From positions 351,501 through 415,500 of the forward strand of contig NZ_JAFEMB010000003.1 of NCBI RefSeq assembly GCF_016892705.1: DNA of 64,000 nucleotides. The letters are read 5' to 3'. A model generated the notes under the pieces. That model saw only the letters and a list, made by a program, of their open reading frames with translations, searched no databases and was not told where the DNA came from. Shown here one piece after another: positions 1 through 64,000 of the stretch. Position 1 is the stretch's first letter, and each line of letters begins with the position of its first letter. The translations under genes and the position numbers were made by a program. This DNA comes from Microvirga pudoricolor. Its GTDB lineage: Bacteria; Pseudomonadota; Alphaproteobacteria; Rhizobiales; Beijerinckiaceae.

Positions 1-232
1 CGATCACATCGTTTTCCGGAGCTTGGCGGACGGAACGGTTGTGGTCGAGAAGAAGGACGATACGGTTCCGGAGGATCTCGTTCTGCGCAACTTTCTGGAT
101 TTCATTGCCAATGACATTTTAACTCGGCCTCAGGCCATGTCCTTGCTCCCCGACCATTTTGCCGAGGATCACCGGCATCTGAGCGACATCGAAATCGACC
201 TGGATGAGCCGTTGGTGGATGACGAGGCGTGA
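1..232 (+). CDS. prlF: Antitoxin PrlF (SohA), 5' truncated by window edge
   Basis: The reading frame is open from base 2, so the start codon lies outside the window. About 76 C-terminal residues are visible. They align from memory with the C-terminal half of E. coli PrlF: a strand pair ending in DGTVVV, then a helix LRNFLDFIANDI and an acidic tail ending DEPLVDDEA. PrlF is the AbrB/MazE-type antitoxin of the YhaV toxin and autoregulates its operon. The stop codon overlaps the next gene's start (TGATG), so antitoxin and toxin are translationally coupled. Base composition is visibly less GC-rich than in the genes that follow, which fits an acquired module. Confidence 0.85.
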   Translation, partial: DHIVFRSLADGTVVVEKKDDTVPEDLVLRNFLDFIANDILTRPQAMSLLPDHFAEDHRHLSDIEIDLDEPLVDDEA

Positions 233-723
233 TGCTGCCTACCAATGGGGGATGGACGATCTATGCCCATCCGCTCTTCCTGGACCAACTGGAGAGTTAT
301 CGCGAAGAGTACCGGCGCATACGCCATCGGTTTCCGGACGAGTACAAAAAGAAGAGAGCCACAAAACTTTATGCGGCTCTTCTAAAGGTTATCTTCGAGG
401 TTATCCCAAGTAATCCCGCGGCCGAAGCCTTTCGACAGGGCAATACGCTCGGTGCTTTGAACAAGAACTGGTTCAGGGCTAAATTTCTTCAGCAGTATCG
501 CGTCTTCTTCCGTTTCGCGGCTCAAGAGAAAGTCATCGTCCTGGCTTGGGTCAACGATGACGACAGCAAGCGCGCATATGAAAGCGGGACTGATGCTTAC
601 GCGGTCTTTCGAAAGATGCTGGCGGACGGTAATCCGCCAAGTGATTGGGAGATGTTGAAGAAAACTGCGTCGGATCCTGCCGTTCTGGATCGCTGGAGAA
701 ATATTTCACCGCCTGAGCCATGA
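232..723 (+). CDS. yhaV: Toxin YhaV, RelE-superfamily ribosome-dependent mRNA interferase
   Basis: A 163-residue protein with the YhaV signatures: GWTIYAHP near the N terminus, NKNWFRAKF and YRVFFRF in the core, then VIVLAWVNDDD and DAYAVFRKMLADGNPPSDWE. E. coli YhaV (154 residues) is a translation-dependent endoribonuclease neutralised by PrlF. The start is taken as the ATG at 232 that overlaps the prlF stop; a GTG one codon upstream (229) is also possible. All core segments are present, so the toxin looks intact. The reading frame is less GC-rich than neighbouring housekeeping genes, consistent with horizontal acquisition. Confidence 0.9.
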   Translation: MLPTNGGWTIYAHPLFLDQLESYREEYRRIRHRFPDEYKKKRATKLYAALLKVIFEVIPSNPAAEAFRQGNTLGALNKNWFRAKFLQQYRVFFRFAAQEKVIVLAWVNDDDSKRAYESGTDAYAVFRKMLADGNPPSDWEMLKKTASDPAVLDRWRNISPPEP

Positions 724-738
724 GGGCGGCATCACGCG

Positions 739-1293
739 TCATATGCCGTGGAACGTCAACTTCGGCCAGCGGGTGCGCCAGTCCTTGGCCTTCAGCCTAT
801 CGCGATAGATGTCCGGCTTCTGCTCGAAGCGTGGCGTCGGCCTGACCGCGAGGTCGAAGAGGTCGTCCCATCCCCATGGCATGGCGAGTTCCAGTCGTGC
901 CTCCCGAGCCCGCGCTCCGATGGCCGTGGCGGTTTCCGGCCAGTGCCGCATGGCGTCCGCCGTATCCTGGTAGGGCGCATCGCCGTTTCGGACATGCATG
1001 CGGGCTTGGTTCTTCACGGACCATCGAACGCCTGGGTGACGAGTCAAGAGCTCGGCTTCCAACGCACGGTCTCGCTCGGGTGAGGCATCGGCGCGGTCGA
1101 AATAGACCACGTCCACGTCCTGGTTCGGATCGTAGGCGGGTGTTCTGCCGTGCAGGCGATCCCAAACCGCGTTTCTAAGGATCCCAGCCGCGATCCACGC
1201 ATCCGGCAAGAAAAGAGCCTCCACACGGGCGAGGAGGCTCATCAAATAGGCTTGGCTCTGGATGAAGGCCGCAAGCTCGGCTTGCGTCCTCAC
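739..1293 (-). CDS. Nucleotidyltransferase family protein (DUF925/NTP_transf_6)
   Basis: A 184-residue protein. WIAAGILRNAVWDRLHG (about residues 33-49) and the acidic NQDVDVVYFD (57-66) match the COG3575 nucleotidyltransferase-like family, where the Asp residues would bind metal. The substrate is unknown; the fold resembles CCA-adding and antibiotic nucleotidyltransferases, but no acceptor can be read from sequence. It starts with GTG; the family normally has about 18 residues before the LPDAW segment, which supports this start over an internal ATG at 1242. It follows the TPR lipoprotein gene by 9 bases on the same strand and is probably cotranscribed with it. It converges with yhaV. Confidence 0.8.
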   Translation of the reverse strand: MRTQAELAAFIQSQAYLMSLLARVEALFLPDAWIAAGILRNAVWDRLHGRTPAYDPNQDVDVVYFDRADASPERDRALEAELLTRHPGVRWSVKNQARMHVRNGDAPYQDTADAMRHWPETATAIGARAREARLELAMPWGWDDLFDLAVRPTPRFEQKPDIYRDRLKAKDWRTRWPKLTFHGI

Positions 1294-1302
1294 GGGCGTA
1301 TC

Positions 1303-2163
1303 TCAGCTCCGGAATAACCCGCCGCCGCCGCTGCTGGCCAGCCCCTTGTTGCGGGCGACCGTATTGTTGCTGTCGAGCGAGAGGGCGCGCTGGAAACTCT
1401 CGGCCGCGGCGGATTTGTTGCCCATCTTGTCGTAGGCGACGCCGCGCCAGGCCCAGGAATCCGCGTCATTGGCGTTCACGTTGAGGGCTGCGTTGAAGTC
1501 CTCGATGGCCTTCTCGTACTGGCCCGTGACGACGTAGCTCTGGCCGCGCGCCGCGTAGGGAGCCGCCACGAAGGGGTTGCGGTCGATGGTGGCGTCGAAG
1601 TCCAGGATGGCCTGGGGGTGCTGGCCCTGGCGCTGGTGGAGCAGGCCGCGGGCATGGAGGGCTTCGGCGGATTCCGGCAGCAGCTTGATGGCCACGCTCA
1701 GGTCGTTGAGAGCTTCCTGGTACTGGTTCTGGGCCCGGAGCAGGTTGCCGCGCCCGATATAAGCGGGGCCGTAATTCGGGTCCGCCTGGATCGCGCGGGT
1801 GAAATCCGCGTAGGCCTGGTCGTTGCGGTTCGTCTGGCGCAGCGCCAGCGCCCGGTTGGTATAGGCCGGGGCGTAGTTCGGGTCGATCTGCACGGCCTTG
1901 GAGAAGTCGGAGATCGCGTCGCTGTAGCGGCCCACCCGGGCATAGGCGGCCCCCCGGGTGTTGTAGGCGCTGGGATCGTTGGGGTTGCGCTGGATCACGT
2001 CCGTGAGGGACGCGATGTTCACCTTGCTGACCCCTTGGGTATCCTCCTCGACCACGGCAATGCGCTGGGTCGATCCCTGGCTGATGGTCTCGCAACCGGC
2101 AAGTCCGGCGGACAGGGCGATCAGGGCCAATGGCGCAAGACGGCGAATCGGTAGGGCTGGCAC
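1303..2163 (-). CDS. TPR-repeat lipoprotein
   Basis: A 286-residue protein. The signal peptide ends in a lipobox LAGC, giving lipidation at Cys24, so the product should be anchored in the periplasmic leaflet of a membrane. Six consecutive 34-residue TPR units fill about residues 50-255 (each with the A/G-Y...G.Y..A...F..A pattern), and a glycine-rich tail ends GGGGLFRS. I chose the GTG at 2163 because CGGAG lies 7 bases upstream and because this start gives a clean signal peptide; the frame stays open to an ATG at 2256 that would add an implausible N-terminus. It resembles NlpI-type scaffolds; the partner is unknown. Confidence 0.85.
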   Translation of the reverse strand: MPALPIRRLAPLALIALSAGLAGCETISQGSTQRIAVVEEDTQGVSKVNIASLTDVIQRNPNDPSAYNTRGAAYARVGRYSDAISDFSKAVQIDPNYAPAYTNRALALRQTNRNDQAYADFTRAIQADPNYGPAYIGRGNLLRAQNQYQEALNDLSVAIKLLPESAEALHARGLLHQRQGQHPQAILDFDATIDRNPFVAAPYAARGQSYVVTGQYEKAIEDFNAALNVNANDADSWAWRGVAYDKMGNKSAAAESFQRALSLDSNNTVARNKGLASSGGGGLFRS

Positions 2164-2328
2164 CTTGCAACTCCGAGAATGGGGGAGAACCGCACCGTGA
2201 CGCAAAAACCTTAACGGTCCCGAAACGGTCGCCTCACATGAGCTCCAGAAATGCAATCAGCGCCCCGCTTGCGCAGACGGGCGCCGAATCACAATCGATC
2301 ATGCTCAAGCCTTGCGGCTCAGATGAGC

Positions 2329-2595
2329 TTACCGGGCCGGGCGCGGAGCGCCGGGACGGCCGGCGGCGGCAGCCGGACGCGGCTTGGACGGCAGCAGGCC
2401 TTCGCGCTGCATGCGCTTGCGGATCAGCTTGCGGGCACGGCGAACGGCTTCGGCCTTCTCGCGAGCCTTCTTCTCAGAGGGCTTCTCGTAGTGGCCACGA
2501 AGCTTCATCTCGCGGAAGATGCCCTCGCGCTGCATCTTCTTCTTGAGGGCGCGGAGCGCCTGATCGACGTTGTTATCCCGGACAAGAACCTGCAC
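2329..2595 (-). CDS. rpsU: 30S ribosomal protein S21
   Basis: An 88-residue basic protein that opens [20 protein letters not shown], the hallmark of bS21, continues [25 protein letters not shown], and ends in an Ala/Pro/Arg-rich tail longer than that of E. coli S21 (71 residues) but common in alphaproteobacteria. S21 sits at the 30S platform and helps initiation. The start is GTG at 2595, supported by GAGGAAA 5 bases upstream; the open frame continues 49 codons further 5' without a family match. It is followed by 165 bases without a gene before the TPR lipoprotein gene. Confidence 0.95.
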
Positions 2596-2763
2596 GCGAT
2601 TTCCTCGTATTTCAGCTGTTCGACTGTGACTAAAAACAAATGAGGCACGCTGGGCGCACCTCTCGTTGGCGGGGTGGTTACCAGAAGGAGCCGGAAATGT
2701 CCAGGCATCATCCTGACAAAAGCGCCGCGCGAACAGACTCAACGGCCCGCCCGGCCAAAGGTT

Positions 2764-3843
2764 TCAGGCTTCTTCGGGAAAAACCCGCGTGACGTGCCCC
2801 ATCTTGCGTCCGGGCCGGGCCTGAGCCTTGCCGTAGAGGTGGAGCTGGGCCCCAGGCTCGGCCAGAAAAGCTTCCCACCGGTCGGCGTCGTTCCCGATGA
2901 GGTTCTCCATCTCGACCCGTCCGAGCCTCTCCGTGGCGCCCAGGGGCCAGCCGCAGACGGCTCGCACATGCTGCTCGAACTGGGACGTCCGCGCGCCGCC
3001 GAGAGTCCAGTGACCCGAATTGTGGACCCGGGGCGCGATCTCGTTCACCACGAGCCTTTCGCTACCCGGCTCCCGCACCAGGAACATCTCCACGGCCAGC
3101 ACGCCCACATAATCGAGGGCGTCGGCGATCTGCCGGCCGATCAGGATGGCCTGCGCCTCCGTCTCGGCGGAAACGCCTGCCGGCACGCGGGTCAAGGCCA
3201 GGATGTGATCGCGGTGCTCGTTGGCGCACAGGTCATAGGCCGCAAAGGCCCCGTCCCGGGTCCGGGCGGCCACCACGGACACCTCCCGCTCGAAGGGCAC
3301 GAAGCCCTCCAGGATCGCGGGCGCCCGTCCGAGCGCGTCCCAGGCGGCGGCCGGGTCGTCGCCGGGCCTGATCATGGCCTGGCCCTTGCCGTCATACCCG
3401 AAGCGGCGCGTCTTCAGCACGGATGGCACGCCGATGGCCGCCACGGCGTCCTGGAGCTCCGAGGGGCTGGAGACCAAGCCGAAGGGAGCGACCGGGATGC
3501 CGAGATCCGCGATGAAGCTTTTCTCCTCGAACCGGTCCTGGGTGATCGCGAGCGCCCGGGCGTTGGGAGCGAGCGTCGCGTGGGCGCTCAGGGTCGCGGC
3601 GGTGGCGCCGGGCACGTTCTCGAACTCGTAGGTGATGACGTCCACGGCCTTGGCGAAGCGCACGAGGGCCGCCTCGTCGTCATAAGCCGCCACGGTGTGC
3701 TCGGCCGCAACCTCGAAAGCGGGGCTGTTGTCCTCCGGGGCGTAGACGTGCACGCGCAGCCCGAGCTGCGCCGCCGCGATGGCGATCATGCGGCCGAGCT
3801 GGCCGCCACCGAGGATGCCGAGGGTGGAACCGGGTCGGATCAT
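2764..3843 (-). CDS. purK: N5-carboxyaminoimidazole ribonucleotide synthase
   Basis: A 359-residue ATP-grasp enzyme that carboxylates AIR to N5-CAIR with ATP and bicarbonate in purine synthesis. The N-terminal dinucleotide-like loop GILGGGQLGRM (residues 9-19), the ATP-grasp segment LKTRRFGYDGKGQ, and the metal-site segment VVNEIAPRVHNSGHWT are all present. The ATG at 3843 is used because it starts 4 bases after the purE stop; the longer frame into purE is spurious. purE-purK is a translationally close pair, so N5-CAIR can be passed to PurE directly. Confidence 0.96.
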   Translation of the reverse strand: MIRPGSTLGILGGGQLGRMIAIAAAQLGLRVHVYAPEDNSPAFEVAAEHTVAAYDDEAALVRFAKAVDVITYEFENVPGATAATLSAHATLAPNARALAITQDRFEEKSFIADLGIPVAPFGLVSSPSELQDAVAAIGVPSVLKTRRFGYDGKGQAMIRPGDDPAAAWDALGRAPAILEGFVPFEREVSVVAARTRDGAFAAYDLCANEHRDHILALTRVPAGVSAETEAQAILIGRQIADALDYVGVLAVEMFLVREPGSERLVVNEIAPRVHNSGHWTLGGARTSQFEQHVRAVCGWPLGATERLGRVEMENLIGNDADRWEAFLAEPGAQLHLYGKAQARPGRKMGHVTRVFPEEA

Positions 3844-3847
3844 CGGT

Positions 3848-4339
3848 TCACGTCTCGTCGGAGGGGCGCTCGGCCACCGCCGCGCTCTGGCGCGCCCGCC
3901 AGGCATCGAGACGCTCCGCCAGGGCCTCGTCGGTCAGGGCCAGCACGGCGGCTGCGAGAAGCGCCGCGTTCACCGCTCCGGCCCGCCCGATGGCGAGCGT
4001 GCCGACCGGGATGCCGGCGGGCATCTGGACGATGGACAGGAGGCTGTCCTGGCCCGAAAGGGCCTTGGATTCCACGGGCACGCCGAAGACGGGAAGCGGC
4101 GTCATCGAGGCCGCCATGCCGGGCAGGTGGGCGGCCCCGCCCGCGCCCGCGACGATCACCTTGAAACCTGCCGCCTTGGCGCCCTTGGCGAAGGCCACGA
4201 GCCGGTCCGGGGTGCGGTGGGCCGAGACGATCCGGGCGTCATGGGACACCCCGAGGGCGTCGAGGGTCTCGGCCGCGTGGCGCATGGTGGCCCAGTCGGA
4301 CTGGCTGCCCATGATGATGGCGACGGGCGCTTGCGCCAT
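3848..4339 (-). CDS. purE: N5-carboxyaminoimidazole ribonucleotide mutase (class I PurE)
   Basis: A 163-residue protein that converts N5-CAIR to CAIR. It has the class I signatures IIMGSQSDW near the N terminus, SAHRTPDRL with the catalytic His, [14 protein letters not shown], and [25 protein letters not shown]. The ATG at 4339 begins the conserved [11 protein letters not shown] segment; an upstream in-frame ATG at 4435 adds 32 residues with no family match. It lies upstream of purK in the same operon. The DUF465 gene 102 bases upstream on the same strand may share the promoter. Confidence 0.96.
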
Positions 4340-4441
4340 GGTGCGGCTCCCAGGGGTCGAGAATTGGATCGACAACCCAGCCGGAATAGCGAAGCCGTGC
4401 CGCTGCCGCAAGGCTGCGACGGGCCGGTTCCTCAAGGATTT

Positions 4442-4642
4442 TCAGGCGATGATGTCGGGCGTGAGCTGGTCTTCGAGCCGGATGATCTGGTCTTTCAGGA
4501 CGAGCTTGCGCTTCTTGAGACGCTGCACCTGGAGCTGATCCCCCGTGATCATGTGCTCCAAGGCTTCGATCGCGGTATCGAGATCGCGGTGTTCCTGCTT
4601 CAAACGGGCGAGATCGGTCTCGAGTTCGGCCCTGTCGTCCAT
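4442..4642 (-). CDS. YdcH family protein (DUF465), copy 1
   Basis: A 66-residue, highly charged, almost entirely helical protein of the DUF465/YdcH family: ELETDLARLKQEHRDLDTAIEAL, then QVQRLKKRKLVLKDQIIRLED, a predicted antiparallel coiled coil. The function of the family is unknown. The ATG at 4642 has AGGG 6 bases upstream; an in-frame ATG five codons earlier (4657) lacks a ribosome-binding site. It is transcribed towards purE. A second DUF465 gene is divergent, 196 bases away. Confidence 0.88.
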   Translation of the reverse strand: MDDRAELETDLARLKQEHRDLDTAIEALEHMITGDQLQVQRLKKRKLVLKDQIIRLEDQLTPDIIA

Positions 4643-4838
4643 GTATGACCCTGGCATTCTGGTGTGCCTGCCCGTTTCGGCTCGTGGCGTATGAGGCCGG
4701 ATTATGCGCCGCGCCTCCTGCCTCGGCAAGGTGCATTGTCGTTACCCACAATGGTGCCTTGCAGCATCGATTGCCTTCGACTCGCCACAAACCCTGTGTC
4801 ACACTCCGGCTGTCGGCTAACAAATAGGAGGTACCGAC

Positions 4839-5024
4839 ATGCCACTGATGAATCACGTGACGGAACTGGAGCGCAAGCATCAGGCTCTCGAACGCCAAAT
4901 TCAGGATGCGCTCAACCATTCGTCTACGGATGACATGACGCTGGCAGAACTCAAGCGCAAGAAACTTCAGCTCAAGGACGAGATTGCCCGGCTGAAGGAG
5001 GTAAGCGCCCCGGCGGTGCACTAG
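4839..5024 (+). CDS. YdcH family protein (DUF465), copy 2
   Basis: A 61-residue helical protein, MPLMNHVTELERKHQALERQ followed by MTLAELKRKKLQLKDEIARLKE. It has the same architecture as copy 1 (LKRKKLQLKDEIARL versus LKKRKLVLKDQIIRL), so it is a diverged paralogue. A strong ribosome-binding site, TAGGAGG, lies 7 bases before the ATG. The function is unknown. A hairpin with a T-run follows the gene at 5066. Confidence 0.9.
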   Translation: MPLMNHVTELERKHQALERQIQDALNHSSTDDMTLAELKRKKLQLKDEIARLKEVSAPAVH

Positions 5025-5065
5025 CCATCGCGATTGCGACACCTTCCACGAAATTCCCATGCGAG

Positions 5066-5101
5066 AGCCGCTGTCTCAGCTCCCTGAGGCGGCGGCTTTT
5101 C
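5066..5101 (+). terminator. Rho-independent terminator after DUF465 copy 2
   Basis: AGCCGC pairs with GCGGCT (5066-5071 with 5092-5097), enclosing an inner CTCAG/CTGAG stem, and is followed by TTTT. It lies between the convergent DUF465 and TauE genes and points in the DUF465 direction. Confidence 0.7.
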
Positions 5102-5106
5102 CTTGA

Positions 5107-5865
5107 TCAGGCCCAGAGCGCCCGCAGGCCGTCCACGATCAGCTTCACGCTCACCAAAATCAGTAGGAGGTAGACCAGGGTGTAGAACCGCTCCGCCGAG
5201 ACCCGCCGCACGAGCCAAACCCCTGCCCAGGTCGAGAGAATCGCCACCGGAAAGAGCGCCGCGGAGGTCGACAGATTGGCGGCCGTGAACTGGCCCAGGG
5301 CCATGTAGGGCGGCACCTTGATCCAGTTGATGAGGGCAAACGCGATCGCGCCCGTTCCCACGAACACGTCCCTCGGCAGGCGTTGGGGCATCACGTAAAT
5401 CTGAAAGGGCGGGCCGCCCGCATGGGAAATCATGCTGGTGAAGCCCGCCACCCAGCCCCAGACGAGGCCACGGGGTACGTCGGCCCGGGTCGGCACGGGC
5501 GCGGCGGCCCGCTCCGCGATCAGGCGCCGAACCGCGAACACGATCGAGATGACCCCTATCGTGAGCCCGACGGCGGCATCGGACACCTTGGCGGCCAGAA
5601 GGTAGCCCGTCAGGATCCCCACCACCGCGCTGGGGAGCAGAATCGCGAGGTTGCGCCCGCTCCAGCTGTGCCGGAACGCCCAGACCGACACGACATCCTG
5701 CACGATCAGGATCGGCAGCATGATCGCGGCGGATTGCACGGGCGAGATCACCAGGGCCATGAGCGGCAGGGACAGGAGGCCTAAGCCCGAGAACCCGCCC
5801 TTGGCGAGCCCCATCAGGATCACGGCCGGGATCGCGGCGGCATAAAAGAGCGGTTCGGTGATCAT
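5107..5865 (-). CDS. TauE/SafE family sulfite exporter-type permease
   Basis: A 252-residue integral membrane protein with about eight hydrophobic segments. It has the TauE/SafE features GLAKGGFSGLG in the first half and GWVAGFTSMISHAGGPPFQIYVMPQRL in the second, which are the inverted-repeat motifs of the family. Members export sulfite, sulfoacetate or related anions across the inner membrane; the substrate here cannot be told. The ATG at 5865 is preferred to one at 5928, whose extra 21 residues are not membrane-like. It is divergent from prpE with a 124-base shared promoter region. Confidence 0.88.
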   Translation of the reverse strand: MITEPLFYAAAIPAVILMGLAKGGFSGLGLLSLPLMALVISPVQSAAIMLPILIVQDVVSVWAFRHSWSGRNLAILLPSAVVGILTGYLLAAKVSDAAVGLTIGVISIVFAVRRLIAERAAAPVPTRADVPRGLVWGWVAGFTSMISHAGGPPFQIYVMPQRLPRDVFVGTGAIAFALINWIKVPPYMALGQFTAANLSTSAALFPVAILSTWAGVWLVRRVSAERFYTLVYLLLILVSVKLIVDGLRALWA

Positions 5866-5989
5866 GGGGTTGGGGCCATGGTGGAGGAGGCTCCAGGCCT
5901 CGCCGAAAGTCGCCGCTGACCACGGCAATCCTGCCTGCTACCACGAGGCGGCCCGCAAGTCCCATGCGCCAGTGACAGAGAGCAATGCC

Positions 5990-7900
5990 ATGACGTCAAC
6001 CCGCAGCCCCTATCACGAGGCTTACGCCGCCTGGCAGGCGGACCCTGAGGGCTTCTGGGCCGAGGCCGCGGGGGACATCGATTGGTTCCGGCCCGCCAGC
6101 CGGGTCTTCGATCCGGAAGCGGGCGTCTATGGCCGCTGGTTCGTCGGGGCCGAGTGCAACACCTGCTTCAATGCCGTCGACCGCCACGTGGCCTCCCGGG
6201 GCGACCAGGCCGCCTTGATCTACGACAGCCCCGTCACGGGGGTGGTGCGGGCGATCACCTACCGCGAACTCCGGCACGAGGTCGCCACGCTCGCGGCCGT
6301 TCTCCGGGACATGGGCGTCGAGCGCGGGGACCGGGTCGTCATCTACATGCCGATGATCCCGGAGACGGCCTTCGCGATGCTGGCCTGCGCCCGGATCGGG
6401 GCGGTGCATTCCGTGGTGTTCGGCGGTTTCGCCGCGAAGGAACTCGCCACCCGGATCGACGACGCCCGGCCGAAGATCGTGCTCTCGGCCTCCTGCGGTG
6501 TCGAGGGCGGGCGGGTCATCCCCTACAAGCCCCTGCTGGATGAAGCCATCGCGCTCTCGTCCGTGAAGCCCGAGGGCTGCCTGATCGTGCAGCGGCCGCA
6601 GCTCTCCTGTGAGCTGACGCAAGGGCGGGACCGGGACTGGGCTTCCGCCGTGGGGCAGGCCAAGGCCGAGGGACGCGAGGCCGCGTGCGTGCCCGTGGCG
6701 GCCACCGATCCGCTCTATGTGCTGTACACGTCCGGCACCACGGGAATCCCGAAGGGCGTGGTGCGCGACAATGGCGGCCACATGGTCGCGCTCAAATGGT
6801 CGATGGAGCATTTCTTCGGCGTGAAGCCCGGCGAGGTGTTCTGGGCCGCCTCGGACGTGGGCTGGGTGGTGGGCCATTCCTACATCGTCTATGGGCCGCT
6901 GCTTCATGGCTGCACCGCCATTCTCTACGAGGGCAAGCCCGTGGGGACGCCCGACGCTGGCGCCTATTGGCGGGTCATCGCGCAGCACGGTGTCGTCACC
7001 CAGTTCACGGCGCCCACGGCCTTTCGGGCCATCAAGAAGGAGGACCCGAAGGCGGAACTCCTGAAGGCTTACGACCTGTCGCGCTTCCGCGCCCTGTTCC
7101 TGGCGGGGGAGCGGGCCGATCCGGACACCGTCCAATGGGCCGAGACCATTCTGGGCGTGCCGGTCATCGACCATTGGTGGCAGACGGAGACGGGCTGGCC
7201 CGTGGTGGGCAACCCGCTGGGCATCGGGGCGCTGCCCGTGAAGCACGGCTCCCCCACCGTCCCATTGCCCGGCTACAGGGTCGAGGTGCTGGACGAGGGC
7301 GGAAAGCCCGTCGCGCCGGGCACCATGGGGGCCATCGTCATCAAGCTGCCCCTTCCGCCCGGCGCCTTGCCGACCCTGTGGCAGGCGGACGACCGGTTCC
7401 GGCAATCGTATCTCTCGGTCTATCCGGGCTATTACAACACCTCGGATGCAGGTTTCCTCGACGAGGACGGCTACCTTTGGGTGATGGGCCGCACCGACGA
7501 CATCATCAACGTGGCGGGCCATCGGCTCTCCACGGGGGGCATGGAAGAGGTGCTGGCCTCCCATCCGGCCGTGGCCGAATGCGCCGTGATCGGCGTGAAG
7601 GACAGCCTCAAGGGCGAGGTGCCCTGCGGCTTCGTGGTGCTGAAGTCCGGCGTGAACCGGACGCCTTCGGACATTGAGGCGGAACTCGTCGCGATGGTGC
7701 GCGAGCGGATCGGACCCGTGGCGGCCTTCAAGCTCGCCATCACGGTCGGCCGCCTGCCCAAGACCCGCTCCGGCAAGATCCTGCGCGGCACCATGAAGAA
7801 GATCGCCGACGGCGACACCTGGACCGTGCCGGCCACCATCGACGACCCGGCGATCCTGGACGAGATCGGGGACGCGCTGCGGGGCAGGGGCCTGGCTTGA
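5990..7900 (+). CDS. prpE: Propionyl-CoA synthetase
   Basis: A 636-residue AMP-forming acyl-CoA synthetase that activates propionate (or acetate). The adenylate-forming motif YTSGTTGIPKGV lies near residue 245, followed by VRDNGGH, which is typical of PrpE rather than Acs; DHWWQTETGWP lies near 393, the hinge motif GRTDDIINVAGHRLSTGGME near 500, and the C-terminal catalytic Lys motif TRSGKILRG near 590. The N-terminal ACS domain (YHEAYAAWQADPEGFWAEAA) begins right after the ATG at 5990; the frame extends upstream over the TauE promoter without homology. It converges with trcR across a terminator. Confidence 0.93.
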   Translation: MTSTRSPYHEAYAAWQADPEGFWAEAAGDIDWFRPASRVFDPEAGVYGRWFVGAECNTCFNAVDRHVASRGDQAALIYDSPVTGVVRAITYRELRHEVATLAAVLRDMGVERGDRVVIYMPMIPETAFAMLACARIGAVHSVVFGGFAAKELATRIDDARPKIVLSASCGVEGGRVIPYKPLLDEAIALSSVKPEGCLIVQRPQLSCELTQGRDRDWASAVGQAKAEGREAACVPVAATDPLYVLYTSGTTGIPKGVVRDNGGHMVALKWSMEHFFGVKPGEVFWAASDVGWVVGHSYIVYGPLLHGCTAILYEGKPVGTPDAGAYWRVIAQHGVVTQFTAPTAFRAIKKEDPKAELLKAYDLSRFRALFLAGERADPDTVQWAETILGVPVIDHWWQTETGWPVVGNPLGIGALPVKHGSPTVPLPGYRVEVLDEGGKPVAPGTMGAIVIKLPLPPGALPTLWQADDRFRQSYLSVYPGYYNTSDAGFLDEDGYLWVMGRTDDIINVAGHRLSTGGMEEVLASHPAVAECAVIGVKDSLKGEVPCGFVVLKSGVNRTPSDIEAELVAMVRERIGPVAAFKLAITVGRLPKTRSGKILRGTMKKIADGDTWTVPATIDDPAILDEIGDALRGRGLA

Positions 7901-7904
7901 ACCA

Positions 7905-7933
7905 ACAAAAAAGGCCCGGATCGCTCCGGGCCT
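7905..7933 (-). terminator. Rho-independent terminator of trcR
   Basis: A perfect 9-bp stem, AGGCCCGGA/TCCGGGCCT with a TCGC loop (7912-7933). On the minus strand it is followed by TTTTTTG. It lies 22 bases after the trcR stop and may also stop prpE transcripts from the other side. Confidence 0.9.
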
Positions 7934-7955
7934 CAACATTGTCTCGCGTGCCAGC

Positions 7956-8675
7956 TTATTCCTCGTCCTCGTCGTCGCGCTTGAGCTGCTTGAGCTTGGC
8001 GAAGACCGAGTTGACGTCGATCTCTTCCTCGGCGGGCCGCTTGGGCGCGCTCATATCGGCGAAGGGCTCGCTGCGCTCTTCCTGGGCGGTCGTCACCTCG
8101 GCGGGCATGAGGGTACCGCCGGTGTCCTGCGTCTCGTATTGCGGGCGGTCCTTGGCGGCGCGCTGCACCTCGAAGTCGAGGTCGATCTGCGAGCACAGGC
8201 CCAGCGTCACCGGGTCCATGGGCGAGAGGCTGGCGGAGTTCCAGTGGGTCCGGTCGCGCACCTGCTGGATCGTGGACTTGGTGGTGCCCACGAGGCGCAT
8301 GATCTGCGCGTCCTTGAGCTCGGGATGGTTGCGCACGAGCCAGAGAATGGCGTTCGGGCGGTCATGGCGGCGGGACACGGGCGTGTAGCGCGGGCCCTTC
8401 TTGACCTGCTTACGCTCCGGAAGCTTGACCTTGGACTCGGCCAGACGAAGGCGGTGATCGGGATTGTCCTGCGCCTTCTCGATCTCCTCGCGGGTGAGCT
8501 GGTTCGTGGTGATCGGGTCCAAGCCCTTGATCCCGGCCGCGACCTCGCCGTCGGCGATGCCCTTCACCTCGAGGGGATGAAGCTTGCAGAAATCGGCGAT
8601 CTGGTCGAACGACAAGGACGTGTTCTCGACGAGCCAAACGGCCGTCGCTTTCGGCATCAACGGACCTTGGGACAT
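7956..8675 (-). CDS. trcR: Cell cycle transcriptional regulator TrcR (DUF1013)
   Basis: A 239-residue protein of the alphaproteobacterial DUF1013 family, now commonly annotated TrcR. It begins SQGPLMPKATAVWLVENTSLSFDQIADFC and has a central helix-turn-helix-like stretch HPELKDAQIMRLVGTTKSTIQQVRDRTHWN. The C terminus is very acidic (RDDEDEE). The ATG at 8675 has AGGAGG 9 bases upstream; the frame extends 29 codons further without homology. It lies 2 kb from rcdA. Its DNA targets cannot be read from this sequence. Confidence 0.88.
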   Translation of the reverse strand: MSQGPLMPKATAVWLVENTSLSFDQIADFCKLHPLEVKGIADGEVAAGIKGLDPITTNQLTREEIEKAQDNPDHRLRLAESKVKLPERKQVKKGPRYTPVSRRHDRPNAILWLVRNHPELKDAQIMRLVGTTKSTIQQVRDRTHWNSASLSPMDPVTLGLCSQIDLDFEVQRAAKDRPQYETQDTGGTLMPAEVTTAQEERSEPFADMSAPKRPAEEEIDVNSVFAKLKQLKRDDEDEE

Positions 8676-8840
8676 GGGCGAACCTCCTGGTGGCCGGGCG
8701 CTGGACGGGGAGCGCCGCACGGCAAAACTCTCTTGCGCTCCGAACCGGCTGGTCCGGAGCATCTCGTCTCACGATGTGAGGGAAACGCGATCATTATAAG
8801 GGCGGTGTCCCGATGTTGCAAACTTTATGGGCGTCAATTT

Positions 8841-9839
8841 CTAGACCTTGAGCACGATCTTGCCGATGTGGCCGCCCTCGTCCATGCGGGCATGGGCCTT
8901 GGCCACATCGTCGAGCGGAAAGGCCGAATCCATCACCGGGCGGCAGCGTCCGTCCGCCAGAAGCGGCCAGACCTGCGCCTCCAGGGCCTGGGCGATGGCC
9001 GTCTTCTCCGAGACCGGCCGGGGACGCAGGGTCGAGCCGGTATGGGTCAGGCGCTTCACCATGAGCCGGGTGAAATCCACCTCGGCCGTGCCGCCCTGGA
9101 GAAAAGCGATCTGGACGATTCGCCCGTCACGGGCGGCGGCCTCGTAGTTGCGGGGGATGTAGGGCCCGCCCACCATATCGAGGATCAGGTTCGCGCCCTG
9201 GCCGCCGGTGGCGTCCTTCACGGTCGCGACGAAATCCGTCGTCCGGTAGTTCACCGCCACGTCCGCGCCGAGCCCCCGGCAAGCGTCGCACTTGCTCTCG
9301 CTCCCGGCGGTGGCGATCACCTTGGCGCCGAAAGCCTTGGCCAGCTGGATCGCCGTGGTGCCGATGCCCGAGGTGCCGCCATGGACCAGGAAGGTCTCGC
9401 CCGCCTTGAGACCACCACGTTCGAACACGTTGGACCATACCGTGAAGAAGGTTTCCGGCACCGCCCCCGCCTCCTCGACCGTGAGGCCGTCCGGGACGGG
9501 CAGGGCATTGCTCTCATGGGCGATGGCGTAGTCCGCGTAACCGCCGCCGGGCACGAGGGCCATGACCGTCGTGCCCACCGGAAACCGGGCCGCGCCCTCG
9601 CCAAGGGCCACGACCGTGCCGGCGATTTCCAGGCCCATGATGTCGGGCGCGCCGGGGGGAGGGGGGTAGCGCCCCTCGCGTTGGGCGATGTCCGGGCGAT
9701 TGATGCCCGCCGCCGCCACCTTGACCAGGATTTCGCCCGACCCGGGCCGCGGCACCGGACGGTCGACGATCCGCAGCACCTCCGGTCCGCCGGCGCCCTG
9801 GGCGATGACGGCCCGCATGGTCTCCGGAATTTTTGCCAT
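8841..9839 (-). CDS. NAD(P)H-quinone oxidoreductase, zinc-free MDR superfamily (PIG3-like)
   Basis: A 332-residue medium-chain reductase. The N-terminal GroES-like domain is ETMRAVIAQGAGGPEVLRIVDRP, and the Rossmann domain carries the NADPH loop HGGTSGIGTTAIQLAKAFGA (near 140-160). The zinc-ligand cysteines of alcohol dehydrogenases are absent, as in quinone oxidoreductases; these reduce quinones by one or two electrons. The ATG at 9839 follows AGGGAAAG; a GTG eight codons upstream is an alternative. It is transcribed away from DUF1192 and towards trcR. The 165 bases up to trcR hold no gene. Confidence 0.9.
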   Translation of the reverse strand: MAKIPETMRAVIAQGAGGPEVLRIVDRPVPRPGSGEILVKVAAAGINRPDIAQREGRYPPPPGAPDIMGLEIAGTVVALGEGAARFPVGTTVMALVPGGGYADYAIAHESNALPVPDGLTVEEAGAVPETFFTVWSNVFERGGLKAGETFLVHGGTSGIGTTAIQLAKAFGAKVIATAGSESKCDACRGLGADVAVNYRTTDFVATVKDATGGQGANLILDMVGGPYIPRNYEAAARDGRIVQIAFLQGGTAEVDFTRLMVKRLTHTGSTLRPRPVSEKTAIAQALEAQVWPLLADGRCRPVMDSAFPLDDVAKAHARMDEGGHIGKIVLKV

Positions 9840-9990
9840 GGTTTTCGCTTTCCCTGATTCCACCGTGAGCGGGTTATAGGGCGGCGGGAAGGCCGGCCGA
9901 GGATCCGCGTCGGGTCGGGTATGCCGGAAAGAGGGTCCTCTTTGCGGAAAAGTGCCCTAACCTCTTGAGGCCATCGAGGAGAACAACGCC

Positions 9991-10197
9991 ATGGCTTTCG
10001 ATCCCTTCGCCGACGAGCCCGCCAGAACCGCCGCGGGACACGAGATCGGTCAGGATCTGTCCCTGCTGTCGATCCATGAACTCGATGAACGGGTCGAACT
10101 CCTGGAGAGGGAGATCGGCCGGCTGAAAGAGGCCAAGGCCAGCAAGGAGACCTCCCGCGACGCCGCCAGCGCGATCTTCAACCTGGGCTCCACGTGA
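9991..10197 (+). CDS. DUF1192 family protein
   Basis: A 68-residue acidic protein with the family core LSIHELDERVELLEREIGRLKEA (residues 26-48), predicted to be one coiled coil, and the Rhizobiales N-terminus MAFDPFADEP. CGAGGAG lies 9 bases upstream of the ATG. No function is established. The position next to rcdA is common in the order and suggests only a conserved neighbourhood. Confidence 0.85.
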   Translation: MAFDPFADEPARTAAGHEIGQDLSLLSIHELDERVELLEREIGRLKEAKASKETSRDAASAIFNLGST

Positions 10198-10327
10198 CGG
10201 CCGCGTCGCCATCCCGGCCTTAACGTTAAGATCGGGTTACCGGAGCGCCCCCGCCTGCAAGCCTCTATAGTGATCCCGTGACGATGTCCCAGGCGGGCGG
10301 CCTGGGCGAATTTCCGGGAGGCGGTGG

Positions 10328-10876
10328 GTGAGCGAACCCGATGTGATCACGCTGAGTCAGGATCCGGTTCGGTTCGGGCGCAACTTCGTGCGCTCGGAGG
10401 CGTTCCGGGCCCTGTTCCAGGAGGGCATGGAGCTTGTCGAGGAGACGGCCGCCTATCTGGACGGGCAGGGGCGAGAGGATTCCAGAGGCCTGCCCCGGGG
10501 CGCGGTGGTGGCCTATGCGAGCGAAAGCATGCGGCTGACGACGCGCCTGATGCAGGTCGCGTCCTGGCTGCTCCTGCAGCGCGCGGTGGCCGAGGGCGAG
10601 ATGTCGCCGGGCCAGGCCCAGGCCGAGCGCAACCGGGTCCGGCTGCCCTCCGGAGACACCACGACGTCAGTGGACGATTTCGAGGCCCTGCCGGCCCGCC
10701 TGCGCGAGCTGATCGGCTTCGCGGCCCGGTTCCAGGCGCGGATCATCCATCTGGAGCAGCTGATCACGGACGGCGAGGCGGCCAAGCCCAGGGCCTGCGA
10801 CGCCAATCCGGTGGCCGTGCAGCACTCCCTGCTGGCCCGTGCTTTCGGGGGGCTGGACCGCGTGGGGGCCGATTGA
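10328..10876 (+). CDS. rcdA: RcdA-type protease adaptor (DUF1465)
   Basis: A 182-residue helical protein of the DUF1465 family, the family of Caulobacter RcdA. RcdA works with CpdR and PopA to deliver the master regulator CtrA to ClpXP. Family features are FVRSEAFRALFQEGMELVEETAAYLDG, SESMRLTTRLMQVASWLLLQRAVAEGEMS (three-helix core), and RLRELIGFAARFQARIIHLEQ. The GTG start at 10328 has GGGAGG 5 bases upstream. Whether this organism uses it for CtrA turnover is inference from the family. A bidirectional terminator follows. Confidence 0.86.
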   Translation: MSEPDVITLSQDPVRFGRNFVRSEAFRALFQEGMELVEETAAYLDGQGREDSRGLPRGAVVAYASESMRLTTRLMQVASWLLLQRAVAEGEMSPGQAQAERNRVRLPSGDTTTSVDDFEALPARLRELIGFAARFQARIIHLEQLITDGEAAKPRACDANPVAVQHSLLARAFGGLDRVGAD

Positions 10877-10901
10877 GCGGCTCCATCGAGGACAGACAAA
10901 G

Positions 10902-10929
10902 AAAAAGCCCTGCGTGAGCAGGGCTTTTT
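10902..10929. terminator. Bidirectional terminator between rcdA and rpmE
   Basis: A perfect 12-bp inverted repeat, AAAAAGCCCTGC / GCAGGGCTTTTT with a GTGA loop. The A-run on one side and T-run on the other make a rho-independent terminator in both directions, fitting the convergent genes. Confidence 0.95.
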
Positions 10930-10957
10930 TGCAGGGAGCCGGAGGGGCTCGACCGGC

Positions 10958-11194
10958 TTACTTCTTGCCGAAGGCCATGTTGCCGAACTTCGAGTTGAAG
11001 CGCGACAGGCGGCCGCCGCGGTCCAGCAGCTGCTGGGTGCCGCCGGTCCAGGCCGGATGGGTGTTGGGGTCGATGTCGAGGTTGAGGGTGTCGCCCTCCT
11101 TGCCGTAGGTCGACCGGGTCGTGAACTCGGTGCCGTTGGTCATCACGACCTTGATGTAGTGGTAGTCCGGGTGTTCCGTGGGAGCCTTAGCCAT
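10958..11194 (-). CDS. rpmE: 50S ribosomal protein L31
   Basis: A 78-residue bL31: [52 protein letters not shown] and FNSKFG. No CXXC pair is present, so this is the zinc-independent form. The second of two close ATGs (11194) is chosen because AAGGAC lies 7-8 bases before it; the first (11200) would sit too near the ribosome-binding site. L31 bridges the subunits through the central protuberance. It ends at the shared terminator with rcdA. Confidence 0.96.
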
Positions 11195-11354
11195 TGCCAT
11201 GTCCTTTCGCGGTCTGCCGATACGGCGACCTGCCGCCTTAGGTCGAACCTGTTCTTGAAGATTGCGCGCCTATACCTCACTTGGAACCCTGAAACAAGCC
11301 GCCATGAAGGTGGTAAGGCCTCGTTCGGCTGAAAACACCTGATTCGAAAGTTCC

Positions 11355-13154
11355 ATGGCCGCAACCCGCGACACCCCGTCCCGCGCCAAGGCGCCCCTCG
11401 GCTCCCTCCGGCCGCTCGTGCCTTACGCGCTGGCCTATAAGGGCCGAATCCTGGCGGCTCTTCTGGCGCTTATCGCGGCGTCCGGCGCCACCCTGGTGAT
11501 GCCCATCGCGGTGCGGCGCGTGATCGATTTCGGGTTCTCGGAAGAAGGCCGGAGCCTCATCAACGCCTATTTCGGCATGCTGCTGGTGATCGTGGGCGTC
11601 CTGGCAGGCGCGAGCGCGCTGCGCTATTACTGCGTCATCACCCTCGGCGAGCGGGTCGTGGCGGACCTACGCGCCGCCGTCTTCCGCCGCCTGACGATCC
11701 TCGACCCCGCCTTCTTCGACCGGTCGAAGACCGGCGAATTGGTCTCGCGCCTCACCGCCGACACCACCCAGGTCAAGATGGCCTTCGGGGTCAGCATCTC
11801 CATCGCGCTGCGCAACGCCATGCTGTTCATCGGCGCCGCCGCCTTGATGATCGTCACGAGCCCCAAGCTCTCGGCCCTGGTGCTCATCGCGATTCCCGTC
11901 ATCGTCCTGCCCCTCGTGATGTCGGGCCGGGCCGTGCGCCGCCGCTCCCGGGCCGCGCAGGACCGGCTGGCGGACGCCTCCGCCTATGCGGCCGAGGCGG
12001 TCGGCGCGGTGCGCACCATGCAGGCTTTCGGCATGGAGGGCGCCACGGCCGCGCGCTTCCAGGGCGCCGCCGAGGAGGCCTTCGAGGCGGCCCGGCTGTC
12101 CACCACCATGCGGTCCTATCTCACGGGCGTGGGGCTGTTCCTGGTCTCGGCGAGCGTGGTGGGCGTGCTCTGGTACGGGGCCCAAGGGGTCATGGCCGGC
12201 ACCATGACGGCCGGCACCCTGTCGCAATTCGTGCTCTACGCGGTCTTCGCCGCGAGTTCGCTCGGCCAGCTCTCGGAGGTCTATGGCGAACTCGCCCAGG
12301 CGGCGGGCGCCGCCGAGCGTATCGGCGAGATCCTGGCCACCGAGCCCGCCGTCGCGGCACCGCCCAAGCCGAAGCCTCTGCCGGAGCCGCCGCTCGGCAC
12401 CATCGCGTTCGAGAATGTGGGCTTCTCCTATCCGACCCGACGCGAGCAGTCGGCCCTGCACGGCCTGACCTTCCGGGTCGCCCAAAGCGAAAGGGTCGCC
12501 CTGGTGGGGCCGTCGGGCGCGGGCAAGAGCACCGTCCTGCAGCTGCTCCTGCGCTTCTACGATCCCCAAGAAGGCACGATCCTGGTGGATGGCGTTCCGG
12601 TGAACGAGGCCGACCCGGACGCGCTTCGCGCCCGCATGGCTCTCGTGCCGCAGGAATCGACCATCTTCGCCACGACCGTGCTGGAGAACATCCGCTACGG
12701 CTCCCCGGACGCCACGGAGGAGCGGGTGCGCTCTGCTGCGGCGCTCGCCTCGGCGGACGGCTTCATCCAGGCCCTGCCGAACGGCTACGACACGATTATC
12801 GGCGAGCGCGGCGTGACGCTCTCAGGCGGCCAGCGCCAGCGCATCGCGATTGCGCGCGCCATCCTCAAGGACGCCCCGATCCTGCTCCTCGACGAGGCGA
12901 CCTCGGCCCTCGACGCCGAGAGCGAGCGCAAGGTGCAGCAGGCCCTCGACCGGCTCATGGAAGGCCGCACCACCCTGGTCATCGCCCATCGCCTCGCCAC
13001 CGTCCGGTCCGCCGACCGCATCCTGGTGATGGACCACGGCCGGATCGTCGAGGAGGGCACCCACGAGGCGCTCCTCGCCAAGAGCGGCCTCTACGCCCGC
13101 CTCGCCCGGCTCCAGTTCACGGGGGACGAGGGGCCGGCGCAAGCGGCGGAGTAA
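11355..13154 (+). CDS. ABC transporter half-exporter, MsbA-like fused permease and ATPase
   Basis: A 599-residue protein with an N-terminal six-helix exporter domain (about residues 20-320) and a C-terminal nucleotide-binding domain. Walker A GPSGAGKST lies near 384, signature LSGGQRQRIAIARA near 488, Walker B ILLLDEATSALD near 510, and H-loop AHRLATV near 542. It should act as a homodimer in the inner membrane. The substrate is not readable: lipid, peptide or drug are all possible for this group. The upstream gap to rpmE (160 bases) would hold divergent promoters. Confidence 0.9.
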   Translation: MAATRDTPSRAKAPLGSLRPLVPYALAYKGRILAALLALIAASGATLVMPIAVRRVIDFGFSEEGRSLINAYFGMLLVIVGVLAGASALRYYCVITLGERVVADLRAAVFRRLTILDPAFFDRSKTGELVSRLTADTTQVKMAFGVSISIALRNAMLFIGAAALMIVTSPKLSALVLIAIPVIVLPLVMSGRAVRRRSRAAQDRLADASAYAAEAVGAVRTMQAFGMEGATAARFQGAAEEAFEAARLSTTMRSYLTGVGLFLVSASVVGVLWYGAQGVMAGTMTAGTLSQFVLYAVFAASSLGQLSEVYGELAQAAGAAERIGEILATEPAVAAPPKPKPLPEPPLGTIAFENVGFSYPTRREQSALHGLTFRVAQSERVALVGPSGAGKSTVLQLLLRFYDPQEGTILVDGVPVNEADPDALRARMALVPQESTIFATTVLENIRYGSPDATEERVRSAAALASADGFIQALPNGYDTIIGERGVTLSGGQRQRIAIARAILKDAPILLLDEATSALDAESERKVQQALDRLMEGRTTLVIAHRLATVRSADRILVMDHGRIVEEGTHEALLAKSGLYARLARLQFTGDEGPAQAAE

Positions 13155-13237
13155 GGCCAAGCTCGAACCATCGACGCTCACGCTTGTTGGTTTGGCGCCA
13201 GCCAAGCCTGGCATTTTTCCGCCAGAGGAGAAATCCC

Positions 13238-13417
13238 ATGCCCGACAGCATGAGCAAGAAAGCCCCCCAGGACGCTTCCCGCATCAACATGAACGAGGAT
13301 TGGGAGGTCCGTTACTGGACTGGCAAATTCGGCGTGTCCAAGGAGCAACTGGCCGACACCGTCAAGCGGGTCGGGGTCAGCGCCTCGGCGGTCGCGAAGG
13401 CGCTGGGGAAATCTTAA
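13238..13417 (+). CDS. DUF3606 domain small protein
   Basis: A 59-residue protein with the DUF3606 pattern: INMNEDWEVRYWTGKFGVSKEQL then VKRVGVSASAVAKALG. The first half resembles a helix-capping WxxKFGVS motif. AGAGGAG lies 7 bases before the ATG at 13238; a longer frame from 13184 lacks such a site. The function is unknown. It lies just ahead of a palindromic intergenic repeat. Confidence 0.82.
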   Translation: MPDSMSKKAPQDASRINMNEDWEVRYWTGKFGVSKEQLADTVKRVGVSASAVAKALGKS

Positions 13418-13428
13418 TTCCAACCCTC

Positions 13429-13535
13429 GACCTCATCCTGAGGAGCCGCGAAAGCGGCGTCTCGAAGGAGGGCTCGGAGAACACTGGACATATCCTTCGA
13501 GACGAATTGCTTCGCAATTCCCTCAGGATGAGGTC
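13429..13535. repeat. Palindromic intergenic repeat, copy 1
   Basis: Outer arms GACCTCATCCTGAGG (13429-13443) and CCTCAGGATGAGGTC (13521-13535) are exact inverses. Inside lie a hairpin GCCGC-GAAA-GCGGC, a second inverted pair CGTCTCGAAGGA / TCCTTCGAGACG, and a second hairpin GAATTGC-TTC-GCAATTC. The whole can fold as a multi-branched stem. It sits between two convergent genes. Confidence 0.92.
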
Positions 13536-13557
13536 AGAAACACGCAAAACTTAGTTT

Positions 13558-14583
13558 CTACCGTTCCGTGAGCTTCAGCTCGATGCGGCGGTTGCGGGCG
13601 AAGGCCTCGTCCGTGGCGCCCAGATCCAGGGGCTGGTACTCCCCGAACCCCGCCGCGACGAGGTGCTGGGGCGCTATACCCCGCGCGGCGAGCGCCTGCA
13701 CCACCGCGATGGCCCGGGCAGCCGACAGGGCCCAGTTGGACGGGAATTGCGGGGTCGCGATGGGGCGGTTGTCCGTGTGGCCGTCCACGCGGATCACCCA
13801 GGGGATATCGGGCGGGATCTGCCGCTCCAATTCGACGAGCGCGCTGGCGATGCGGTCGAGTTCGCCCGCCGCTTCCGGCCGCAGGTTCGCCTGGCCGGCC
13901 GGGAACAGCACCTCCGACTGGAACACGAAGCGGTCGCCCACGATGCGCACGTCCTGGCGGTTGCCGAGGATCTGGCGCAGGCGGCCAAAGAAGTCGGAGC
14001 GGTAACGGGCCAGCTCCTGCACCCGCTGGGCCAGGGCCACGTTCAGCCGGCTGCCGAGATCGGCGATGCGGGCCTGGCTGTCCTTGTCGCGGGATTCCGA
14101 GGCCGAGAGGGCCTCCTCGAGCGCCGCGAGCTGGCGGCGCATGGCGGCGATCTGCTGGTTGAGGATCTCAACCTGGCTGAGCGCCCGCCCGGTCGCCTGT
14201 TTCTCGGCGTCGAGGGCCGCGTTCAGCTCCCCGGCCTGGGCCTGCTGCGAAGCGCCGCTCTCGATGAGGCCTTGAAGGCGGGCGCGGTCGGCCTCGGCTG
14301 CCTGAAGGGTCGTCTGGAGAGCGTTGATGCTGTCCTGGGCGGTGCGGCGGCCGGAGCGTTCCAGGGCCAGAAGATCCGTCAGCTCGGAGATTTGGCGGTT
14401 GAGCCGGTCGAGCACCGTGCTCTGGCCCGACAATTCGCGGGACAGGAAGAACTGGCCGATCATGAAGATCGAGATCAGGAACACGATGGCAAGCAGCAGG
14501 GTCGAGAGTGCGTCGACGAAGCCCGGCCAATAATTGATCTCGCTCCGGCCGCCCCTGCGCCGTCCGCCGCTGGCCATGGGCAT
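13558..14583 (-). CDS. MotB/OmpA-like protein: membrane anchor, coiled coil and peptidoglycan-binding domain
   Basis: A 341-residue protein. One N-terminal membrane helix (about 18-48) contains the motif FVDALSTLLLAIVFL; Asp24 lines up with the proton-binding Asp of MotB (YADFMTAMMAFFLV). A long coiled coil (55-190) follows, then an OmpA-type domain (about 215-341) with DGHTDNRPI and NRRIELKL, which should bind peptidoglycan. The start overlaps the stop of the MotA-like gene (TGATG), so the two are cotranslated. No flagellar genes are nearby. It is likely the stator-like half of an ion-driven complex of unknown task. TolR/Pal, MotB and ZorB are related architectures. Confidence 0.85.
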   Translation of the reverse strand: MPMASGGRRRGGRSEINYWPGFVDALSTLLLAIVFLISIFMIGQFFLSRELSGQSTVLDRLNRQISELTDLLALERSGRRTAQDSINALQTTLQAAEADRARLQGLIESGASQQAQAGELNAALDAEKQATGRALSQVEILNQQIAAMRRQLAALEEALSASESRDKDSQARIADLGSRLNVALAQRVQELARYRSDFFGRLRQILGNRQDVRIVGDRFVFQSEVLFPAGQANLRPEAAGELDRIASALVELERQIPPDIPWVIRVDGHTDNRPIATPQFPSNWALSAARAIAVVQALAARGIAPQHLVAAGFGEYQPLDLGATDEAFARNRRIELKLTER

Positions 14584-15560
14584 CAGGGCAGCCTTTCACG
14601 GGACAGGCGGTCGAGCACCTGCTTCAGCTCCCGTTCACGGGTGGCTTGAGCCTCGACCCAGTCGCGGATCATCTGCTGCTCGGAGCGCATGTGCTGGACG
14701 AGGCCCTGCACGCCCTCGGCAAGGTTCGCCATGGCCTGGGTGGAGGCGCGGCCCCCGGCGCCGTCGTTCACGGCGGCGGTGAGGCGGTTGAGCGCGAGCG
14801 CGAGATCGTTGGAGGTGGTTGGGCGGTTGTTCAGGTCCACCGGAGTGTCCTGGGTCGAGACCGCGAGCCAGTCCTCCAGCTCGGTGTAGAAGCGGTTCTG
14901 CGCCTGGCCGGCCTGAAGGTCGAGGAAGCCCAGCACCAGGGACCCGGCGAGGCCGAAGAGGGAGGCCGAGAAGGACAGGCCCATGCCCTGGAGCGGACCG
15001 GCCAGCGAATTCTTCAGCTCGTCGAACAGCACGTTCGCGTCCTGGCCCGTGCGCAGGGACGCGATGATGCGTCCGACCGAGCCCACGGTCTCGATGAGGC
15101 CCCAGAAGGTACCCAGCAGGCCCAGGAAGATCAGGAGGCCCGCGAGGTAGCGCACGATCTCCCGGCTCTCGTCGAGGCGGGCGCCCACGGAGTCCAGGAG
15201 CGAGCGGGTCGCCGTGACGGACAGGGCGGAGCGGTTCGACCGGTTGCCGATGAGGGCCGCCATGGGGGCCAGCAGGGTCGGGGTCTCCGGCAGCGCGATG
15301 CCGTCCTCGGAGCGGTGCAGGGCATTGACCCAGTGGATCTCGGGATAGAGCCGCCAGGCCTGCCGGATCGCCAGCACGATGCCGATGACCATCACGCCGA
15401 GAATGAGAGCGTTGAGGCCGGGATTGGCCAGGAACGCTTCCAGGATCTGCTTGTAGAGAATGAAGGCGATGAAGCCCGCCAGCACCAGGAAGACCGCCAT
15501 GCGGATCAGGTAGATGCGTGGCGGTGTCAGGGGTTGGGAGTTCATCTCCGGCGCGCTCAT
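14583..15560 (-). CDS. MotA/TolQ/ExbB proton-channel family protein
   Basis: A 325-residue protein with two N-terminal membrane helices (about 15-70), a cytoplasmic stretch, and a second pair that begins LLIFLGLLGTFWGLIETVGSVGRII (near 142-166) and continues SFSASLFGLAGSLVLGFLDL (near 192-215). The LLGTFWGL segment is the family hallmark. A C-terminal charged helix (about 270-325) is probably cytoplasmic. With the MotB-like partner it should form a 5:2-type ion-driven unit. The gene lies downstream of the suhB-like gene on the same strand (100-base gap). Confidence 0.86.
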   Translation of the reverse strand: MSAPEMNSQPLTPPRIYLIRMAVFLVLAGFIAFILYKQILEAFLANPGLNALILGVMVIGIVLAIRQAWRLYPEIHWVNALHRSEDGIALPETPTLLAPMAALIGNRSNRSALSVTATRSLLDSVGARLDESREIVRYLAGLLIFLGLLGTFWGLIETVGSVGRIIASLRTGQDANVLFDELKNSLAGPLQGMGLSFSASLFGLAGSLVLGFLDLQAGQAQNRFYTELEDWLAVSTQDTPVDLNNRPTTSNDLALALNRLTAAVNDGAGGRASTQAMANLAEGVQGLVQHMRSEQQMIRDWVEAQATRERELKQVLDRLSRERLP

Positions 15561-15660
15561 CCTGTTACGTTACGGGCGTTACTGTGACGGCCCGACCGCC
15601 TGGGATCAAGCACAGCCGGGCGTGGCTCTTGCGCCAACAACAGGAATATGGGGCGAGGGC

Positions 15661-16455
15661 TCAGCTTTTCGCCTTCTTGAGAAGCTTGAGCAGCTCGCGG
15701 TGGGTAAACTCGTTGCCGCAGGCGATGGAGCGCTTCAGCAGCGGGTCAGGGCCGCCATCGGCGTCGGACACGTAGCCGCCCGCCTCCCGGATCAGGATGA
15801 TTCCGGCCGCGATGTCCCAGGAATTGAGGCCTCGCTCCCAATAGGCGTCGAGGCGGCCGCAGGCCACATAGGCCAGATCCAGCGCCGCAGCCCCCCAGCG
15901 GCGCATGCCGCCGGCCTCGCCCATGACGGCGGCGGCCTCCCGCAGCCAGAGGCCGTGGTCGCCCTTGCCGATATGGGGCAGGCCGCAGCCGATGGCGGCG
16001 TCGTCCATGGCGTTGCGGGCCGCCACGCGGATGCGGCGGTTGTTCAGGAACGCGCCCTTGCCCTTCTCGGCGATGAACATCTCGTCCTTGGCCGGGTCGT
16101 AGACCACGCCGGCCACGATCTGGTTGTCCCGCTCCAGGCCGACCGAAATGGCGAAATGGGGCAGGCCGTGGAGAAAGTTCGTCGTGCCGTCCAGCGGGTC
16201 GATGTGCCAGCGGTGGTCCGGGTCGGTGCCGTGCACGACGCCGCTCTCCTCCATCACGAATCCGTAGCCCGGACGGGCCTTCTCCAGGGCCTCGCGCAGG
16301 ATGCTCTCGGCCTTGCGGTCCGCCGCCGACACGAAATCGCCGGGGCCTTTGCGAGACACCTGCAGGTTCTCGACCTCGCCGAAATCACGCTTGAGGGAAC
16401 GCGAGGCCTTCATCACGGCATCGGTCATGACGGTCATGAGGGGCGAGCGGATCAT
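15661..16455 (-). CDS. suhB: Inositol monophosphatase family protein (SuhB-type)
   Basis: A 264-residue phosphatase of the lithium-sensitive IMPase fold. Metal-site motifs are present: MEESG (near 68), WHIDPLDGTTNFLHG (near 83-97), and WDIAAGIILIREAGG (near 213-227). It probably hydrolyses inositol-1-phosphate or related sugar phosphates; E. coli SuhB also acts in rRNA antitermination, which cannot be inferred here. The start at 16455 matches the N-terminal extension usual in Rhizobiales; internal ATGs at 16437 and 16428 are alternatives. Confidence 0.9.
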   Translation of the reverse strand: MIRSPLMTVMTDAVMKASRSLKRDFGEVENLQVSRKGPGDFVSAADRKAESILREALEKARPGYGFVMEESGVVHGTDPDHRWHIDPLDGTTNFLHGLPHFAISVGLERDNQIVAGVVYDPAKDEMFIAEKGKGAFLNNRRIRVAARNAMDDAAIGCGLPHIGKGDHGLWLREAAAVMGEAGGMRRWGAAALDLAYVACGRLDAYWERGLNSWDIAAGIILIREAGGYVSDADGGPDPLLKRSIACGNEFTHRELLKLLKKAKS

Positions 16456-16540
16456 GGTCGGGCGGTCCTGGTCGAAGAGCGGGAGAGGGGTGGGTGATGA
16501 TCACGGCAGCGCGCGCGCGTCAAGCGCGGCAGGGGTAGAA

Positions 16541-17440
16541 TTACCGGGCGCCCAGCCGTTCGGCGGCGAGTTTCTCGGCCCGGGTGCGGTCCTCCGCGCT
16601 CATGTCCTTGAGGGCGTTGTCGAGCCAGGCGTCGTTGAGGCCCTGGCCGGCCGCGATGAGCTGCCAGGCGGCCGCGTCGACCTTGTTCTGCGGCACGCCC
16701 CGTCCCGCCGCCAGCATCCGGGCGAGGCGGTTTTGGGCGATGGCGTTGCCCTTGGCGGCGGCGCGGCGGAAGTAGCGCGCGGCTTGGGCCTCGTCGGCCT
16801 TCACGCCATCCCCGTTGAAAAGCAGGATCGCGTACTCGACCTCGCCCACGGAGCTGCCGTTGCGGGCCGCGCGCTCGAAATAGCGGGCGGCTTCCTTCGG
16901 GTCCTTGGCCACGCCCCGACCGCGCAGGTAGAGGACCCCCAGGGCATGCTGGGCGTCCGCGATCTCGAAATCGGCGGCCTTGCGCAGGAGCGCCGCGGCC
17001 CGCTTCAGGTCGGAATCGGCATTGCTGGTGAGAAGCAGCAGGGCGAGGTTGTGGGAGGCCGTGGGTTCGCCCTTGGCGGCGGCCTCTTCGAGCCAGGCGC
17101 GCCCCTGCGCGGGGTTCTTGTCGATGCCGCGCCCGTCCAGGGCCATGAGCCCGAGCGACGCCAGGGCGTGGGCGTCGCCCTGCTTGGCGGCGAGCTGATA
17201 CCAGCTCGCGGCCCGCTTCGGGTCCATGGGGACGCCGAGGCCCTGGTTGTAGATTTCCCCCAGGAGAGTCAGGGCCGAACCGTCATTGGGGTTCTTCTCC
17301 AGGCGCAAGGTCGCCTCGCGCAGGGCTGTCACGTAGAGGCCACGCTGATAGGCGCCGTAAGCCAGGTCCGGCTCGGTCGCGGCGAGGGCCACCCCGGAGG
17401 AGAGGGCCAGGGCCAGGAGGGCGGCGGAAAGGCGCACCAT
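16541..17440 (-). CDS. Secreted Sel1-repeat (SLR) protein
   Basis: A 299-residue protein with a clean signal peptide (LSAALLALALSSGVALAA, cleavage near residue 21), so it is periplasmic. The rest is a series of about six Sel1-like repeats, for example LGLMALDGRGIDKNPAQGRAWLEEAA and LGVLYLRGRGVAKDPKEAARYFERAA. Such scaffolds usually mediate protein-protein contacts in envelope or signalling complexes. The ATG at 17440 overlaps the stop of the upstream ThiE-like gene (TGATG); the longer frame to 17626 is inside that gene. The partner is unknown. Confidence 0.87.
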   Translation of the reverse strand: MVRLSAALLALALSSGVALAATEPDLAYGAYQRGLYVTALREATLRLEKNPNDGSALTLLGEIYNQGLGVPMDPKRAASWYQLAAKQGDAHALASLGLMALDGRGIDKNPAQGRAWLEEAAAKGEPTASHNLALLLLTSNADSDLKRAAALLRKAADFEIADAQHALGVLYLRGRGVAKDPKEAARYFERAARNGSSVGEVEYAILLFNGDGVKADEAQAARYFRRAAAKGNAIAQNRLARMLAAGRGVPQNKVDAAAWQLIAAGQGLNDAWLDNALKDMSAEDRTRAEKLAAERLGAR

Positions 17441-18090
17441 CAGGCGCGGGCCTCCCGTTCGGCGAGGCTCTTCACGGCCGCCTGGACGGCCTTGGCGAGT
17501 CCTTCGGAATGCGACCAAACCGCATCGCCGAGGGCGACGAACTCGATCCCGGTCTCGGACAGGGCCGCCACGTCGTCGAGGCTCGGCGCGAAGGCGACGC
17601 CCGGCGTCTCGAAGATTTCGGCCCACCAGGCCGCCCGTTCGAGGGTGGACTCGAAGGCGGGCAAGGATCCGTCGGGGCGGGGCTCGCCGAAGAGCAGGTA
17701 ATCGACCCCGGCTTCGCCCAGAACCATGGCGTCATCCTTGGTGCGGATTCCGCCGACCCCGATGGCGCGCTCGCCCTTCAGGCGCTCGCGCAGCTCTCGG
17801 ACCGAGGTTCGGGGGCCGGTCAAGTGGACCCCGTCCGCGCCGCCCCGGGCCGCAACCGTGGCGAGGTCGGCCTCGCCCTCGACGCTCACGATGGCGGCGG
17901 CCCCATGCTCCTGCACGGCGGGCACCAGGGCCTTGACCTGGTTGATGAGGCCCCGCTCGTCGGACGGCGCCAGGCGCAGCAGCACGGCGGCCACGTCCCC
18001 GGCCGCGCAGGCTTCAGTGAGGCGGGGCGCGAAGGAGGCGTCGTCCAGGAGGGGTGTGATGAGATAGAGGCGGGAGGCGGGCTCGGCCAT
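17440..18090 (-). CDS. Thiamine phosphate synthase-like TIM-barrel protein (ThiE/TenI family)
   Basis: A 216-residue TIM barrel. GGADGVHLTGP (near 84-94) corresponds to the ThiE phosphate/pyrophosphate strand, and YLLFGEPRPDGS to the usual DYIGxGPxFPT loop, but the Thr/Lys residues of that loop are changed and IGVGGIRTKDDA replaces the canonical VGxSxHxxxE segment. It is therefore divergent and may not be a true thiamine enzyme. It is translationally coupled to the Sel1 gene and lies downstream of fba after a terminator and a repeat. Confidence 0.72.
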   Translation of the reverse strand: MAEPASRLYLITPLLDDASFAPRLTEACAAGDVAAVLLRLAPSDERGLINQVKALVPAVQEHGAAAIVSVEGEADLATVAARGGADGVHLTGPRTSVRELRERLKGERAIGVGGIRTKDDAMVLGEAGVDYLLFGEPRPDGSLPAFESTLERAAWWAEIFETPGVAFAPSLDDVAALSETGIEFVALGDAVWSHSEGLAKAVQAAVKSLAEREARA

Positions 18091-18132
18091 GTTCCGTCGT
18101 GGGGTCAGAGAATAGGACAGGGCTGTTCTAAT

Positions 18133-18165
18133 GAAAACGGGGCCGTCTTGCGAGGCCCCGTTTTC
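18133..18165 (-). terminator. Terminator hairpin downstream of fba
   Basis: A perfect 12-bp inverted repeat, GAAAACGGGGCC / GGCCCCGTTTTC with a 9-base loop. It lies between fba and the ThiE-like gene, with a T-rich 3' arm in the minus direction, so it should end transcripts of the tkt-gap-pgk-fba unit or attenuate read-through. Confidence 0.82.
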
Positions 18166-18250
18166 TCGATGACGATTGCGGCGAAAGCCGGGTCGGGTGA
18201 AGGAGCGTTTCCTAGGGCCCTCATGCTCGGGCCAAGGTCTCGCCTCGAAG

Positions 18251-18358
18251 CCTCATCCTGAGGGAATTGCGGAGCAATTCGTCTCGAAGGATGTGGCGTC
18301 TCCAGTGCTCTCTGGATCATCCTTCGAGACGCCCGCTGCGCGGGCCCTCAGGATGAGG
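18251..18358. repeat. Palindromic intergenic repeat, copy 2
   Basis: Outer arms CCTCATCCTGAGG and CCTCAGGATGAGG; inner pair CGTCTCGAAGGAT / ATCCTTCGAGACG; hairpins GAATTGC-GGA-GCAATTC and GCCCGC-TGC-GCGGGC. The hairpin order is the reverse of copy 1, so it sits in opposite orientation. It lies just 3' of fba and ahead of the terminator at 18133. Confidence 0.92.
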
Positions 18359-18377
18359 GCACTGGAGGTGCAGGCTT

Positions 18378-19466
18378 CTACTCGGCGGCCTGGCGGCTGG
18401 CGCCGAACTTCGGGTCGAGTTCGCCCGAGGCGTAGCGCTTAGCCATCTCGGCCGGGGTCAGGACGCGCTTGATCTTGGAGGCCTGGCCGGCGGTGTTGAA
18501 CTCCTGCAGGCGCTGCTTGCAGAGCTTCGTCATCGCCTCCATGGCGGGCTTCAGGTACTTGCGCGGGTCGAACTCGCCGGGGCTCTCGGACAGGATTTTG
18601 CGGATCTGGCCCGTCATGGCCATGCGGTTGTCCGTGTCGATGTTGATCTTGCGCACGCCGTTCTTGATGCCGCGCTGGATCTCTTCCACGGGCACGCCCC
18701 AGGTCGGCTTCATCTGGCCGCCGTACTGATTGATGATGTCCTGGAGGTCCTGCGGCACCGAGGACGAGCCGTGCATCACCAGATGGGTGTTCGGGAGCTT
18801 CGCGTGGATCTCCTCGATCACCTTCATGGCGAGGATGTCGCCGTCCGGCTTGCGGGTGAACTTGTAGGCGCCGTGGGAGGTGCCCATGGCGATGGCGAGC
18901 GCGTCGACCTTGGTCTCGGCCACGAATTTCACGGCCTCGTCCGGGTTGGTCAGGAGCTGGTCGTGGGAGAGCTTGCCCTCGGCGCCGTGACCGTCCTCGG
19001 CCTCGCCTTCGCCGCTCTCCAGGGAGCCCAGAACGCCGAGCTCACCCTCGACCGAGATGCCGCCCAGATGGGCCATCTCGGTGACCTTGCGGGTCACGCC
19101 CACATTATAGTCCCAATCGGCCGGGGTCTTGCCGTCGGCCTTGAGCGAGCCGTCCATCATTACGGAGGTGAAGCCCGCCTGGATGGCGGTCATGCAGGTG
19201 GCGGCCTCGTTGCCGTGGTCGAGATGCACGCAGACCGGGATCTGCGGATAGATCTCGGTGACGGCGTCCATCATGTGCTTGAGCATGACGTCGTTGGCGT
19301 AGGAGCGCGCGCCGCGGGAAGCCTGGATGATGACCGGGGCGTCGACCTCGCTGGCGGCCGCCATGATGGCCAGCGCCTGCTCCATGTTGTTGATGTTGAA
19401 GGCGGGCACGCCGTAGCCTTCTTCGGCAGCGTGATCGAGGAGCTGTCTTAAGGTAATGCGGGCCAC
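18378..19466 (-). CDS. fba: Fructose-bisphosphate aldolase, class II
   Basis: A 362-residue zinc aldolase that interconverts fructose-1,6-bisphosphate with DHAP and glyceraldehyde-3-phosphate. The zinc and substrate motifs are VCVHLDHG (near 77-84), [20 protein letters not shown] and [10 protein letters not shown]. An acidic insert near 150-165 ([15 protein letters not shown]) is typical of the long CbbA-type subfamily. It is the last gene of the tkt-gap-pgk-fba series, with a 54-base gap after pgk. Confidence 0.96.
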
Positions 19467-19520
19467 GTCGTCCTCCTGGTTGTTGCGCGTTCGAGCCGGC
19501 TGTGCGGCCCCTTGATCGTT

Positions 19521-20717
19521 TTAGGCTTTCAGGGCGTCCACGCCCGGCAGCGGCTTGCCTTCGAGCCATTCGAGGAAGGCGCCGCCTGCCGTCGATACAT
19601 AGGTGAAATCGTCCGCCACGCCAGCATGGTTGAGGGCCGCGACCGTGTCGCCGCCGCCCGCCACCGAGACGAGCTTGCCCTCCTTGGTGCGCTGCGCCGC
19701 ATGGCGGGCCGCCGCCACCGTGCCCTGGTCGAAGGGCGCGATCTCGAAGGCCCCGAGCGGGCCGTTCCAGACAAGCGTCTTGGCGTCGTTGATGGCCGCG
19801 TTCACGCGCTCCACCGATTGCGAGCCCACGTCGAGGATCATCTGGTCCTCGGGGATCGCGTCGATGCCGTAAGTGTGATTGGCGGCACCCGCCTTGAATT
19901 CGTAGGCGCACACGCCGTCGACCGGGAGGATGATGGCGCAGTTGGCCTCGCGGGCCTTGTCGATGATCCGCTGGGCGGTGGCGGCCAGGTCCTTCTCGGC
20001 CAGCGACTTGCCGATGCCGAGGCCTGTCGCGTGCACGAAGGTGTTGGCCATGCCGCCGCCGATCACGAGGGCGTCGACCTTGGTGACGAGGTTTTCGAGC
20101 AGGTCGATCTTGGTCGAGACCTTCGCGCCGCCCACGATGGCGACCACGGGCCGGGCCGGAGCCTCGAGGCCCTTGGACAGCGCTTCCAGCTCGGCCTGCA
20201 TGGTGCGGCCCGCGAAGGCCGGAAGCGCGCGAGCCAGCCCCTCGGTGGAGGCATGGGCCCGGTGGGCCGCCGAAAAGGCGTCGTTCACGTAGAGGTCGCC
20301 GAGCTTGGCGAGTTCGGCCACGAAGGCAGGGTCGTTCTTCTCCTCGCCCGCGTGGAAGCGGGTGTTCTCGAGCAGCAGCACGTCGCCGTCCTTGAGGGCC
20401 GCGACGGCCTTTTGGGCGGGCTCGCCGACGCAGTCATCCGCGAAGGCCACCGGCTGGCCGATATGCTGGGAAACCGCTTCCGCGACCGGCTTCAACGATT
20501 CTTTCGGATCGCGGCCCTTGGGCCGCCCGAAATGGGCGAGCAGGATCACCCGCCCGCCCTTGTCGGCGATTTCGCGGATCGTCGGCACGACGCGCTCGAT
20601 GCGCGTCGCGTCGGTGATCCGGCCGTTTTCCATCGGGACGTTCAGGTCCACGCGCACGAGGACGCGCTGGCCCTTCAGGCTGGCTTGGTCGAGAGTCTTG
20701 AAGGGTGCAGCGGTCAT
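19521..20717 (-). CDS. pgk: Phosphoglycerate kinase
   Basis: A 398-residue enzyme for 1,3-bisphosphoglycerate + ADP = 3-phosphoglycerate + ATP. It has [19 protein letters not shown] at the N terminus, [42 protein letters not shown], and the C-terminal nucleotide loop [12 protein letters not shown]. The start is the ATG at 20717; the frame stays open upstream into gap, but that stretch is noise. It is 38 bases downstream of gap in the same operon. Confidence 0.97.
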
Positions 20718-20755
20718 GGTGGCCTCGGGTCGGAACGGTCTTCGGCGAAACGGCT

Positions 20756-21763
20756 CTAGATCAGTTTCGCCATGGCGACGGCGGTGTCCGCCATGCGGTT
20801 CGAGAAGCCCCACTCGTTGTCGTACCAGGACAGCACGCGCACGAAGTTGCCCTCCATGACCTTGGTCTGGTCGAGGTGGAACACGGAAGAGTGCGGATCG
20901 TGGTTGAAGTCCGACGAGACGTTGGGCTGGTCCGTGTAGCCCAGGATGCCCTTGAGCGGGCCGTCGGCCGCCGCCTTGATGGCCGCGTTGATCTCCTGGA
21001 CGGAGGTGTTCTTCTTGGCCACGAACTTGAAATCGACCACGGACACGTTCGGGGTGGGCACGCGGATCGACGAGCCGTCGAGCTTGCCGTTCAGCTCCGG
21101 CAGCACGAGGCCCACGGCCTTGGCGGCGCCGGTGGAGGTCGGGATCATGTTCAGGGCCGCCGCGCGGGCGCGGTAGAGGTCCTTGTGCATCTGGTCGAGG
21201 GTGGGCTGGTCGTTCGTGTACGAGTGGATCGTCGTCATGAAGCCCTTCTCGATGCCGATCGTGTCCTGGAGCACCTTCGCGACGGGCGCGAGGCAGTTCG
21301 TGGTGCACGAGGCATTCGAGATGACGAGGTGGTCCTTGGTCAGCTTGTCGTGGTTGACGCCGTACACGACCGTGAGGTCGGCGCCGTCCGCCGGTGCCGA
21401 CACGATGACGCGCTTGGCGCCCGCCGTCAGGTGCGCGGAGGCCTTGTCCTTCGAGGTGAAGATGCCGGTGCATTCCAGCGCGATGTCGACGCCGAGTTCC
21501 TTGTGCGGCAGAGTCGCCGGGTCCTTGATGGCCGTGACGCGGATCTTCTGGCCGTTGATGACGAGGTTGTCGCCATCGACCTTCACCTCGGCCGGGAAGC
21601 GCCCGTGGACGGAATCGAAGCGGAGCAAGTGGGCGTTCGTCTCGATGGGGCCGAGGTCGTTGATGGCCACGACCTCGATGTCCTTGCGGCCGCTCTCCAC
21701 GATGCCGCGCAGGATGTTGCGCCCGATGCGCCCGAAGCCGTTGATGGCAACCTTCACCGTCAT
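20756..21763 (-). CDS. gap: Type I glyceraldehyde-3-phosphate dehydrogenase
   Basis: A 335-residue dehydrogenase. The Rossmann start [21 protein letters not shown]-selecting Asp in AINDLG, catalytic Cys153 in [12 protein letters not shown], and [13 protein letters not shown] near the C terminus are all in place. Asp (not Ala/Thr) in AINDLG favours NAD over NADP. It lies between tkt and pgk (47- and 38-base gaps), serving glycolysis and gluconeogenesis. Confidence 0.97.
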
Positions 21764-21810
21764 AATCTGTCTCCCTTGAGCAAAATCCGGTCCGAGAGGA
21801 CCCCGAACGT

Positions 21811-23814
21811 TTAGAGGTTATGCGTCCTGAGCACCTTCTCGGCGACGGCCTCCGCCGTGATGCCGAAGTACTTGTAGAGGTCCTTATAGGGCGCGCTGGC
21901 CCCGAAGCCGCTCATGCCGACGAAGATTCCGTCCGAGCCGATGACCGCGTCCCAGCCGAAGCGCACGGCGGCCTCGACCGCGACCTTGACGGGCGCATCG
22001 CCGATGATCCGCTTCTTCACGTCCTCGGGCTGGGCCAGGAACAGGTCCAGGGACGGCACGGAGACCACGCGGGCCGGGAAGTTCTTCTCTTCCAGCAGCT
22101 TCTGGGCCGCGAGCGCGATCTCGACCTCGCTGCCGGACGCGAAGATCGTGGCGCGGGCCTTCTCACGCGCGGGCGAAAGCTCGTAGGCGCCGGTGGCCGA
22201 GCGGTTGTCGGCGCCGCCCTCCTTGCGAACCTGCGGCAGATTCTGGCGGGTGAGCGCCAGGAGGCTCGGGCCGTCCGTGCGCTCGAGGGCGAGCTGCCAG
22301 CACTCGGCGGTCTCGATGGCGTCGGCAGGGCGGTAGACCCGCATCTTCGGCATGGAGCGTAAGGAGGCCAGGTGCTCCACGGGCTGGTGGGTCGGGCCGT
22401 CCTCGCCGAGGCCGATGGAATCGTGCGTCATCACGTAGACGACCGGGATCCCGGCGAGCGACGCGATGCGCATGGCGGGGCGGGCATAATCGGCAAAGAC
22501 CAGGAAGGTCGCGCCCGCCGGAATGATGCCGCCATGGAGCGCGATGCCGTTCATGGCCGCCGCCATGCCGTGCTCGCGGATGCCGTAATGGATATAGCGG
22601 CCCGCGTATTGGCCGGGCGAGATCGCCGTCAGGTTCTTGGTCTTGGTGTTGTTGGAGGGCGTCAGGTCGGCGGAGCCGAGCACCAGCTCCGGCACGGCCT
22701 CGGTGATGACTTCCAGGGCGATTTCGCTCGCCTTGCGGGTCGCGACGTTCTGGGGCTCGGCCAGAAGCTTGTCCTTCAGCTTGGCCACCGCCTCGGCGAG
22801 CGCCTTGGGGCGTTCGCCCCCGATCCGGCGCTCGAACTCGGCGCGCTTGTCGGGCGACAACGCGGCGAGGCGATCCGCCCATGCCTTGCGCTGACCCCCG
22901 CTCTTGCGGCCTGCTTGGCTCCAGGCATCCTTGATGGGGGCCGGGATCTCGAAGGGCGCGTGGGTCCAGCGATAGGCCGCCTTGGCGCCTGCCATCTCCT
23001 CGGCGCCCAGGGGCTCGCCGTGGGCCTTGGAGGTGCCGGCCTTCTTGGGAGCGCCGTAGCCGATGGTGGTCTTGGCCGCGATGAGGGTGGGGCGGTCCGA
23101 GGCCTTGGCGGCCGCGAGAGCCTCCGCGATCGCCTTCGGATCGTGACCGTCGACCCGCACGGCGGCCCAGCCGGCAGCCTCGAAGCGCTTCACCTGGTCG
23201 ACCGAGTCGGAGAGCGACAGGGGGCCGTCGATGGAAATGCCGTTGTCGTCGAAGAGCACGATAAGGCGGTTGAGCTTCAGGTGGCCCGCCAGCGCGATGG
23301 CCTCGTGGCTGATGCCCTCCATGAGGTCGCCGTCGGAGGCGATCACGTAGGTGTGGTGGTCCACGAGATCGTCGCCGTACTCGGCGTTGAGCATCCGCTC
23401 CGCGATGGCCATGCCGACCGCCGTGGCGATGCCCTGGCCGAGGGGTCCGGTCGTCGTCTCGACGCCCGGCGTCATGAAGTTCTCGGGGTGGCCCGGGGTC
23501 TTGGAGTTGAGCTGGCGGAAGCGTTTCAGCTCGTCGATGGTGACGCCTTCGACGCCCGTCAGGTGGAGGAGGGCGTAGATCAGCATGGAGCCGTGGCCCG
23601 CCGAGAGCACGAACCGGTCGCGGTCGGGCCATTTCGGGTCGGCGGCGTCATATTTCAGGAATTGCGTGAACAGGACGGTGGCCATGTCGGCCGCCCCCAT
23701 GGGCAGGCCCGGATGCCCCGACTTGGCTTGCTCGACGCCATCCATGGCAAGGACGCGCACGGCGTTCGCCAGATCGGCGTGGGGGATGCGATCGGCGGAA
23801 ACGGTGTCAGTCAC
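21811..23814 (-). CDS. tkt: Transketolase
   Basis: A 667-residue ThDP enzyme of the pentose phosphate pathway. Motifs: [31 protein letters not shown], ThDP/Mg loop [13 protein letters not shown] continuing to [14 protein letters not shown], and PYR-domain [19 protein letters not shown]. The GTG at 23814 gives the standard N-terminus [21 protein letters not shown]; the frame runs another 32 codons upstream without homology. It is the first gene of the minus-strand central-carbon run, divergent from DUF4164-zapA. Confidence 0.95.
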
Positions 23815-23991
23815 GGCTCGTGATCCAAAGGTCTGGAGCGGCCATCCCACGTGAGGCTGGCCGGTGGGGAAGGATTGGGGCTCCCTTAACACGGGGCTAT
23901 GCCGAGTCAAAGGCTGGAGACGGACGATCTCCTTAAGAACCGTTGCCGCTACGGCCGGGGAGGCCTAGTGTCGAAGCCGATTCCCGGAGGC

Positions 23992-24288
23992 ATGATGAGT
24001 TCGCGGCTCGACGATGCGTTGAAACGGCTGGACGGCGCGCTGGGCCTGCTGGAGGCGTCCATCGCGCGCCGCCTGGAGGCGGAGCGCAGCCGCGGCAGCC
24101 TGGAGACGGAGCTTCAGATCATGCAGGACGACCGGGCGCGCCTCGCCGTGGAGCTCGACGGGGCCCTGACCCGCCTGGCCCGCTTCGAGGCCGTGACGGA
24201 CGATGTGGGCCGCCGGGTGGCGTCCGCCATGGGGGCGGTGCGGGGCGTTCTCGAACGGGCCCGGGCTCTCGAGCCCCAGGACGGCTGA
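23992..24288 (+). CDS. DUF4164 family protein
   Basis: A 98-residue coiled-coil protein: SSRLDDALKRLDGALGLLEASIARRL then LETELQIMQDDRARLAVELD and a final helix. It matches DUF4164, which in Rhizobiales commonly precedes zapA. The start is uncertain: tandem ATGs at 23992/23995 follow GGAGG closely, and a GTG at 23968 behind GGGGAGG is an alternative. zapA begins 11 bases after its stop. A role in division with ZapA is plausible but unproven. Confidence 0.8.
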   Translation: MMSSRLDDALKRLDGALGLLEASIARRLEAERSRGSLETELQIMQDDRARLAVELDGALTRLARFEAVTDDVGRRVASAMGAVRGVLERARALEPQDG

Positions 24289-24299
24289 GGAGGCCGGAG

Positions 24300-24668
24300 A
24301 TGGCGCAGGTGGCAGTCAACATCGCGGGCCGGACGTACCGCATCGCCTGCGGGGACGGGGAGGAGAGCCATCTGGAAGGTCTTGCGGCTTTCTATGACGG
24401 CAAGATCGAGGAGATGCGCCGGTCCTTCGGCGAAATCGGCGACATGCGCCTCCACGTGATGGCGGCCATCACCATCGCGGACGAGATGGCCGAAACCAAG
24501 CGCCGGATCGCCGCCCTCGAGACCGAGCTTGCGGGGCTGCGCCGGGCCGCATCCGCCGGAGACGAGCGCATCGAGGCGGCGGAAGCCCGCTTCGCGGATG
24601 GCCTCACCCTGGCGGCCGAGCGGATCGAGAAGATCGCCCGGGGTCTGAGCACCGCGGCGCAGGGGTGA
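24300..24668 (+). CDS. zapA: Cell division protein ZapA
   Basis: A 122-residue protein with the ZapA N-terminal domain, VAVNIAGRTYRIACGDGEESHLEGLAAFYDGKI, followed by a long coiled coil (about 55-118). ZapA bundles FtsZ protofilaments at the Z ring. The ATG at 24300 follows GAGGAGGCCGGAG. The 6S RNA gene often found after zapA is not seen: lepA ends only 21 bases downstream on the other strand. Confidence 0.9.
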   Translation: MAQVAVNIAGRTYRIACGDGEESHLEGLAAFYDGKIEEMRRSFGEIGDMRLHVMAAITIADEMAETKRRIAALETELAGLRRAASAGDERIEAAEARFADGLTLAAERIEKIARGLSTAAQG

Positions 24669-24689
24669 GCCGGACCCGCCGGATCGCCC

Positions 24690-26495
24690 TCAGCTGTCCA
24701 TCTTCAGCGCGGCGATGAAGGCTTCCTGCGGGATGTCGACCTTGCCGAACTGGCGCATCCGCTTCTTGCCTTCCTTCTGCTTGTCGAGCAGCTTGCGCTT
24801 GCGCGAGGCGTCGCCGCCGTAGCACTTGGCGGTCACGTCCTTGCGAAGGGCCCGGATGGTTTCGCGGGCGATGATCTTGCCGCCGATGGCGGCCTGGACC
24901 GGGATCTGGAACATGTGCGGCGGGATGAGTTCCTTCAGCTTCTCGCACATGGCGCGGCCGCGGCCCTCGGCCCGGTCCCGGTGGACCAGCATGGAGAGCG
25001 CGTCCACGGGCTCGGCGTTCACCAGCACCGACATCTTCACGAGGTCGCCCTCGCGGTAGTCGGAGATGTGGTAGTCGAAGGACGCGTAGCCCTTCGAGAT
25101 CGACTTCAGGCGGTCGTAGAAATCGAATACCACCTCGTTCAGCGGCAGGTCGTAGACCACCATGGCGCGCTTGCCGACATAGTTCAGGTCGATCTGCACG
25201 CCTCGCCGCTCCTGGCACAGCTTGAGCACCGAGCCGAGATATTCATCGGGGGTGAGGATCGTGGCGCGGATCCACGGCTCCTCGATGGTCTCGATCTTCA
25301 TCACGTCCGGCATGTCGGCCGGATTGTGCAACTCGATTTTCGAGCCGTCGCGCAGGTTCAGGTGATAGACCACGGACGGGGCCGTGGAGATCAGGTCGAG
25401 GTTGAACTCGCGCTCCAGGCGCTCCTGGATGATCTCCAGGTGCAGGAGGCCCAGGAAGCCGCAGCGGAAGCCGAAGCCCAAAGCGGCCGAGCTTTCCATC
25501 TCGTAGGAGAAGCTGGCGTCGTTGAGGCGCAGGCGGCCCATGGCGGCGCGCAGGTTTTCGAACTCGGCGGCGTCCACCGGGAAGAGGCCGCAGAACACCA
25601 CGGGCTGCACGGGCTTGAAGCCCGGAAGCGCCTGCGCGGTGGGCTTGCGGTCGTCCGTGATGGTGTCGCCCACGCGGGTATCGGCCACCTCCTTGATGGA
25701 GGCCGTGAAGAAGCCGACCTCGCCAGGACCGAGCTGGGCCAGTTCCTGCATCTTGGGCGAGAACACGCCGACGCGGTCGAGGCCGTAGGACGCGTTCGTG
25801 CCCATCATCTTGATGGTCTGGCCCTTCTTCATCGTGCCGTCGATGATGCGCACCAGCACCACGACGCCCAGATAGGCGTCGTACCAGGAATCGACCAGCA
25901 GGGCCTTGAGCGGCGCATCCGGGTCGCCCTTGGGCGGCGGCAGCTTGGTGACGATGGCCTCCAGCACGCCCTCGATGTTGAGCCCGCTCTTGGCCGAGAC
26001 CGGCACGGCCTCCGAGGCGTCGATGCCGATCACCTCCTCGATCTGCTCCTTGATCCGGTCCGGATCGGCGGCAGGCAGGTCGATCTTGTTGAGGACGGGC
26101 ACGATCTCGTGGTTGGCGTCGATGGCCTGATACACGTTGGCCAGCGTCTGGGCTTCCACGCCTTGAGAGGCGTCCACCACGAGAAGCGAGCCCTCGCAGG
26201 CTGCGAGCGAACGCGAGACCTCGTAGGCGAAGTCCACGTGGCCGGGGGTGTCCATCAGGTTGAGGATGTAGGTCTTGCCGTCCTGCGCCAGGTAGTTGAG
26301 GCGCACGGTCTGGGCCTTGATGGTGATGCCGCGCTCGCGCTCGATATCCATGTTGTCGAGCACCTGCTCCGTCATCTCGCGCGCCGAGAGCGCCCCGGTC
26401 GTCTGGATCAGCCGGTCGGCCAGGGTCGATTTCCCGTGGTCGATATGGGCCACGATGGAAAAGTTGCGGATGTTGTCGAAGGTGCGGGCGGTCAT
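24690..26495 (-). CDS. lepA: Elongation factor 4 (LepA)
   Basis: A 601-residue translational GTPase. G1 AHIDHGKST (residues 16-24), G2 [13 protein letters not shown]3 DTPGHVDF, G4 NKIDLP, and the LepA-specific C-terminal domain ending with [26 protein letters not shown]4 back-translocates or remodels stalled ribosomes. The ATG at 26495 gives the usual [17 protein letters not shown] start. It converges with zapA. The 208 bases between lepA and dps hold no further gene that I can see. Confidence 0.97.
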
Positions 26496-26703
26496 AATGC
26501 TGCAAAATATAGGAAGGACCCGGCCGCAATAGCAGGGTGGGCCCTCAAAGCCAAGGGAAGCCGGTGTCACGTGCGGCGGAAGTCTTTCCTAGGGGCACGG
26601 CCGGTGTTACCGTTAGGGCAACGCTTTCCTACACACGGCGTTGATCCGTGTTCATCCGGCCGGGATGGCCCGGTCGCACCCTCCCAACCCCAGGAGACCC
26701 CCC

Positions 26704-27240
26704 ATGGCCAAGGACCGCGTCGTGCCGACCCGCAAGAAGGCGCCCCAACTCGATACGCCCACCGATCTGAAGTCCAACGGCGTTCAGGCCATCACGCAGG
26801 CCCTGAACGTGCTCCTGGCCGATACCTTCGCGCTCTACCTCAAGACGAAGAACTTTCACTGGCACATGAGCGGTCCGCATTTCCGAGACTACCATCTGCT
26901 GCTCGACGAGCAGGCCGACCAGATCTTCGCCACCACCGACGACATGGCCGAGCGCGTGCGCAAGATCAGCGGCAACACCCTCCGGTCCATCGGCCAGATC
27001 GCCTCGCTCCAGCGGGTGAAGGATAACAACGAAGAATTCGTGGCGCCCCTCGACATGCTGCGCGAGCTGATGAACGACAACCGGGACTTCGCCGCCAACC
27101 TGCGCGAGGCTCACGAACTCTGCGACGAGAACGGCGACGTGGCCACCGCGAGCCTCATCGAGAACTGGATCGACGAGACCGAGCGCCGGACGTGGTTCCT
27201 GTTCGAGGCCGCGCGCGGGGCGGACCAGACCGGCCACTAG
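26704..27240 (+). CDS. dps: Dps-family DNA-protection ferritin
   Basis: A 178-residue Dps. NFHWHMSGPHFRDYHLLLDEQADQIFATTDDMAERV (near residues 56-91) supplies the inter-subunit ferroxidase residues (His, His, Asp, Glu) of the 12-mer. A basic N-terminal tail (AKDRVVPTRKKAPQ) could bind DNA. CAGGAG lies 9 bases before the ATG at 26704. The protein oxidises Fe2+ with peroxide and shields DNA. Confidence 0.93.
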   Translation: MAKDRVVPTRKKAPQLDTPTDLKSNGVQAITQALNVLLADTFALYLKTKNFHWHMSGPHFRDYHLLLDEQADQIFATTDDMAERVRKISGNTLRSIGQIASLQRVKDNNEEFVAPLDMLRELMNDNRDFAANLREAHELCDENGDVATASLIENWIDETERRTWFLFEAARGADQTGH

Positions 27241-27400
27241 CCCGCTACGGGCCGGTTCAACCCGAACCGGGCGGGAGGCGAGCGGGGATCGTCGCGCCGC
27301 TCGCGCGCACCATCGCGGCTCCTTTCGAAACTTTGGCTCTTGAGGAGGGCCAACCTGTGGTCCTGAGGGTCCCCCAACGCGTAACGCCGCCGGTGGAGCC

Positions 27401-28486
27401 TCAGCGGCCCTGCTCGAGGATGCGCGAGACCACCCGGGCGGTATAATCCACCATGGGCACGATGCGGGCATAGTTGAGCCGGGTCGGGCCGATCACGCCC
27501 ACCACGCCCACGATCTTCTGGTTTCCGTCACGGAATGGCGCGGCGATCATCGAGGAGCCCGAGAGCGAGAAGAGCTTGTTCTCCGAACCGATGAAGATGC
27601 GCACGCCTTCGCCGCCCTCGGCGCGGGTCAGGAGATCGATCACGTCGGTCTGGGTCTCGAGATCGGCGAAGAGCAGGCGGACGCGGTCCAGGTCTTCGAC
27701 GGCCTTCAGGTCCTCCAGGAGATTGGCCTGACCGCGCACGATGAGCTGTCGCGCCCCGGACGGTCCGACCGTGGTGGCGAGCCCCGCCTCCACGAGACGC
27801 GCCGTGAGCGTGTCGAGCTCCCGCTCCATCTCGTCGCGCCGGGCCTGGATTTCGGTGCGCAGGTCGCCCAAGGTCCGACCCTGGATGCGGGCGTTGAGGA
27901 AGTTGCCGGCCTCGATCAGGGCGCCGGCCGGCAGGCCGGGCGGCAGGTCGAGCAGGCGGTTTTCCACGGAGCCGTCGTCCGAGACCAGCACCACGAGGGC
28001 GCGGGCCGGGTCGAGGCGCACGAACTCGATGTGCTTGAGGCGCGCGTTGGATTTCGACGTCACCACCACGCCAGCCCCGCGGGAGACGCCCGACAGGAGC
28101 GCGGAGGCCTCCGCCAGGGCGGTCTCCAGGGTGTGGCCGGAGGCGGCGGCCTTCATCTGGGCCTCGATCCGGGCGCGCTCCTCGGCGGTGACGTCGCCGA
28201 TCTCCATCATGGCGTCCACGAAGAAGCGCAGGCCCGTCTCGGTGGGCAGGCGTCCGGCGCTGGTATGGGGCGCGAAGATGAGCCCGGCCGCCTCCAGGTC
28301 CGCCATCACGTTGCGGATCGAGGCGGGCGAGAGGGGCATGGGCAGGATGCGCGAGAGGTTGCGCGATCCCACCGGCTCGCCCGTGACGAGATAGCTCTCG
28401 ACGATCTGGCGGAAGATCTCGCGCGAGCGGTCGTTCAGGTCCGCGATGGCGCGGGTCTCGAAGGGATTGAAGCCGCTCACGTGCAT
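27401..28486 (-). CDS. hrcA: Heat-inducible transcription repressor HrcA
   Basis: A 361-residue repressor. An N-terminal winged helix ([32 protein letters not shown] ... [33 protein letters not shown]) and a GAF-like inserted domain are visible. It binds CIRCE operators ahead of chaperone genes, but I found no CIRCE copy in this window, so its targets (probably groESL) lie elsewhere. The ATG at 28486 has only a weak ribosome-binding site. It is divergent from rph, the usual Rhizobiales arrangement. Confidence 0.93.
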
Positions 28487-28644
28487 CCAGGTACTTGAAA
28501 CGCGTCCACAGGGGTCGGATCGAACCGCATTATGTGCGGTCGGACGACGCTTTAGGCAAGTCTTTCGGGGCTCGCGGCCTTGCGGCGCCCCGGCGCAGAC
28601 TTTAAGACGCCAGCCACCTGATCGCCCCCCAAGGAGTTTCCGCC

Positions 28645-29358
28645 ATGCGGCCATCCAAGCGCGCGCCCGACGAGTTGCGCCCCGTCACCCTGGAGCGCGG
28701 CGTCGCCCGCTATGCGGAAGGCTCCTGCCTCGTCTCCTTCGGGAACACCCGCGTGCTGTGCACCGCCTCGCTCGAGGAGAAGGGTCCGCCCTGGCTGCGG
28801 GGCACCGGCAAGGGCTGGGTCACGGCGGAGTATTCCATGCTGCCCCGCGCCACCCACGAGCGCACCCGCCGCGAGGTCAATTCGGGCAAGCCGTCAGGCC
28901 GCACCCAGGAAATCCAGCGCCTCATCGGGCGCAGCCTGCGCGCCGTCGTGAACCTGCCCGCCATGGGCGAGCGCCAGATCGTGGTGGATTGCGACGTGAT
29001 CCAGGCGGATGGCGGCACCCGCACGGCCTCCATCACGGGCGCCTGGGTGGCCTTGCACGACTGCTTCGCCTGGATGCAGGGCCGGTCGATCATCTCCATC
29101 AACCCGCTGCGCGAACCCGTAGCTGCGGTCTCCTGCGGCATCTACCAGGGGACCCCGGTGCTCGACCTGGACTATGCAGAGGATTCTTCCGCCGAAACGG
29201 ACGCCAACTTCGTGATCACGGGTTCGGGCGGCATCGTGGAGGTGCAGGGCACGGCGGAGGGCAAGCCCTTCTCCGAGGACGAGTTCCTGAGCCTCCTGCG
29301 GCTCGCCAAGGCCGGGGTGAACCAGCTTGTGGACCTGCAGAAGAAGGCGGTGGCGTAA
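28645..29358 (+). CDS. rph: Ribonuclease PH
   Basis: A 237-residue phosphorolytic 3'-5' exoribonuclease for tRNA 3' trimming. Family motifs: [73 protein letters not shown] (phosphate-binding Arg), and the Asp pair in [30 protein letters not shown] precedes the ATG by 8 bases. It is followed by a tandemly expanded repeat and then rdgB. Confidence 0.97.
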
Positions 29359-29379
29359 GCTTCTCCAAAATAACTCGAT

Positions 29380-29566
29380 CTCATCCTGAGGAGGCCGTCA
29401 GGCCGTCTCGAAGACCTCATCCTGAGGAGGCCGTCTGGCCATCTCGAAGGCCTCATCCTGAGGAGGCCGTCAGGCCGTCTCGAAGGAGGGCTCCAGTTGG
29501 CACTGGAAACACTCCGCTGGACCATCCTTCGAGACGAATGGCTGCGCCATTCCCTCAGGATGAGGG
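29380..29566. repeat. Palindromic intergenic repeat, copy 3, with 36-nt tandem arms
   Basis: Three left arms starting CTCATCCTGAGGAGGCC occur head to tail at 29380, 29416 and 29452 (36-base period), each with a short hairpin (GGCCGTCAGGCC type) and a CTCGAAG end. They are followed by one right arm, ATCCTTCGAGACG ... CCCTCAGGATGAGGG. The array fills nearly the whole rph-rdgB gap. Confidence 0.92.
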
Positions 29567-29594
29567 CCTACCTGACCGTATAAGGACAAAACGA

Positions 29595-30242
29595 ATGCCC
29601 CGTCAGCTTACCGGCAAGGTCGTCATCGCCACCCACAACGCGGGCAAGCTGCGCGAGATGCAGGAATTGCTGGCTCCGTTCGGGGTCGAGGCCGTGTCGG
29701 CCGGGGATCTCGGCCTGCCGTCGCCCGACGAGACCGGGCACATGTTCGCCGAGAACGCCGCCATCAAGGCCCATGCGGCCGCCAAGGCCACGGGCCTGCC
29801 CGCGCTCTCCGACGATTCCGGCCTGTGCGTCGAGGCGCTGGACGGTGCGCCGGGGCTGTTCACGGCGGATTGGGTCGGGCCGAACAAGGATTTCATGGCC
29901 GGCATGAGCCGGGTGGAGCGGGAGCTCCGGAAGCGCCACGTGCCCGACGATCCGGCGTCCCGGCGGGCTCATTTCGTATCGGCCCTCGTCATCGCCTGGC
30001 CGGACGGGCACGAGGAGCTCTACGAGGGCCGCGTTCATGGGCAGGTGATCTGGCCGCCGCGCGGCGAGAAGGGGTTCGGCTACGATCCCATGTTCCAGCC
30101 GGAAGGGTTCGACGAGACCTTCGGCGAGATGCCGTCCGAGACGAAGCACGGCGTGGATTGGGTCAAGGATGGCGCAAAGGCCCTGTCGCATCGGGCGCGG
30201 GCCTTCGTGAAGCTGGCCGAGGGGAGCCTCAAGCGCGCCTGA
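29595..30242 (+). CDS. rdgB: XTP/dITP diphosphatase (RdgB/HAM1)
   Basis: A 215-residue nucleotide house-cleaning enzyme that removes dITP, XTP and deaminated purine triphosphates. Motifs: [17 protein letters not shown] (near 10-26), [22 protein letters not shown] (near 74-95), and [19 protein letters not shown] lies 7 bases upstream of the ATG at 29595. Downstream of rph with a repeat array between. Confidence 0.96.
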
Positions 30243-30295
30243 GGCCTGCCTCCGGCGCAGCCTCGGTCCACGCGAGACCGGCGCAAATAGGAAGA

Positions 30296-30325
30296 GAGCC
30301 GGCTCCACGGCGGTGGAACCGGCTC
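30296..30325. terminator. Hairpin between rdgB and DUF2852
   Basis: GAGCCGGCTCCAC pairs with GTGGAACCGGCTC (one G-T type mismatch), with a GGCG loop. It lies between convergent genes, so it is a probable shared terminator, although the T-run is poor on both sides. Confidence 0.6.
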
Positions 30326-30363
30326 CCGAAAAGGCGCCCGGGGGCGCCCTCGCTGTTCGAGGC

Positions 30364-30849
30364 TTAGATCGAAGCGTCGGTTGCGGGACCGGTCTGGTCC
30401 GCGCGACGCTTGGCCATGAAGGCGTCGAACTCCTCGCGGTCCTTGGCGCGCTTCAGCTCTTCGACGAAGTCGGAGAACGCACGGGCCTCCTCGTCGAGCT
30501 TGCGGCGCTCAGCCTCGAGGCGCTCAATCTCCTTGCGGCGGTATTCGTCGAAGGCGGCGTTGCCGGTCGAGCCAGGGCCGAAGCCGCCGCCAAACCCGCC
30601 GCCGCCGAAGCCCCGGCCCGAGCCCTTGAAGGCCTGCTCGAAGCGTCCGAAGGCATCCTGGAAATAGCCGCGCAGCTGGTCGGACTTCGGATAGCCCATC
30701 ATCTTCCAGACCACGTAGGCCAAGGCCACGGGCCAGAACCACACGAAGGCCACGACGATGCCGACGATCTCCAGCGTCCGGCGTGGCGGCCGCCCGCAGC
30801 GGCGCGAGGGGGTGCCCGTGTTCCAGGCGGTGGAAGTCGAAAACGTCAT
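30364..30849 (-). CDS. DUF2852 membrane-anchored protein
   Basis: A 161-residue protein. One membrane helix (about 27-50; LEIVGIVVAFVWFWPVALAYVVW) is followed by KMMGYP, a Gly/Phe-rich linker (GSGRGFGGGGFGGGFGPG), and a charged coiled coil (EYRRKEIERLEAERRKLDEEARAFSDFVEELKRAKDREEFDAFMAKR). This matches the alphaproteobacterial DUF2852 family. The function is unknown. It stands alone: rdgB converges from one side and 438 bases without a gene lie upstream. Confidence 0.85.
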   Translation of the reverse strand: MTFSTSTAWNTGTPSRRCGRPPRRTLEIVGIVVAFVWFWPVALAYVVWKMMGYPKSDQLRGYFQDAFGRFEQAFKGSGRGFGGGGFGGGFGPGSTGNAAFDEYRRKEIERLEAERRKLDEEARAFSDFVEELKRAKDREEFDAFMAKRRADQTGPATDASI

Positions 30850-31287
30850 GTTGGCTCCCGCATGTTAATGCTAACAACATTTACATGCGGGGCCCGGCCA
30901 AGGCTTTCAAGAGGTGGCGGGGTGGCGGTGATGGAATATTTTTTGAGGAAAATTCAAGTGCGGGGGAATCCCCTCTCCCGGGCGGGAGAGGGGCAGGGGT
31001 GAGGGAGAGACCTTTCGGGACTGCGCGAGGACTCAAGACGCTATCCCCTCCTCCTTGTGGGGAGGGTTAGGGTGGGGGTGCTGGCTCCGGACCCATGAAT
31101 GCGCGCGGTCACACCTCCGAACCCTCGCCATCGCAAGTCGGATGCTTCGGACTTGCGCCCATCAAATCGCATATCAGGCAGGCCCCATATCCACGGGGAG
31201 GAGAGCTGCAGCGTGAATCGGCTCAGGTGTGTGTCACGACAACCCGCACGCCCTCACCCCAGCCCTCTCCCGTCCGGGAGAGGGAGT
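30850..31287. other. Gene-free region with nested G/C-rich inverted repeats
   Basis: No convincing reading frame. It holds a hairpin CCCCTCTCCC-GGGC-GGGAGAGGGG followed by CAGGGGTGAGGG (30970-31005), a second hairpin CCCCTCC...GGGGAGG near 31045-31065, and an inverted copy of the first unit, CCCTCACCCC...CCCTCTCCCG...GGGAGAGGG (31251-31284). The outer two are about 280 bases apart in opposite orientation, like a bipartite REP-type (BIME-like) element. The right unit ends 3 bases before the stop codon of the TetR gene. Confidence 0.75.
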
Positions 31288-31935
31288 CTAGGCACCGCGC
31301 TTCAGCGCCCCATGCACCAGCGCCAGCACGCCGGCGCGCAGCAACTCGTACTTATCCGGCATGCCGGGACCCTTCGGGAGCTGTCCGGCCGCATCCAGGG
31401 TGGCGATCCCGTGGGACAGGGCCCAGACCTCGACGGCAATGAAGCGGGTGTCCACGTCCTTGAAGCCGTCCGGGAAGGTCTCGGAGAGCGCTTTGACCAG
31501 GAGGTCGAAGGCCCCCGGAGGAGAGGGCTTGTCCGCTTTGCCGTCGCAGGCCGAGGCCTTGGGGTCCCCGTCCGCCGGGCGGGGTGAGAACATGGCGGTG
31601 TAGAAGCCCGGCTCCTGCTCGGCAAAGGCCAGATAGGCCTCGCCCATGCGGGTGAAGCGCTCCAGCGGCGTGCCGTCGCTCTTGAGGGCCCGTCCCAAGC
31701 GCTCGGCCAGGTCGGAAAAGCCCCGGAAGGCGACCTCGGCCACCAGCGCGTCGCGGCCCCGGAAATGGCGGTAGAGGGCGGCGGGGGTCACGCCCACGAG
31801 CTTGGCGGCGTCCGCGAGCGTGAAGCCGCCCAGGCCCCGCTCCGCGATGAACCGCTGAGCCGCCTCGATCAGCGCCTCCTTCAGGTTGCCGTGGTGGTAG
31901 CCCTGCCGGTCGAACGGGCCGCGCCAATGCCGCAT
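31288..31935 (-). CDS. TetR/AcrR family transcriptional regulator
   Basis: A 215-residue regulator. An N-terminal helix-turn-helix (HHGNLKEALIEAAQRFIAERGLGGFTLADAAKLVGVTPAALYRHFRGRDALVAEVAFRGF, about 13-70) precedes a ligand-binding domain with a TetR_C_33-like WHG-type pattern (VEVWALSHGIATLD). The ligand and targets are unknown. It is divergent from hemW (131-base gap), with no efflux gene adjacent. Confidence 0.9.
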   Translation of the reverse strand: MRHWRGPFDRQGYHHGNLKEALIEAAQRFIAERGLGGFTLADAAKLVGVTPAALYRHFRGRDALVAEVAFRGFSDLAERLGRALKSDGTPLERFTRMGEAYLAFAEQEPGFYTAMFSPRPADGDPKASACDGKADKPSPPGAFDLLVKALSETFPDGFKDVDTRFIAVEVWALSHGIATLDAAGQLPKGPGMPDKYELLRAGVLALVHGALKRGA

Positions 31936-32066
31936 CGTGGGTCCTTGTCGTGTTCGGGCGACCCTAGGCCAATCCGTGAGGGGAGGCTAGGCGCGGGGCC
32001 GCATGGGAGGAACCGCCCCAGTGCAAAGATGTTCAAAATCTGGTGCGAAGCTGCCATATAGCGCCC

Positions 32067-33230
32067 ATGATCGATCATCCGACGCGCGATGTGGGCTTTG
32101 GCGTCTATCTCCACTGGCCCTTCTGCGCTTCCAAGTGCCCCTATTGCGACTTCAACAGCCATGTGCGCCACCAGCCGGTGGACCAGGAGCGATATCTCGC
32201 GGCGTTCCGGCGCGAGATTGCCCATGTTGCGGCGCGGGTTCCGGGCCGGACCGTGACCAGCATCTTCTTCGGCGGCGGTACGCCCTCGCTCATGAAGCCT
32301 CAGACCGTGGGCGCGATCCTCGATGCCGTCGGCGGCACCTGGGCCGTGGACCCGAAGGCGGAGGTCACCCTCGAGGCCAACCCGACCAGCGTCGAGGCGG
32401 AGCGCTTTCGCGGCTACCGGGCGGCGGGGGTCAACCGGGTCTCGCTCGGCGTGCAGGCCTTGAACGACACGGACCTGCGCCGGTTGGGGCGCATGCATTC
32501 CGTCGACGAGGCCCTGGCGGCAGTGGATGTGGCGGCCTCGATCTTCGAGCGCTATTCCTTCGATCTGATCTATGCCCGCCCGGACCAGACCCCCGAGGCC
32601 TGGAAGGCGGAGCTGGAGCGCGCCATCGCCCGCGCCGTGGAGCACCTGTCCCTCTACCAGCTCACGATCGAGCCCGGCACCTGGTTCGAGCGCCTGTACA
32701 ACGCCGGCAAGCTCACCATGCCGGACGAGGAGACGGGCCGCGCCCTCTACGACATCACCCAGGAGACCTGCGACCGGCTCGGATTACCGTCCTACGAGAT
32801 TTCGAACCACGCCCGGCCGGGCGCGGAATCGCGGCACAATCTGGTCTATTGGCGCTATGGCGAGTACGCGGGCATCGGCCCCGGCGCCCATGGCCGGCTC
32901 GTCACCGGCAACGCCCGCCTCGCCACCTCGACCGAGCTGCATCCCGAAACCTGGCTGGAGCGGGTGGAGCGCGACGGGCATGGGATCGTGGACGAAGAGA
33001 TCCTGTCCTCGACCGCCGAGGGCGACGAGTTCCTCCTCATGGGCCTGCGCCTGAAAGAGGGCATCGACCCCCGCCGCTTCGAGGCGTTCACGGGCCGCGC
33101 CATCAACGAGCGGCGCGCCCGGATCCTGGAGGAAGAAGGCCTGATCGCCCGCCACGCGAACACGCGCCTCGCCGTGACCAAGAAGGGCTTTCCGGTGCTG
33201 AATTCGGTGATCGCTGAGCTGGCGGCGTGA
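32067..33230 (+). CDS. hemW: Radical SAM protein HemW, heme chaperone
   Basis: A 387-residue radical SAM enzyme. Cys20, Cys24 and Cys27 form CASKCPYCDF; the residue after CD is Phe, not the fourth Cys of HemN, so this is HemW rather than coproporphyrinogen dehydrogenase. FFGGGTPSLM and NRVSLGVQAL match the family, as does the C-terminal HemN_C region. HemW binds heme and passes it to respiratory enzymes. The ATG at 32067 is preferred to the GTG at 32043. Confidence 0.93.
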   Translation: MIDHPTRDVGFGVYLHWPFCASKCPYCDFNSHVRHQPVDQERYLAAFRREIAHVAARVPGRTVTSIFFGGGTPSLMKPQTVGAILDAVGGTWAVDPKAEVTLEANPTSVEAERFRGYRAAGVNRVSLGVQALNDTDLRRLGRMHSVDEALAAVDVAASIFERYSFDLIYARPDQTPEAWKAELERAIARAVEHLSLYQLTIEPGTWFERLYNAGKLTMPDEETGRALYDITQETCDRLGLPSYEISNHARPGAESRHNLVYWRYGEYAGIGPGAHGRLVTGNARLATSTELHPETWLERVERDGHGIVDEEILSSTAEGDEFLLMGLRLKEGIDPRRFEAFTGRAINERRARILEEEGLIARHANTRLAVTKKGFPVLNSVIAELAA

Positions 33231-33239
33231 ATGATGGCT

Positions 33240-33275
33240 TGTCATCCCGGACGGCGCAGCCGATCCGGGATCGTC
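33240..33275. repeat. Short REP-like hairpin after hemW
   Basis: ATCCCGGA (33244-33251) pairs with TCCGGGAT (33264-33271), preceded by GTC, with a GTCGGGATGAC remnant 45 bases downstream. This GTCATCCCGG type is distinct from the seven long repeats and recurs between dnaK and dnaJ. It lies between the convergent hemW and gshB genes. Confidence 0.65.
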
Positions 33276-33331
33276 TGACAATCTGCAGTGTCTGAGCGTC
33301 CGCACCGGCCTTTGTCGGGATGACGATCGTC

Positions 33332-34276
33332 CTACCGCGCCACCTTGCTCTCGATGGCGTCCCAGAGCGTCACGGCGAGGTCCGGCCCGCCGAGGCGCTT
33401 GATGGCGCGTAGGCCCGTGGGGGACGTGACGTTGATCTCGGTGAGGTTGCCGTCGATCACGTCGATGCCCACGAAGATCTGGCCCATGGCCTTGAGGTGT
33501 GGCCCGATGGTCTCGCAGATCTCGCGCTCGCGCTCGGAGAGCTCGGTGGGCTTGGCGGCGCCGCCTCGTACCATGTTGGAGCGGATGTCGTTGGCGGCGG
33601 GCACCCGGTTGATGGCGCCGGCGGCCTCGCCGTCGATGAGGATGATGCGCTTGTCGCCCTCGCTCACCTTCGGCAGGAAGCGCTGCACCATCCAGGGCTC
33701 CCGGAACGTGGCGCTGAACAGGTCGAACAGGGAGCCGAAATTCGGGTCCTCCCGGCCGACCTTGAACACCGCCGCGCCCCCGTTGCCGTAGAGCGGCTTC
33801 ATGATGATGTCGCCGTGCTCGGCCCGAAATTCCTCGATCTCGGCCTTCTCGCGGGTCACCATGGTGGGCGGCATCAGGTGCGGGAACTGCAGCACGAAGA
33901 TCTTTTCGGGCGCGTTGCGCACCTGAGCCGGGTCGTTCACCACCAGGGTCTGCGGGTGGATGCGCTCCAGGAGGTGGGTGGTGGTGATGTAGGCCATGTC
34001 GAAGGGCGGGTCCTGGCGCAGCAGCACCACGTCGACGCCGGCCAGATCGACCCGCTCCGGCGTCCCGAGGGTGTAGTGGTCGCCCTCCACGTCCCTGACC
34101 TCGAGGGCCTCCGCCATGGCCGTGACCTTGCCGTCGCGCAGGGTGAGGCGCTCGGGCGTGTAGTGAAGGAGGCGATGGCCGCGCCGTTGCGCCTCCAGCA
34201 GCATCGCGAAGGTGGAATCGCCGGTAATCTTGATGCGCTGGATCGGGTCCATCTGGACCGCCACGGTCAGGCTCAT
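33332..34276 (-). CDS. gshB: Glutathione synthase
   Basis: A 314-residue ATP-grasp ligase joining gamma-glutamylcysteine and glycine. [30 protein letters not shown] is the GshB N-terminal domain; [39 protein letters not shown] (ATP-binding Lys), and [24 protein letters not shown] complete it. The length is normal. Single-gene unit, transcribed away from the lipid kinase gene (184-base gap). Confidence 0.96.
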
Positions 34277-34460
34277 GCGTCACTCTCCCAGGGGAAGCGG
34301 GATGGTCGGGAAGCGGCGTTATCGGGCCGGACGACCCGAATGGCAACCGCCCCGGGAATCGGTTGAACGGATTGGCGCGCGGCGGCGTTCATAGCGAGGC
34401 TGGTCCGTCGGATCCGGCCCGGCCTTGCAGTCAAGCTTCCCGCCCCCACATTGAGGCTCC

Positions 34461-35339
34461 ATGCCCCAGCGCGCCCTTCTCATCGTCAATGGCAAAAGCC
34501 GCAGCGGCGAAGCCAATCTCCAGGCTTCCGTCGAGGCGCTCACGTCTCACGGCATCGAGCCCCTTCACCGCGAATGCGGCCACCGGGACGAGCTCTCGCC
34601 CATGATCGTGAAGCATCGGGACGAGGTCGACATGGTGGTGGTGGGAGGCGGCGACGGCACCATGAACGCGGCGGCTTTGGGCGTGATCGAGACCGGGCTG
34701 CCGCTCGGCGTCCTGCCGCTGGGCACGGCCAACGATCTCGCCCGCACCCTAGGCATCCCGTTCGATCTCAACCAGGCCGTGGACGTGATCGTGGCGGGGC
34801 ACACCCGCCGGATCGACCTCGGTCTCGTCAACGACCAGCCCTTCTTCAACGTGGCGAGCCTCGGCCTCTCGGCGGAACTCGCCCAGAAGCTGACGAAGGA
34901 CATCAAGCGGCGGTTCGGCCGCTTCGGGTATGCCATGGTGGCCATGAAAGTGCTGTCGCAGGCCCGCCCCTTCAGCGCCGTCATCTCGAGCGACACCGAG
35001 ACGGCCCGCGTGAAGACCTTGCAGATCGCGGTCGGGAACGGTCGCTATTACGGCGGTGGCAACGCCGTCGAGAAGGATGCGGCCATCGACGACGAGCATC
35101 TCGATCTCTACAGCCTCGAACTCCAGCGTGCTTGGAAGCTCGCCTTCATGGCACGCTCCTTCCGGGCCGGAGCGCACGGCGCCTGGCGGGAGGTGCGGGC
35201 CGTGCGGGCTCAGGAATTCGATATCCGCACCCGGAGACCCAAGCCCATCAACGCGGACGGTGAGATCGTCACCCACACGCCCGCCCATTTCTCCATCCGG
35301 CCCGGGGCCGTGACGGTGTTCGCGCCCTCCGATCAGTGA
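34461..35339 (+). CDS. YegS/BmrU-type lipid (diacylglycerol-like) kinase
   Basis: A 292-residue protein of the DAGK catalytic family. Motifs: LLIVNGKSRSGE (near 6-17), the nucleotide loop MVVVGGGDGTMNAAALG (near 58-74), LPLGTANDLARTLGIP, and the C-terminal INADGEIV. The substrate is a membrane lipid (diacylglycerol or phosphatidylglycerol in homologues). The stop codon overlaps that of the convergent DUF1127 gene by 7 bases. Confidence 0.88.
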   Translation: MPQRALLIVNGKSRSGEANLQASVEALTSHGIEPLHRECGHRDELSPMIVKHRDEVDMVVVGGGDGTMNAAALGVIETGLPLGVLPLGTANDLARTLGIPFDLNQAVDVIVAGHTRRIDLGLVNDQPFFNVASLGLSAELAQKLTKDIKRRFGRFGYAMVAMKVLSQARPFSAVISSDTETARVKTLQIAVGNGRYYGGGNAVEKDAAIDDEHLDLYSLELQRAWKLAFMARSFRAGAHGAWREVRAVRAQEFDIRTRRPKPINADGEIVTHTPAHFSIRPGAVTVFAPSDQ

Positions 35340-35491
35340 CGGCCGCACCGGACGGCGTCCTCGATGTTGCCACGGTCGATGCCGATGTCGTGGAGCGCTC
35401 CGTCGTCCAGGGTGCCGACCTCGCGCATGGCTTGCCAGACGCGAAACTCGCGGACGAAGGCTTCGAAAATCTCCTTGATGCTGTGGGACAT
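35333..35491 (-). CDS. DUF1127 small protein
   Basis: A 52-residue protein, SHSIKEIFEAFVREFRVWQAMREVGTLDDGALHDIGIDRGNIEDAVR, with the DUF1127 core (L.DIGI.R..I...V). AGAGGAG lies 7 bases upstream of the ATG at 35491. Homologues such as Agrobacterium SmaII-type proteins affect phosphate uptake, RNA turnover or stress through the Arg-rich domain; this one keeps the DIGIDR core. It is divergent from a LysR gene whose product probably controls it. Confidence 0.86.
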   Translation of the reverse strand: MSHSIKEIFEAFVREFRVWQAMREVGTLDDGALHDIGIDRGNIEDAVRCGRH

Positions 35492-35551
35492 GACTGAACT
35501 CCTCTGATGACGAGAATCTAAGTCTGCCCCTTGCATAAGTGAAACGAATGT

Positions 35552-35574
35552 TCATTATTGCTTCGATAATGAAA
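35552..35574. promoter_or_regulatory. Palindromic operator between DUF1127 and lysR
   Basis: TTCATTAT-N7-ATAATGAA, a perfect 8-bp inverted repeat that contains a T-N11-A type LysR box. It lies 18 bases before the lysR start and 61 bases before the DUF1127 start, in the only AT-rich part of the gap. It is the probable binding site of the adjacent LysR protein. Confidence 0.72.
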
Positions 35575-35591
35575 CGTGATCGAGGCCGACC

Positions 35592-36464
35592 ATGACACGC
35601 AATCTCGACGTCAGCCTTCTCCGGGCTTTCGTAGCCGTGGCCGATGCGGGCGGCATGACCGCCGCGACGGGCGTCCTGAACCTCACCCAGGCGGCGGTGA
35701 GCCAGCAGATCAAGCGCCTGGAAGAGACGCTGGGCGAGACGCTCATCACCCGCGACCGCCGCGGCATGACGCTCACGCGCGGCGGGGAACGCCTGTTTCC
35801 CAAGGCCAAGAGGATGCTCGCCCTCAACGACGAGATCTGGGCCGAGATGACGACGCCGGAATACGAGGGCGAGGTGCGCCTCGGCATTCCGAGCGACATC
35901 ATCACCACGTACCTGCCCACCTTCCTGAAGGATTTCGCCAAGAGTTACCCGCGCGTGCAGATTTCCTTGAATAGCGGATCGAGCGCCAAGCTGCGGCGAG
36001 AACTTCAAGCCGGCAAGGTCGATATCGTTCTGGCCACGGAGATGTCCTGCGACCCGGAGGGCGAGAACCTCGTCATGGACAGGCTGGTCTGGGTCGGCGC
36101 CAAGGGCGGGGAGGCGGCGGGGCAGCGTCCGCTGCCGGTGTCCATCGGCTGCTCCGACTGCGCCTTCCGGGCGCCCATCCGCGAGGTTCTGCAGGAGGCG
36201 GGCATCCCCTGGCGTTCCACCTCGGAGGTCACGAACACCACCGCCCAGGTGGCGACGGTCGCGGCCGACATCGCCGTCATGGCCTGGATGGCCTCCACGG
36301 TCCCGCAGGGCTTCGACGTACTCGGCCGCGAATCCGGCCTGCCGCCGCTTCCGGCGTTCACGGTCAACCTCTACCTGCCCCGGGACGGCGGCGACCACAT
36401 CGTGCAGGAGATGGCCCGCCATATCCGCGAGGCGGTGGCGGACCGGCACCGGATCGCGGCTTGA
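35592..36464 (+). CDS. LysR-type transcriptional regulator
   Basis: A 290-residue LTTR. N-terminal HTH: LDVSLLRAFVAVADAGGMTAATGVLNLTQAAVSQQIKRLEETLGETLITRD (5-56), then the periplasmic-binding-like effector domain (about 90-285; GEVRLGIPSDIITTYLPTFL). The effector is unknown. It is divergent from DUF1127, a pairing seen often in Rhizobiales, and a perfect palindrome between them suggests joint control. A palindromic repeat follows the stop. Confidence 0.9.
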   Translation: MTRNLDVSLLRAFVAVADAGGMTAATGVLNLTQAAVSQQIKRLEETLGETLITRDRRGMTLTRGGERLFPKAKRMLALNDEIWAEMTTPEYEGEVRLGIPSDIITTYLPTFLKDFAKSYPRVQISLNSGSSAKLRRELQAGKVDIVLATEMSCDPEGENLVMDRLVWVGAKGGEAAGQRPLPVSIGCSDCAFRAPIREVLQEAGIPWRSTSEVTNTTAQVATVAADIAVMAWMASTVPQGFDVLGRESGLPPLPAFTVNLYLPRDGGDHIVQEMARHIREAVADRHRIAA

Positions 36465-36509
36465 TGAGACCCTTCACCCTCCCTGCGAAGGGCTCCGTCC
36501 TCCCCTCGA

Positions 36510-36652
36510 CCTCATCCTGAGGAGGGCCGTTAGGCCCGTCTCGAAGAGCCTGCCCTCGGACTTGATCCGAGGGAGGGCTCTAGCGGAGTACTTGCGGTGC
36601 TGGATGAGCCATCCTTCGAGACGAGTTGCTTCACAACTCCCTCAGGATGAGG
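36510..36652. repeat. Palindromic intergenic repeat, copy 4
   Basis: Outer arms CCTCATCCTGAGG (36510-36522) and CCTCAGGATGAGG (36640-36652); hairpin GGGCCGTTAGGCCC; inner CGTCTCGAAG / CCTTCGAGACG; hairpin AGTTGC-TTC-ACAACT. An extra GC-rich hairpin (CCCTCGGAC...GATCCGAGGG) is inserted in the centre. It lies between convergent lysR and yraN. Confidence 0.9.
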
Positions 36653-36692
36653 CTTTGAACTGCTTCCTTCTTCAAGCTCAGTCTGCGCGGCG

Positions 36693-37070
36693 CTACCCCA
36701 TCTCCAATTCGAACGCTGCCACCAGATGTTGCGGCCAGCGCCCTGGCGCGATGAACACCGCGTCCGCCCGCCAGGTCAGGCCGCCCGCCCAGGGATTGCG
36801 CGAGAGCCAGGCGCGGGCCGCGCGGGAGAAGCGGCGGCGCTTGGCGGGCGTGATGGCCGTGAGCGCGTCGTCCATGGCGGCCCTGGCCTTCACCTCCACG
36901 AACGCGATGGTCTGCCCTCGCTTCACGATCAGGTCGATCTCGCCGCCGGCCGCGCTGTAGCGGCGCGCGAGCGGCCGATAGCCCTTGAGCATCAGGAACA
37001 GCAGCGCCCGCCGCTCGGCCGCGTGGCCGCGCAGATACGTGGCGCGGCGGCGTTCGAGGCCGATGCTCAC
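36693..37070 (-). CDS. yraN: YraN family endonuclease-like protein (UPF0102)
   Basis: A 125-residue protein with the YraN/UPF0102 core: [50 protein letters not shown]. The E-x-D...E-V-K arrangement is that of Holliday-junction/PD-(D/E)XK nucleases; the substrate is not established. The GTG start (37070) overlaps the rsmI stop by 4 bases (GTGA), so the two are coupled. The open frame extends far upstream inside rsmI and beyond by chance. Confidence 0.9.
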
Positions 37071-38011
37071 TCGGCCTGCCTGTCCTTGGCGATGGCCAGC
37101 GCCCGGGCATAGACCTCGCGCTTGGGCAGATCGAGTTCCGCCGCCACGAGAGCCGCCGCGTCCTTGATGGAATGTGCCTTGAGGGCGGCCTCGAGCTTGC
37201 CGTCGAGAGCCGCGTCGACCTCCGCCGCTTGCGCTTCCCCGGAGGCCTGGCCGATCAGCACCACGATTTCGCCTTTGGGCGGACCCTCCTCGGCGAATTG
37301 CCGGGCGAGGTCCGCGAGCGAGCCGCGCCGGATGGTCTCGAACATCTTGGTGAGTTCCCGCGCCACCACGGCTTGGCGCTCGCCGAGGACTTCGGCCGCG
37401 TCCGCCAGCATGTCGGGCAGGCGATGCGGCCCCTCGAACAGCATGAGCGTCCCGGGAATCGACGCGATTTCCGCCAGCCGCGCCCGGCGCGCGCCCGTTT
37501 TGGCAGGCAGGAAGCCTTCGAAGAAGAAGCTGTCCGTGGGCAAGCCCGACACCACCAGCGCGGTCAAGATGGCGGACGGGCCCGGAATCGGCGTGACGGG
37601 CAGGCCTTCTTCGATGGCCACCTGCACCAGCCTGTAGCCTGGATCCGACACGAGCGGCGTGCCCGCGTCCGAGACCAGCGCCAGGGCCTGGCCCTCGCGG
37701 ATGCGATGGACCATGCGTTCGCGCACCGCGTCGTTGGAATGCTCGTGATAGGCCACGAGGGGCGTGGTGATGCCGTAATGGGCGAGCAGCGTCTTCGTGA
37801 CCCGCGTGTCTTCCGCCAGCACCGCGTCCGCCGCCGCCAGCACGCTCAGCGCCCGGAACGAGACGTCCTGCAAGTTGCCGATGGGGGTGGCGACGACATA
37901 GAGCCCCGGCGATAGCGCCTTGGCCTCGGCGGCGAGCCCGAAGGCCGTGAAGGTGGCGTTGCGAGCTTGGGGGTCCCGGCGTCGGGTGCGGTTGTCGATT
38001 CTCTGGTTCAT
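37067..38011 (-). CDS. rsmI: 16S rRNA (cytidine(1402)-2'-O)-methyltransferase
   Basis: A 314-residue tetrapyrrole-methylase-fold enzyme that 2'-O-methylates C1402 in the decoding centre. [21 protein letters not shown] (near 35-55), [33 protein letters not shown], and [15 protein letters not shown] match RsmI. It is upstream of and coupled to yraN. The divergent neighbour is the LpoA-like gene, so the locus mirrors the E. coli rsmI/lpoA/yraN cluster in rearranged form. Confidence 0.95.
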
Positions 38012-38210
38012 GCAGTGTCACTGTCGCACGAGGGCGCTCGATCACGAAAGCCTGAACGCGCGGATTATCATTCGGCCTCATTCCTGCGCGAACGGCGGAT
38101 CGCGTCGTAAGATGCTGAGAAACAATATTTACTTTTAGCAGCCATCCTCGGCCTGTGTGCCAAGCGGCAGCTTGCGCAGCGTCAAGGGCGCTGCGACGGA
38201 GAGTTTGGGA

Positions 38211-39509
38211 ATGGCGCGTCCGATTTCGCCCGGGTCTGAATGGTCGGCAAGGCGCAAGAGCCGATTCCGTGGCTTGGTCCTCCTGGGACTGCCTTTGCTT
38301 CTGGCCGCCTGCGTCGGATCCGGCAGCCTGTTGCCACCGGGCCGAGTCGGGGGCGGCTCCGCGCCGATGAGCGATTCCGTCCCGCCCGCGCCCATGGGCT
38401 CCATTACGGCGCAGCCCATCGATGCCGTGCCGGGGCAGGGGGCGCCGGTCGGGGGCGCCGCTCTCGGTGCCGGTTCGGTGAAGGTTGCGCTGATCCTTCC
38501 GCTCTCGGGGCCAGGCCAGGGTGCCGTGGCGGCCCAGAGCATGCGGAACGCGGCCGATCTGGCGCTGACCGATTTCCAGGGCTCGGACCTGCAGCTCCTC
38601 GTCAAGGACGATCGCGGCACCCCGGATGGGGCCCGCCAAGCGACCGGCGAAGCCATCGCGGAGGGAGCGGAACTCATCATCGGTCCACTCTACGCGGGCT
38701 CGGTCCAGGCCACCGCAGGGGTGGCGCGGCAGGCCGGCCGGCCCGTGGTGGCGTTCTCGTCGGATTCCAACGTGGCCGCCCGGGGCGTCTACCTTTTGAG
38801 CTTCCTGGTGCAGGAGGAGGTGGAGCGCATCGTCTCCTATGCGGCCTCGCAGAACCGGCGCTCCATCGCGGCCCTGATCCCGGAGACGACCTATGGCAGC
38901 GTGGTCGATGCCGCCTTCCGCGAGGCGGCGGGCCGCCACGGCGTGCGCGTGGTGGCCATCGAACGCTATGCCTCCGGCGGGGCCGCCGCCGCGGTCCGGC
39001 GTCTGGCGGGCGTCATCGGTGGGGCGTCGCCCCAGGCCGATGCCCTGTTCATTCCCGACAACGGGGACGGCCTGCCCACCGTGGCGCAGGCGCTCGCCGG
39101 CATCGGCTTCGATCCGGGGCGCGTGAAGCCGCTCGGCACGGGGGTGTGGAACGAGCCCCGCGTCTTCGCGCTCCCGGCGCTCCAGGGGGGCTGGTTCGCG
39201 GCGCCGGACGGACGCGGGTTCGAGGCCTTCTCCCAGCGCTATCGGGCGCGCTTCAACATGGACCCGACGCGGCTCGCAACGCTGTCCTACGACGCCGTCA
39301 CGCTCGCGGCGGCGCTCTCGCGCACGCAAGGATCCCGCCGCTTCCAGGAGGACGTGATCACCAACCCGGCGGGCTTTGCGGGCGCGGACGGCGTGTTCCG
39401 GTTCAACCCGGACGGCACCAACAGTCGGGGTCTCGCCGTACAGGAGATTCGCGGCGGCACGATCGCCATCGTGAGCGCCTCGCCGCGCACCCTCGCGGCG
39501 GCGCAATAG
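38211..39509 (+). CDS. Penicillin-binding protein activator-type lipoprotein (LpoA-like, periplasmic binding fold)
   Basis: A 432-residue protein. The signal peptide ends in the lipobox LLLAAC (lipidated Cys34). The mature part is a type I periplasmic-binding fold (about 95-425): [40 protein letters not shown], and a second lobe with [11 protein letters not shown]. coli LpoA activates PBP1A from the outer membrane; this protein has only the C-terminal LpoA-like domain, as is usual in alphaproteobacteria. Neighbouring rsmI and yraN support the assignment. ABC amino-acid binding proteins share this fold. Confidence 0.82.
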
Positions 39510-39579
39510 GGTGCGTCCTTGACAGCCTCGCGCTTGGCCACAGAACCACCTTCGAGGTGATCAGGTCGCGGCGGGGTCG

Positions 39580-40821
39580 ATGGAGCGCTGGAAATTCATC
39601 CTTCTCAGGCTGATGCGTCAAGCCTGGCTGCGCAGCGCGATCTACGGCCTGGCCGGGATCGCCGCCGCTCTGCTGGCGGCGCGGCTTCAGCCCTATATTT
39701 CCGAAGACGTCGCCGTTCGCGTCGGCGCCGACTCGGTCGGCAACATCCTGGGCGTGATGGCATCCAGCATGCTGGCCGTCACGACGTTTTCCTTGACCAC
39801 CATGGTGGCCGCCCTGACCTCGGCCAGCAACAGCGGCACCCCGCGGGCGACGACGCTGCTGACCCAGGACAGCACGGCCCAGAATGCGCTTGCCACCTTC
39901 ATCGGCGCCTTCCTGTTCAGCATCGTCGGAATCATCGCGCTTTCGACGGGAATCTATGGGGCTCGGGGTCGCCTCGTGCTGCTGATCGCCACGGTGCTGG
40001 TCATCTGCGTCGTGGTGGTGACCCTCCTGCGATGGATCCACCATCTCGCCTCTTTCGGCCGCGTAGGTCAGACCGTCGACCGGGTCGAGGAAGCGGCCTC
40101 CGACTCCCTGCGTCGCTGGTGCCGGTCACCCTTCCAGGGCGCGGCCCGGCGGACCGGGCCAGCAGGCCCCTTCGCGCTGCGAGCGGAGGCCATCGGCTAT
40201 CTCCAGAACGTGGACGTGCCCCGGCGTGAGGATCTGGCCCGGAAGCATGGGCTCGTCATCGACGTGAACGCGTTGCCGGGCGCCTTCGTCGATCCGTCGC
40301 GCCCGATCGCATTCCTTCAAGGCGCGCCGGGGGATGAGGTTCGTGGAAGCCTGTGCGACTGCTTTCTGATCGGCGATCAGCGGAGCTTCGAGCAGGATCC
40401 CCGCTTCGGCTTCGTGGTGCTGGCCGAAGTGGCCTCGCGAGCGCTCTCGTCGGCCATCAACGACCCGGGGACGGCCATCGACGTGATCGGAACAGGCGTC
40501 CGGCTGTTCGCGGTCCTGCGCGAAAGGGACGACGGGAGTGAGGTGACGCACGAGCATGTACGCCTCCCGCCGTTGAGCATCGATGACATGTTCGACGACT
40601 TCTTCGCTCCCATCGCCCGTTATGGGGCCGGAACGCTCGAGGTCGGCATCCGACTCCAGAAGGCGCTGGCCTCGCTGGCCGCCCTGTCGCCCGAGCTCTT
40701 CGGCACGGCCGCTCGCCGCCACGCTGACCATGCCCTGCGGAGGGCGTTGGCGGCGCTTTCGGATGCGGATGACCGCGAACGGCTCCGGCGCGAGAGCGCC
40801 ACGGCCCCGGGCGGACTCTAA
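39580..40821 (+). CDS. DUF2254 family membrane protein
   Basis: A 413-residue protein. Membrane helices lie at about 15-35, 50-75 (NILGVMASSMLAVTTFSLTTMVAAL), 105-125 and 130-150; the rest is soluble. ASNSGTPRATTLLTQDSTAQNALATFIGAFLFS and ALSSAINDPGTAIDVI are strong DUF2254 signatures. The function is unknown. It is transcribed in the same direction as the LpoA-like gene (70-base gap). Its stop overlaps that of the convergent osmC-like gene. Confidence 0.87.
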   Translation: MERWKFILLRLMRQAWLRSAIYGLAGIAAALLAARLQPYISEDVAVRVGADSVGNILGVMASSMLAVTTFSLTTMVAALTSASNSGTPRATTLLTQDSTAQNALATFIGAFLFSIVGIIALSTGIYGARGRLVLLIATVLVICVVVVTLLRWIHHLASFGRVGQTVDRVEEAASDSLRRWCRSPFQGAARRTGPAGPFALRAEAIGYLQNVDVPRREDLARKHGLVIDVNALPGAFVDPSRPIAFLQGAPGDEVRGSLCDCFLIGDQRSFEQDPRFGFVVLAEVASRALSSAINDPGTAIDVIGTGVRLFAVLRERDDGSEVTHEHVRLPPLSIDDMFDDFFAPIARYGAGTLEVGIRLQKALASLAALSPELFGTAARRHADHALRRALAALSDADDRERLRRESATAPGGL

Positions 40822-41327
40822 GCCCGTGTCAGCTGAGCGCTGAGTTCGGGCTTGTGGTTGAGGGTCTGGAACACCACGCAGTAGCGTTCGGTGAGCTTGA
40901 GGAGCTGATCGATCTTCTCCTGGGGCGCATCGGTATCGATGTCGAAATCCAGGCGGATGGCCTTGAATCCCACCGGCGCTGCCTTGTCGACGCCGAGCGT
41001 TCCGCGAAAATCGAGATCGCCTTCGGCCCGCACCGTGCCGCTCCTTAGGTTCACCTCGATGGCGGTGGCCACGGCCTTGAGGGTCACGCCCGCGCAGGCC
41101 ACGAGGGCCTCCAGCAGCATGTCGCCGGAGCACAGCTCCGCGCCCGAACCGCCCGATGCCGGATGAAGTCCCGCGACGGCCAGCGCCCGTCCCGTCTCGA
41201 CCTTGCAGGCGATGTGCTGGTCGTCCAGCGTACCATGCGCCTTGAGGGTGATCACGGCCGAGGCCGGATCGGCGCGGTACTGGTCCTTGATCGGCGCCTG
41301 CGTGGCGCGAAGAGTCGTGGCGTCCAT
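40818..41327 (-). CDS. OsmC family protein (peroxiredoxin-like)
   Basis: A 169-residue OsmC/Ohr-fold protein. The paired cysteines are Cys79 (LLEALVACAGVTL) and Cys150 (LTERYCVVFQTL), in the canonical OsmC positions, so thiol peroxidase activity on organic hydroperoxides is likely. GAGGAC lies 8 bases before the ATG at 41327; an ATG eight codons earlier is less well placed. It is followed by the convergent DUF2254 gene (3-base stop overlap). Confidence 0.87.
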   Translation of the reverse strand: MDATTLRATQAPIKDQYRADPASAVITLKAHGTLDDQHIACKVETGRALAVAGLHPASGGSGAELCSGDMLLEALVACAGVTLKAVATAIEVNLRSGTVRAEGDLDFRGTLGVDKAAPVGFKAIRLDFDIDTDAPQEKIDQLLKLTERYCVVFQTLNHKPELSAQLTRA

Positions 41328-41344
41328 GGGCTTGTCCTCGGGTT

Positions 41345-42130
41345 CTACCACCAGAGCGCTGCGGCCTGACGGTCCTGCTCACGCTTTGGCGCATGTTGCG
41401 TTTGGAGCGACTGGTCGAGCGCGGCAAGCACCCGCCGAACCGCCGAGTCGAACGACGGACCGGATTTGTCACGAGGGCGAGCCAGACTCAAGGGCAGCTC
41501 GTCGAAAATGCGCCCAGGCTTGGGCTGCATCACGACCGCCCGGTCGGCGAGGGTCACGGCCTCCTGCACGTCGTGGGTGACCAGCACCACGGTGGGGCGC
41601 GTCTCCTCCCACAGGCCCAGCAGATGCTCGTGCAGGCTGGCCCGGGTGAAGGCATCGAGGGCCGAGAAGGGCTCGTCCAACAGCAGCACCTTCGGGTTCG
41701 TCACGAAGGCGCGCGCGATGGCCACGCGCTGTTGCTGGCCACCCGAGAGATCGCGCGGCCAGCGATCCGCGTGTTCGGAGAGGCCAACCTTCGCCAGGGC
41801 ATGACCGACGCGCTCGCGGCGCTCGGCGGCGCCCACCCCGTCGAGTCCGAACGCGATGTTGTCGGTGACCGTGAGCCAGGGCAGCAGGCGCGGTTCCTGG
41901 AACACGATGCCGATGGCCGCGTCGGGCTCGGTGATCGTCGTGCCGTCGAGGCGGATCGCGCCGGCGCTCGCCCGGTCGAGGCCCGCGATGAGGCGCAGCA
42001 GCGTGGTCTTGCCGCAGCCCGAGCCGCCGATGAGCGCCACGATCTCGCTCTCACGGACGGACAGGTTGATGTCGGAGAGTGCCCGCGTGCCGTCCGCGTA
42101 GGTTTTGGACAGATGTTCGAGATTCAGCAT
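41345..42130 (-). CDS. ABC transporter ATP-binding protein, nitrate/sulfonate/taurine type
   Basis: A 261-residue ATPase. Walker A GGSGCGKTT (near 35), Q-loop FQEPRLLPWLTV, signature LSGGQQQRVAIARA (near 133), Walker B VLLLDEPFSALD, and H-loop VTHDVQEAVTLADR. The sequence is of the SsuB/TauB/NrtD group. It is the last gene of the importer, separated from the permease gene by 331 bases that contain repeat copy 5. No strong ribosome-binding site precedes the ATG at 42130. Confidence 0.9.
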   Translation of the reverse strand: MLNLEHLSKTYADGTRALSDINLSVRESEIVALIGGSGCGKTTLLRLIAGLDRASAGAIRLDGTTITEPDAAIGIVFQEPRLLPWLTVTDNIAFGLDGVGAAERRERVGHALAKVGLSEHADRWPRDLSGGQQQRVAIARAFVTNPKVLLLDEPFSALDAFTRASLHEHLLGLWEETRPTVVLVTHDVQEAVTLADRAVVMQPKPGRIFDELPLSLARPRDKSGPSFDSAVRRVLAALDQSLQTQHAPKREQDRQAAALWW

Positions 42131-42461
42131 GGCACGGTCCAGCACAGGGCGGCGATGCCGTCGCGCTCGTGGGCGGGGCGCGGCTCGGGACCAGGACCCG
42201 GATCCGCCAGTGGCAGGAATCCCCTGATCTCCGATCCGCAATCGATCATCAGCACTTGGGACTGGTTGCTGGCGGCCGCTCTCTCTGCCCTCATCCTGAG
42301 AAACGGTGCAGCCGCGTCTCGAAGGAAGTTCCAGAGAGCCCGGAAGGCACCCTTCGAGACGGGCCTAACGGCCCCCTCAGGGTGAGGCTTCGAGACGAAT
42401 GGCTGTCCCGTTCCCTCAGGATAAGGGCAGAGAGGGGGCGAGAACGGTGTCGGCTCTCGCA
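42131..42461. other. Gap inside the ABC importer operon, filled by a repeat
   Basis: No gene is visible. The proximal 150 bases are unremarkable; the remainder is palindromic repeat copy 5. Such a gap is unusual between permease and ATPase genes of this importer type. Confidence 0.7.
42281..42434. repeat. Palindromic intergenic repeat, copy 5
   Basis: The outer arms are longer than elsewhere: CTCTCTGCCCTCATCCTGAG (42281-42300) against an inverse 42415-42434 with one mismatch. Inside are two right arms (…CCCTTCGAGACGGGCC…CCCTCAGGGTGAGG and TTCGAGACGAATGGC…CCCTCAGGATAAGGG), so it looks like a composite of two elements. It lies inside an ABC importer operon. Confidence 0.9.
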
Positions 42462-43355
42462 TCACAGTCGCTCCCGCACCGTGTCCTGCCAGCGCACGAG
42501 GGGCTTCGTGCCGAGCATCAGAAGGCTGTCGGCGAGCTTGCCGAGAAGCGCGAAGGCGATGATGGCGGCCAGGATCTGGTCCGGCTTGCCCATCTGCTGG
42601 CCGTCGACGAGCAGGTAACCCAGCCCCTCGGACGCGCCCATGAACTCGGCCGCCACCACGAACATGAAGCCGAGCCCGAGGCCCGAGCGGAGCGCGATGA
42701 CGGCTTCGGGCAGAACGGCCGGCAAAAGGATGCGGCGGGCGAGCTTGAAGCGGGAGAGGCGAAACACGCGTCCGACCTCCACGAGCTTGCGGTCCACCGA
42801 CAGGATCGCGCCCGCGATGCCGAGATAGACCGGGAAGAACACGCCGACCGCGATCAGAGCCACCTTCGAGGCCTCGAAGATCCCAAGCCAGAGGATGAAG
42901 AGCGGCACCCAGGCGATGGACGGGATGGCGCGCAGGGCCTGGAGCGTCGGGTCGAGCAGGCGGCGGATCGTGTCGCTGGCCCCCGAGAGTGCGCCGAGCA
43001 CGATTCCGGCGGCCGCCCCGATGGCAAAGCCTGCGGCCACGCGCCAGAGGGTCGCCCAGACATGGGTCCAGAGTTCGCCCGTCTCCGACAGGCCCCAGAG
43101 CGTCGCGACGATGCGGCTCGGGGGCGGTACGAGACGGCCTTGGGCCCAGCCGATCGAGACGATGCCCTCCCAGATCAGCGCGATCGCCACGGGAAGAAAA
43201 AGGCCGAGAAGGACGCGCAGGTCGACCGCGCGGCGCTTCTCGGCCGAGTGAGGCGCCGCGAGAGCGGCGGCACCTTCAGGGGAGGACCAGGCGTCGCCCG
43301 CGGCGCGACCCGAGGCTTGGCCTGTCACGGCGCTCTCCCGTGCGAGACCGGGCAT
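42462..43355 (-). CDS. ABC transporter permease, nitrate/sulfonate/taurine type
   Basis: A 297-residue permease. After a polar N-terminal extension of about 45 residues come six membrane helices; the EAA loop motif reads LPAVLPEAVIALRSGLGLGFMFVVAAEFMGASEGLGYLL (near 210-250), typical of SsuC/TauC. The start is uncertain: ATG 43355 is used, with a GTG at 43328 as alternative. It lies 63 bases downstream of the binding-protein gene. Confidence 0.88.
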   Translation of the reverse strand: MPGLARESAVTGQASGRAAGDAWSSPEGAAALAAPHSAEKRRAVDLRVLLGLFLPVAIALIWEGIVSIGWAQGRLVPPPSRIVATLWGLSETGELWTHVWATLWRVAAGFAIGAAAGIVLGALSGASDTIRRLLDPTLQALRAIPSIAWVPLFILWLGIFEASKVALIAVGVFFPVYLGIAGAILSVDRKLVEVGRVFRLSRFKLARRILLPAVLPEAVIALRSGLGLGFMFVVAAEFMGASEGLGYLLVDGQQMGKPDQILAAIIAFALLGKLADSLLMLGTKPLVRWQDTVRERL

Positions 43356-43418
43356 TGCTGCCCGGAGAAGCGGTTATCCGCTCGATACCGAGACATCACC
43401 ATCGAGCGGAGCCTTCGA

Positions 43419-44384
43419 TCAGCGGGACGCAGTGGCGAAGCGGCGGTCGACGAGGTCGTCGACGGCGGCCTTCACGTTCGTCTCGGGCGTGATCACGCCG
43501 GCCTGCTGGAGCGCGAGGCCTGCGGCCAGGATGGTGTCCACCTGCGGCTGCCCGATGGCCGAATGGGTCAGTTCAGTGCGCTCGAGCTGGCGGTCGATCA
43601 CGGGCTCCGGCAGCTTGGTGTAGGTCACGAGGCTTTTCTTGAGGTCGGCCGGGTTGGCGAGCGCATAGGCCCGGGCCTGCTCGTAGGCCTTGAGCACGGT
43701 GCCGACGAGGGCTGGGTTGTCCTTCGCGAAGGACTCGCTGACGTTCAGGACACCCCAGGTGTTGGCCCCGGCATTGCGGTAGAAGAGCGTTGCGCCGCTC
43801 TCGACCTCGGCGGCCGCCATCAGCGGATCGAGGCCCGCCCAGGCGTCCACGTCGCCGCGCTCCAGCGCCGTGCGGCCGTCCGGATGCTGGAGGAGAACCA
43901 ATTTCACGTCCTTCTCGGTGAGCTTGGCATCCTGCAGGGCGCGCACCAGGAAGATGTGCGGATCGGTGCCGCGGGTCACGGCCACGCGCTTGCCCTTCAG
44001 GTTCTCGACCTTCGCGATGCCCGTGTCCTTTCGGGTCACCAGTGCGGTCCATTCGGGCCGCGAATAGACGTAGATCGACTTGATCGGGTTGCCGTTGATC
44101 TTGCCGATGAGGGCCGCGGCGCCCGCCGTCGAGCCGAAGTCGAGGGAACCGGCATTCAGGAACTCGAGCGCCTTGTTGGAGCCCAAAGACTGCACCCACC
44201 GGACCTTGATGCCGTCCTTCTCCAGCGCCTTTTCCAGGAAGCCCTGGTCCTTCAGCACGAGGCTGACCGGGTTGTAGGTCGCGTAGTCGATGCGGATCTC
44301 CTTCACCTGCGCGGATGCGGCGGTGGCGGAAACGAGACCGGCGGCAAGGGAGGCGGCCAGGAAAAGGCGGCGGGAAAGGCTCAT
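43419..44384 (-). CDS. ABC transporter substrate-binding protein, aliphatic sulfonate type
   Basis: A 321-residue periplasmic binding protein. The leader MSLSRRLFLAASLAAGLVSA has a Tat-like SRRLFL motif ending in ASAQ. The mature part matches SsuA/TauA-type proteins: IRIDYATYNPVSLVLKDQGFLEKAL, VQSLGSNKALEFLNAGSLDFG, and VTRGTDPHIFLVRALQ. The substrate may be a sulfonate, taurine or nitrate; no monooxygenase gene is adjacent to decide. It starts at the ATG at 44384 as first gene of the operon. A sigma-70-type promoter is about 100 bases upstream. Confidence 0.87.
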   Translation of the reverse strand: MSLSRRLFLAASLAAGLVSATAASAQVKEIRIDYATYNPVSLVLKDQGFLEKALEKDGIKVRWVQSLGSNKALEFLNAGSLDFGSTAGAAALIGKINGNPIKSIYVYSRPEWTALVTRKDTGIAKVENLKGKRVAVTRGTDPHIFLVRALQDAKLTEKDVKLVLLQHPDGRTALERGDVDAWAGLDPLMAAAEVESGATLFYRNAGANTWGVLNVSESFAKDNPALVGTVLKAYEQARAYALANPADLKKSLVTYTKLPEPVIDRQLERTELTHSAIGQPQVDTILAAGLALQQAGVITPETNVKAAVDDLVDRRFATASR

Positions 44385-44756
44385 ATCGTTCGTCCCATGT
44401 TGGGCGCATGGGGCTTCGTCCGGCACCCCGCGCTTTAGCTGCACTTGTTTCGCGCCCGCAAGCTGCATGCTCAAATCGGCGCGTGTCCTTTTTATAGAAC
44501 GCATCGTTTGTTGCGTCAAATAAAGAGCGAAGGAAAGAACACTCAATCCACGCCTGATCGTGGGATTTTTATCTCCAGAATCTCGCATCGAGAGTGTTTT
44601 ATTCTCTCCGAGCCCTCAACCCCCTGTAGGTACAGCACATTCTCTTGCGGCCGCTTGAGGCCTCCCCGCAGGGTCCCCGAAACCCAGCCCAACGGACGCA
44701 TAGGAGCGCTGCTCCGGAAGTGCTAAGCGGAAGGCAGCAAACCGGCACACTGATCC
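44385..44756. other. Divergent regulatory region between the ABC importer and glnD
   Basis: No gene is visible. It holds a good minus-strand promoter (44491-44519), an imperfect hairpin with T-run near 44546-44570 (CCACG...CGTGG then TTTTT) pointing towards glnD, and an enclosing AACACTC/GAGTGTT inverted repeat. The 150 bases next to glnD show nothing distinctive. Confidence 0.55.
44491..44519 (-). promoter_or_regulatory. Sigma-70-type promoter of the ABC importer with inverted repeat
   Basis: On the minus strand TTGACG and TATAAA are spaced by exactly 17 bases. An inverted repeat ACGCA-N8-TGCGT (44499-44516) fills the spacer and overlaps the -35 box, a position that suits a repressor. It lies about 105 bases upstream of the binding-protein start. 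Confidence 0.68.
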
Positions 44757-47504
44757 ATGACCCCAACCCTCGAAGCCCTTCTCCAGTCTCTTGGCGAGCG
44801 CCCCATCGGCGATCCCGCCGCCCTGCGGGCCGCCCTTGTGCCGGGTCTCAGAGCCTACCTGGAAGAGGGGCACGCGGCGGCGGAGTTGCACCTGCTGGAG
44901 AAACGCAACGGCCTCTCCTGCGCCCGGCGGCTGTCGGCTCAGATGGATGCTCTGGTGCGGGCCGTCTACGAGGCGGTGATCCGCCACCTCTACCCGGTGG
45001 ACAATCCAACCTCCGGCGAGCGCCTGGCGGTGGTGGCCACGGGCGGATACGGGCGCGGGACCATGGCGCCGGGCTCGGATGTCGACCTGCTCTTCCTGCT
45101 GCCCTACAAGAAGACGCCCTGGAGCGAGAGCGTCGTCGAGGCGATGCTGTATGTGCTCTGGGATCTCAAGCTGAAGGTCGGCCACGCCACCCGTTCAGTG
45201 GACGAGTGCCTGCGCGAGAGCCAGGCCGACATGACGATTCGCACCTCCGTCCTGGAAGCGCGCTTCCTCTTCGGCGAAAGGACGCTCTACGACGACCTCA
45301 TGAAGCGCTTCGATGCCGAAATCGTCGCCCTTTCGCCCGCCGAGTTCGTGGACGCGAAGCTGAAAGAGCGCGATGCGCGCGTCACGAAGGCCGGCGCCTC
45401 CCGCTACCTGGTCGAGCCCAACGTGAAGGACGGCAAGGGAGGCTTGCGCGACCTCAACACGCTGTTCTGGATCGCCAAATACGTCTACCGGGTTCGGCAG
45501 CCGGAGCAGCTCGTCAAGGCTGGCCTGTTCACGCCGGAGGAGCTGAAACTGTTCTCCCGCTGCGAGGAGTTCCTGTGGCGGGTGCGCTGCCACATGCACT
45601 TTGCCACCGGACGCGCCGAGGAGCGCCTGACCTTCGATCTCCAGCGGGCCATCGCGGAGCGCATCGGCTATGTGGGCCGCCACGGGCTCTCCGGGGTCGA
45701 ACGCTTCATGAAGGCGTATTTCCGCATCGCCAAGGACGTGGGTGATCTGACGGCCATCGTGTGCGCCGAGATGGAGGCGCGCCAGACCAAGCGCCGGCCG
45801 GTGCTCGACCGCATGTTCGGCCGCTGGCGGCGGCGGTACCTGGGCGCGCTGGAGAGCGACGACTTCATCATCGACAACAACCGCATCAACGTGCGCGACG
45901 ACACCGCCTTCGAGCGCGATCCCGTCAATCTCATCCGGCTGTTTTGGCTCGCGGGGCGGCACGATCTGGCGATCCATCCGGACGCCACTCGCCTCGCGAC
46001 CCGCTCGCTCACCCTCATCGGCCCGAGCCTGCGCAACGATCCGGAGGCGAACGGGCTCTTCCTCGACATCCTGACGTCCAAGAACGCGCCCGAAGTCCTC
46101 TTGCGGCGCATGAACGAGGCGGGCGTTCTCGGCCGCTTCATCCCGGATTTCGGCCGCATCGTCGCGATGATGCAGTTCAACATGTACCACCACTACACGG
46201 TGGACGAGCACCTGCTCCAGGCCATCGGCGTCCTGAGCGAGATCGAGGCCGGGATGCTGGGGGACGAGCACCCGCTGGCGAACCGCATCTTCAGTTCGAT
46301 CCGCAACCGACGCGCGCTCTACGTGGCAACCTTCCTGCACGATATCGCCAAGGGGCGGCCCGAGGACCATTCGACGGCGGGCGCCGCCATCGCCCGCAAG
46401 CTCTGCCCCCGCTTCGGCCTGACCGTCGCGGAAACCGAGACGGTCGCCTGGCTCGTGGAGCACCATCTTCTCATGTCCGACACCGCCCAGCGCCGGGACC
46501 TGTCGGATCCGGCAACGATCCGGGCCTTCGCCGACGTGGTGCAGACCATGGAGCGCCTCAAGCTCCTGCTGGTGCTCACCATCGCGGACATCAAGGCGGT
46601 GGGGCACGGCGTCTGGACGGGCTGGAAGGGCCAGCTCCTGCGAAACCTCTACAGCGAGACCGAAACCGTCCTGGGCGGCGGCGCGGTGGACATCGCCCGC
46701 TCCGAGCGCATCCGGATCGCCCAGGGTCAGCTCCGCGAGCGGCTGCCGGATTGGTCGGACGCGGAGTTCGAGGCCTATGCGGCCCGGCATGCGCCCGCCT
46801 ATTGGCTACGCTCCGACGAGACCCGCCGCCTCAAGCAGGCCCGCTTCGTGCGCGAGGCCGACAAGGCGGGCCGCACCGTCACCACCACCTGGGAGACGGA
46901 CGCGTTCCGGGCCGTGACGGAACTCACGATCCTGTCGCCGGACCATCCGCGCCTGCTGGCCATCGTGACGGGGGCCTGCGCGGCGGCGGGCGGCAATATC
47001 GTGGACGCGCAGATCTTTACCACCACGGACGGCATGGCGCTGGACACCATCGTGCTGTCCCGCGCCTTCGACCGGGACGAGGACGAGCTGCGACGGGCCG
47101 AGCGGGTCGCCAGCGCCATCGAGAAGGCCCTCAAGGGCAAGGTCAGGATCGCCGACCTGGTGGCGGGAAAACGCCCGGCCAAGGAGCGCTCGAAGGCGTT
47201 CCACGTGCCGCCGGAGGTCTCCATCGACAACGAGCTCGCCACGCGCCAGACCGTCATCGAGGTGTCGGGCCTCGACCGGCCGGGGCTCCTCTACGACCTC
47301 ACCACGGCGCTGAGCAAGCTCAACCTGAACATCGCCTCGGCCCATATCGCCACCTATGGCGAGAAGGCCGTGGACGCGTTCTACGTGACGGACCTGACGG
47401 GCACCAAGGTCAACCATCCGGGCCGCCAGGCCACCGTGCGCCGGGAACTGCTTCAGGTGTTCGAGGCCGACGAAAGGGAGCCCGTCCAGCGTCGCAGCGC
47501 TTGA
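44757..47504 (+). CDS. glnD: Bifunctional [protein-PII] uridylyltransferase/uridylyl-removing enzyme
   Basis: A 915-residue nitrogen sensor that uridylylates PII proteins when glutamine is low and removes UMP when it is high. The nucleotidyltransferase motif GGYGRGTMAPGSDVD spans residues 96-110. The HD domain (TFLHDIAKG, near 523-531; HHLLMSD downstream) does the de-uridylylation. Two ACT domains near 718-790 and 831-905 bind glutamine. The length is normal for Rhizobiales. grpE follows 62 bases after the stop with its own heat-shock-type promoter. Confidence 0.97.
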   Translation: MTPTLEALLQSLGERPIGDPAALRAALVPGLRAYLEEGHAAAELHLLEKRNGLSCARRLSAQMDALVRAVYEAVIRHLYPVDNPTSGERLAVVATGGYGRGTMAPGSDVDLLFLLPYKKTPWSESVVEAMLYVLWDLKLKVGHATRSVDECLRESQADMTIRTSVLEARFLFGERTLYDDLMKRFDAEIVALSPAEFVDAKLKERDARVTKAGASRYLVEPNVKDGKGGLRDLNTLFWIAKYVYRVRQPEQLVKAGLFTPEELKLFSRCEEFLWRVRCHMHFATGRAEERLTFDLQRAIAERIGYVGRHGLSGVERFMKAYFRIAKDVGDLTAIVCAEMEARQTKRRPVLDRMFGRWRRRYLGALESDDFIIDNNRINVRDDTAFERDPVNLIRLFWLAGRHDLAIHPDATRLATRSLTLIGPSLRNDPEANGLFLDILTSKNAPEVLLRRMNEAGVLGRFIPDFGRIVAMMQFNMYHHYTVDEHLLQAIGVLSEIEAGMLGDEHPLANRIFSSIRNRRALYVATFLHDIAKGRPEDHSTAGAAIARKLCPRFGLTVAETETVAWLVEHHLLMSDTAQRRDLSDPATIRAFADVVQTMERLKLLLVLTIADIKAVGHGVWTGWKGQLLRNLYSETETVLGGGAVDIARSERIRIAQGQLRERLPDWSDAEFEAYAARHAPAYWLRSDETRRLKQARFVREADKAGRTVTTTWETDAFRAVTELTILSPDHPRLLAIVTGACAAAGGNIVDAQIFTTTDGMALDTIVLSRAFDRDEDELRRAERVASAIEKALKGKVRIADLVAGKRPAKERSKAFHVPPEVSIDNELATRQTVIEVSGLDRPGLLYDLTTALSKLNLNIASAHIATYGEKAVDAFYVTDLTGTKVNHPGRQATVRRELLQVFEADEREPVQRRSA

Positions 47505-47528
47505 TTTGTGGGGCCGCAGCCCTGATAT
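47500..47528 (+). promoter_or_regulatory. Candidate RpoH (sigma-32) promoter of grpE
   Basis: CTTGAT (47500-47505), 16 bases, then CTGATAT (47522-47528). This is close to the alphaproteobacterial RpoH consensus CTTG-N16/17-CYTATNT. It overlaps the glnD stop and would start transcription about 30 bases before the grpE ATG. Confidence 0.6.
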
Positions 47529-47566
47529 GAGCCCCGACCCTTTCCTCTCCATCGCAGTGGACGACG

Positions 47567-48199
47567 ATGAAGCCGCACGACACGGACACCCAGAACACGG
47601 CCCAGGAGGCCGGCCGGCCCGAAGCCGCCAACGATGCCGCCGCGCAGCCCGCCCACGACTTCGCCGCCCATGATCCGATCGCGGCCCTCGAGGCCGAGCG
47701 CACGGACATGAAGGACAAGCTCCTGCGGACCTTGGCCGACATGGAAAACCTGCGCCGCCGGACGGAGCGCGAGATTGCCGACGCCCGCACCTACGGGGTC
47801 GCCAATTTCGCCCGCGACATGCTCAACGTGGCCGACAACATCCGCCGGGCGCTGGACAGCGTGCCGGAGGAGGCCAAGGCCTCCGCCGAGGGCGCCTTCA
47901 AAGGCCTGATCGAGGGCATCGACCTCACCGAGCGGGACCTGCTCAAGGTTCTGGAGCGCCACGGCGTCAAGAGGCTCGACCCGCAGGGTCAGAAATTCGA
48001 TCCGAACCTGCATCAGGCCATGTTCGAGGTGCCCAATCCCGATGTGCCCAGCGGCACGGTCGTCCAGGTGGTCCAATCGGGCTACGTCATCGGCGAGCGC
48101 GTCCTGCGCCCCGCCATGGTGGGCGTGGCCAAGGGGGGCCCCAAGATGGCGCCTGCCAACGGCGCTCCCGGCGACGCGACCGGATCAGCGGCTTCCTAG
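47567..48199 (+). CDS. grpE: Nucleotide exchange factor GrpE
   Basis: A 210-residue co-chaperone. An acidic N-terminus and long coiled coil ([39 protein letters not shown], about 36-75) precede the beta-wing domain with [44 protein letters not shown]. GrpE releases ADP from DnaK. The gene is 3.4 kb from dnaK and is read from a separate, heat-shock-like promoter. Confidence 0.96.
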
Positions 48200-48287
48200 C
48201 CGCTGCTTCCTCGTCCGTCGCGGATGCTCTAAAGACATCCGGCTGCCGGCCCCCGGCACGCCGGATTTCTCATGTCTGGAGCCGCCC

Positions 48288-48923
48288 GTGCCGATTGTGA
48301 GCGTCATTCCCTTCGAGGCGATCGGCGTCGCGGTCTTCGCCCTCACGGGCGCCCTCGTGGCGGCCCGCAAGGGCATGGACCCGTTCGGCTTCGCGCTGCT
48401 GGCCATCGTGACGGGGATCGGTGGGGGCACGATCCGCGACCTCCTTCTCGGCATTCGTCCGGTCTTCTGGGTGCAGGACCCGAGCGACGTGCTCGTGTGC
48501 ATCGTCGTGGCCGAGATCGTCTTCGCCCTCGGCCCCAAGCGCGTAACGGCGCTGGAGGGCGGACGCCGGGCCCGGCTCCTCCTCTGGGCCGATGCCCTCG
48601 GCCTGGCGCTCTTCGCCGTGATGGGCACCGCCAAGGCGCTCTCGGTCGGCGTGCCCTTCCTGTCGGCCATCGCCATGGGCACCATCACGGCCACGTTCGG
48701 AGGCATCATCCGCGACCTCCTGGCCGGCACGACGCCTCTCGTGCTGCGCCAGGAAATCTATGTGACCGCCGCGGCCCTCGGGGCGGGCGTGATGGTGGCC
48801 CTGCGGGGGCTGGGCCTCGACCCGACCCTTGCGGCGGTGGCCGGCTTCGCCGCCGGCCTGGGCCTGCGGGCCCTCGCCATCCTGCGCGGCTGGTCCTTGC
48901 CCACCTTCCCGCGTCGAGACTGA
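48288..48923 (+). CDS. TRIC-type (UPF0126) cation channel family protein
   Basis: A 211-residue membrane protein with two inverted repeats of three helices. Each has the glycine-rich hallmark: GIGGGTIRDLLLG in the first and ATFGGIIRDLLAG in the second. Homologues are trimeric intracellular cation channels (K+). The GTG at 48288 has GGAG 7 bases before it; the frame upstream runs inside grpE without homology. The physiological role in bacteria is unclear. Confidence 0.87.
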   Translation: MPIVSVIPFEAIGVAVFALTGALVAARKGMDPFGFALLAIVTGIGGGTIRDLLLGIRPVFWVQDPSDVLVCIVVAEIVFALGPKRVTALEGGRRARLLLWADALGLALFAVMGTAKALSVGVPFLSAIAMGTITATFGGIIRDLLAGTTPLVLRQEIYVTAAALGAGVMVALRGLGLDPTLAAVAGFAAGLGLRALAILRGWSLPTFPRRD

Positions 48924-48934
48924 CAGGTCCGAGC

Positions 48935-48963
48935 TTGACCGTGATGACGGCATAACATAAAGA
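48935..48963 (+). promoter_or_regulatory. Possible promoter of the LysE gene, overlapping the palindrome
   Basis: TTGACC (48935-48940), 17 bases, then a weak -10 TAAAGA (48958-48963) that lies inside the left arm of the 36-bp palindrome. A factor bound there would cover the -10 box. Confidence 0.45.
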
Positions 48964-48990
48964 CATAAAGAATTCTTTATGTCTTTATGT
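48955..48990. repeat. Perfect 36-bp palindrome ahead of the LysE-type gene
   Basis: Each arm is two tandem copies of ACATAAAG plus AA, and the centre is GAATTC; all 18 base pairs match. The site ends 7 bases before the ATG of the LysE gene. It is AT-rich in a GC-rich setting. The layout (two stacked dyads, four half-sites) suggests an operator for two repressor dimers; as RNA it could also form a stem close to the start codon. Confidence 0.9.
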
Positions 48991-48997
48991 GAGTGCC

Positions 48998-49606
48998 ATG
49001 CCGATCGATCCCGTCGCCACTCTGCTCTTCACCGCGGCGGCCGTCATGCTGCTGGGTTCCCCCGGCCCCGCCATCGCGGCTCTCGTGGCGGTCGGACGAC
49101 GGCAGGGACTGGTGGGCGGATTGCGGTTCTACGGGGGCCTGCAGGCGGGTCTCGCCGTGGCGGCGGGCGCGAGCGCACTGGGACTCGCTTCCGTCATCGC
49201 GGCCTTTCCAGTGGCGGTGATCGCTATGACGGCGGTGGCGGCCGCCTACCTGGTCTATCTCTCGTACAGGATCGCGACGGCCCCGGTGGGCCCTGGGGCG
49301 AGCGCGGCCGGCTCGGGATTCGCCGCGACGCCGCTGGGCGGCTTCCTCCTCGGCCTCTCGAACCCCAAATCCTACGTGGCCTTCCTGGCCCTGATGGGCT
49401 CTTCCTCGATCGTCCCGGCCAGCGCGTTCTCGGATGCCGCGCTCAAATGGACCCTGTGCGTGCTCGTCATGGTCGTGGTCGACGTTGCCTGGCTGTGGCT
49501 CGGCGTCATCGTCCAGAAAGCGAACCTGCGGCCCCGGACAGAGCGGGCTCTCAACATGGTCATGGGGGGCACGATCCTGCTGACGACGGGGCTCGCCTTC
49601 CTGTGA
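48998..49606 (+). CDS. LysE/RhtB family amino-acid exporter
   Basis: A 202-residue permease with about six membrane helices. N-terminal LLFTAAAVMLLGSPGPAIAALVAVGRRQG (near 8-36) and the central GFLLGLSNPKSYVAFLALMGSS (near 108-130) are LysE-superfamily motifs. These proteins export amino acids such as lysine, homoserine or threonine; the substrate is not readable. The ATG at 48998 is used, with a GTG at 48989 in frame that overlaps the palindrome. No clear ribosome-binding site is present. Confidence 0.85.
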   Translation: MPIDPVATLLFTAAAVMLLGSPGPAIAALVAVGRRQGLVGGLRFYGGLQAGLAVAAGASALGLASVIAAFPVAVIAMTAVAAAYLVYLSYRIATAPVGPGASAAGSGFAATPLGGFLLGLSNPKSYVAFLALMGSSSIVPASAFSDAALKWTLCVLVMVVVDVAWLWLGVIVQKANLRPRTERALNMVMGGTILLTTGLAFL

Positions 49607-49612
49607 AGCGCC

Positions 49613-50566
49613 TCAAGGATTCATGTCCACGCTGTCGATGACGGTGCGGAACCGCGGCAGGTTCGAGTCGCGCTGGTCGGGCCGGGTCATGCCCACCATG
49701 CGCACATAGCGGTCGGGCTCGAAGCGGATCGTCTGCGTGACGATCATGGGCTGGTTCGTGGCCGCATCGGTCGCCTTGGCGACGATCTCGTGCCAGTCCT
49801 GGCCCTTGAGCCGGAACGACTCGGAGCGCTCGACCGAAATGTCCTTCAGGATGCGGTTGGCATTGAGGGCGGCTTGCGCGAACTGGCGCTGGCGCTCGGG
49901 GGATTGCGGCGGAGGCTGCAGGGACGCGGCCAGGATCATGACGGGCTGCTCGACGCCCTTCACGGTGTCCTTCGGGCCTTCGGTAAACAGGATGGAGTTG
50001 CCCGCCAGGACCCGCACGGGCCGGAAACCGGCCCGGTCGTTGATCCGGAACGGCAGGGCGGAGACCTGCTCGTCCATGGAGATCGGGCCGCGCAGGGACA
50101 CGCTCTTGAGAGCGTCGCGCATCTGGGCGTCCGAATAGCCGTCGCCGCCGCCCGCCACCTGGGCGATGAGGAGGGCTGTCAGGCCCTGGTCCTTCACGGC
50201 CAGAACCCATTTGCGTCCCCCGGACGGCCCCAGGAGGCTGCCGGAGATCAGCAGGGCCTGACGCCCGTCCACCCGGATGGTCTCGCGGCTCTTCACGTCC
50301 ATGCCCTGGCCCTTCAGCGCCGTGTTGGACAGGCCCGTGACGAGTTCAGGGTAAGCGGCGGCGGGCATCTCCACGAAGCTGATCCCGGCCGCCCGCTCGG
50401 GGTTCTCGAAGCCGGAGAACCGCCGCGACGGCACCATGTCCTTCGGCGGCACGATCCCGATCCGCGAGGCCGGCGGATAGACGGGTTCGGCCGCGGCCGA
50501 CGGCTGGAGGGACGCGATCAGGCCGAGCACTCCGATCAAAAATCCTTTCAGGCCCAGGCGTTTCAT
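49613..50566 (-). CDS. Secreted protein of unknown function
   Basis: A 317-residue protein with a signal peptide (KRLGLKGFLIGVLGLIASLQPSAAAE; cleavage near residue 27). The mature part seems to hold two similar halves of mixed alpha/beta character: one with MPAAAYPELVTGLSNTAL and VDGRQALLISGSL, the other with ALPFRINDRAGFRPVRVL and GQDWHEIVAKATDAAT. I recognise no family. GGAG lies 8 bases before the ATG at 50566, which decides the start over a TTG at 50578. It is 6 bases from the convergent LysE gene and downstream of alkB on the same strand. Confidence 0.75.
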   Translation of the reverse strand: MKRLGLKGFLIGVLGLIASLQPSAAAEPVYPPASRIGIVPPKDMVPSRRFSGFENPERAAGISFVEMPAAAYPELVTGLSNTALKGQGMDVKSRETIRVDGRQALLISGSLLGPSGGRKWVLAVKDQGLTALLIAQVAGGGDGYSDAQMRDALKSVSLRGPISMDEQVSALPFRINDRAGFRPVRVLAGNSILFTEGPKDTVKGVEQPVMILAASLQPPPQSPERQRQFAQAALNANRILKDISVERSESFRLKGQDWHEIVAKATDAATNQPMIVTQTIRFEPDRYVRMVGMTRPDQRDSNLPRFRTVIDSVDMNP

Positions 50567-50601
50567 GGGAAGCTCCAAATCATCTCAATCCGTCCCAGCG
50601 A

Positions 50602-51243
50602 TCAAACCGGCTTTTTCACCTTGCGCAAGGTGAGATTGAGCCGTCCACCCTGGGGCAGAAGGTCCGAACTGCCCGCCATCAAGCGGTCGATCCCGTGATG
50701 GATGAGGCGGGCGGGCCCGCCGAACACGATCGCGTCGCCCGAGCGCAGGCGCACGGAGCGGGTCGGGTCGCGGCGGTCGAGGCCGCCATAGCGGAACAGG
50801 GCCGTGTCGCCGAGCGACAGGGACACGACGGGCGCGTCGAACTCCTCCTCGTCCTTGTCCTGGTGCAGGCCCATCCGGGCCGACGGCTCGTAGAAATTGA
50901 TCAGGCAGGCATCCGGCGGCAGCGCATAGCCGCTCAGCGCGTTCCAGGCCTCCAGGGCAACCGGTGGGATCGCGGGCCACGGTTCGGCCGTGTCCGGATG
51001 GTCTGCCTGGTAGCGGTAGCCCTGTACGTCGGAGACCCAGCCGAGAGGCCCGCCATTCGTCATGCGAACGGAAAACGGCTTGCCGGTGCGGGGCATGCGG
51101 GGCGTGAAGAGGGGCGCCTGCCGGGTGACGGCCCGGACCTCGTCCAGCAGGGCTTCCTGGGCGGTCCGGCCGAGATAGCCCGGATGATAGACGAGACCGG
51201 GCGCGAGGGTGAGGCTCGCCGGGAGGCTCGTGGGATGGCTCAT
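50602..51243 (-). CDS. alkB: DNA repair dioxygenase AlkB
   Basis: A 213-residue Fe(II)/2-oxoglutarate dioxygenase that demethylates 1-methyladenine and 3-methylcytosine. INFYEPSARMGLHQDKDE supplies His127 and Asp129; the third iron ligand is in LIHHGIDR (182-183), and the 2-oxoglutarate Arg pair is R201/R207 in GGRLNLTLRK. All catalytic residues are present. It is divergent from dnaK across 363 bases and followed by the unknown secreted protein gene. Confidence 0.94.
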   Translation of the reverse strand: MSHPTSLPASLTLAPGLVYHPGYLGRTAQEALLDEVRAVTRQAPLFTPRMPRTGKPFSVRMTNGGPLGWVSDVQGYRYQADHPDTAEPWPAIPPVALEAWNALSGYALPPDACLINFYEPSARMGLHQDKDEEEFDAPVVSLSLGDTALFRYGGLDRRDPTRSVRLRSGDAIVFGGPARLIHHGIDRLMAGSSDLLPQGGRLNLTLRKVKKPV

Positions 51244-51606
51244 GAGGTGGCTCCTGGGGCGTGCTTCGGGTGATCCGGGGGCTTGGGAGCGTCCGGGTCC
51301 GCGCCTGGATTTACTCTCCAGCAGGCCGGAATTCCAGGCCGGCCCTCAGGTGGGGCTGCCAGGGCCGGACTCAGGCCGCACGACCGCGTGGCGCCCCCGC
51401 ATGGCAGGAATGCAACACGCGATGGAGTCTCCCCAATCGGTGAAGTTCCCCGCAAACATCGTCTTGCGGCGGCTAAAACGCCTTCTTATATCAGCGCCAG
51501 ATCGGGACCGCCCCTTTTGGGCAGCCCTGTCGTTTCGTTCAACCCACAGCCATGGGCCGGGCCGCTTCGGGGCTCGGCGGTCTGCTTGAAAGTGAGGGAT
51601 CCCGCC
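51244..51606. other. Regulatory region between alkB and dnaK
   Basis: No gene is visible; an open frame on the plus strand runs into dnaK, but its first 108 codons match nothing. It includes the candidate RpoH promoter at 51463 and a 5' leader of about 108 bases. No CIRCE element is seen. Confidence 0.65.
51463..51491 (+). promoter_or_regulatory. Candidate RpoH (sigma-32) promoter of dnaK
   Basis: CTTGCG (51463-51468), 16 bases, CTTATAT (51485-51491). It matches the alphaproteobacterial RpoH pattern and has the same spacing as the candidate site before grpE. Transcription would begin near 51498, leaving a leader of about 108 bases. Confidence 0.7.
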
Positions 51607-53520
<1,914 letters not shown>

Positions 53521-53534
53521 CGCTAACGGTAACG

Positions 53535-53560
53535 TCATCCCCGGGCTTGTCCCGGGGATC
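53535..53560. repeat. REP-like hairpin between dnaK and dnaJ
   Basis: ATCCCCGGG-CTTGT-CCCGGGGAT, a perfect 9-bp stem 17 bases after the dnaK stop. No T-run follows, so it may limit rather than stop transcription and could stabilise the dnaK 3' end. The type is similar to the element after hemW. Confidence 0.75.
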
Positions 53561-53644
53561 TCATATTGAGAGGGCGCCCCTCTTCGTGTGCGATGGCCGG
53601 GCCCTCCCGGCCATTCATCTGTCAGGCGATCGGGGCGAGACAGC

Positions 53645-54784
53645 ATGTCCAAGCGCGATTATTACGAAGTTCTCGGCGTCAGCCGCACCTGCACCGAGGT
53701 CGAACTCAAGACCTCGTTTCGCAAGCTTGCGATGCAGCACCACCCGGACAAGAACCCGGGCAACGTCGAAGCCGAGATCAAGTTCAAGGAAATCAACGAG
53801 GCCTATCAGACGCTCTCGGACGGCCAGAAGCGCGCGGCCTACGACCGCTACGGGCACGCGGCCTTCGCCAATGGCGGCGCGGGCGGACCGGGCTTCGACA
53901 ACAACTTCTCCGACTTCATGTCGGACATTTTCGAGAATTTCTTCGGCGAAGGGCAGCGCCGGGGCGGCGGGCGGGCGAGTTCGGGCCGCGAGCGCGGCGC
54001 CGATATGCGCTACAACCTGGAAATCTCCCTCGACGAGGCCTTTCACGGCAAGAACGCCGAGCTCAAGATCCCGACGGCCGTGACCTGCGAGGTCTGCTCC
54101 GGCACCGGCGCCAAGGCGGGGTCCAAGCCGAAACCCTGCCCGACCTGCGGCGGCGCGGGCCGCGTGCGCGCCCAGCAGGGCTTTTTCTCCATCGAGCGCA
54201 CCTGCCCGAACTGCCATGGGCGCGGCGAGATCATCGACGATCCGTGCCAGGGCTGCGGCGGCGCGGGCCGCGTGACGCGCGAACGCACCCTCTCCGTCAA
54301 CATCCCGGCAGGCGTCGAGGACGGCACCCGCATCCGCCTCGCGGGCGAGGGCGAAGCCGGTCTCCGGGGTGGGCCGCCCGGCGATCTCTACATTTTCCTG
54401 AGCCTCAAGGCGCATCCGTTCTACCAGCGCGACGGGGCCGACCTGTTCTGCCGCGTACCGGTCTCCATGGTGACGGCGGCCATGGGCGGCGAGTTCGATG
54501 TGCCCACGATGGACGGTTCGGACGCCAAGGTGAAGGTGCCCGAGGGCACCCAGTCCGGCAAGCAGTTCCGCCTGAAGGGGAAGGGTATGCCGGTGCTGCG
54601 CTCGCGGGACGTGGGCGACCTCTACATTCAGGTTGTTGTGGAAACCCCACAAAACCTCACCAAGCGTCAGCGCGAGCTTCTAATGGAGTTCGACGGGGAG
54701 TGCTCCAAGGAAAACCACCCGGAAAGCTCGGGATTTTTTTCCCGGGTCCGCGAATTCTTCGACGGCCTGAGTGGATCCCATTAG
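53645..54784 (+). CDS. dnaJ: Chaperone DnaJ (Hsp40)
   Basis: A 379-residue type A J-protein: J domain with HPD at 33-35 (QHHPDKN), Gly/Phe-rich linker (near 75-115), four zinc-finger repeats CXXCXGXG ([32 protein letters not shown]), and the C-terminal peptide-binding domains. A T-C pair in the J domain (SRTCTEVE) differs from the more usual Ala/Asp there. Start is the ATG at 53645. It stimulates DnaK ATPase. Confidence 0.97.
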
Positions 54785-54847
54785 CTTGACGGTCGTTTTC
54801 CTTAAGCTCTAAAGAACCTGTGTGATCCGCTGAAGGGGTCCTTCTCA

Positions 54848-55462
54848 GTGCTGCAGTCGTTCCAACGGCCCACGGCCCGCAAATTGCCCCTCGGCAAGGA
54901 CCGGTTCCAAGACGAAGCCCGGTTTCTCCGCTCCTGGCTCGAACGCCCCCTGGTGATGGGGTCCGTCACCCCGTCCGGCAAGGCCCTGGCCCGCACTATG
55001 GCGGCCTATGTGGATCCGCGCATTCCCGGCCCGATCCTGGAGCTGGGCCCCGGCACCGGTCCGGTCACCGAAGCCCTCATCCGGCGCGGCGTGGCCCAGG
55101 ACCGTCTCGTGCTGGTGGAATTCAGCCCGGACTTCTGCCAGCTGCTCAAGCGCCGGTTCCCGAAGGCGACGATCATCCAGGGCGATGCCTACGATCTGCA
55201 CGAGACCCTCTCGGGCCTCCTCGAAGAGCCTGCGGCCGCTACCGTGTCGAGCCTGCCGCTCTTCACCAAGCCCATGGACCAGCGCCTCGACCTGCTGGAG
55301 GCCGCGCAATCCATCATGCACCCGCATGCGCCCTTCATTCAGTTCACCTACGCGGTGGTGCCGCCGATCCCGGCCCGCTCCGACGCCTACAAGACCCGCG
55401 CCTCCGGCAGGATCTGGCGCAATCTCCCCCCGGCCCGTGTCTGGGTCTACAACAGGAAGTAA
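54848..55462 (+). CDS. pmtA: Phospholipid N-methyltransferase-like SAM methyltransferase (PmtA-type)
   Basis: A 204-residue class I methyltransferase. SAM motif I ILELGPGTGPVTEAL spans 63-77. The N-terminal DEARFLRSWLERPLVMGSVTPSGKALARTMA is shared with rhizobial PmtA, which makes phosphatidylcholine from phosphatidylethanolamine; the family was once named rRNA adenine dimethylase-like. The GTG start at 54848 is the only plausible one. It lies 63 bases after dnaJ and 3 bases before pyrF. Confidence 0.8.
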   Translation: MLQSFQRPTARKLPLGKDRFQDEARFLRSWLERPLVMGSVTPSGKALARTMAAYVDPRIPGPILELGPGTGPVTEALIRRGVAQDRLVLVEFSPDFCQLLKRRFPKATIIQGDAYDLHETLSGLLEEPAAATVSSLPLFTKPMDQRLDLLEAAQSIMHPHAPFIQFTYAVVPPIPARSDAYKTRASGRIWRNLPPARVWVYNRK

Positions 55463-55465
55463 GTC

Positions 55466-56206
55466 ATGAGCGCCGCGATATCCCTTCATCCAGGCCAAGC
55501 GACCATGGGGGATATGCGTGACAGGCTCATCATCGGCCTCGACCTGCCCACCGTGGAGCAGGCGCGCGAAGCCGTCTCCCGCATCGGCGACGCCGGGACC
55601 TTCTACAAGGTCGGTTACCAACTCGGCTACGCGCCCGGCGGCTTCGACTTCGTCAAGGAACTGGTGGATGGCGGCAAGAAAGTCTTCTTCGACCTGAAGC
55701 TCCACGACATCGGCAACACGGTCGAGGCGGGTGCCCGCGCGATCTCGCGCTTGGGCGTGACCCTGCTGACCGTCCATGCCTATCCCCAGACCATGCGGGC
55801 CGCCATGGCCGGCAAGGCCGGATCGTCCCTCAAGATTCTCGCCGTGACGGTGCTGACCTCCTATGACGAGGCCGACCTTGTCGAGGCAGGCTACGCCGCC
55901 GGATCCCCCGCCGCCCTCGTGGCCCGCCGCGCGGCTCAAGGACGCGACATCGGCGTCGACGGCATCGTCTGCGCGGCCACGGAGGCCGCCGACGTGAAGG
56001 CGATCCTCGGACCCGACCGCCTCATCGTGACCCCCGGCATCCGGCCCGCAGGGGCCGAGGCAGGCGACCAGAAGCGCATCGTCACCCCCGCCGAGGCCCT
56101 GCGCCTGGGTGCGACGCACTTGGTCGTGGCCCGCCCCATCGTGGGAGCCGCCGACCCACGCCGGGCCGCCGAGGCCATCGTGGACGAGATGGCGGGCGTT
56201 TCCTGA
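55466..56206 (+). CDS. pyrF: Orotidine-5'-phosphate decarboxylase
   Basis: A 246-residue TIM barrel for the last step of UMP synthesis. Catalytic residues Asp76, Lys78 and Asp81 are in [12 protein letters not shown]; the phosphate loop is [13 protein letters not shown] lies 7 bases upstream of the ATG at 55466; ATGs at 55505 and 55514 are nearer the usual N-terminus of the family and cannot be excluded. It is followed by an accessory insert rather than directly by the DUF1330 genes. Confidence 0.94.
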
Positions 56207-56209
56207 TAC

Positions 56210-56482
56210 ATGCCGATCATCTCGATCTTCTATGGTATCACCATCAGTATGTATTTCGGTGATCACCCTCCGCCGCATTTGCATGCCGAATACCAAGGCT
56301 CGGAAGCCTTGATCGGAATTTCTGATGGCGAGATCCTGAGAGGCCGCCTCCCGAAAACGGCGTAACGCCTAGTTCGTGATTGGATCAGTTTGCATCGGGA
56401 GACACTGATGGCTAACTTTGATCGCGTGCAGGACTACCAACATCCGCAGCAGATTGCAGGGCTCGACGATGACGCTCATTAA
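56210..56482 (+). pseudogene. DUF4160 gene interrupted by an in-frame stop codon
   Basis: The first 51 codons give PIISIFYGITISMYFGDH followed by PPPHLHAEYQGSEALI, a clear DUF4160 start. A TAA at 56363-56365 then interrupts, but the same frame continues RLVRDWISLHRETLMANFDRVQ to a second stop at 56480, which is the family's C-terminal half (normal proteins read LPRRALRLV.EW..LHR.ELL.NW). A single base change would explain it. Its end overlaps the DUF2442 start by 14 bases. It is less GC-rich than its neighbours. It could be dead, read through, or a sequencing error. Confidence 0.85.
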
Positions 56483-56744
56483 GGTAGTTTCAGTCCAGCC
56501 GCTCGACGGATACCGGCTGGCGCTTGAGTTCTCGGATGGATCCAAGGGTGAGAAAGATCTGACATCTCTCGTCCTCTGGGACCGTGCAATCCTCGCCGAA
56601 CTGCGCGATCCCGCCGTTTTTAGCTCTGTTTTTCTTCAGCGTGGCGCGCCGACCTGGCCGAATGGCTTCGACCTGGCTCCGTGGGCGCTTCATGATGACC
56701 TCACGGGGCAAAATGCGCTGATGCGGCCCTCGCGTGTGGCATAA
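56469..56744 (+). CDS. DUF2442 family protein
   Basis: A 91-residue protein: TLIKVVSVQPLDGYRLALEFSDGSKGEKDLTSLV, then LRDPAVFSSVFLQRGAPTWPNGFDLAP. This is the DUF2442 pattern (beta-hairpins, then the W.NG.D..P turn). DUF4160 and DUF2442 form a recurrent pair suspected of being toxin-antitoxin-like; that function is not proven. The gene is intact while its partner is interrupted. Lower GC suggests transfer. Confidence 0.87.
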   Translation: MTLIKVVSVQPLDGYRLALEFSDGSKGEKDLTSLVLWDRAILAELRDPAVFSSVFLQRGAPTWPNGFDLAPWALHDDLTGQNALMRPSRVA

Positions 56745-56762
56745 GTCGATTAAAATTCCCTG

Positions 56763-57560
56763 ATGCGCTATCCCAGAACACTTTTCCTGGCCGCCTCCTT
56801 CCTTGCGGCCAGTCCCGCACTCGCCCAAACCTGCACCATTCTGTCCGATGCCGAGACGGGTCGCATTCTGGTGCAGCAGGGGCCGTGCGACACCCGCAAC
56901 AGCCCGGCTTCAACCTTCAAGGTGCCGCTCGCCGTGATGGGCTTCGATTTCGGCATCCTGCAAAACTCTCAGGTGCCCGCCTGGCCTTACCGGGCCGAGT
57001 ACAGGGCTTGGAACGACGCCTGGAAGCGGGCGATCGACCCGCAGGCGTGGCTGCGCGATTCCGTGGTGTGGTACTCGCAGGAACTGACACGCCGGCTCGG
57101 CATGGAGCGTTTCCAGCGATACGTGGACGCCTTCGGGTATGGAAACCGGGACCTGTCCGGCGATCCGGGTCGAAACAACGGCCTGACCCATGCATGGCTT
57201 GGCTCCTCCCTGACGATTTCGCCCCTCGAGGAGGTGGCTTTCATGCGCCGCCTCGTGCGGGACGAGCTTCCCGTCTCCAAGGACGCGCAGGCCAAGACCC
57301 GCGCCGCCATGCCGGAATTCTCCACCTCCGACGGCTGGAGGGTGCGCGGCAAGACCGGGAGCGGCTTCGGGCGCGGGTCCGGCGGAAAGCCCGACCGGAC
57401 CAAGCCCTTCGGCTGGTTCGTCGGCTGGGCCGAAAAGGAGGGCCGTACCGTGGTATTCGCCCGGCTCATCAAGAGCGACGTGAGGGTGAAGGACTATCTC
57501 GGGCCCCGCACCCGCGACGGCCTGCTGGAGGACTGGCCCGCTCTCGTGCCTGCCCGCTAG
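56763..57560 (+). CDS. Class D beta-lactamase (OXA-type)
   Basis: A 265-residue periplasmic serine beta-lactamase. A signal peptide ends at ALA-Q near residue 21. All class D motifs are present: Ser50-T-F-Lys53 (the acylating Ser and the Lys that is carbamylated in the family), S100-V-V, Y126-G-N, and K197-T-G, with Trp after the SVV motif. It should hydrolyse penicillins and perhaps more; the spectrum is not readable. It begins 18 bases after DUF2442 and lies in the accessory insert between pyrF and the DUF1330 genes. Confidence 0.92.
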   Translation: MRYPRTLFLAASFLAASPALAQTCTILSDAETGRILVQQGPCDTRNSPASTFKVPLAVMGFDFGILQNSQVPAWPYRAEYRAWNDAWKRAIDPQAWLRDSVVWYSQELTRRLGMERFQRYVDAFGYGNRDLSGDPGRNNGLTHAWLGSSLTISPLEEVAFMRRLVRDELPVSKDAQAKTRAAMPEFSTSDGWRVRGKTGSGFGRGSGGKPDRTKPFGWFVGWAEKEGRTVVFARLIKSDVRVKDYLGPRTRDGLLEDWPALVPAR

Positions 57561-57636
57561 GCCGGGCCGCAATCCAAGCTTGACGGATCCGCCCCGCTGG
57601 CGTTCCGTTCCGCCATCGTTTTACGGAGGAATCGCC

Positions 57637-57927
57637 ATGCCGAAGGGCTACGTCATCGCCCGCGTCACCGTCACCGATCCCGAGGCCTATGCCGAATACG
57701 CCAAGGGCGCCACGGCGGCGATCAAGCAATATGGCGGCCGTCCGCTGGTGCGCGGCGGCGCCCACGAGGCGTTGGAGGGTGAGGCGAGGCCGCGCAACGT
57801 CGTGATCGAGTTCGATACGGTCGAGCAGGCCCGGACCTATTACCATTCGCCCGAATATCAGGCCGCCAAGGCCAAGCGGGACGGCGCCTGCGTGGCGGAG
57901 TTCGTGCTGGTGGAAGGAGCCGAGTGA
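57637..57927 (+). CDS. DUF1330 family protein, copy 1
   Basis: A 96-residue ferredoxin-like-fold (dimeric alpha/beta barrel) protein: KGYVIARVTVTDPEAYAEYAKGA, YGGRPLVRGG, and NVVIEFDTVEQARTYYHSPEYQAAKAKR. CGGAGG lies 8 bases before the ATG at 57637. The function is unknown. It is translationally coupled to copy 2, whose start overlaps its stop (TGATG). Confidence 0.92.
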   Translation: MPKGYVIARVTVTDPEAYAEYAKGATAAIKQYGGRPLVRGGAHEALEGEARPRNVVIEFDTVEQARTYYHSPEYQAAKAKRDGACVAEFVLVEGAE

Positions 57928-58232
57928 TGGCGAAGGGCTACTGGATCGGCCGGGTCGACGTCACCAACGAGGACCAGTACCGGCGCTACGTGACCGGCAA
58001 CGGACCGGCTTTCGCGAAGTTCGGCGGCCGGTTCCTCGTGCGGGGCGGCTCCTATACCATCGGCGAGGGCGATGCCCGCGCCCGCAACGTGGTGATCGAG
58101 TTCCCGTCCTACGAGGCGGCCCGTGCCTGCTGGGATTCGCCGGAATACCAGGCCGTCAAGGCGCTGCGGGACGGTCACGCGGTCGCCGACATCATCGTCA
58201 TCGAGGGCTATGACGGACCGCAGCCCGCCTGA
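57927..58232 (+). CDS. DUF1330 family protein, copy 2
   Basis: A 101-residue protein with the same fold signatures as copy 1: KGYWIGRVDVTNEDQYRRYV, FGGRFLVRGGSY, NVVIEFPSYEAARACWDSPEYQAVKALR. The paralogues differ enough to be an old duplication, and they may form a heterodimer. GGAAGGAG precedes the ATG at 57927. dapB starts 63 bases later. Confidence 0.92.
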   Translation: MAKGYWIGRVDVTNEDQYRRYVTGNGPAFAKFGGRFLVRGGSYTIGEGDARARNVVIEFPSYEAARACWDSPEYQAVKALRDGHAVADIIVIEGYDGPQPA

Positions 58233-58295
58233 CGGGTCATCTTTCCTCGCATCGTCAACGCCGCTATACGGGGCCGACATCCAGGGAGACAGCCT

Positions 58296-59108
58296 ATGAC
58301 GGAGATGCGGCTCGTAGTGGTCGGCGCGGCCGGGCGCATGGGGCGTATGCTCATCAAGGCGGTATCCGAGATCGAGGGCTGCCGCCTCGCCGGCGCCATC
58401 GAGCGGGAAGGCTCGCCGGTCCTGGGCCAGGATGCGGGCGTCCTCGCGGGCCTCCCGCCCCTGGGCGTCGCGGTCACGGACGATCCGCTGCCGGTCTTCG
58501 CCGCCGCGGACGGTGTCCTGGATTTTACGGCGCCCTCCGCCACCACGGGCTTCGCCGCCCTGGCCGCCCAGGCGCGCATCGTCCACGTCATCGGCACCAC
58601 GGGCCTGGGCGAGGACGATTTCACCCGGCTGGAAGCCGCCGCCCGACATGCCCGCATCGTGCAGTCCGGCAACATGTCGCTCGGTGTGAACCTGCTCGCG
58701 GGCCTCGTGCGCAAAGCCGCGGCGACGCTGGGCGACGACTGGGACATCGACATCCTGGAAATGCACCACCGCATGAAGGTGGACGCTCCCTCCGGCACCG
58801 CGCTTCTCCTCGGAGAGGCCGCCGCGCAGGGCCGGCGCGTGGCGCTCAAGGAGCGTTCGGTGCGCGTGCGGGACGGCCATACGGGCGCGCGGGTGCCGGG
58901 CGATATCGGTTTCGCGACCTTGCGCGGCGGGTCGGTGGTCGGCGAGCACACGGTCTATTTCGCCACCCAGGGCGAGCGTCTCGAACTCACCCACCGGTCC
59001 GAGGATCGCGGCATCTTTGCGCGCGGTGCCGTCAAGGCGGCGCTCTGGGCCTTCGACAAGAAGCCCGGCTACTACACCATGACGGATGTGCTGGACCTGA
59101 GCGAATAG
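58296..59108 (+). CDS. dapB: 4-hydroxy-tetrahydrodipicolinate reductase
   Basis: A 270-residue lysine/diaminopimelate enzyme. NAD(P)H loop [13 protein letters not shown] (near 8-20); the catalytic region reads [21 protein letters not shown] (near 155-175), with the His pair and Lys of Dap[19 protein letters not shown] follows. Normal length. It belongs to the plus-strand series pyrF-DUF1330-DUF1330-dapB-gpmA. Confidence 0.96.
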
Positions 59109-59196
59109 CGAATGGTGAGGGGCGAGTGGTTCTTTCCGCCTCGCCGCCTCCGCGCCTCCGCCCACCCCCATTCGCTATCCGCCACTCACCATTCGC
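59108..59196. repeat. Inverted repeat between dapB and gpmA
   Basis: GCGAATGGTGAG (59108-59119) and CTCACCATTCGC (59185-59196) are exact inverses flanking 65 bases. It lies at the dapB stop and 23 bases before the gpmA start, so it could act in the mRNA. It is unrelated to the seven long repeats. Confidence 0.75.
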
Positions 59197-59219
59197 CCAT
59201 CAATCGGAGTTTGACCCCC

Positions 59220-59840
59220 ATGGATCGCCTTCTCGTCCTTGCCCGCCACGGCCAGAGCGACTGGAACCTCAAGAACCTGTTCACCGGCTGGAAGGACCCC
59301 GGCCTGACGGAACTCGGCGTGGAGGAGGCTCGCAACGCGGGCAAGCGCCTCAAGGCCATGGGCGTGGAGTTCGATGTCGCCTACACGTCGGTTCTGTCCC
59401 GCGCCCAGGAGACCTGCCGGTTGATCCTGGAGGAGATCGGCCAGCCGAATCTCGAGACGATCCGGGACGTCGCCCTCAACGAGCGCGATTATGGCGACCT
59501 GTCGGGCCTCAACAAGGACGACGCCCGCGCCCGCTGGGGCGAGGAGCAGGTGCATATCTGGCGCCGGTCCTACGACGTGCAGCCCCCCGGTGGTGAGAGC
59601 CTGAAGGATACGGTGGCCCGCGTGCTGCCCTATTACGTGCAGGAGATCCTGCCCCGCGTCATGCGCGGCGAGCGCGTTCTGGTGGCGGCCCACGGCAATT
59701 CGCTCCGGGCCCTCGTCATGGTGCTCGATGGCCTGACGCCGGAGACGATCCCGACCATGGAACTCGCCACCGGCATCCCCCTGGTCTACCGCCTCAAGGA
59801 GGACACGACCGTGGCGGACAAGAAGGTGCTGGAGGCGTAA
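59220..59840 (+). CDS. gpmA: 2,3-bisphosphoglycerate-dependent phosphoglycerate mutase
   Basis: A 206-residue mutase of the short alphaproteobacterial form. Catalytic His10 in [38 protein letters not shown] and [12 protein letters not shown]. It interconverts 3- and 2-phosphoglycerate. CGGAG lies 10 bases before the ATG at 59220. The gene is followed by repeat copy 6. Confidence 0.95.
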
Positions 59841-59859
59841 CGGCTTCCAGCCTAAGCGC

Positions 59860-60051
59860 GACCTCATCCTAACGAGCCGCGTCAACGGCGTCTCGAACAC
59901 CCTGACCTCATCCTGAGGAGGCCGTCAGGCCGTCTCGAAGGAGGGCTCCAGCGGAGCGGATCCGGTGCAAACTGGACCATCCTTTGAGACGAGCCTGCGG
60001 CTCCCTCAGGATGAGGTCGAGACGCCCGCCACGCGGGCCCTCAGGATGAGG
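59860..60051. repeat. Palindromic intergenic repeat, copy 6 (composite)
   Basis: Two left arms (GACCTCATCCTAACGAGCC at 59860, GACCTCATCCTGAGGAGG at 59904) and two right arms (CCTTTGAGACGAGCC…CCCTCAGGATGAGGTC, then GAGACGCCCGCC…CCCTCAGGATGAGG). The outer left arm carries substitutions (CCTAACG for CCTGAGG). It looks like one element nested in another. It lies between convergent gpmA and DUF2244. Confidence 0.9.
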
Positions 60052-60065
60052 CTTCGGCCCGCTTT

Positions 60066-60575
60066 CTAAAATCCCCGCTTCACGTCCGACAGGGCGCGCC
60101 CGAACGCATCCGCGAGGCTCTCCCGCTCCGGAGGCGAGAGGTCGCGGGCGATCACCACGCTCTGGCCCCGGGACGACAGGGACAGACGCTGCAGGCCGAA
60201 CTCGTCGTCGATCTCACGATCCAGGCGGGTCCAGAGCGGGTTGAAGCGCCATTCCCGCGCCTCGCCCCGGTGCGTGACCTTGCGGACCAGGACTCGGATC
60301 GGGGTCAGCTCCAGGATCTCGAAGGACTGGCCCTGCCGGAAATTGATCCGGAAGGCGAGGTAGAGCCCCAGGAAATCGAGGCCGAAGAAGCCCGCCACGG
60401 GCCAGAACCCCATGACGATGAACGGAATGCTGGCCACGACCGAGCACAGGCAGACCAGGATCATGACGATCTTGAAGCCCTGGGGGCCGAGCGACCGATG
60501 CGGCCGGATCACGGCCGAGAACACGGGCGCGTCCTGGTGCCCCGCCGGATCCGATGCTGCCTTGCCGCTGTCCAT
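60066..60575 (-). CDS. DUF2244 family membrane protein
   Basis: A 169-residue protein: PVFSAVIRPHRSLGPQGFKIVMILV, two adjacent membrane helices (about 40-85; VCLCSVVASIPFIVMGFWPVAGFFGLDFLGLYLAF), then RINFRQGQSFEILELTPIRVLVRKVTHRGEAREWRFNP. This is the DUF2244 pattern. The function is unknown. The ATG at 60575 is 21 bases from the divergent nth start. Confidence 0.88.
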   Translation of the reverse strand: MDSGKAASDPAGHQDAPVFSAVIRPHRSLGPQGFKIVMILVCLCSVVASIPFIVMGFWPVAGFFGLDFLGLYLAFRINFRQGQSFEILELTPIRVLVRKVTHRGEAREWRFNPLWTRLDREIDDEFGLQRLSLSSRGQSVVIARDLSPPERESLADAFGRALSDVKRGF

Positions 60576-60595
60576 GGACCGATTATAACGCATCC

Positions 60596-61345
60596 ATGTC
60601 CGATCTGAAGCGGGCTCCCCGCCGCACACCCAAGCCATCCGCGAAACGCTCCGCCAAGGGTCCACCCCTCGCGGGAGTGAAGGTCAAGCGCGCCTCAACT
60701 CCCAAGCCCGTCGACCGCAAGACGATGATGGAGATCTTCCGCCGGTTCGAGGAGGCCAACCCGCACCCGGAAGGCGAGTTGAACTACCGCAACCCTTACA
60801 CCCTCCTCGTGGCGGTGGCTTTATCGGCCCAGTCCACGGATGTAGGCGTCAACAAGGCGACAGCGCTTCTCTTCCCACTGGCGGACACGCCCCGGAAAAT
60901 GCTGGATCTGGGCGAAGAGAGGCTGAAGGAGTGCATCAAGACGCTCAACTTCTTCAACACCAAGGCCCGCAACGTCATGGCGACGGCCCGGCTCCTGGTG
61001 GACGAGTTCGGCGGCGTGGTGCCGCCCTCCATCGAGGTGCTGGAGACTTTTCCGGGAGTTGGGCGCAAGACCGCGAGCGTCGTGGTCAACATCGCCTTCG
61101 GGATCCCGCGCATCGCCGTGGACACGCACATCTTCCGGGTGGCGAACCGCATCCCCCTCGTGGTCACGAAGACGCCCAACGACACCCAGGCGCCGCTGGA
61201 AGCCCTGGTGCCGCCCGAATACGCGCTCCACGCCCATCACTGGCTGATCCTGCACGGGCGCTACGTGTGCAAGGCGCGCAAGCCCGAGTGCTGGCGCTGC
61301 CCCATCAACGACCTGTGCCGCTATCCCGACAAGACCGCGCCCTAG
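60596..61345 (+). CDS. nth: Endonuclease III
   Basis: A 249-residue DNA glycosylase/AP lyase for oxidised pyrimidines. LSAQSTDVGVNKAT, the helix-hairpin-helix LETFPGVGRKTASVVVN (catalytic Lys), the catalytic Asp in AVDTHIFRVANR, and a C-X6-C-X2-C-X5-C [4Fe-4S] cluster (CKARKPECWRCPINDLC) are all present. A basic N-terminal extension of about 35 residues is longer than in E. coli (211 residues). It converges with uppP (6-base gap). Confidence 0.96.
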   Translation: MSDLKRAPRRTPKPSAKRSAKGPPLAGVKVKRASTPKPVDRKTMMEIFRRFEEANPHPEGELNYRNPYTLLVAVALSAQSTDVGVNKATALLFPLADTPRKMLDLGEERLKECIKTLNFFNTKARNVMATARLLVDEFGGVVPPSIEVLETFPGVGRKTASVVVNIAFGIPRIAVDTHIFRVANRIPLVVTKTPNDTQAPLEALVPPEYALHAHHWLILHGRYVCKARKPECWRCPINDLCRYPDKTAP

Positions 61346-61351
61346 GGCCCG

Positions 61352-62149
61352 TCAGCCGAAGATCAGCAATCCGGCCAGGCCGGCTGTGCCCAGGATGATC
61401 CGCCACCAGGCGAACGGCGCGAAGCCGTGGCTGGAAATGTAGTTCAGGAACGTCTTCACCACGAAGAGCGCCGAGATGAAGGCCGCCACGAAGCCGATGA
61501 CGATGGCCGTGACGTCGTCGCTCGATAGGGTTTTGTAGTTCTTGAGCAGGTCGTAGGTGAAGGCGCCCGCCATGGTGGGCATGGCGAGAAAGAACGAGAA
61601 CTCCGCCGCCGACCGCTTGTCGGCCCCCATCAGCATGGCGCCCACGATGGTGGCGCCCGAGCGCGACACCCCCGGCACCATGGCCAGGCATTGGACGAAG
61701 CCGATCTTGGCGTACATGGGCAGCGGAAACTTCGTGGCGTCCGTCTGCGTGACCTTGAGCGGGAAGCCGTCCACCAGCAGCAGCACGAAGCCGCCCGCGA
61801 TGAGGGTCATGCACACGATCCAGGGGTTGAACAGCACGTCCTTGATGAAGCCGTGCATCACCGCCCCGATGGCCGCCGCCGGCAGAAAGGCGATGAGCAC
61901 GCCGAGCACGAAGCGCCGGGCGTCCGGACTGGACGGCAGGGCCTTCGCGATCGCCCACAGCCGCCCCCAATAGGCGAGCAGGATCGCCAGGATGGCGCCG
62001 AGCTGAACCAGCACCTCGAAGGTCTTCCCGGTCGATTCGAACCCGAGGAAATGGCCGATCAGAAGAAGATGGCCCGTCGACGAGACGGGAAGAAACTCGG
62101 TCAATCCCTCGATGAAGCCGAGGAAAAGCGCCTGGAACGTTTGAATCAT
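61352..62149 (-). CDS. uppP: Undecaprenyl-diphosphatase (BacA/UppP)
   Basis: A 265-residue inner-membrane phosphatase that recycles undecaprenyl diphosphate in cell-wall synthesis. The two motifs are [16 protein letters not shown] (near 15-30) and [15 protein letters not shown] (near 158-172), with Glu and Ser/Arg in the active site. About eight membrane helices. The ATG at 62149 starts [15 protein letters not shown]; a frame to 62209 adds no homologous residues. Confidence 0.96.
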
Positions 62150-62352
62150 TGCTTGAATATCCCCAGCCCCGCGCCAGATCGGAAAGCTCTGCCCCAAATC
62201 CTCCCGCAAATCATCCGGAAAGAAGGTTTAGTGTCGTGCATGGCTGGCGCCTCCCGCTTGCGCCGGGCACATGAGATTCACCAAAACCCCTTACCCTCCG
62301 TTAACGGAACGCGGCCTTATTCTCGCCGCCAGCGTCGCATCTGACAAAGCAT

Positions 62353-63045
62353 ATGCTCATCCTCCATCACTATCCCTTTTCGCCGCACTCCCGGTTCGCC
62401 CGTCTGGTTCTGGCCGAAATGGGCCTGGGTCCCGAGACGGTGGAGGAGAAGCCCTGGGAGCGGCGCGTTCCCTTCCTGGAGATCAATCCCGCCGGACACA
62501 TTCCCGTGCTAGTGGACGAGAACGGCCTCGTGGTTCCAGGCGCGGGGGTGCTGGCCGAGTACCTCGACGATACGCGGGGCGAGCGCCTCGGCGACCGGCG
62601 GCTGATGCCGGGGCACCCGGCCGTGCGCATGGAGGTGCGGCGGCTGATGGATTGGTTCCTCGTGAAGTTCCACGAGGAAGTTTCCGATTACCTCGTCACG
62701 GAAAAGATCTATAAGCGCTTCATGCCGCCGGATCTCGGCGGCGGACCGCCTGACATGAACGCCATCAGGGCCGGGCGGGCCAATATCCGGTATCATCTGA
62801 AGTATATCGGCTATCTGATCGCGACGCGGAACTGGCTGGCCGGCGACCAGATGACCTATGCGGATCTGGCGGCGGCAGCCCATCTGTCGGTAGTGGATTA
62901 TCTCGGCGACGTGCCATGGGACGAGGACGAAACAGCGAAGCATTGGTACGCCCGGATCAAGTCCAGGCCGTCCTTCCGCGCGCTGCTGGCGGACCGGGTC
63001 GCCGGGATGGCGCCGGCGAGCCATTACGACGACCTGGATTTTTAA
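62353..63045 (+). CDS. Glutathione S-transferase family protein
   Basis: A 230-residue two-domain GST: thioredoxin-like N-terminal domain (HHYPFSPHSRFARLVLAEMGL, INPAGHIPVLVDENGLVVPGAGVLAEYLDD) and a helical C-terminal domain with WLAGDQMTYADLAAAAHLSVVDYLG. The N-terminal residue that would activate glutathione is Ser (PFSPHS). The substrate is unknown. In Rhizobiales this GST is commonly followed by queG, as here, though a repeat intervenes. The 203 bases upstream, up to uppP, show no gene. Confidence 0.9.
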   Translation: MLILHHYPFSPHSRFARLVLAEMGLGPETVEEKPWERRVPFLEINPAGHIPVLVDENGLVVPGAGVLAEYLDDTRGERLGDRRLMPGHPAVRMEVRRLMDWFLVKFHEEVSDYLVTEKIYKRFMPPDLGGGPPDMNAIRAGRANIRYHLKYIGYLIATRNWLAGDQMTYADLAAAAHLSVVDYLGDVPWDEDETAKHWYARIKSRPSFRALLADRVAGMAPASHYDDLDF

Positions 63046-63105
63046 GCGCTCGGTGGGAGATATCCCCCAGCCTCAACCTAACGAAAATCGCTAGATTCGG
63101 CTCGA

Positions 63106-63225
63106 GACCTCATCCTGAGGGAATGGCGAAGCCATTCGTCTCGAAGGATGGTCCAGTCCGCACCGGAAGCACTCCGCTGAAGCCCTCCTTCGCGACGCGG
63201 CTTTGCCGCTCCTCAGGATGAGGTC
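63106..63225. repeat. Palindromic intergenic repeat, copy 7
   Basis: Outer arms GACCTCATCCTGAGG and CCTCAGGATGAGGTC; hairpin GAATGGCGAAGCCATTC; inner CGTCTCGAAGGA / TCCTTCGCGACG (one change); hairpin GCGGC-TTTG-CCGC. It ends 11 bases before the queG ATG and contributes to its leader. Confidence 0.92.
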
Positions 63226-63236
63226 GGGAGATAGGC

Positions 63237-64000
63237 ATGAGCGCGCTTCGACACGCTTCCGATCTGTCCCAAACAGCTCTCAGTGAGAAGCTGAAGCGCG
63301 CCTTCGTGGAGCGGGCGAAGGCGCTCGGCTTCGACATGGTGCGGGTCGCCCGGCCGGATTCGACGCCGCTCGCTCCGGTGCGCCTGCAGGCCTGGCTCGA
63401 CCAGGGCCACCACGGGTCCATGGACTGGATGGCCGAGACGGCGGAGCGGCGCGCCTCCCCGCAAGCCCTCTGGCCCGAGGTCAGAAGCGTCATCCTGCTC
63501 GGTCTCAATTACGGGCCGACCGAAGACCCGCTGGCGGCGCTGGCGCTCAGGGACCGGGCCTCGATCTCGGTCTATGCCCGCAACAGGGACTATCACGACG
63601 TCATCAAGGGCAAGCTGAAGGAGGTCGCGGGCTTCCTGGCGGTGCGGGCAGGCTCGGACGTGAAGGTGTTCGTGGATACCGCTCCCGTGATGGAAAAGCC
63701 CCTGGCGGAGGCGGCGGGCCTCGGCTGGCAGGGCAAGCACACGGTGATCGTCTCGCGGGAGTTCGGCAACTGGCTGTTCCTGGGCGCGATCTTCACCACC
63801 GCCGAGCTGCCCGCCGACGCGCCGGAGCGCGACCATTGCGGCTCCTGCCGCCGCTGCCTCGATGCCTGCCCGACGAACGCCTTCCCGGCACCCTACCAAC
63901 TCGATGCACGCCGGTGCATCTCGTATCTCACCATCGAGCACAAGGGCCATATCGCGCCGGAGTTGCGCCCCGGCATCGGCAACCGCATCTTCGGCTGCGA
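63237..64000 (+). CDS. queG: Epoxyqueuosine reductase, 3' end beyond window
   Basis: The first 254 residues are visible. [60 protein letters not shown], and [28 protein letters not shown] are QueG motifs (B12 region), followed by the first ferredoxin cluster [16 protein letters not shown]. QueG reduces epoxyqueuosine in tRNA wobble positions with cobalamin. GGGAG lies 6 bases before the ATG. The second cluster and C-terminus are outside the window. Confidence 0.94.

What the first reader, a model, noticed from the sequence alone, without database searches (positions are those of the whole stretch)
13429..63225. Family of at least seven long palindromic intergenic repeats with a multi-branched fold
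Copies at 13429, 18251, 29380, 36510, 42281, 59860 and 63106 share an outer arm (CTCATCCTGAGG / CCTCAGGATGAG), an inner arm (CGTCTCGAAGGA / TCCTTCGAGACG) and two small hairpins that differ between copies but stay self-complementary (GAATTGC/GCAATTC, GCCGC/GCGGC, GGCC...GGCC). That is compensatory variation, so structure and not just sequence is kept. The fold would be a closed outer stem with two hairpins and a long inner stem, a cloverleaf-like shape of about 107-120 nt. None is inside a gene. Related repeats are known in Methylobacteriaceae and Bradyrhizobium-like genomes, but I know of no assigned function.
Basis: partly seen in the sequence, partly recalled or inferred. Interest (0 to 1): 0.72.

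Follow-up and report, generated by a model that had tools for sequence, protein, structure and literature searches.

The report
Mobile DNA repeats with mismatched hairpin pairs
A soil bacterium carries dozens of short repeated DNA elements, each made of two mirror-image units whose small hairpins change sequence while staying self-paired yet almost never resemble each other, which suggests that the elements fold as single-stranded DNA and last or move only when the two hairpins differ.

Summary
In detail: the arms are at all seven places, far above chance, and the side hairpins covary strongly (63 units: score 0.787 vs 0.141 shuffled, 0/500). The module is a ~36-42 nt unit, CTCATCCTGAGG-[hairpin]-CGTCTCGAAGGA; each "palindrome" is two units head to head, a REP doublet (REPIN-like). 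The exact unit is in 29 of 37 genomes searched of the window's genus (Microvirga, inferred) and in many alphaproteobacterial genera. No unit was found around two orthologous sites in 20 of 20 relatives each. The host has no RAYT/Y1 match. New points: (1) arms are kept by sequence (0 of 40 changes compensated in this genome), hairpins by pairing; (2) the two hairpins of a doublet are unlike: 0 of 207 share a stem (15.95 expected), 1 of 207 is within 3 edits (29.3 expected), 0 of 105 with inherited sides controlled (7.0 expected); one exception in another 13; (3) loops are mostly cGNAg/cGNNAg, on the unit strand only, the type recalled to stabilise DNA hairpins. Best reading: a non-autonomous mobile element read as folded single-stranded DNA, needing unlike hairpins so that its arms do not zip into one long palindrome. 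The enzyme is unknown. The cloverleaf is the usual predicted minimum here, not in relatives.

The parts
13429..13535 (.). doublet 1: units 13432-13469 (+, hairpin GCCGC) and 13493-13532 (-, hairpin GAATTGC), 23-nt spacer
   Evidence: between ABC transporter ORF 11355-13154(+) and OmpA ORF 13558-14583(-), convergent
18251..18358 (.). doublet 2: units 18252-18291 (+, GAATTGC) and 18320-18357 (-, GCCCGC), 28-nt spacer
   Evidence: between thiamine phosphate synthase ORF 17440-18090(-) and class II aldolase ORF 18378-19466(-)
29380..29564 (.). cluster 3: three head-to-tail units (29380-29415, 29416-29451, 29452-29487, all GGCC) and one inverted unit 29525-29564 (GAATGGC)
   Evidence: just after RNase PH ORF 28645-29358(+); no unit in the ~1-kb stretch fetched after that gene from 20 of 20 relatives
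36511..36651 (.). doublet 4: units 36511-36548 (+, GGGCC, broken inner arm) and 36612-36651 (-, GAGTTGT), 63-nt spacer that holds an extra palindrome CCCTCGGACTTGATCCGAGGG at about 36553-36573
   Evidence: no unit in the stretch fetched from 20 of 20 relatives (both flanks mapped in 19), in several of which the flanking genes nearly touch
42290..42425 (.). cluster 5 (decayed): units 42290-42326 (+), 42350-42386 (-) and 42386-42425 (-)
   Evidence: between ABC ATPase ORF 41345-42241(-) and permease ORF 42462-43355(-)
59860..60051 (.). cluster 6: decayed + unit near 59862-59899, units 59907-59942 (+, GGCC) and 59980-60015 (-, GAGCC), partial - unit near 60016-60051
   Evidence: between histidine phosphatase ORF 59112-59840(+) and DUF2244 ORF 60066-60665(-), convergent. 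The two decayed units were read by eye
63106..63225 (.). doublet 7: units 63109-63148 (+, GAATGGC) and 63186-63222 (-, GCGGC), 37-nt spacer
   Evidence: after GST ORF 62353-63045(+)

Best explanation
The seven copies are REP-doublet (REPIN-like) non-autonomous mobile elements. Shown: the unit is two sequence-conserved arms around a hairpin whose sequence is free but whose pairing is kept by compensatory change; doublets are two units head to head with a spacer of preferred lengths and polarity; the two hairpins of a doublet are almost never alike; the loop is mostly of the GNA/GNNA type, on the unit strand only; copies are present at some orthologous intergenic sites and absent at others. Inferred: each unit is read as a folded single strand of DNA by an enzyme acting in trans, which recognises the arms by sequence and the hairpin by shape. 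Unlike hairpins are needed because two like hairpins would let the 36-42 nt units zip into one long palindrome, which hides both unit hairpins and is open to SbcCD-type cleavage or replication deletion. The mobilising enzyme is unknown: no RAYT/Y1 match was found in this genome.
For: Covariation of the hairpin: 95.5% of cells paired vs 60.7% shuffled; 125 cells changed on both sides vs 39.3; score 0.787 vs 0.141 (0/500 each), 0.092 or less when slid. Doublets with the same 5' stem arm: 0 of 207 vs 15.95 expected over six groups; whole hairpins within 3 edits: 1 of 207 vs 29.3 expected, within 1 edit 0 vs 10.0; 0 of 105 vs 7.02 expected with spacer side kept, 0 of 2000 shuffles; 0 of 42 in viral contigs (1.2 expected) and 1 of 13 in order-scan loci; 0 of 13 head-to-head in G035 (0.60 expected) and 0 of 14 tail-to-tail in G289 (2.75 expected). 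Cross-pairing is weaker than chance even among pairs of different stems (4 or fewer of 300 in each of four groups). Model doublets with two like hairpins: 162 of 162 fold as one hairpin, mean about -59 vs -41 kcal/mol for real ones. Loops: cGNAg 236 of 300 triloops, cGNNAg 111 of 164 tetraloops, GNYA 72 vs GNRA 42; TN..C loops 1 of 321. Presence/absence around orthologous sites. States that fit stepwise compensation at one orthologous site: CAGCC/GGCTG, CAGAC/GGCTG (one mismatch), CAGAC/GTCTG in different species. Dispersed, mostly between genes.
Against: No movement was observed and no target duplication could be read, because relatives are too diverged. No transposase candidate: PF01797 has 0 matches in this genome, and within the genus 4 of 29 carriers have it vs 2 of 8 non-carriers. 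One doublet with like hairpins exists (L249, G180) and one near-like one (L058). Four of the six groups are not significant alone, and in the mixed 'other' group overall hairpin similarity is not below re-paired (224 of 300). Within this genome alone the side-controlled test is weak: 0 seen vs about 2.75 expected. Two of five covariation measures do not exceed shuffles (pairs with a double change 5 vs 4.3; further pair types 14 vs 16.3). In relatives the predicted minimum is seldom the cloverleaf (6-7 of 110). That GNA/GNNA loops favour DNA over RNA is recalled, not tested here.
Confidence: 0.55

Rival explanations
1. RNA element: copies downstream of genes are transcribed and act as 3' end protectors, RNase sites or terminators, so the hairpins are kept as RNA structure.
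For: Fewer copies between divergent genes (6 of 53 placed clusters vs 70 of 252 gaps) and more between convergent ones (18 of 53 vs 41 of 252) by a crude gene caller; the gaps include those that hold copies. Covariation fits RNA as well as single-stranded DNA.
Against: Loops are GNA/GNNA on the unit strand, and the two units of a doublet lie on opposite strands, so any one transcript shows one such loop and one TNC-type loop. GNRA loops are not preferred over GNYA (42 vs 72). No Rfam family reached threshold in the window. No unit was found around two orthologous sites in relatives.
Confidence: 0.15
2. Relic family without present function: the conserved arms reflect past spread, like-hairpin doublets are lost because long palindromes are unstable, and hairpins stay perfect because replication template switching repairs imperfect hairpins rather than through selection.
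For: No transposase match. Heterodimers have been suggested to be protected from clearance in other REP families (PMC3733652 section 14). Decayed copies exist in the window. Hairpins with a mismatch occur at orthologous sites.
Against: Template switching does not predict the conserved loop motif on one strand, and it should also make the two units alike. 76 of 117 units sampled in this genome have both arms intact, and the family is in many genera.
Confidence: 0.2
3. Protein-binding chromosome sites (gyrase, IHF or nucleoid proteins, as reported for other REPs), with the arms as the binding sequence.
For: Arms are conserved by sequence.
Against: Does not explain free but compensated hairpins or unlike pairing. 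8 of 37 sampled genomes of the genus lack the exact unit, which argues against an essential role.
Confidence: 0.07

Closest known systems
REPINs / REP doublets mobilised by RAYTs (Bertels and Rainey 2011, PMC3116915; passages read)
   Same: Two inverted REP units with a spacer, extragenic, high copy, doublet as replicative unit, predicted to fold in single-stranded DNA, compensatory changes in the hairpin
   Different: There the two ends carry the same conserved 16-mer and a RAYT is associated; here each unit has its own inner hairpin, the two hairpins differ, and this genome has no RAYT match
CGTC-tagged REPs (Di Nocera et al. 2013, PMC3733652; abstract, passages and section 14 read)
   Same: Predominant in Alphaproteobacteria, head-to-head dimers, heterodimers predominate in some families, no dedicated transposase
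   Different: There a CGTC tag at one end is followed by an 8-9 bp stem that starts with A-T pairs and ends in a CCA-like tail; here CGTC follows the hairpin and stems are mostly 5-7 bp starting with G-C. The consensus sequences are in figures that are not held, so identity with one of its Bradyrhizobium families (for instance GTAG-14 with GCGG/CCGC loops) is not excluded. Repeats that fit the CGTC description occur separately in this genome (window 53533)
E. coli BIMEs (GTAG-3 heterodimers; via PMC3733652 section 14)
   Same: Inverted dimers of unlike units
   Different: There units differ by loop length; here 94 different 5' stem arms were seen among 287 distinct closed hairpins
Caulobacter CcrM-associated intergenic repeats, CIR (Chen and Shapiro 2003; seen only as a passage and reference in PMC10969869)
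   Same: Alphaproteobacterial, reported strictly intergenic
   Different: Named for CcrM (GANTC) sites; only 4 of 52 doublets here contain GANTC. Sequences not compared

Membership tests
REPIN (REP doublet moved by a RAYT) | two REP units in inverted orientation with a spacer | tested here: met
   52 head-to-head doublets among the sampled loci of this genome
REPIN (REP doublet moved by a RAYT) | extragenic, high copy | tested here: met
   113 exact outer arms; 54 of 56 sampled clusters intergenic by a crude gene caller
REPIN (REP doublet moved by a RAYT) | cognate RAYT in the genome | tested here: not met
   PF01797 0 matches and NF047646 0 matches in this genome; in the order 11 of 29 carriers have a RAYT-family match vs 37 of 268 non-carriers (my count; 7 of the 11 are one genus)
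REPIN (REP doublet moved by a RAYT) | REPs flank the RAYT gene | tested here: not met
   34 fetched Y1/RAYT loci scanned, a part of the listed matches, with 1.5 kb or less of flank; one (L213) holds a tail-to-tail doublet about 1 kb from the gene, none nested
REPIN (REP doublet moved by a RAYT) | GTAG/GTGG guide 5' of the hairpin | tested here: not met
   consensus 5' of the hairpin is CTGAGGAG; guide definition from passages of PMC6006769
REPIN (REP doublet moved by a RAYT) | evidence of excision or transposition | not testable with these tools
   no reads available; presence/absence around orthologous sites only
CGTC REP | unpaired CGTC tag directly 5' of the stem | tested here: not met
   CGTC lies 3' of the hairpin in the unit, its C pairing
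CGTC REP | 8-9 bp stem starting with A-T pairs, 4-5 nt loop, CCA-like tail | tested here: not met
   stems mostly 5-7 bp starting G-C, loops mostly 3-4 nt
CGTC REP | no dedicated transposase | tested here: met
   no Y1/RAYT match in this genome; other transposase families were not searched
Rfam structured RNA | match to a curated family | tested here: not met
   0 matches at gathering score in the window
CcrM-associated intergenic repeat (CIR) | GANTC site in the element | tested here: not met
   GANTC in 4 of 52 doublets of this genome and 7 of 110 elsewhere

The most novel reading that the evidence does not exclude
The doublet is the substrate of an unknown single-stranded-DNA recombinase, not of the Y1/RAYT family, that reads conserved arms by sequence and a free-sequence hairpin by shape, and it works only when the two hairpins are unlike. 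Its hairpins turn over between species at fixed genomic sites while the unlike-pair rule is kept: a mobile element under both positive design (fold each unit) and negative design (do not fold the units together).
Probability: 0.25. Interest if true: 0.85.

Novelty: new variant of a known kind. Interest (0 to 1): 0.6.

Why it matters
The preference of many REP families for heterodimers was said in print to have 'no obvious explanation' (PMC3733652 section 14, which offers protection from clearance as a possibility). This family is a natural data set for it: many different hairpins around constant arms, covariation inside each hairpin, and avoidance of likeness between the two. It turns the question into a direct test (make like and unlike doublets, measure stability and movement) and points to an unidentified factor that reads folded DNA in Alphaproteobacteria.

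Tried and rejected
1) A strict two-class rule (stem second base C on one unit, G on the other), suggested by the listing, is not general: this genome has C-C and A-A pairs. 2) RAYT nesting: L213 first looked like a RAYT between two units; with coordinates corrected both units lie on one side, about 1 kb away. 3) Complementary flanks beyond the arms, suggested: in this genome not clearly above shuffles (5 of 44 runs of 4 or more vs 8.5% shuffled); the excess in the mixed named set (45 of 107 vs 19%) looks like a longer Bosea arm consensus and was not tested further. 4) Independent insertion versus hairpin replacement at the two M. arsenatis sites could not be separated: flanks look homologous in several species and some hairpins fit stepwise change, but others are unrelated or on the other side; no tree was made. 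5) Arm words as literature queries: a 13-base word gave 0 papers; six words of 11-13 bases gave 46 papers, 40 of them listed, and none of the 40 titles concerns these repeats. Searches on repeats in related genera listed no title on this family as such; PMC3733652 treats REPs of Bradyrhizobium, but its figures with the consensus sequences are not held. Subscription journals are mostly missing from the library. 6) Phages: no match to the 29380 cluster. Plasmids: one 74% match to the 63106 doublet, Methylobacterium bullatum. 7) A covariance model of whole doublets was not built; hairpins of unequal length align poorly, so a gapless set of 63 units was used.
Full report
What is there. No tRNA and no Rfam family is called in the window. 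The genome (4.77 Mb, 16 contigs) holds 61+52 exact outer arms against none for the reversed pattern. The listing stops short of all 113 places; I fetched stretches around the listed ones. The cluster at 29380, with three head-to-tail units and one inverted unit, shows that the module is a unit of about 36-42 nt: CTCATCCTGAGG, hairpin, CGTCTCGAAGGA. A palindrome of the finding is two units head to head. 52 such doublets were parsed in the sampled loci of this genome (up to 2 mismatches per arm), with spacers mostly of 37 (28 cases), 28 (8) and 23 nt (8). The spacers have a polarity; in the 23- and 28-nt classes GAATNGC-type hairpins sit on one side, while in the 37-nt class they lie mostly on the other, so doublets have in part spread as units.

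Who has it. Genome G013 is Microvirga arsenatis (L138 matches it at 100% over 8 kb), so the window's genus is Microvirga by inference. The exact unit is in 29 of 37 genomes of that genus searched and 1 of 24 others of the order, and in 29 of 297 genomes drawn across the order. The two Sphingomonas natans records are doubtful: the one doublet parsed there has no clean hairpin.

Structure. For 63 distinct units of one length, chosen by length and arm match and not by pairing, the six-pair hairpin is paired in 95.5% of cells (60.7% shuffled), with a covariation score of 0.787 against 0.141 (0 of 500 shuffles reach it) and 0.092 or less when slid; two of the five measures, which count pairs and pair types, do not exceed shuffles. 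Four of six positions show all four Watson-Crick types. The arms behave differently: in this genome 40 changed arm positions, none compensated (the 43 in named loci, also none, are biased because the scan asked for exact arms). So the arms are kept by sequence and the hairpins by pairing. At one orthologous site in Microvirga the first hairpin reads CAGCC/GGCTG in G027, CAGAC/GGCTG in G007 and G010 (one mismatch) and CAGAC/GTCTG in G033, states that fit stepwise compensation.

Unlike pairs. In 207 doublets of six groups none has the same 5' stem arm on both sides; random re-pairing within groups gives 15.95 (this genome 0 of 52 vs 5.12, P 0.003; Bosea 0 of 40 vs 5.81, 0 of 2000 shuffles; the other four groups alone not significant). 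Counting whole hairpins within 3 edits, 1 of 207 doublets (L058, Bosea) is near-like against 29.3 after re-pairing; within 1 edit 0 against 10.0. Overall similarity is below all 300 re-pairings in four of the six groups, but not in the named Microvirga (36 of 300 as low) or the mixed 'other' group (224 of 300). Because sides are partly inherited I repeated the stem test with spacers oriented and the left and right sets kept: 0 of 105 against 7.02 expected, reached by 0 of 2000 shuffles; this genome alone is weak there (0 vs about 2.75). Further sets: 0 of 42 in viral contigs (1.2 expected; some loci repeat), 1 of 13 in order-scan loci (the exception L249 has GGACC twice; one of the 13, L245, is from this genome), 0 of 13 in the 8-contig genome G035 (0.60 expected), and 0 of 14 tail-to-tail doublets in single-contig G289 (2.75 expected, P 0.026). 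Cross-pairing is weaker than in random pairs of different stems in all four groups tested (4 or fewer of 300). Head-to-tail neighbours may be alike (4 of 23), as at 29380.

Fold. Model doublets with two like hairpins fold as one long hairpin in 162 of 162 cases in both model sets (mean about -59 kcal/mol against -41 for real ones). Real doublets of this genome give the cloverleaf as minimum in 32 of 52 (DNA parameters) or 38 of 52 (RNA parameters, 45% after re-pairing). In 110 doublets of other genomes only 6 or 7 do, about as after re-pairing (4.7%). The cloverleaf is therefore not a general thermodynamic minimum, a result against the simple picture.

DNA or RNA. Of 512 units, 471 close with at least 4 bp and a loop of 6 nt or less. 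236 of 300 triloops are cGNAg and 111 of 164 tetraloops cGNNAg; among distinct cores 113 of 166 and 67 of 114. GNYA (72) outnumbers GNRA (42). On the unit strand the complementary TN..C form is seen once in 321 loops. From memory, these are the loops that stabilise DNA hairpins; one search lists papers on DNA mini-hairpins, of which I saw only the listing and abstract starts. The one-strand rule suggests that each unit is read as a single strand, and because the two units of a doublet lie on opposite strands it argues against one RNA being the functional fold.

Place and movement. A crude self-trained gene caller puts 54 of 56 clusters outside predicted genes: 18 convergent, 29 co-directional, 6 divergent and 1 at a locus edge, against 41, 141 and 70 of all gaps of 60 bp or more. 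At least two calls are wrong: 36510 is called divergent but is convergent by alignment, and 42290 is called divergent but lies between two minus-strand genes. Around 36510 none of 20 fetched relatives has a unit (both flanks mapped in 19) and in several the flanking genes nearly touch; after the RNase PH gene at 29380 none of 20 has one within the ~1 kb fetched. At two M. arsenatis sites some congeners have a doublet at the same place with other hairpins; at the first of them six others have only 3-9 bp between the anchors. Congeners are mostly 75-93% identical there, too far to read target duplications.

Enzyme. No Y1 or RAYT match in this genome; other transposase families were not searched. 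In the genus, 4 of 29 carriers and 2 of 8 non-carriers have PF01797. Across the order 11 of 29 carriers and 37 of 268 non-carriers have the RAYT family, 7 of the 11 in one genus; by genus I count 7 of 20 against 24 of 103. The 34 Y1/RAYT loci fetched are not framed by these units.

Reading. It works like a REP doublet but is not filed as a RAYT REPIN or a CGTC REP, since defining features were tested and not met. The most likely mechanism is single-strand recognition of each unit, with unlike hairpins keeping the two units from pairing with each other. Clearance of long palindromes, proposed for heterodimers in PMC3733652, may act at the same time.

Noticed in passing
window 53533 (+); loci L284-L298: A separate palindromic repeat, CGTCATCCCCGG..CCGGGGAT, often followed by CCA, fits the published description of CGTC REPs: 6 hits (some loose) in 480 kb sampled of this genome and 11 in 44 kb of Microvirga loci.
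   Followed up: partly
window 36553-36573: A palindrome CCCTCGGACTTGATCCGAGGG sits inside the spacer of the 36510 doublet; it looks like a nested decayed repeat of another family.
   Followed up: no
G289 (unnamed, order relative), 14 listed pairs: In this single-contig genome the listed pairs are mostly tail-to-tail (outer arms facing) with a 46-49 nt spacer in 13 of 14 and the pair GCCCGC(C)/GACCGC common, unlike the head-to-head form in Microvirga (the listing was cut).
   Followed up: partly
G337:C1 (L297), orthologous site 2: A short stretch CCTCCTGAGGATGAGG lies where congeners have a doublet, possibly a deletion remnant.
   Followed up: no
IMG/VR contigs L299-L373: 75 stretches of viral contigs carry the unit; whether these are prophages or misbinned host DNA was not checked.
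   Followed up: no
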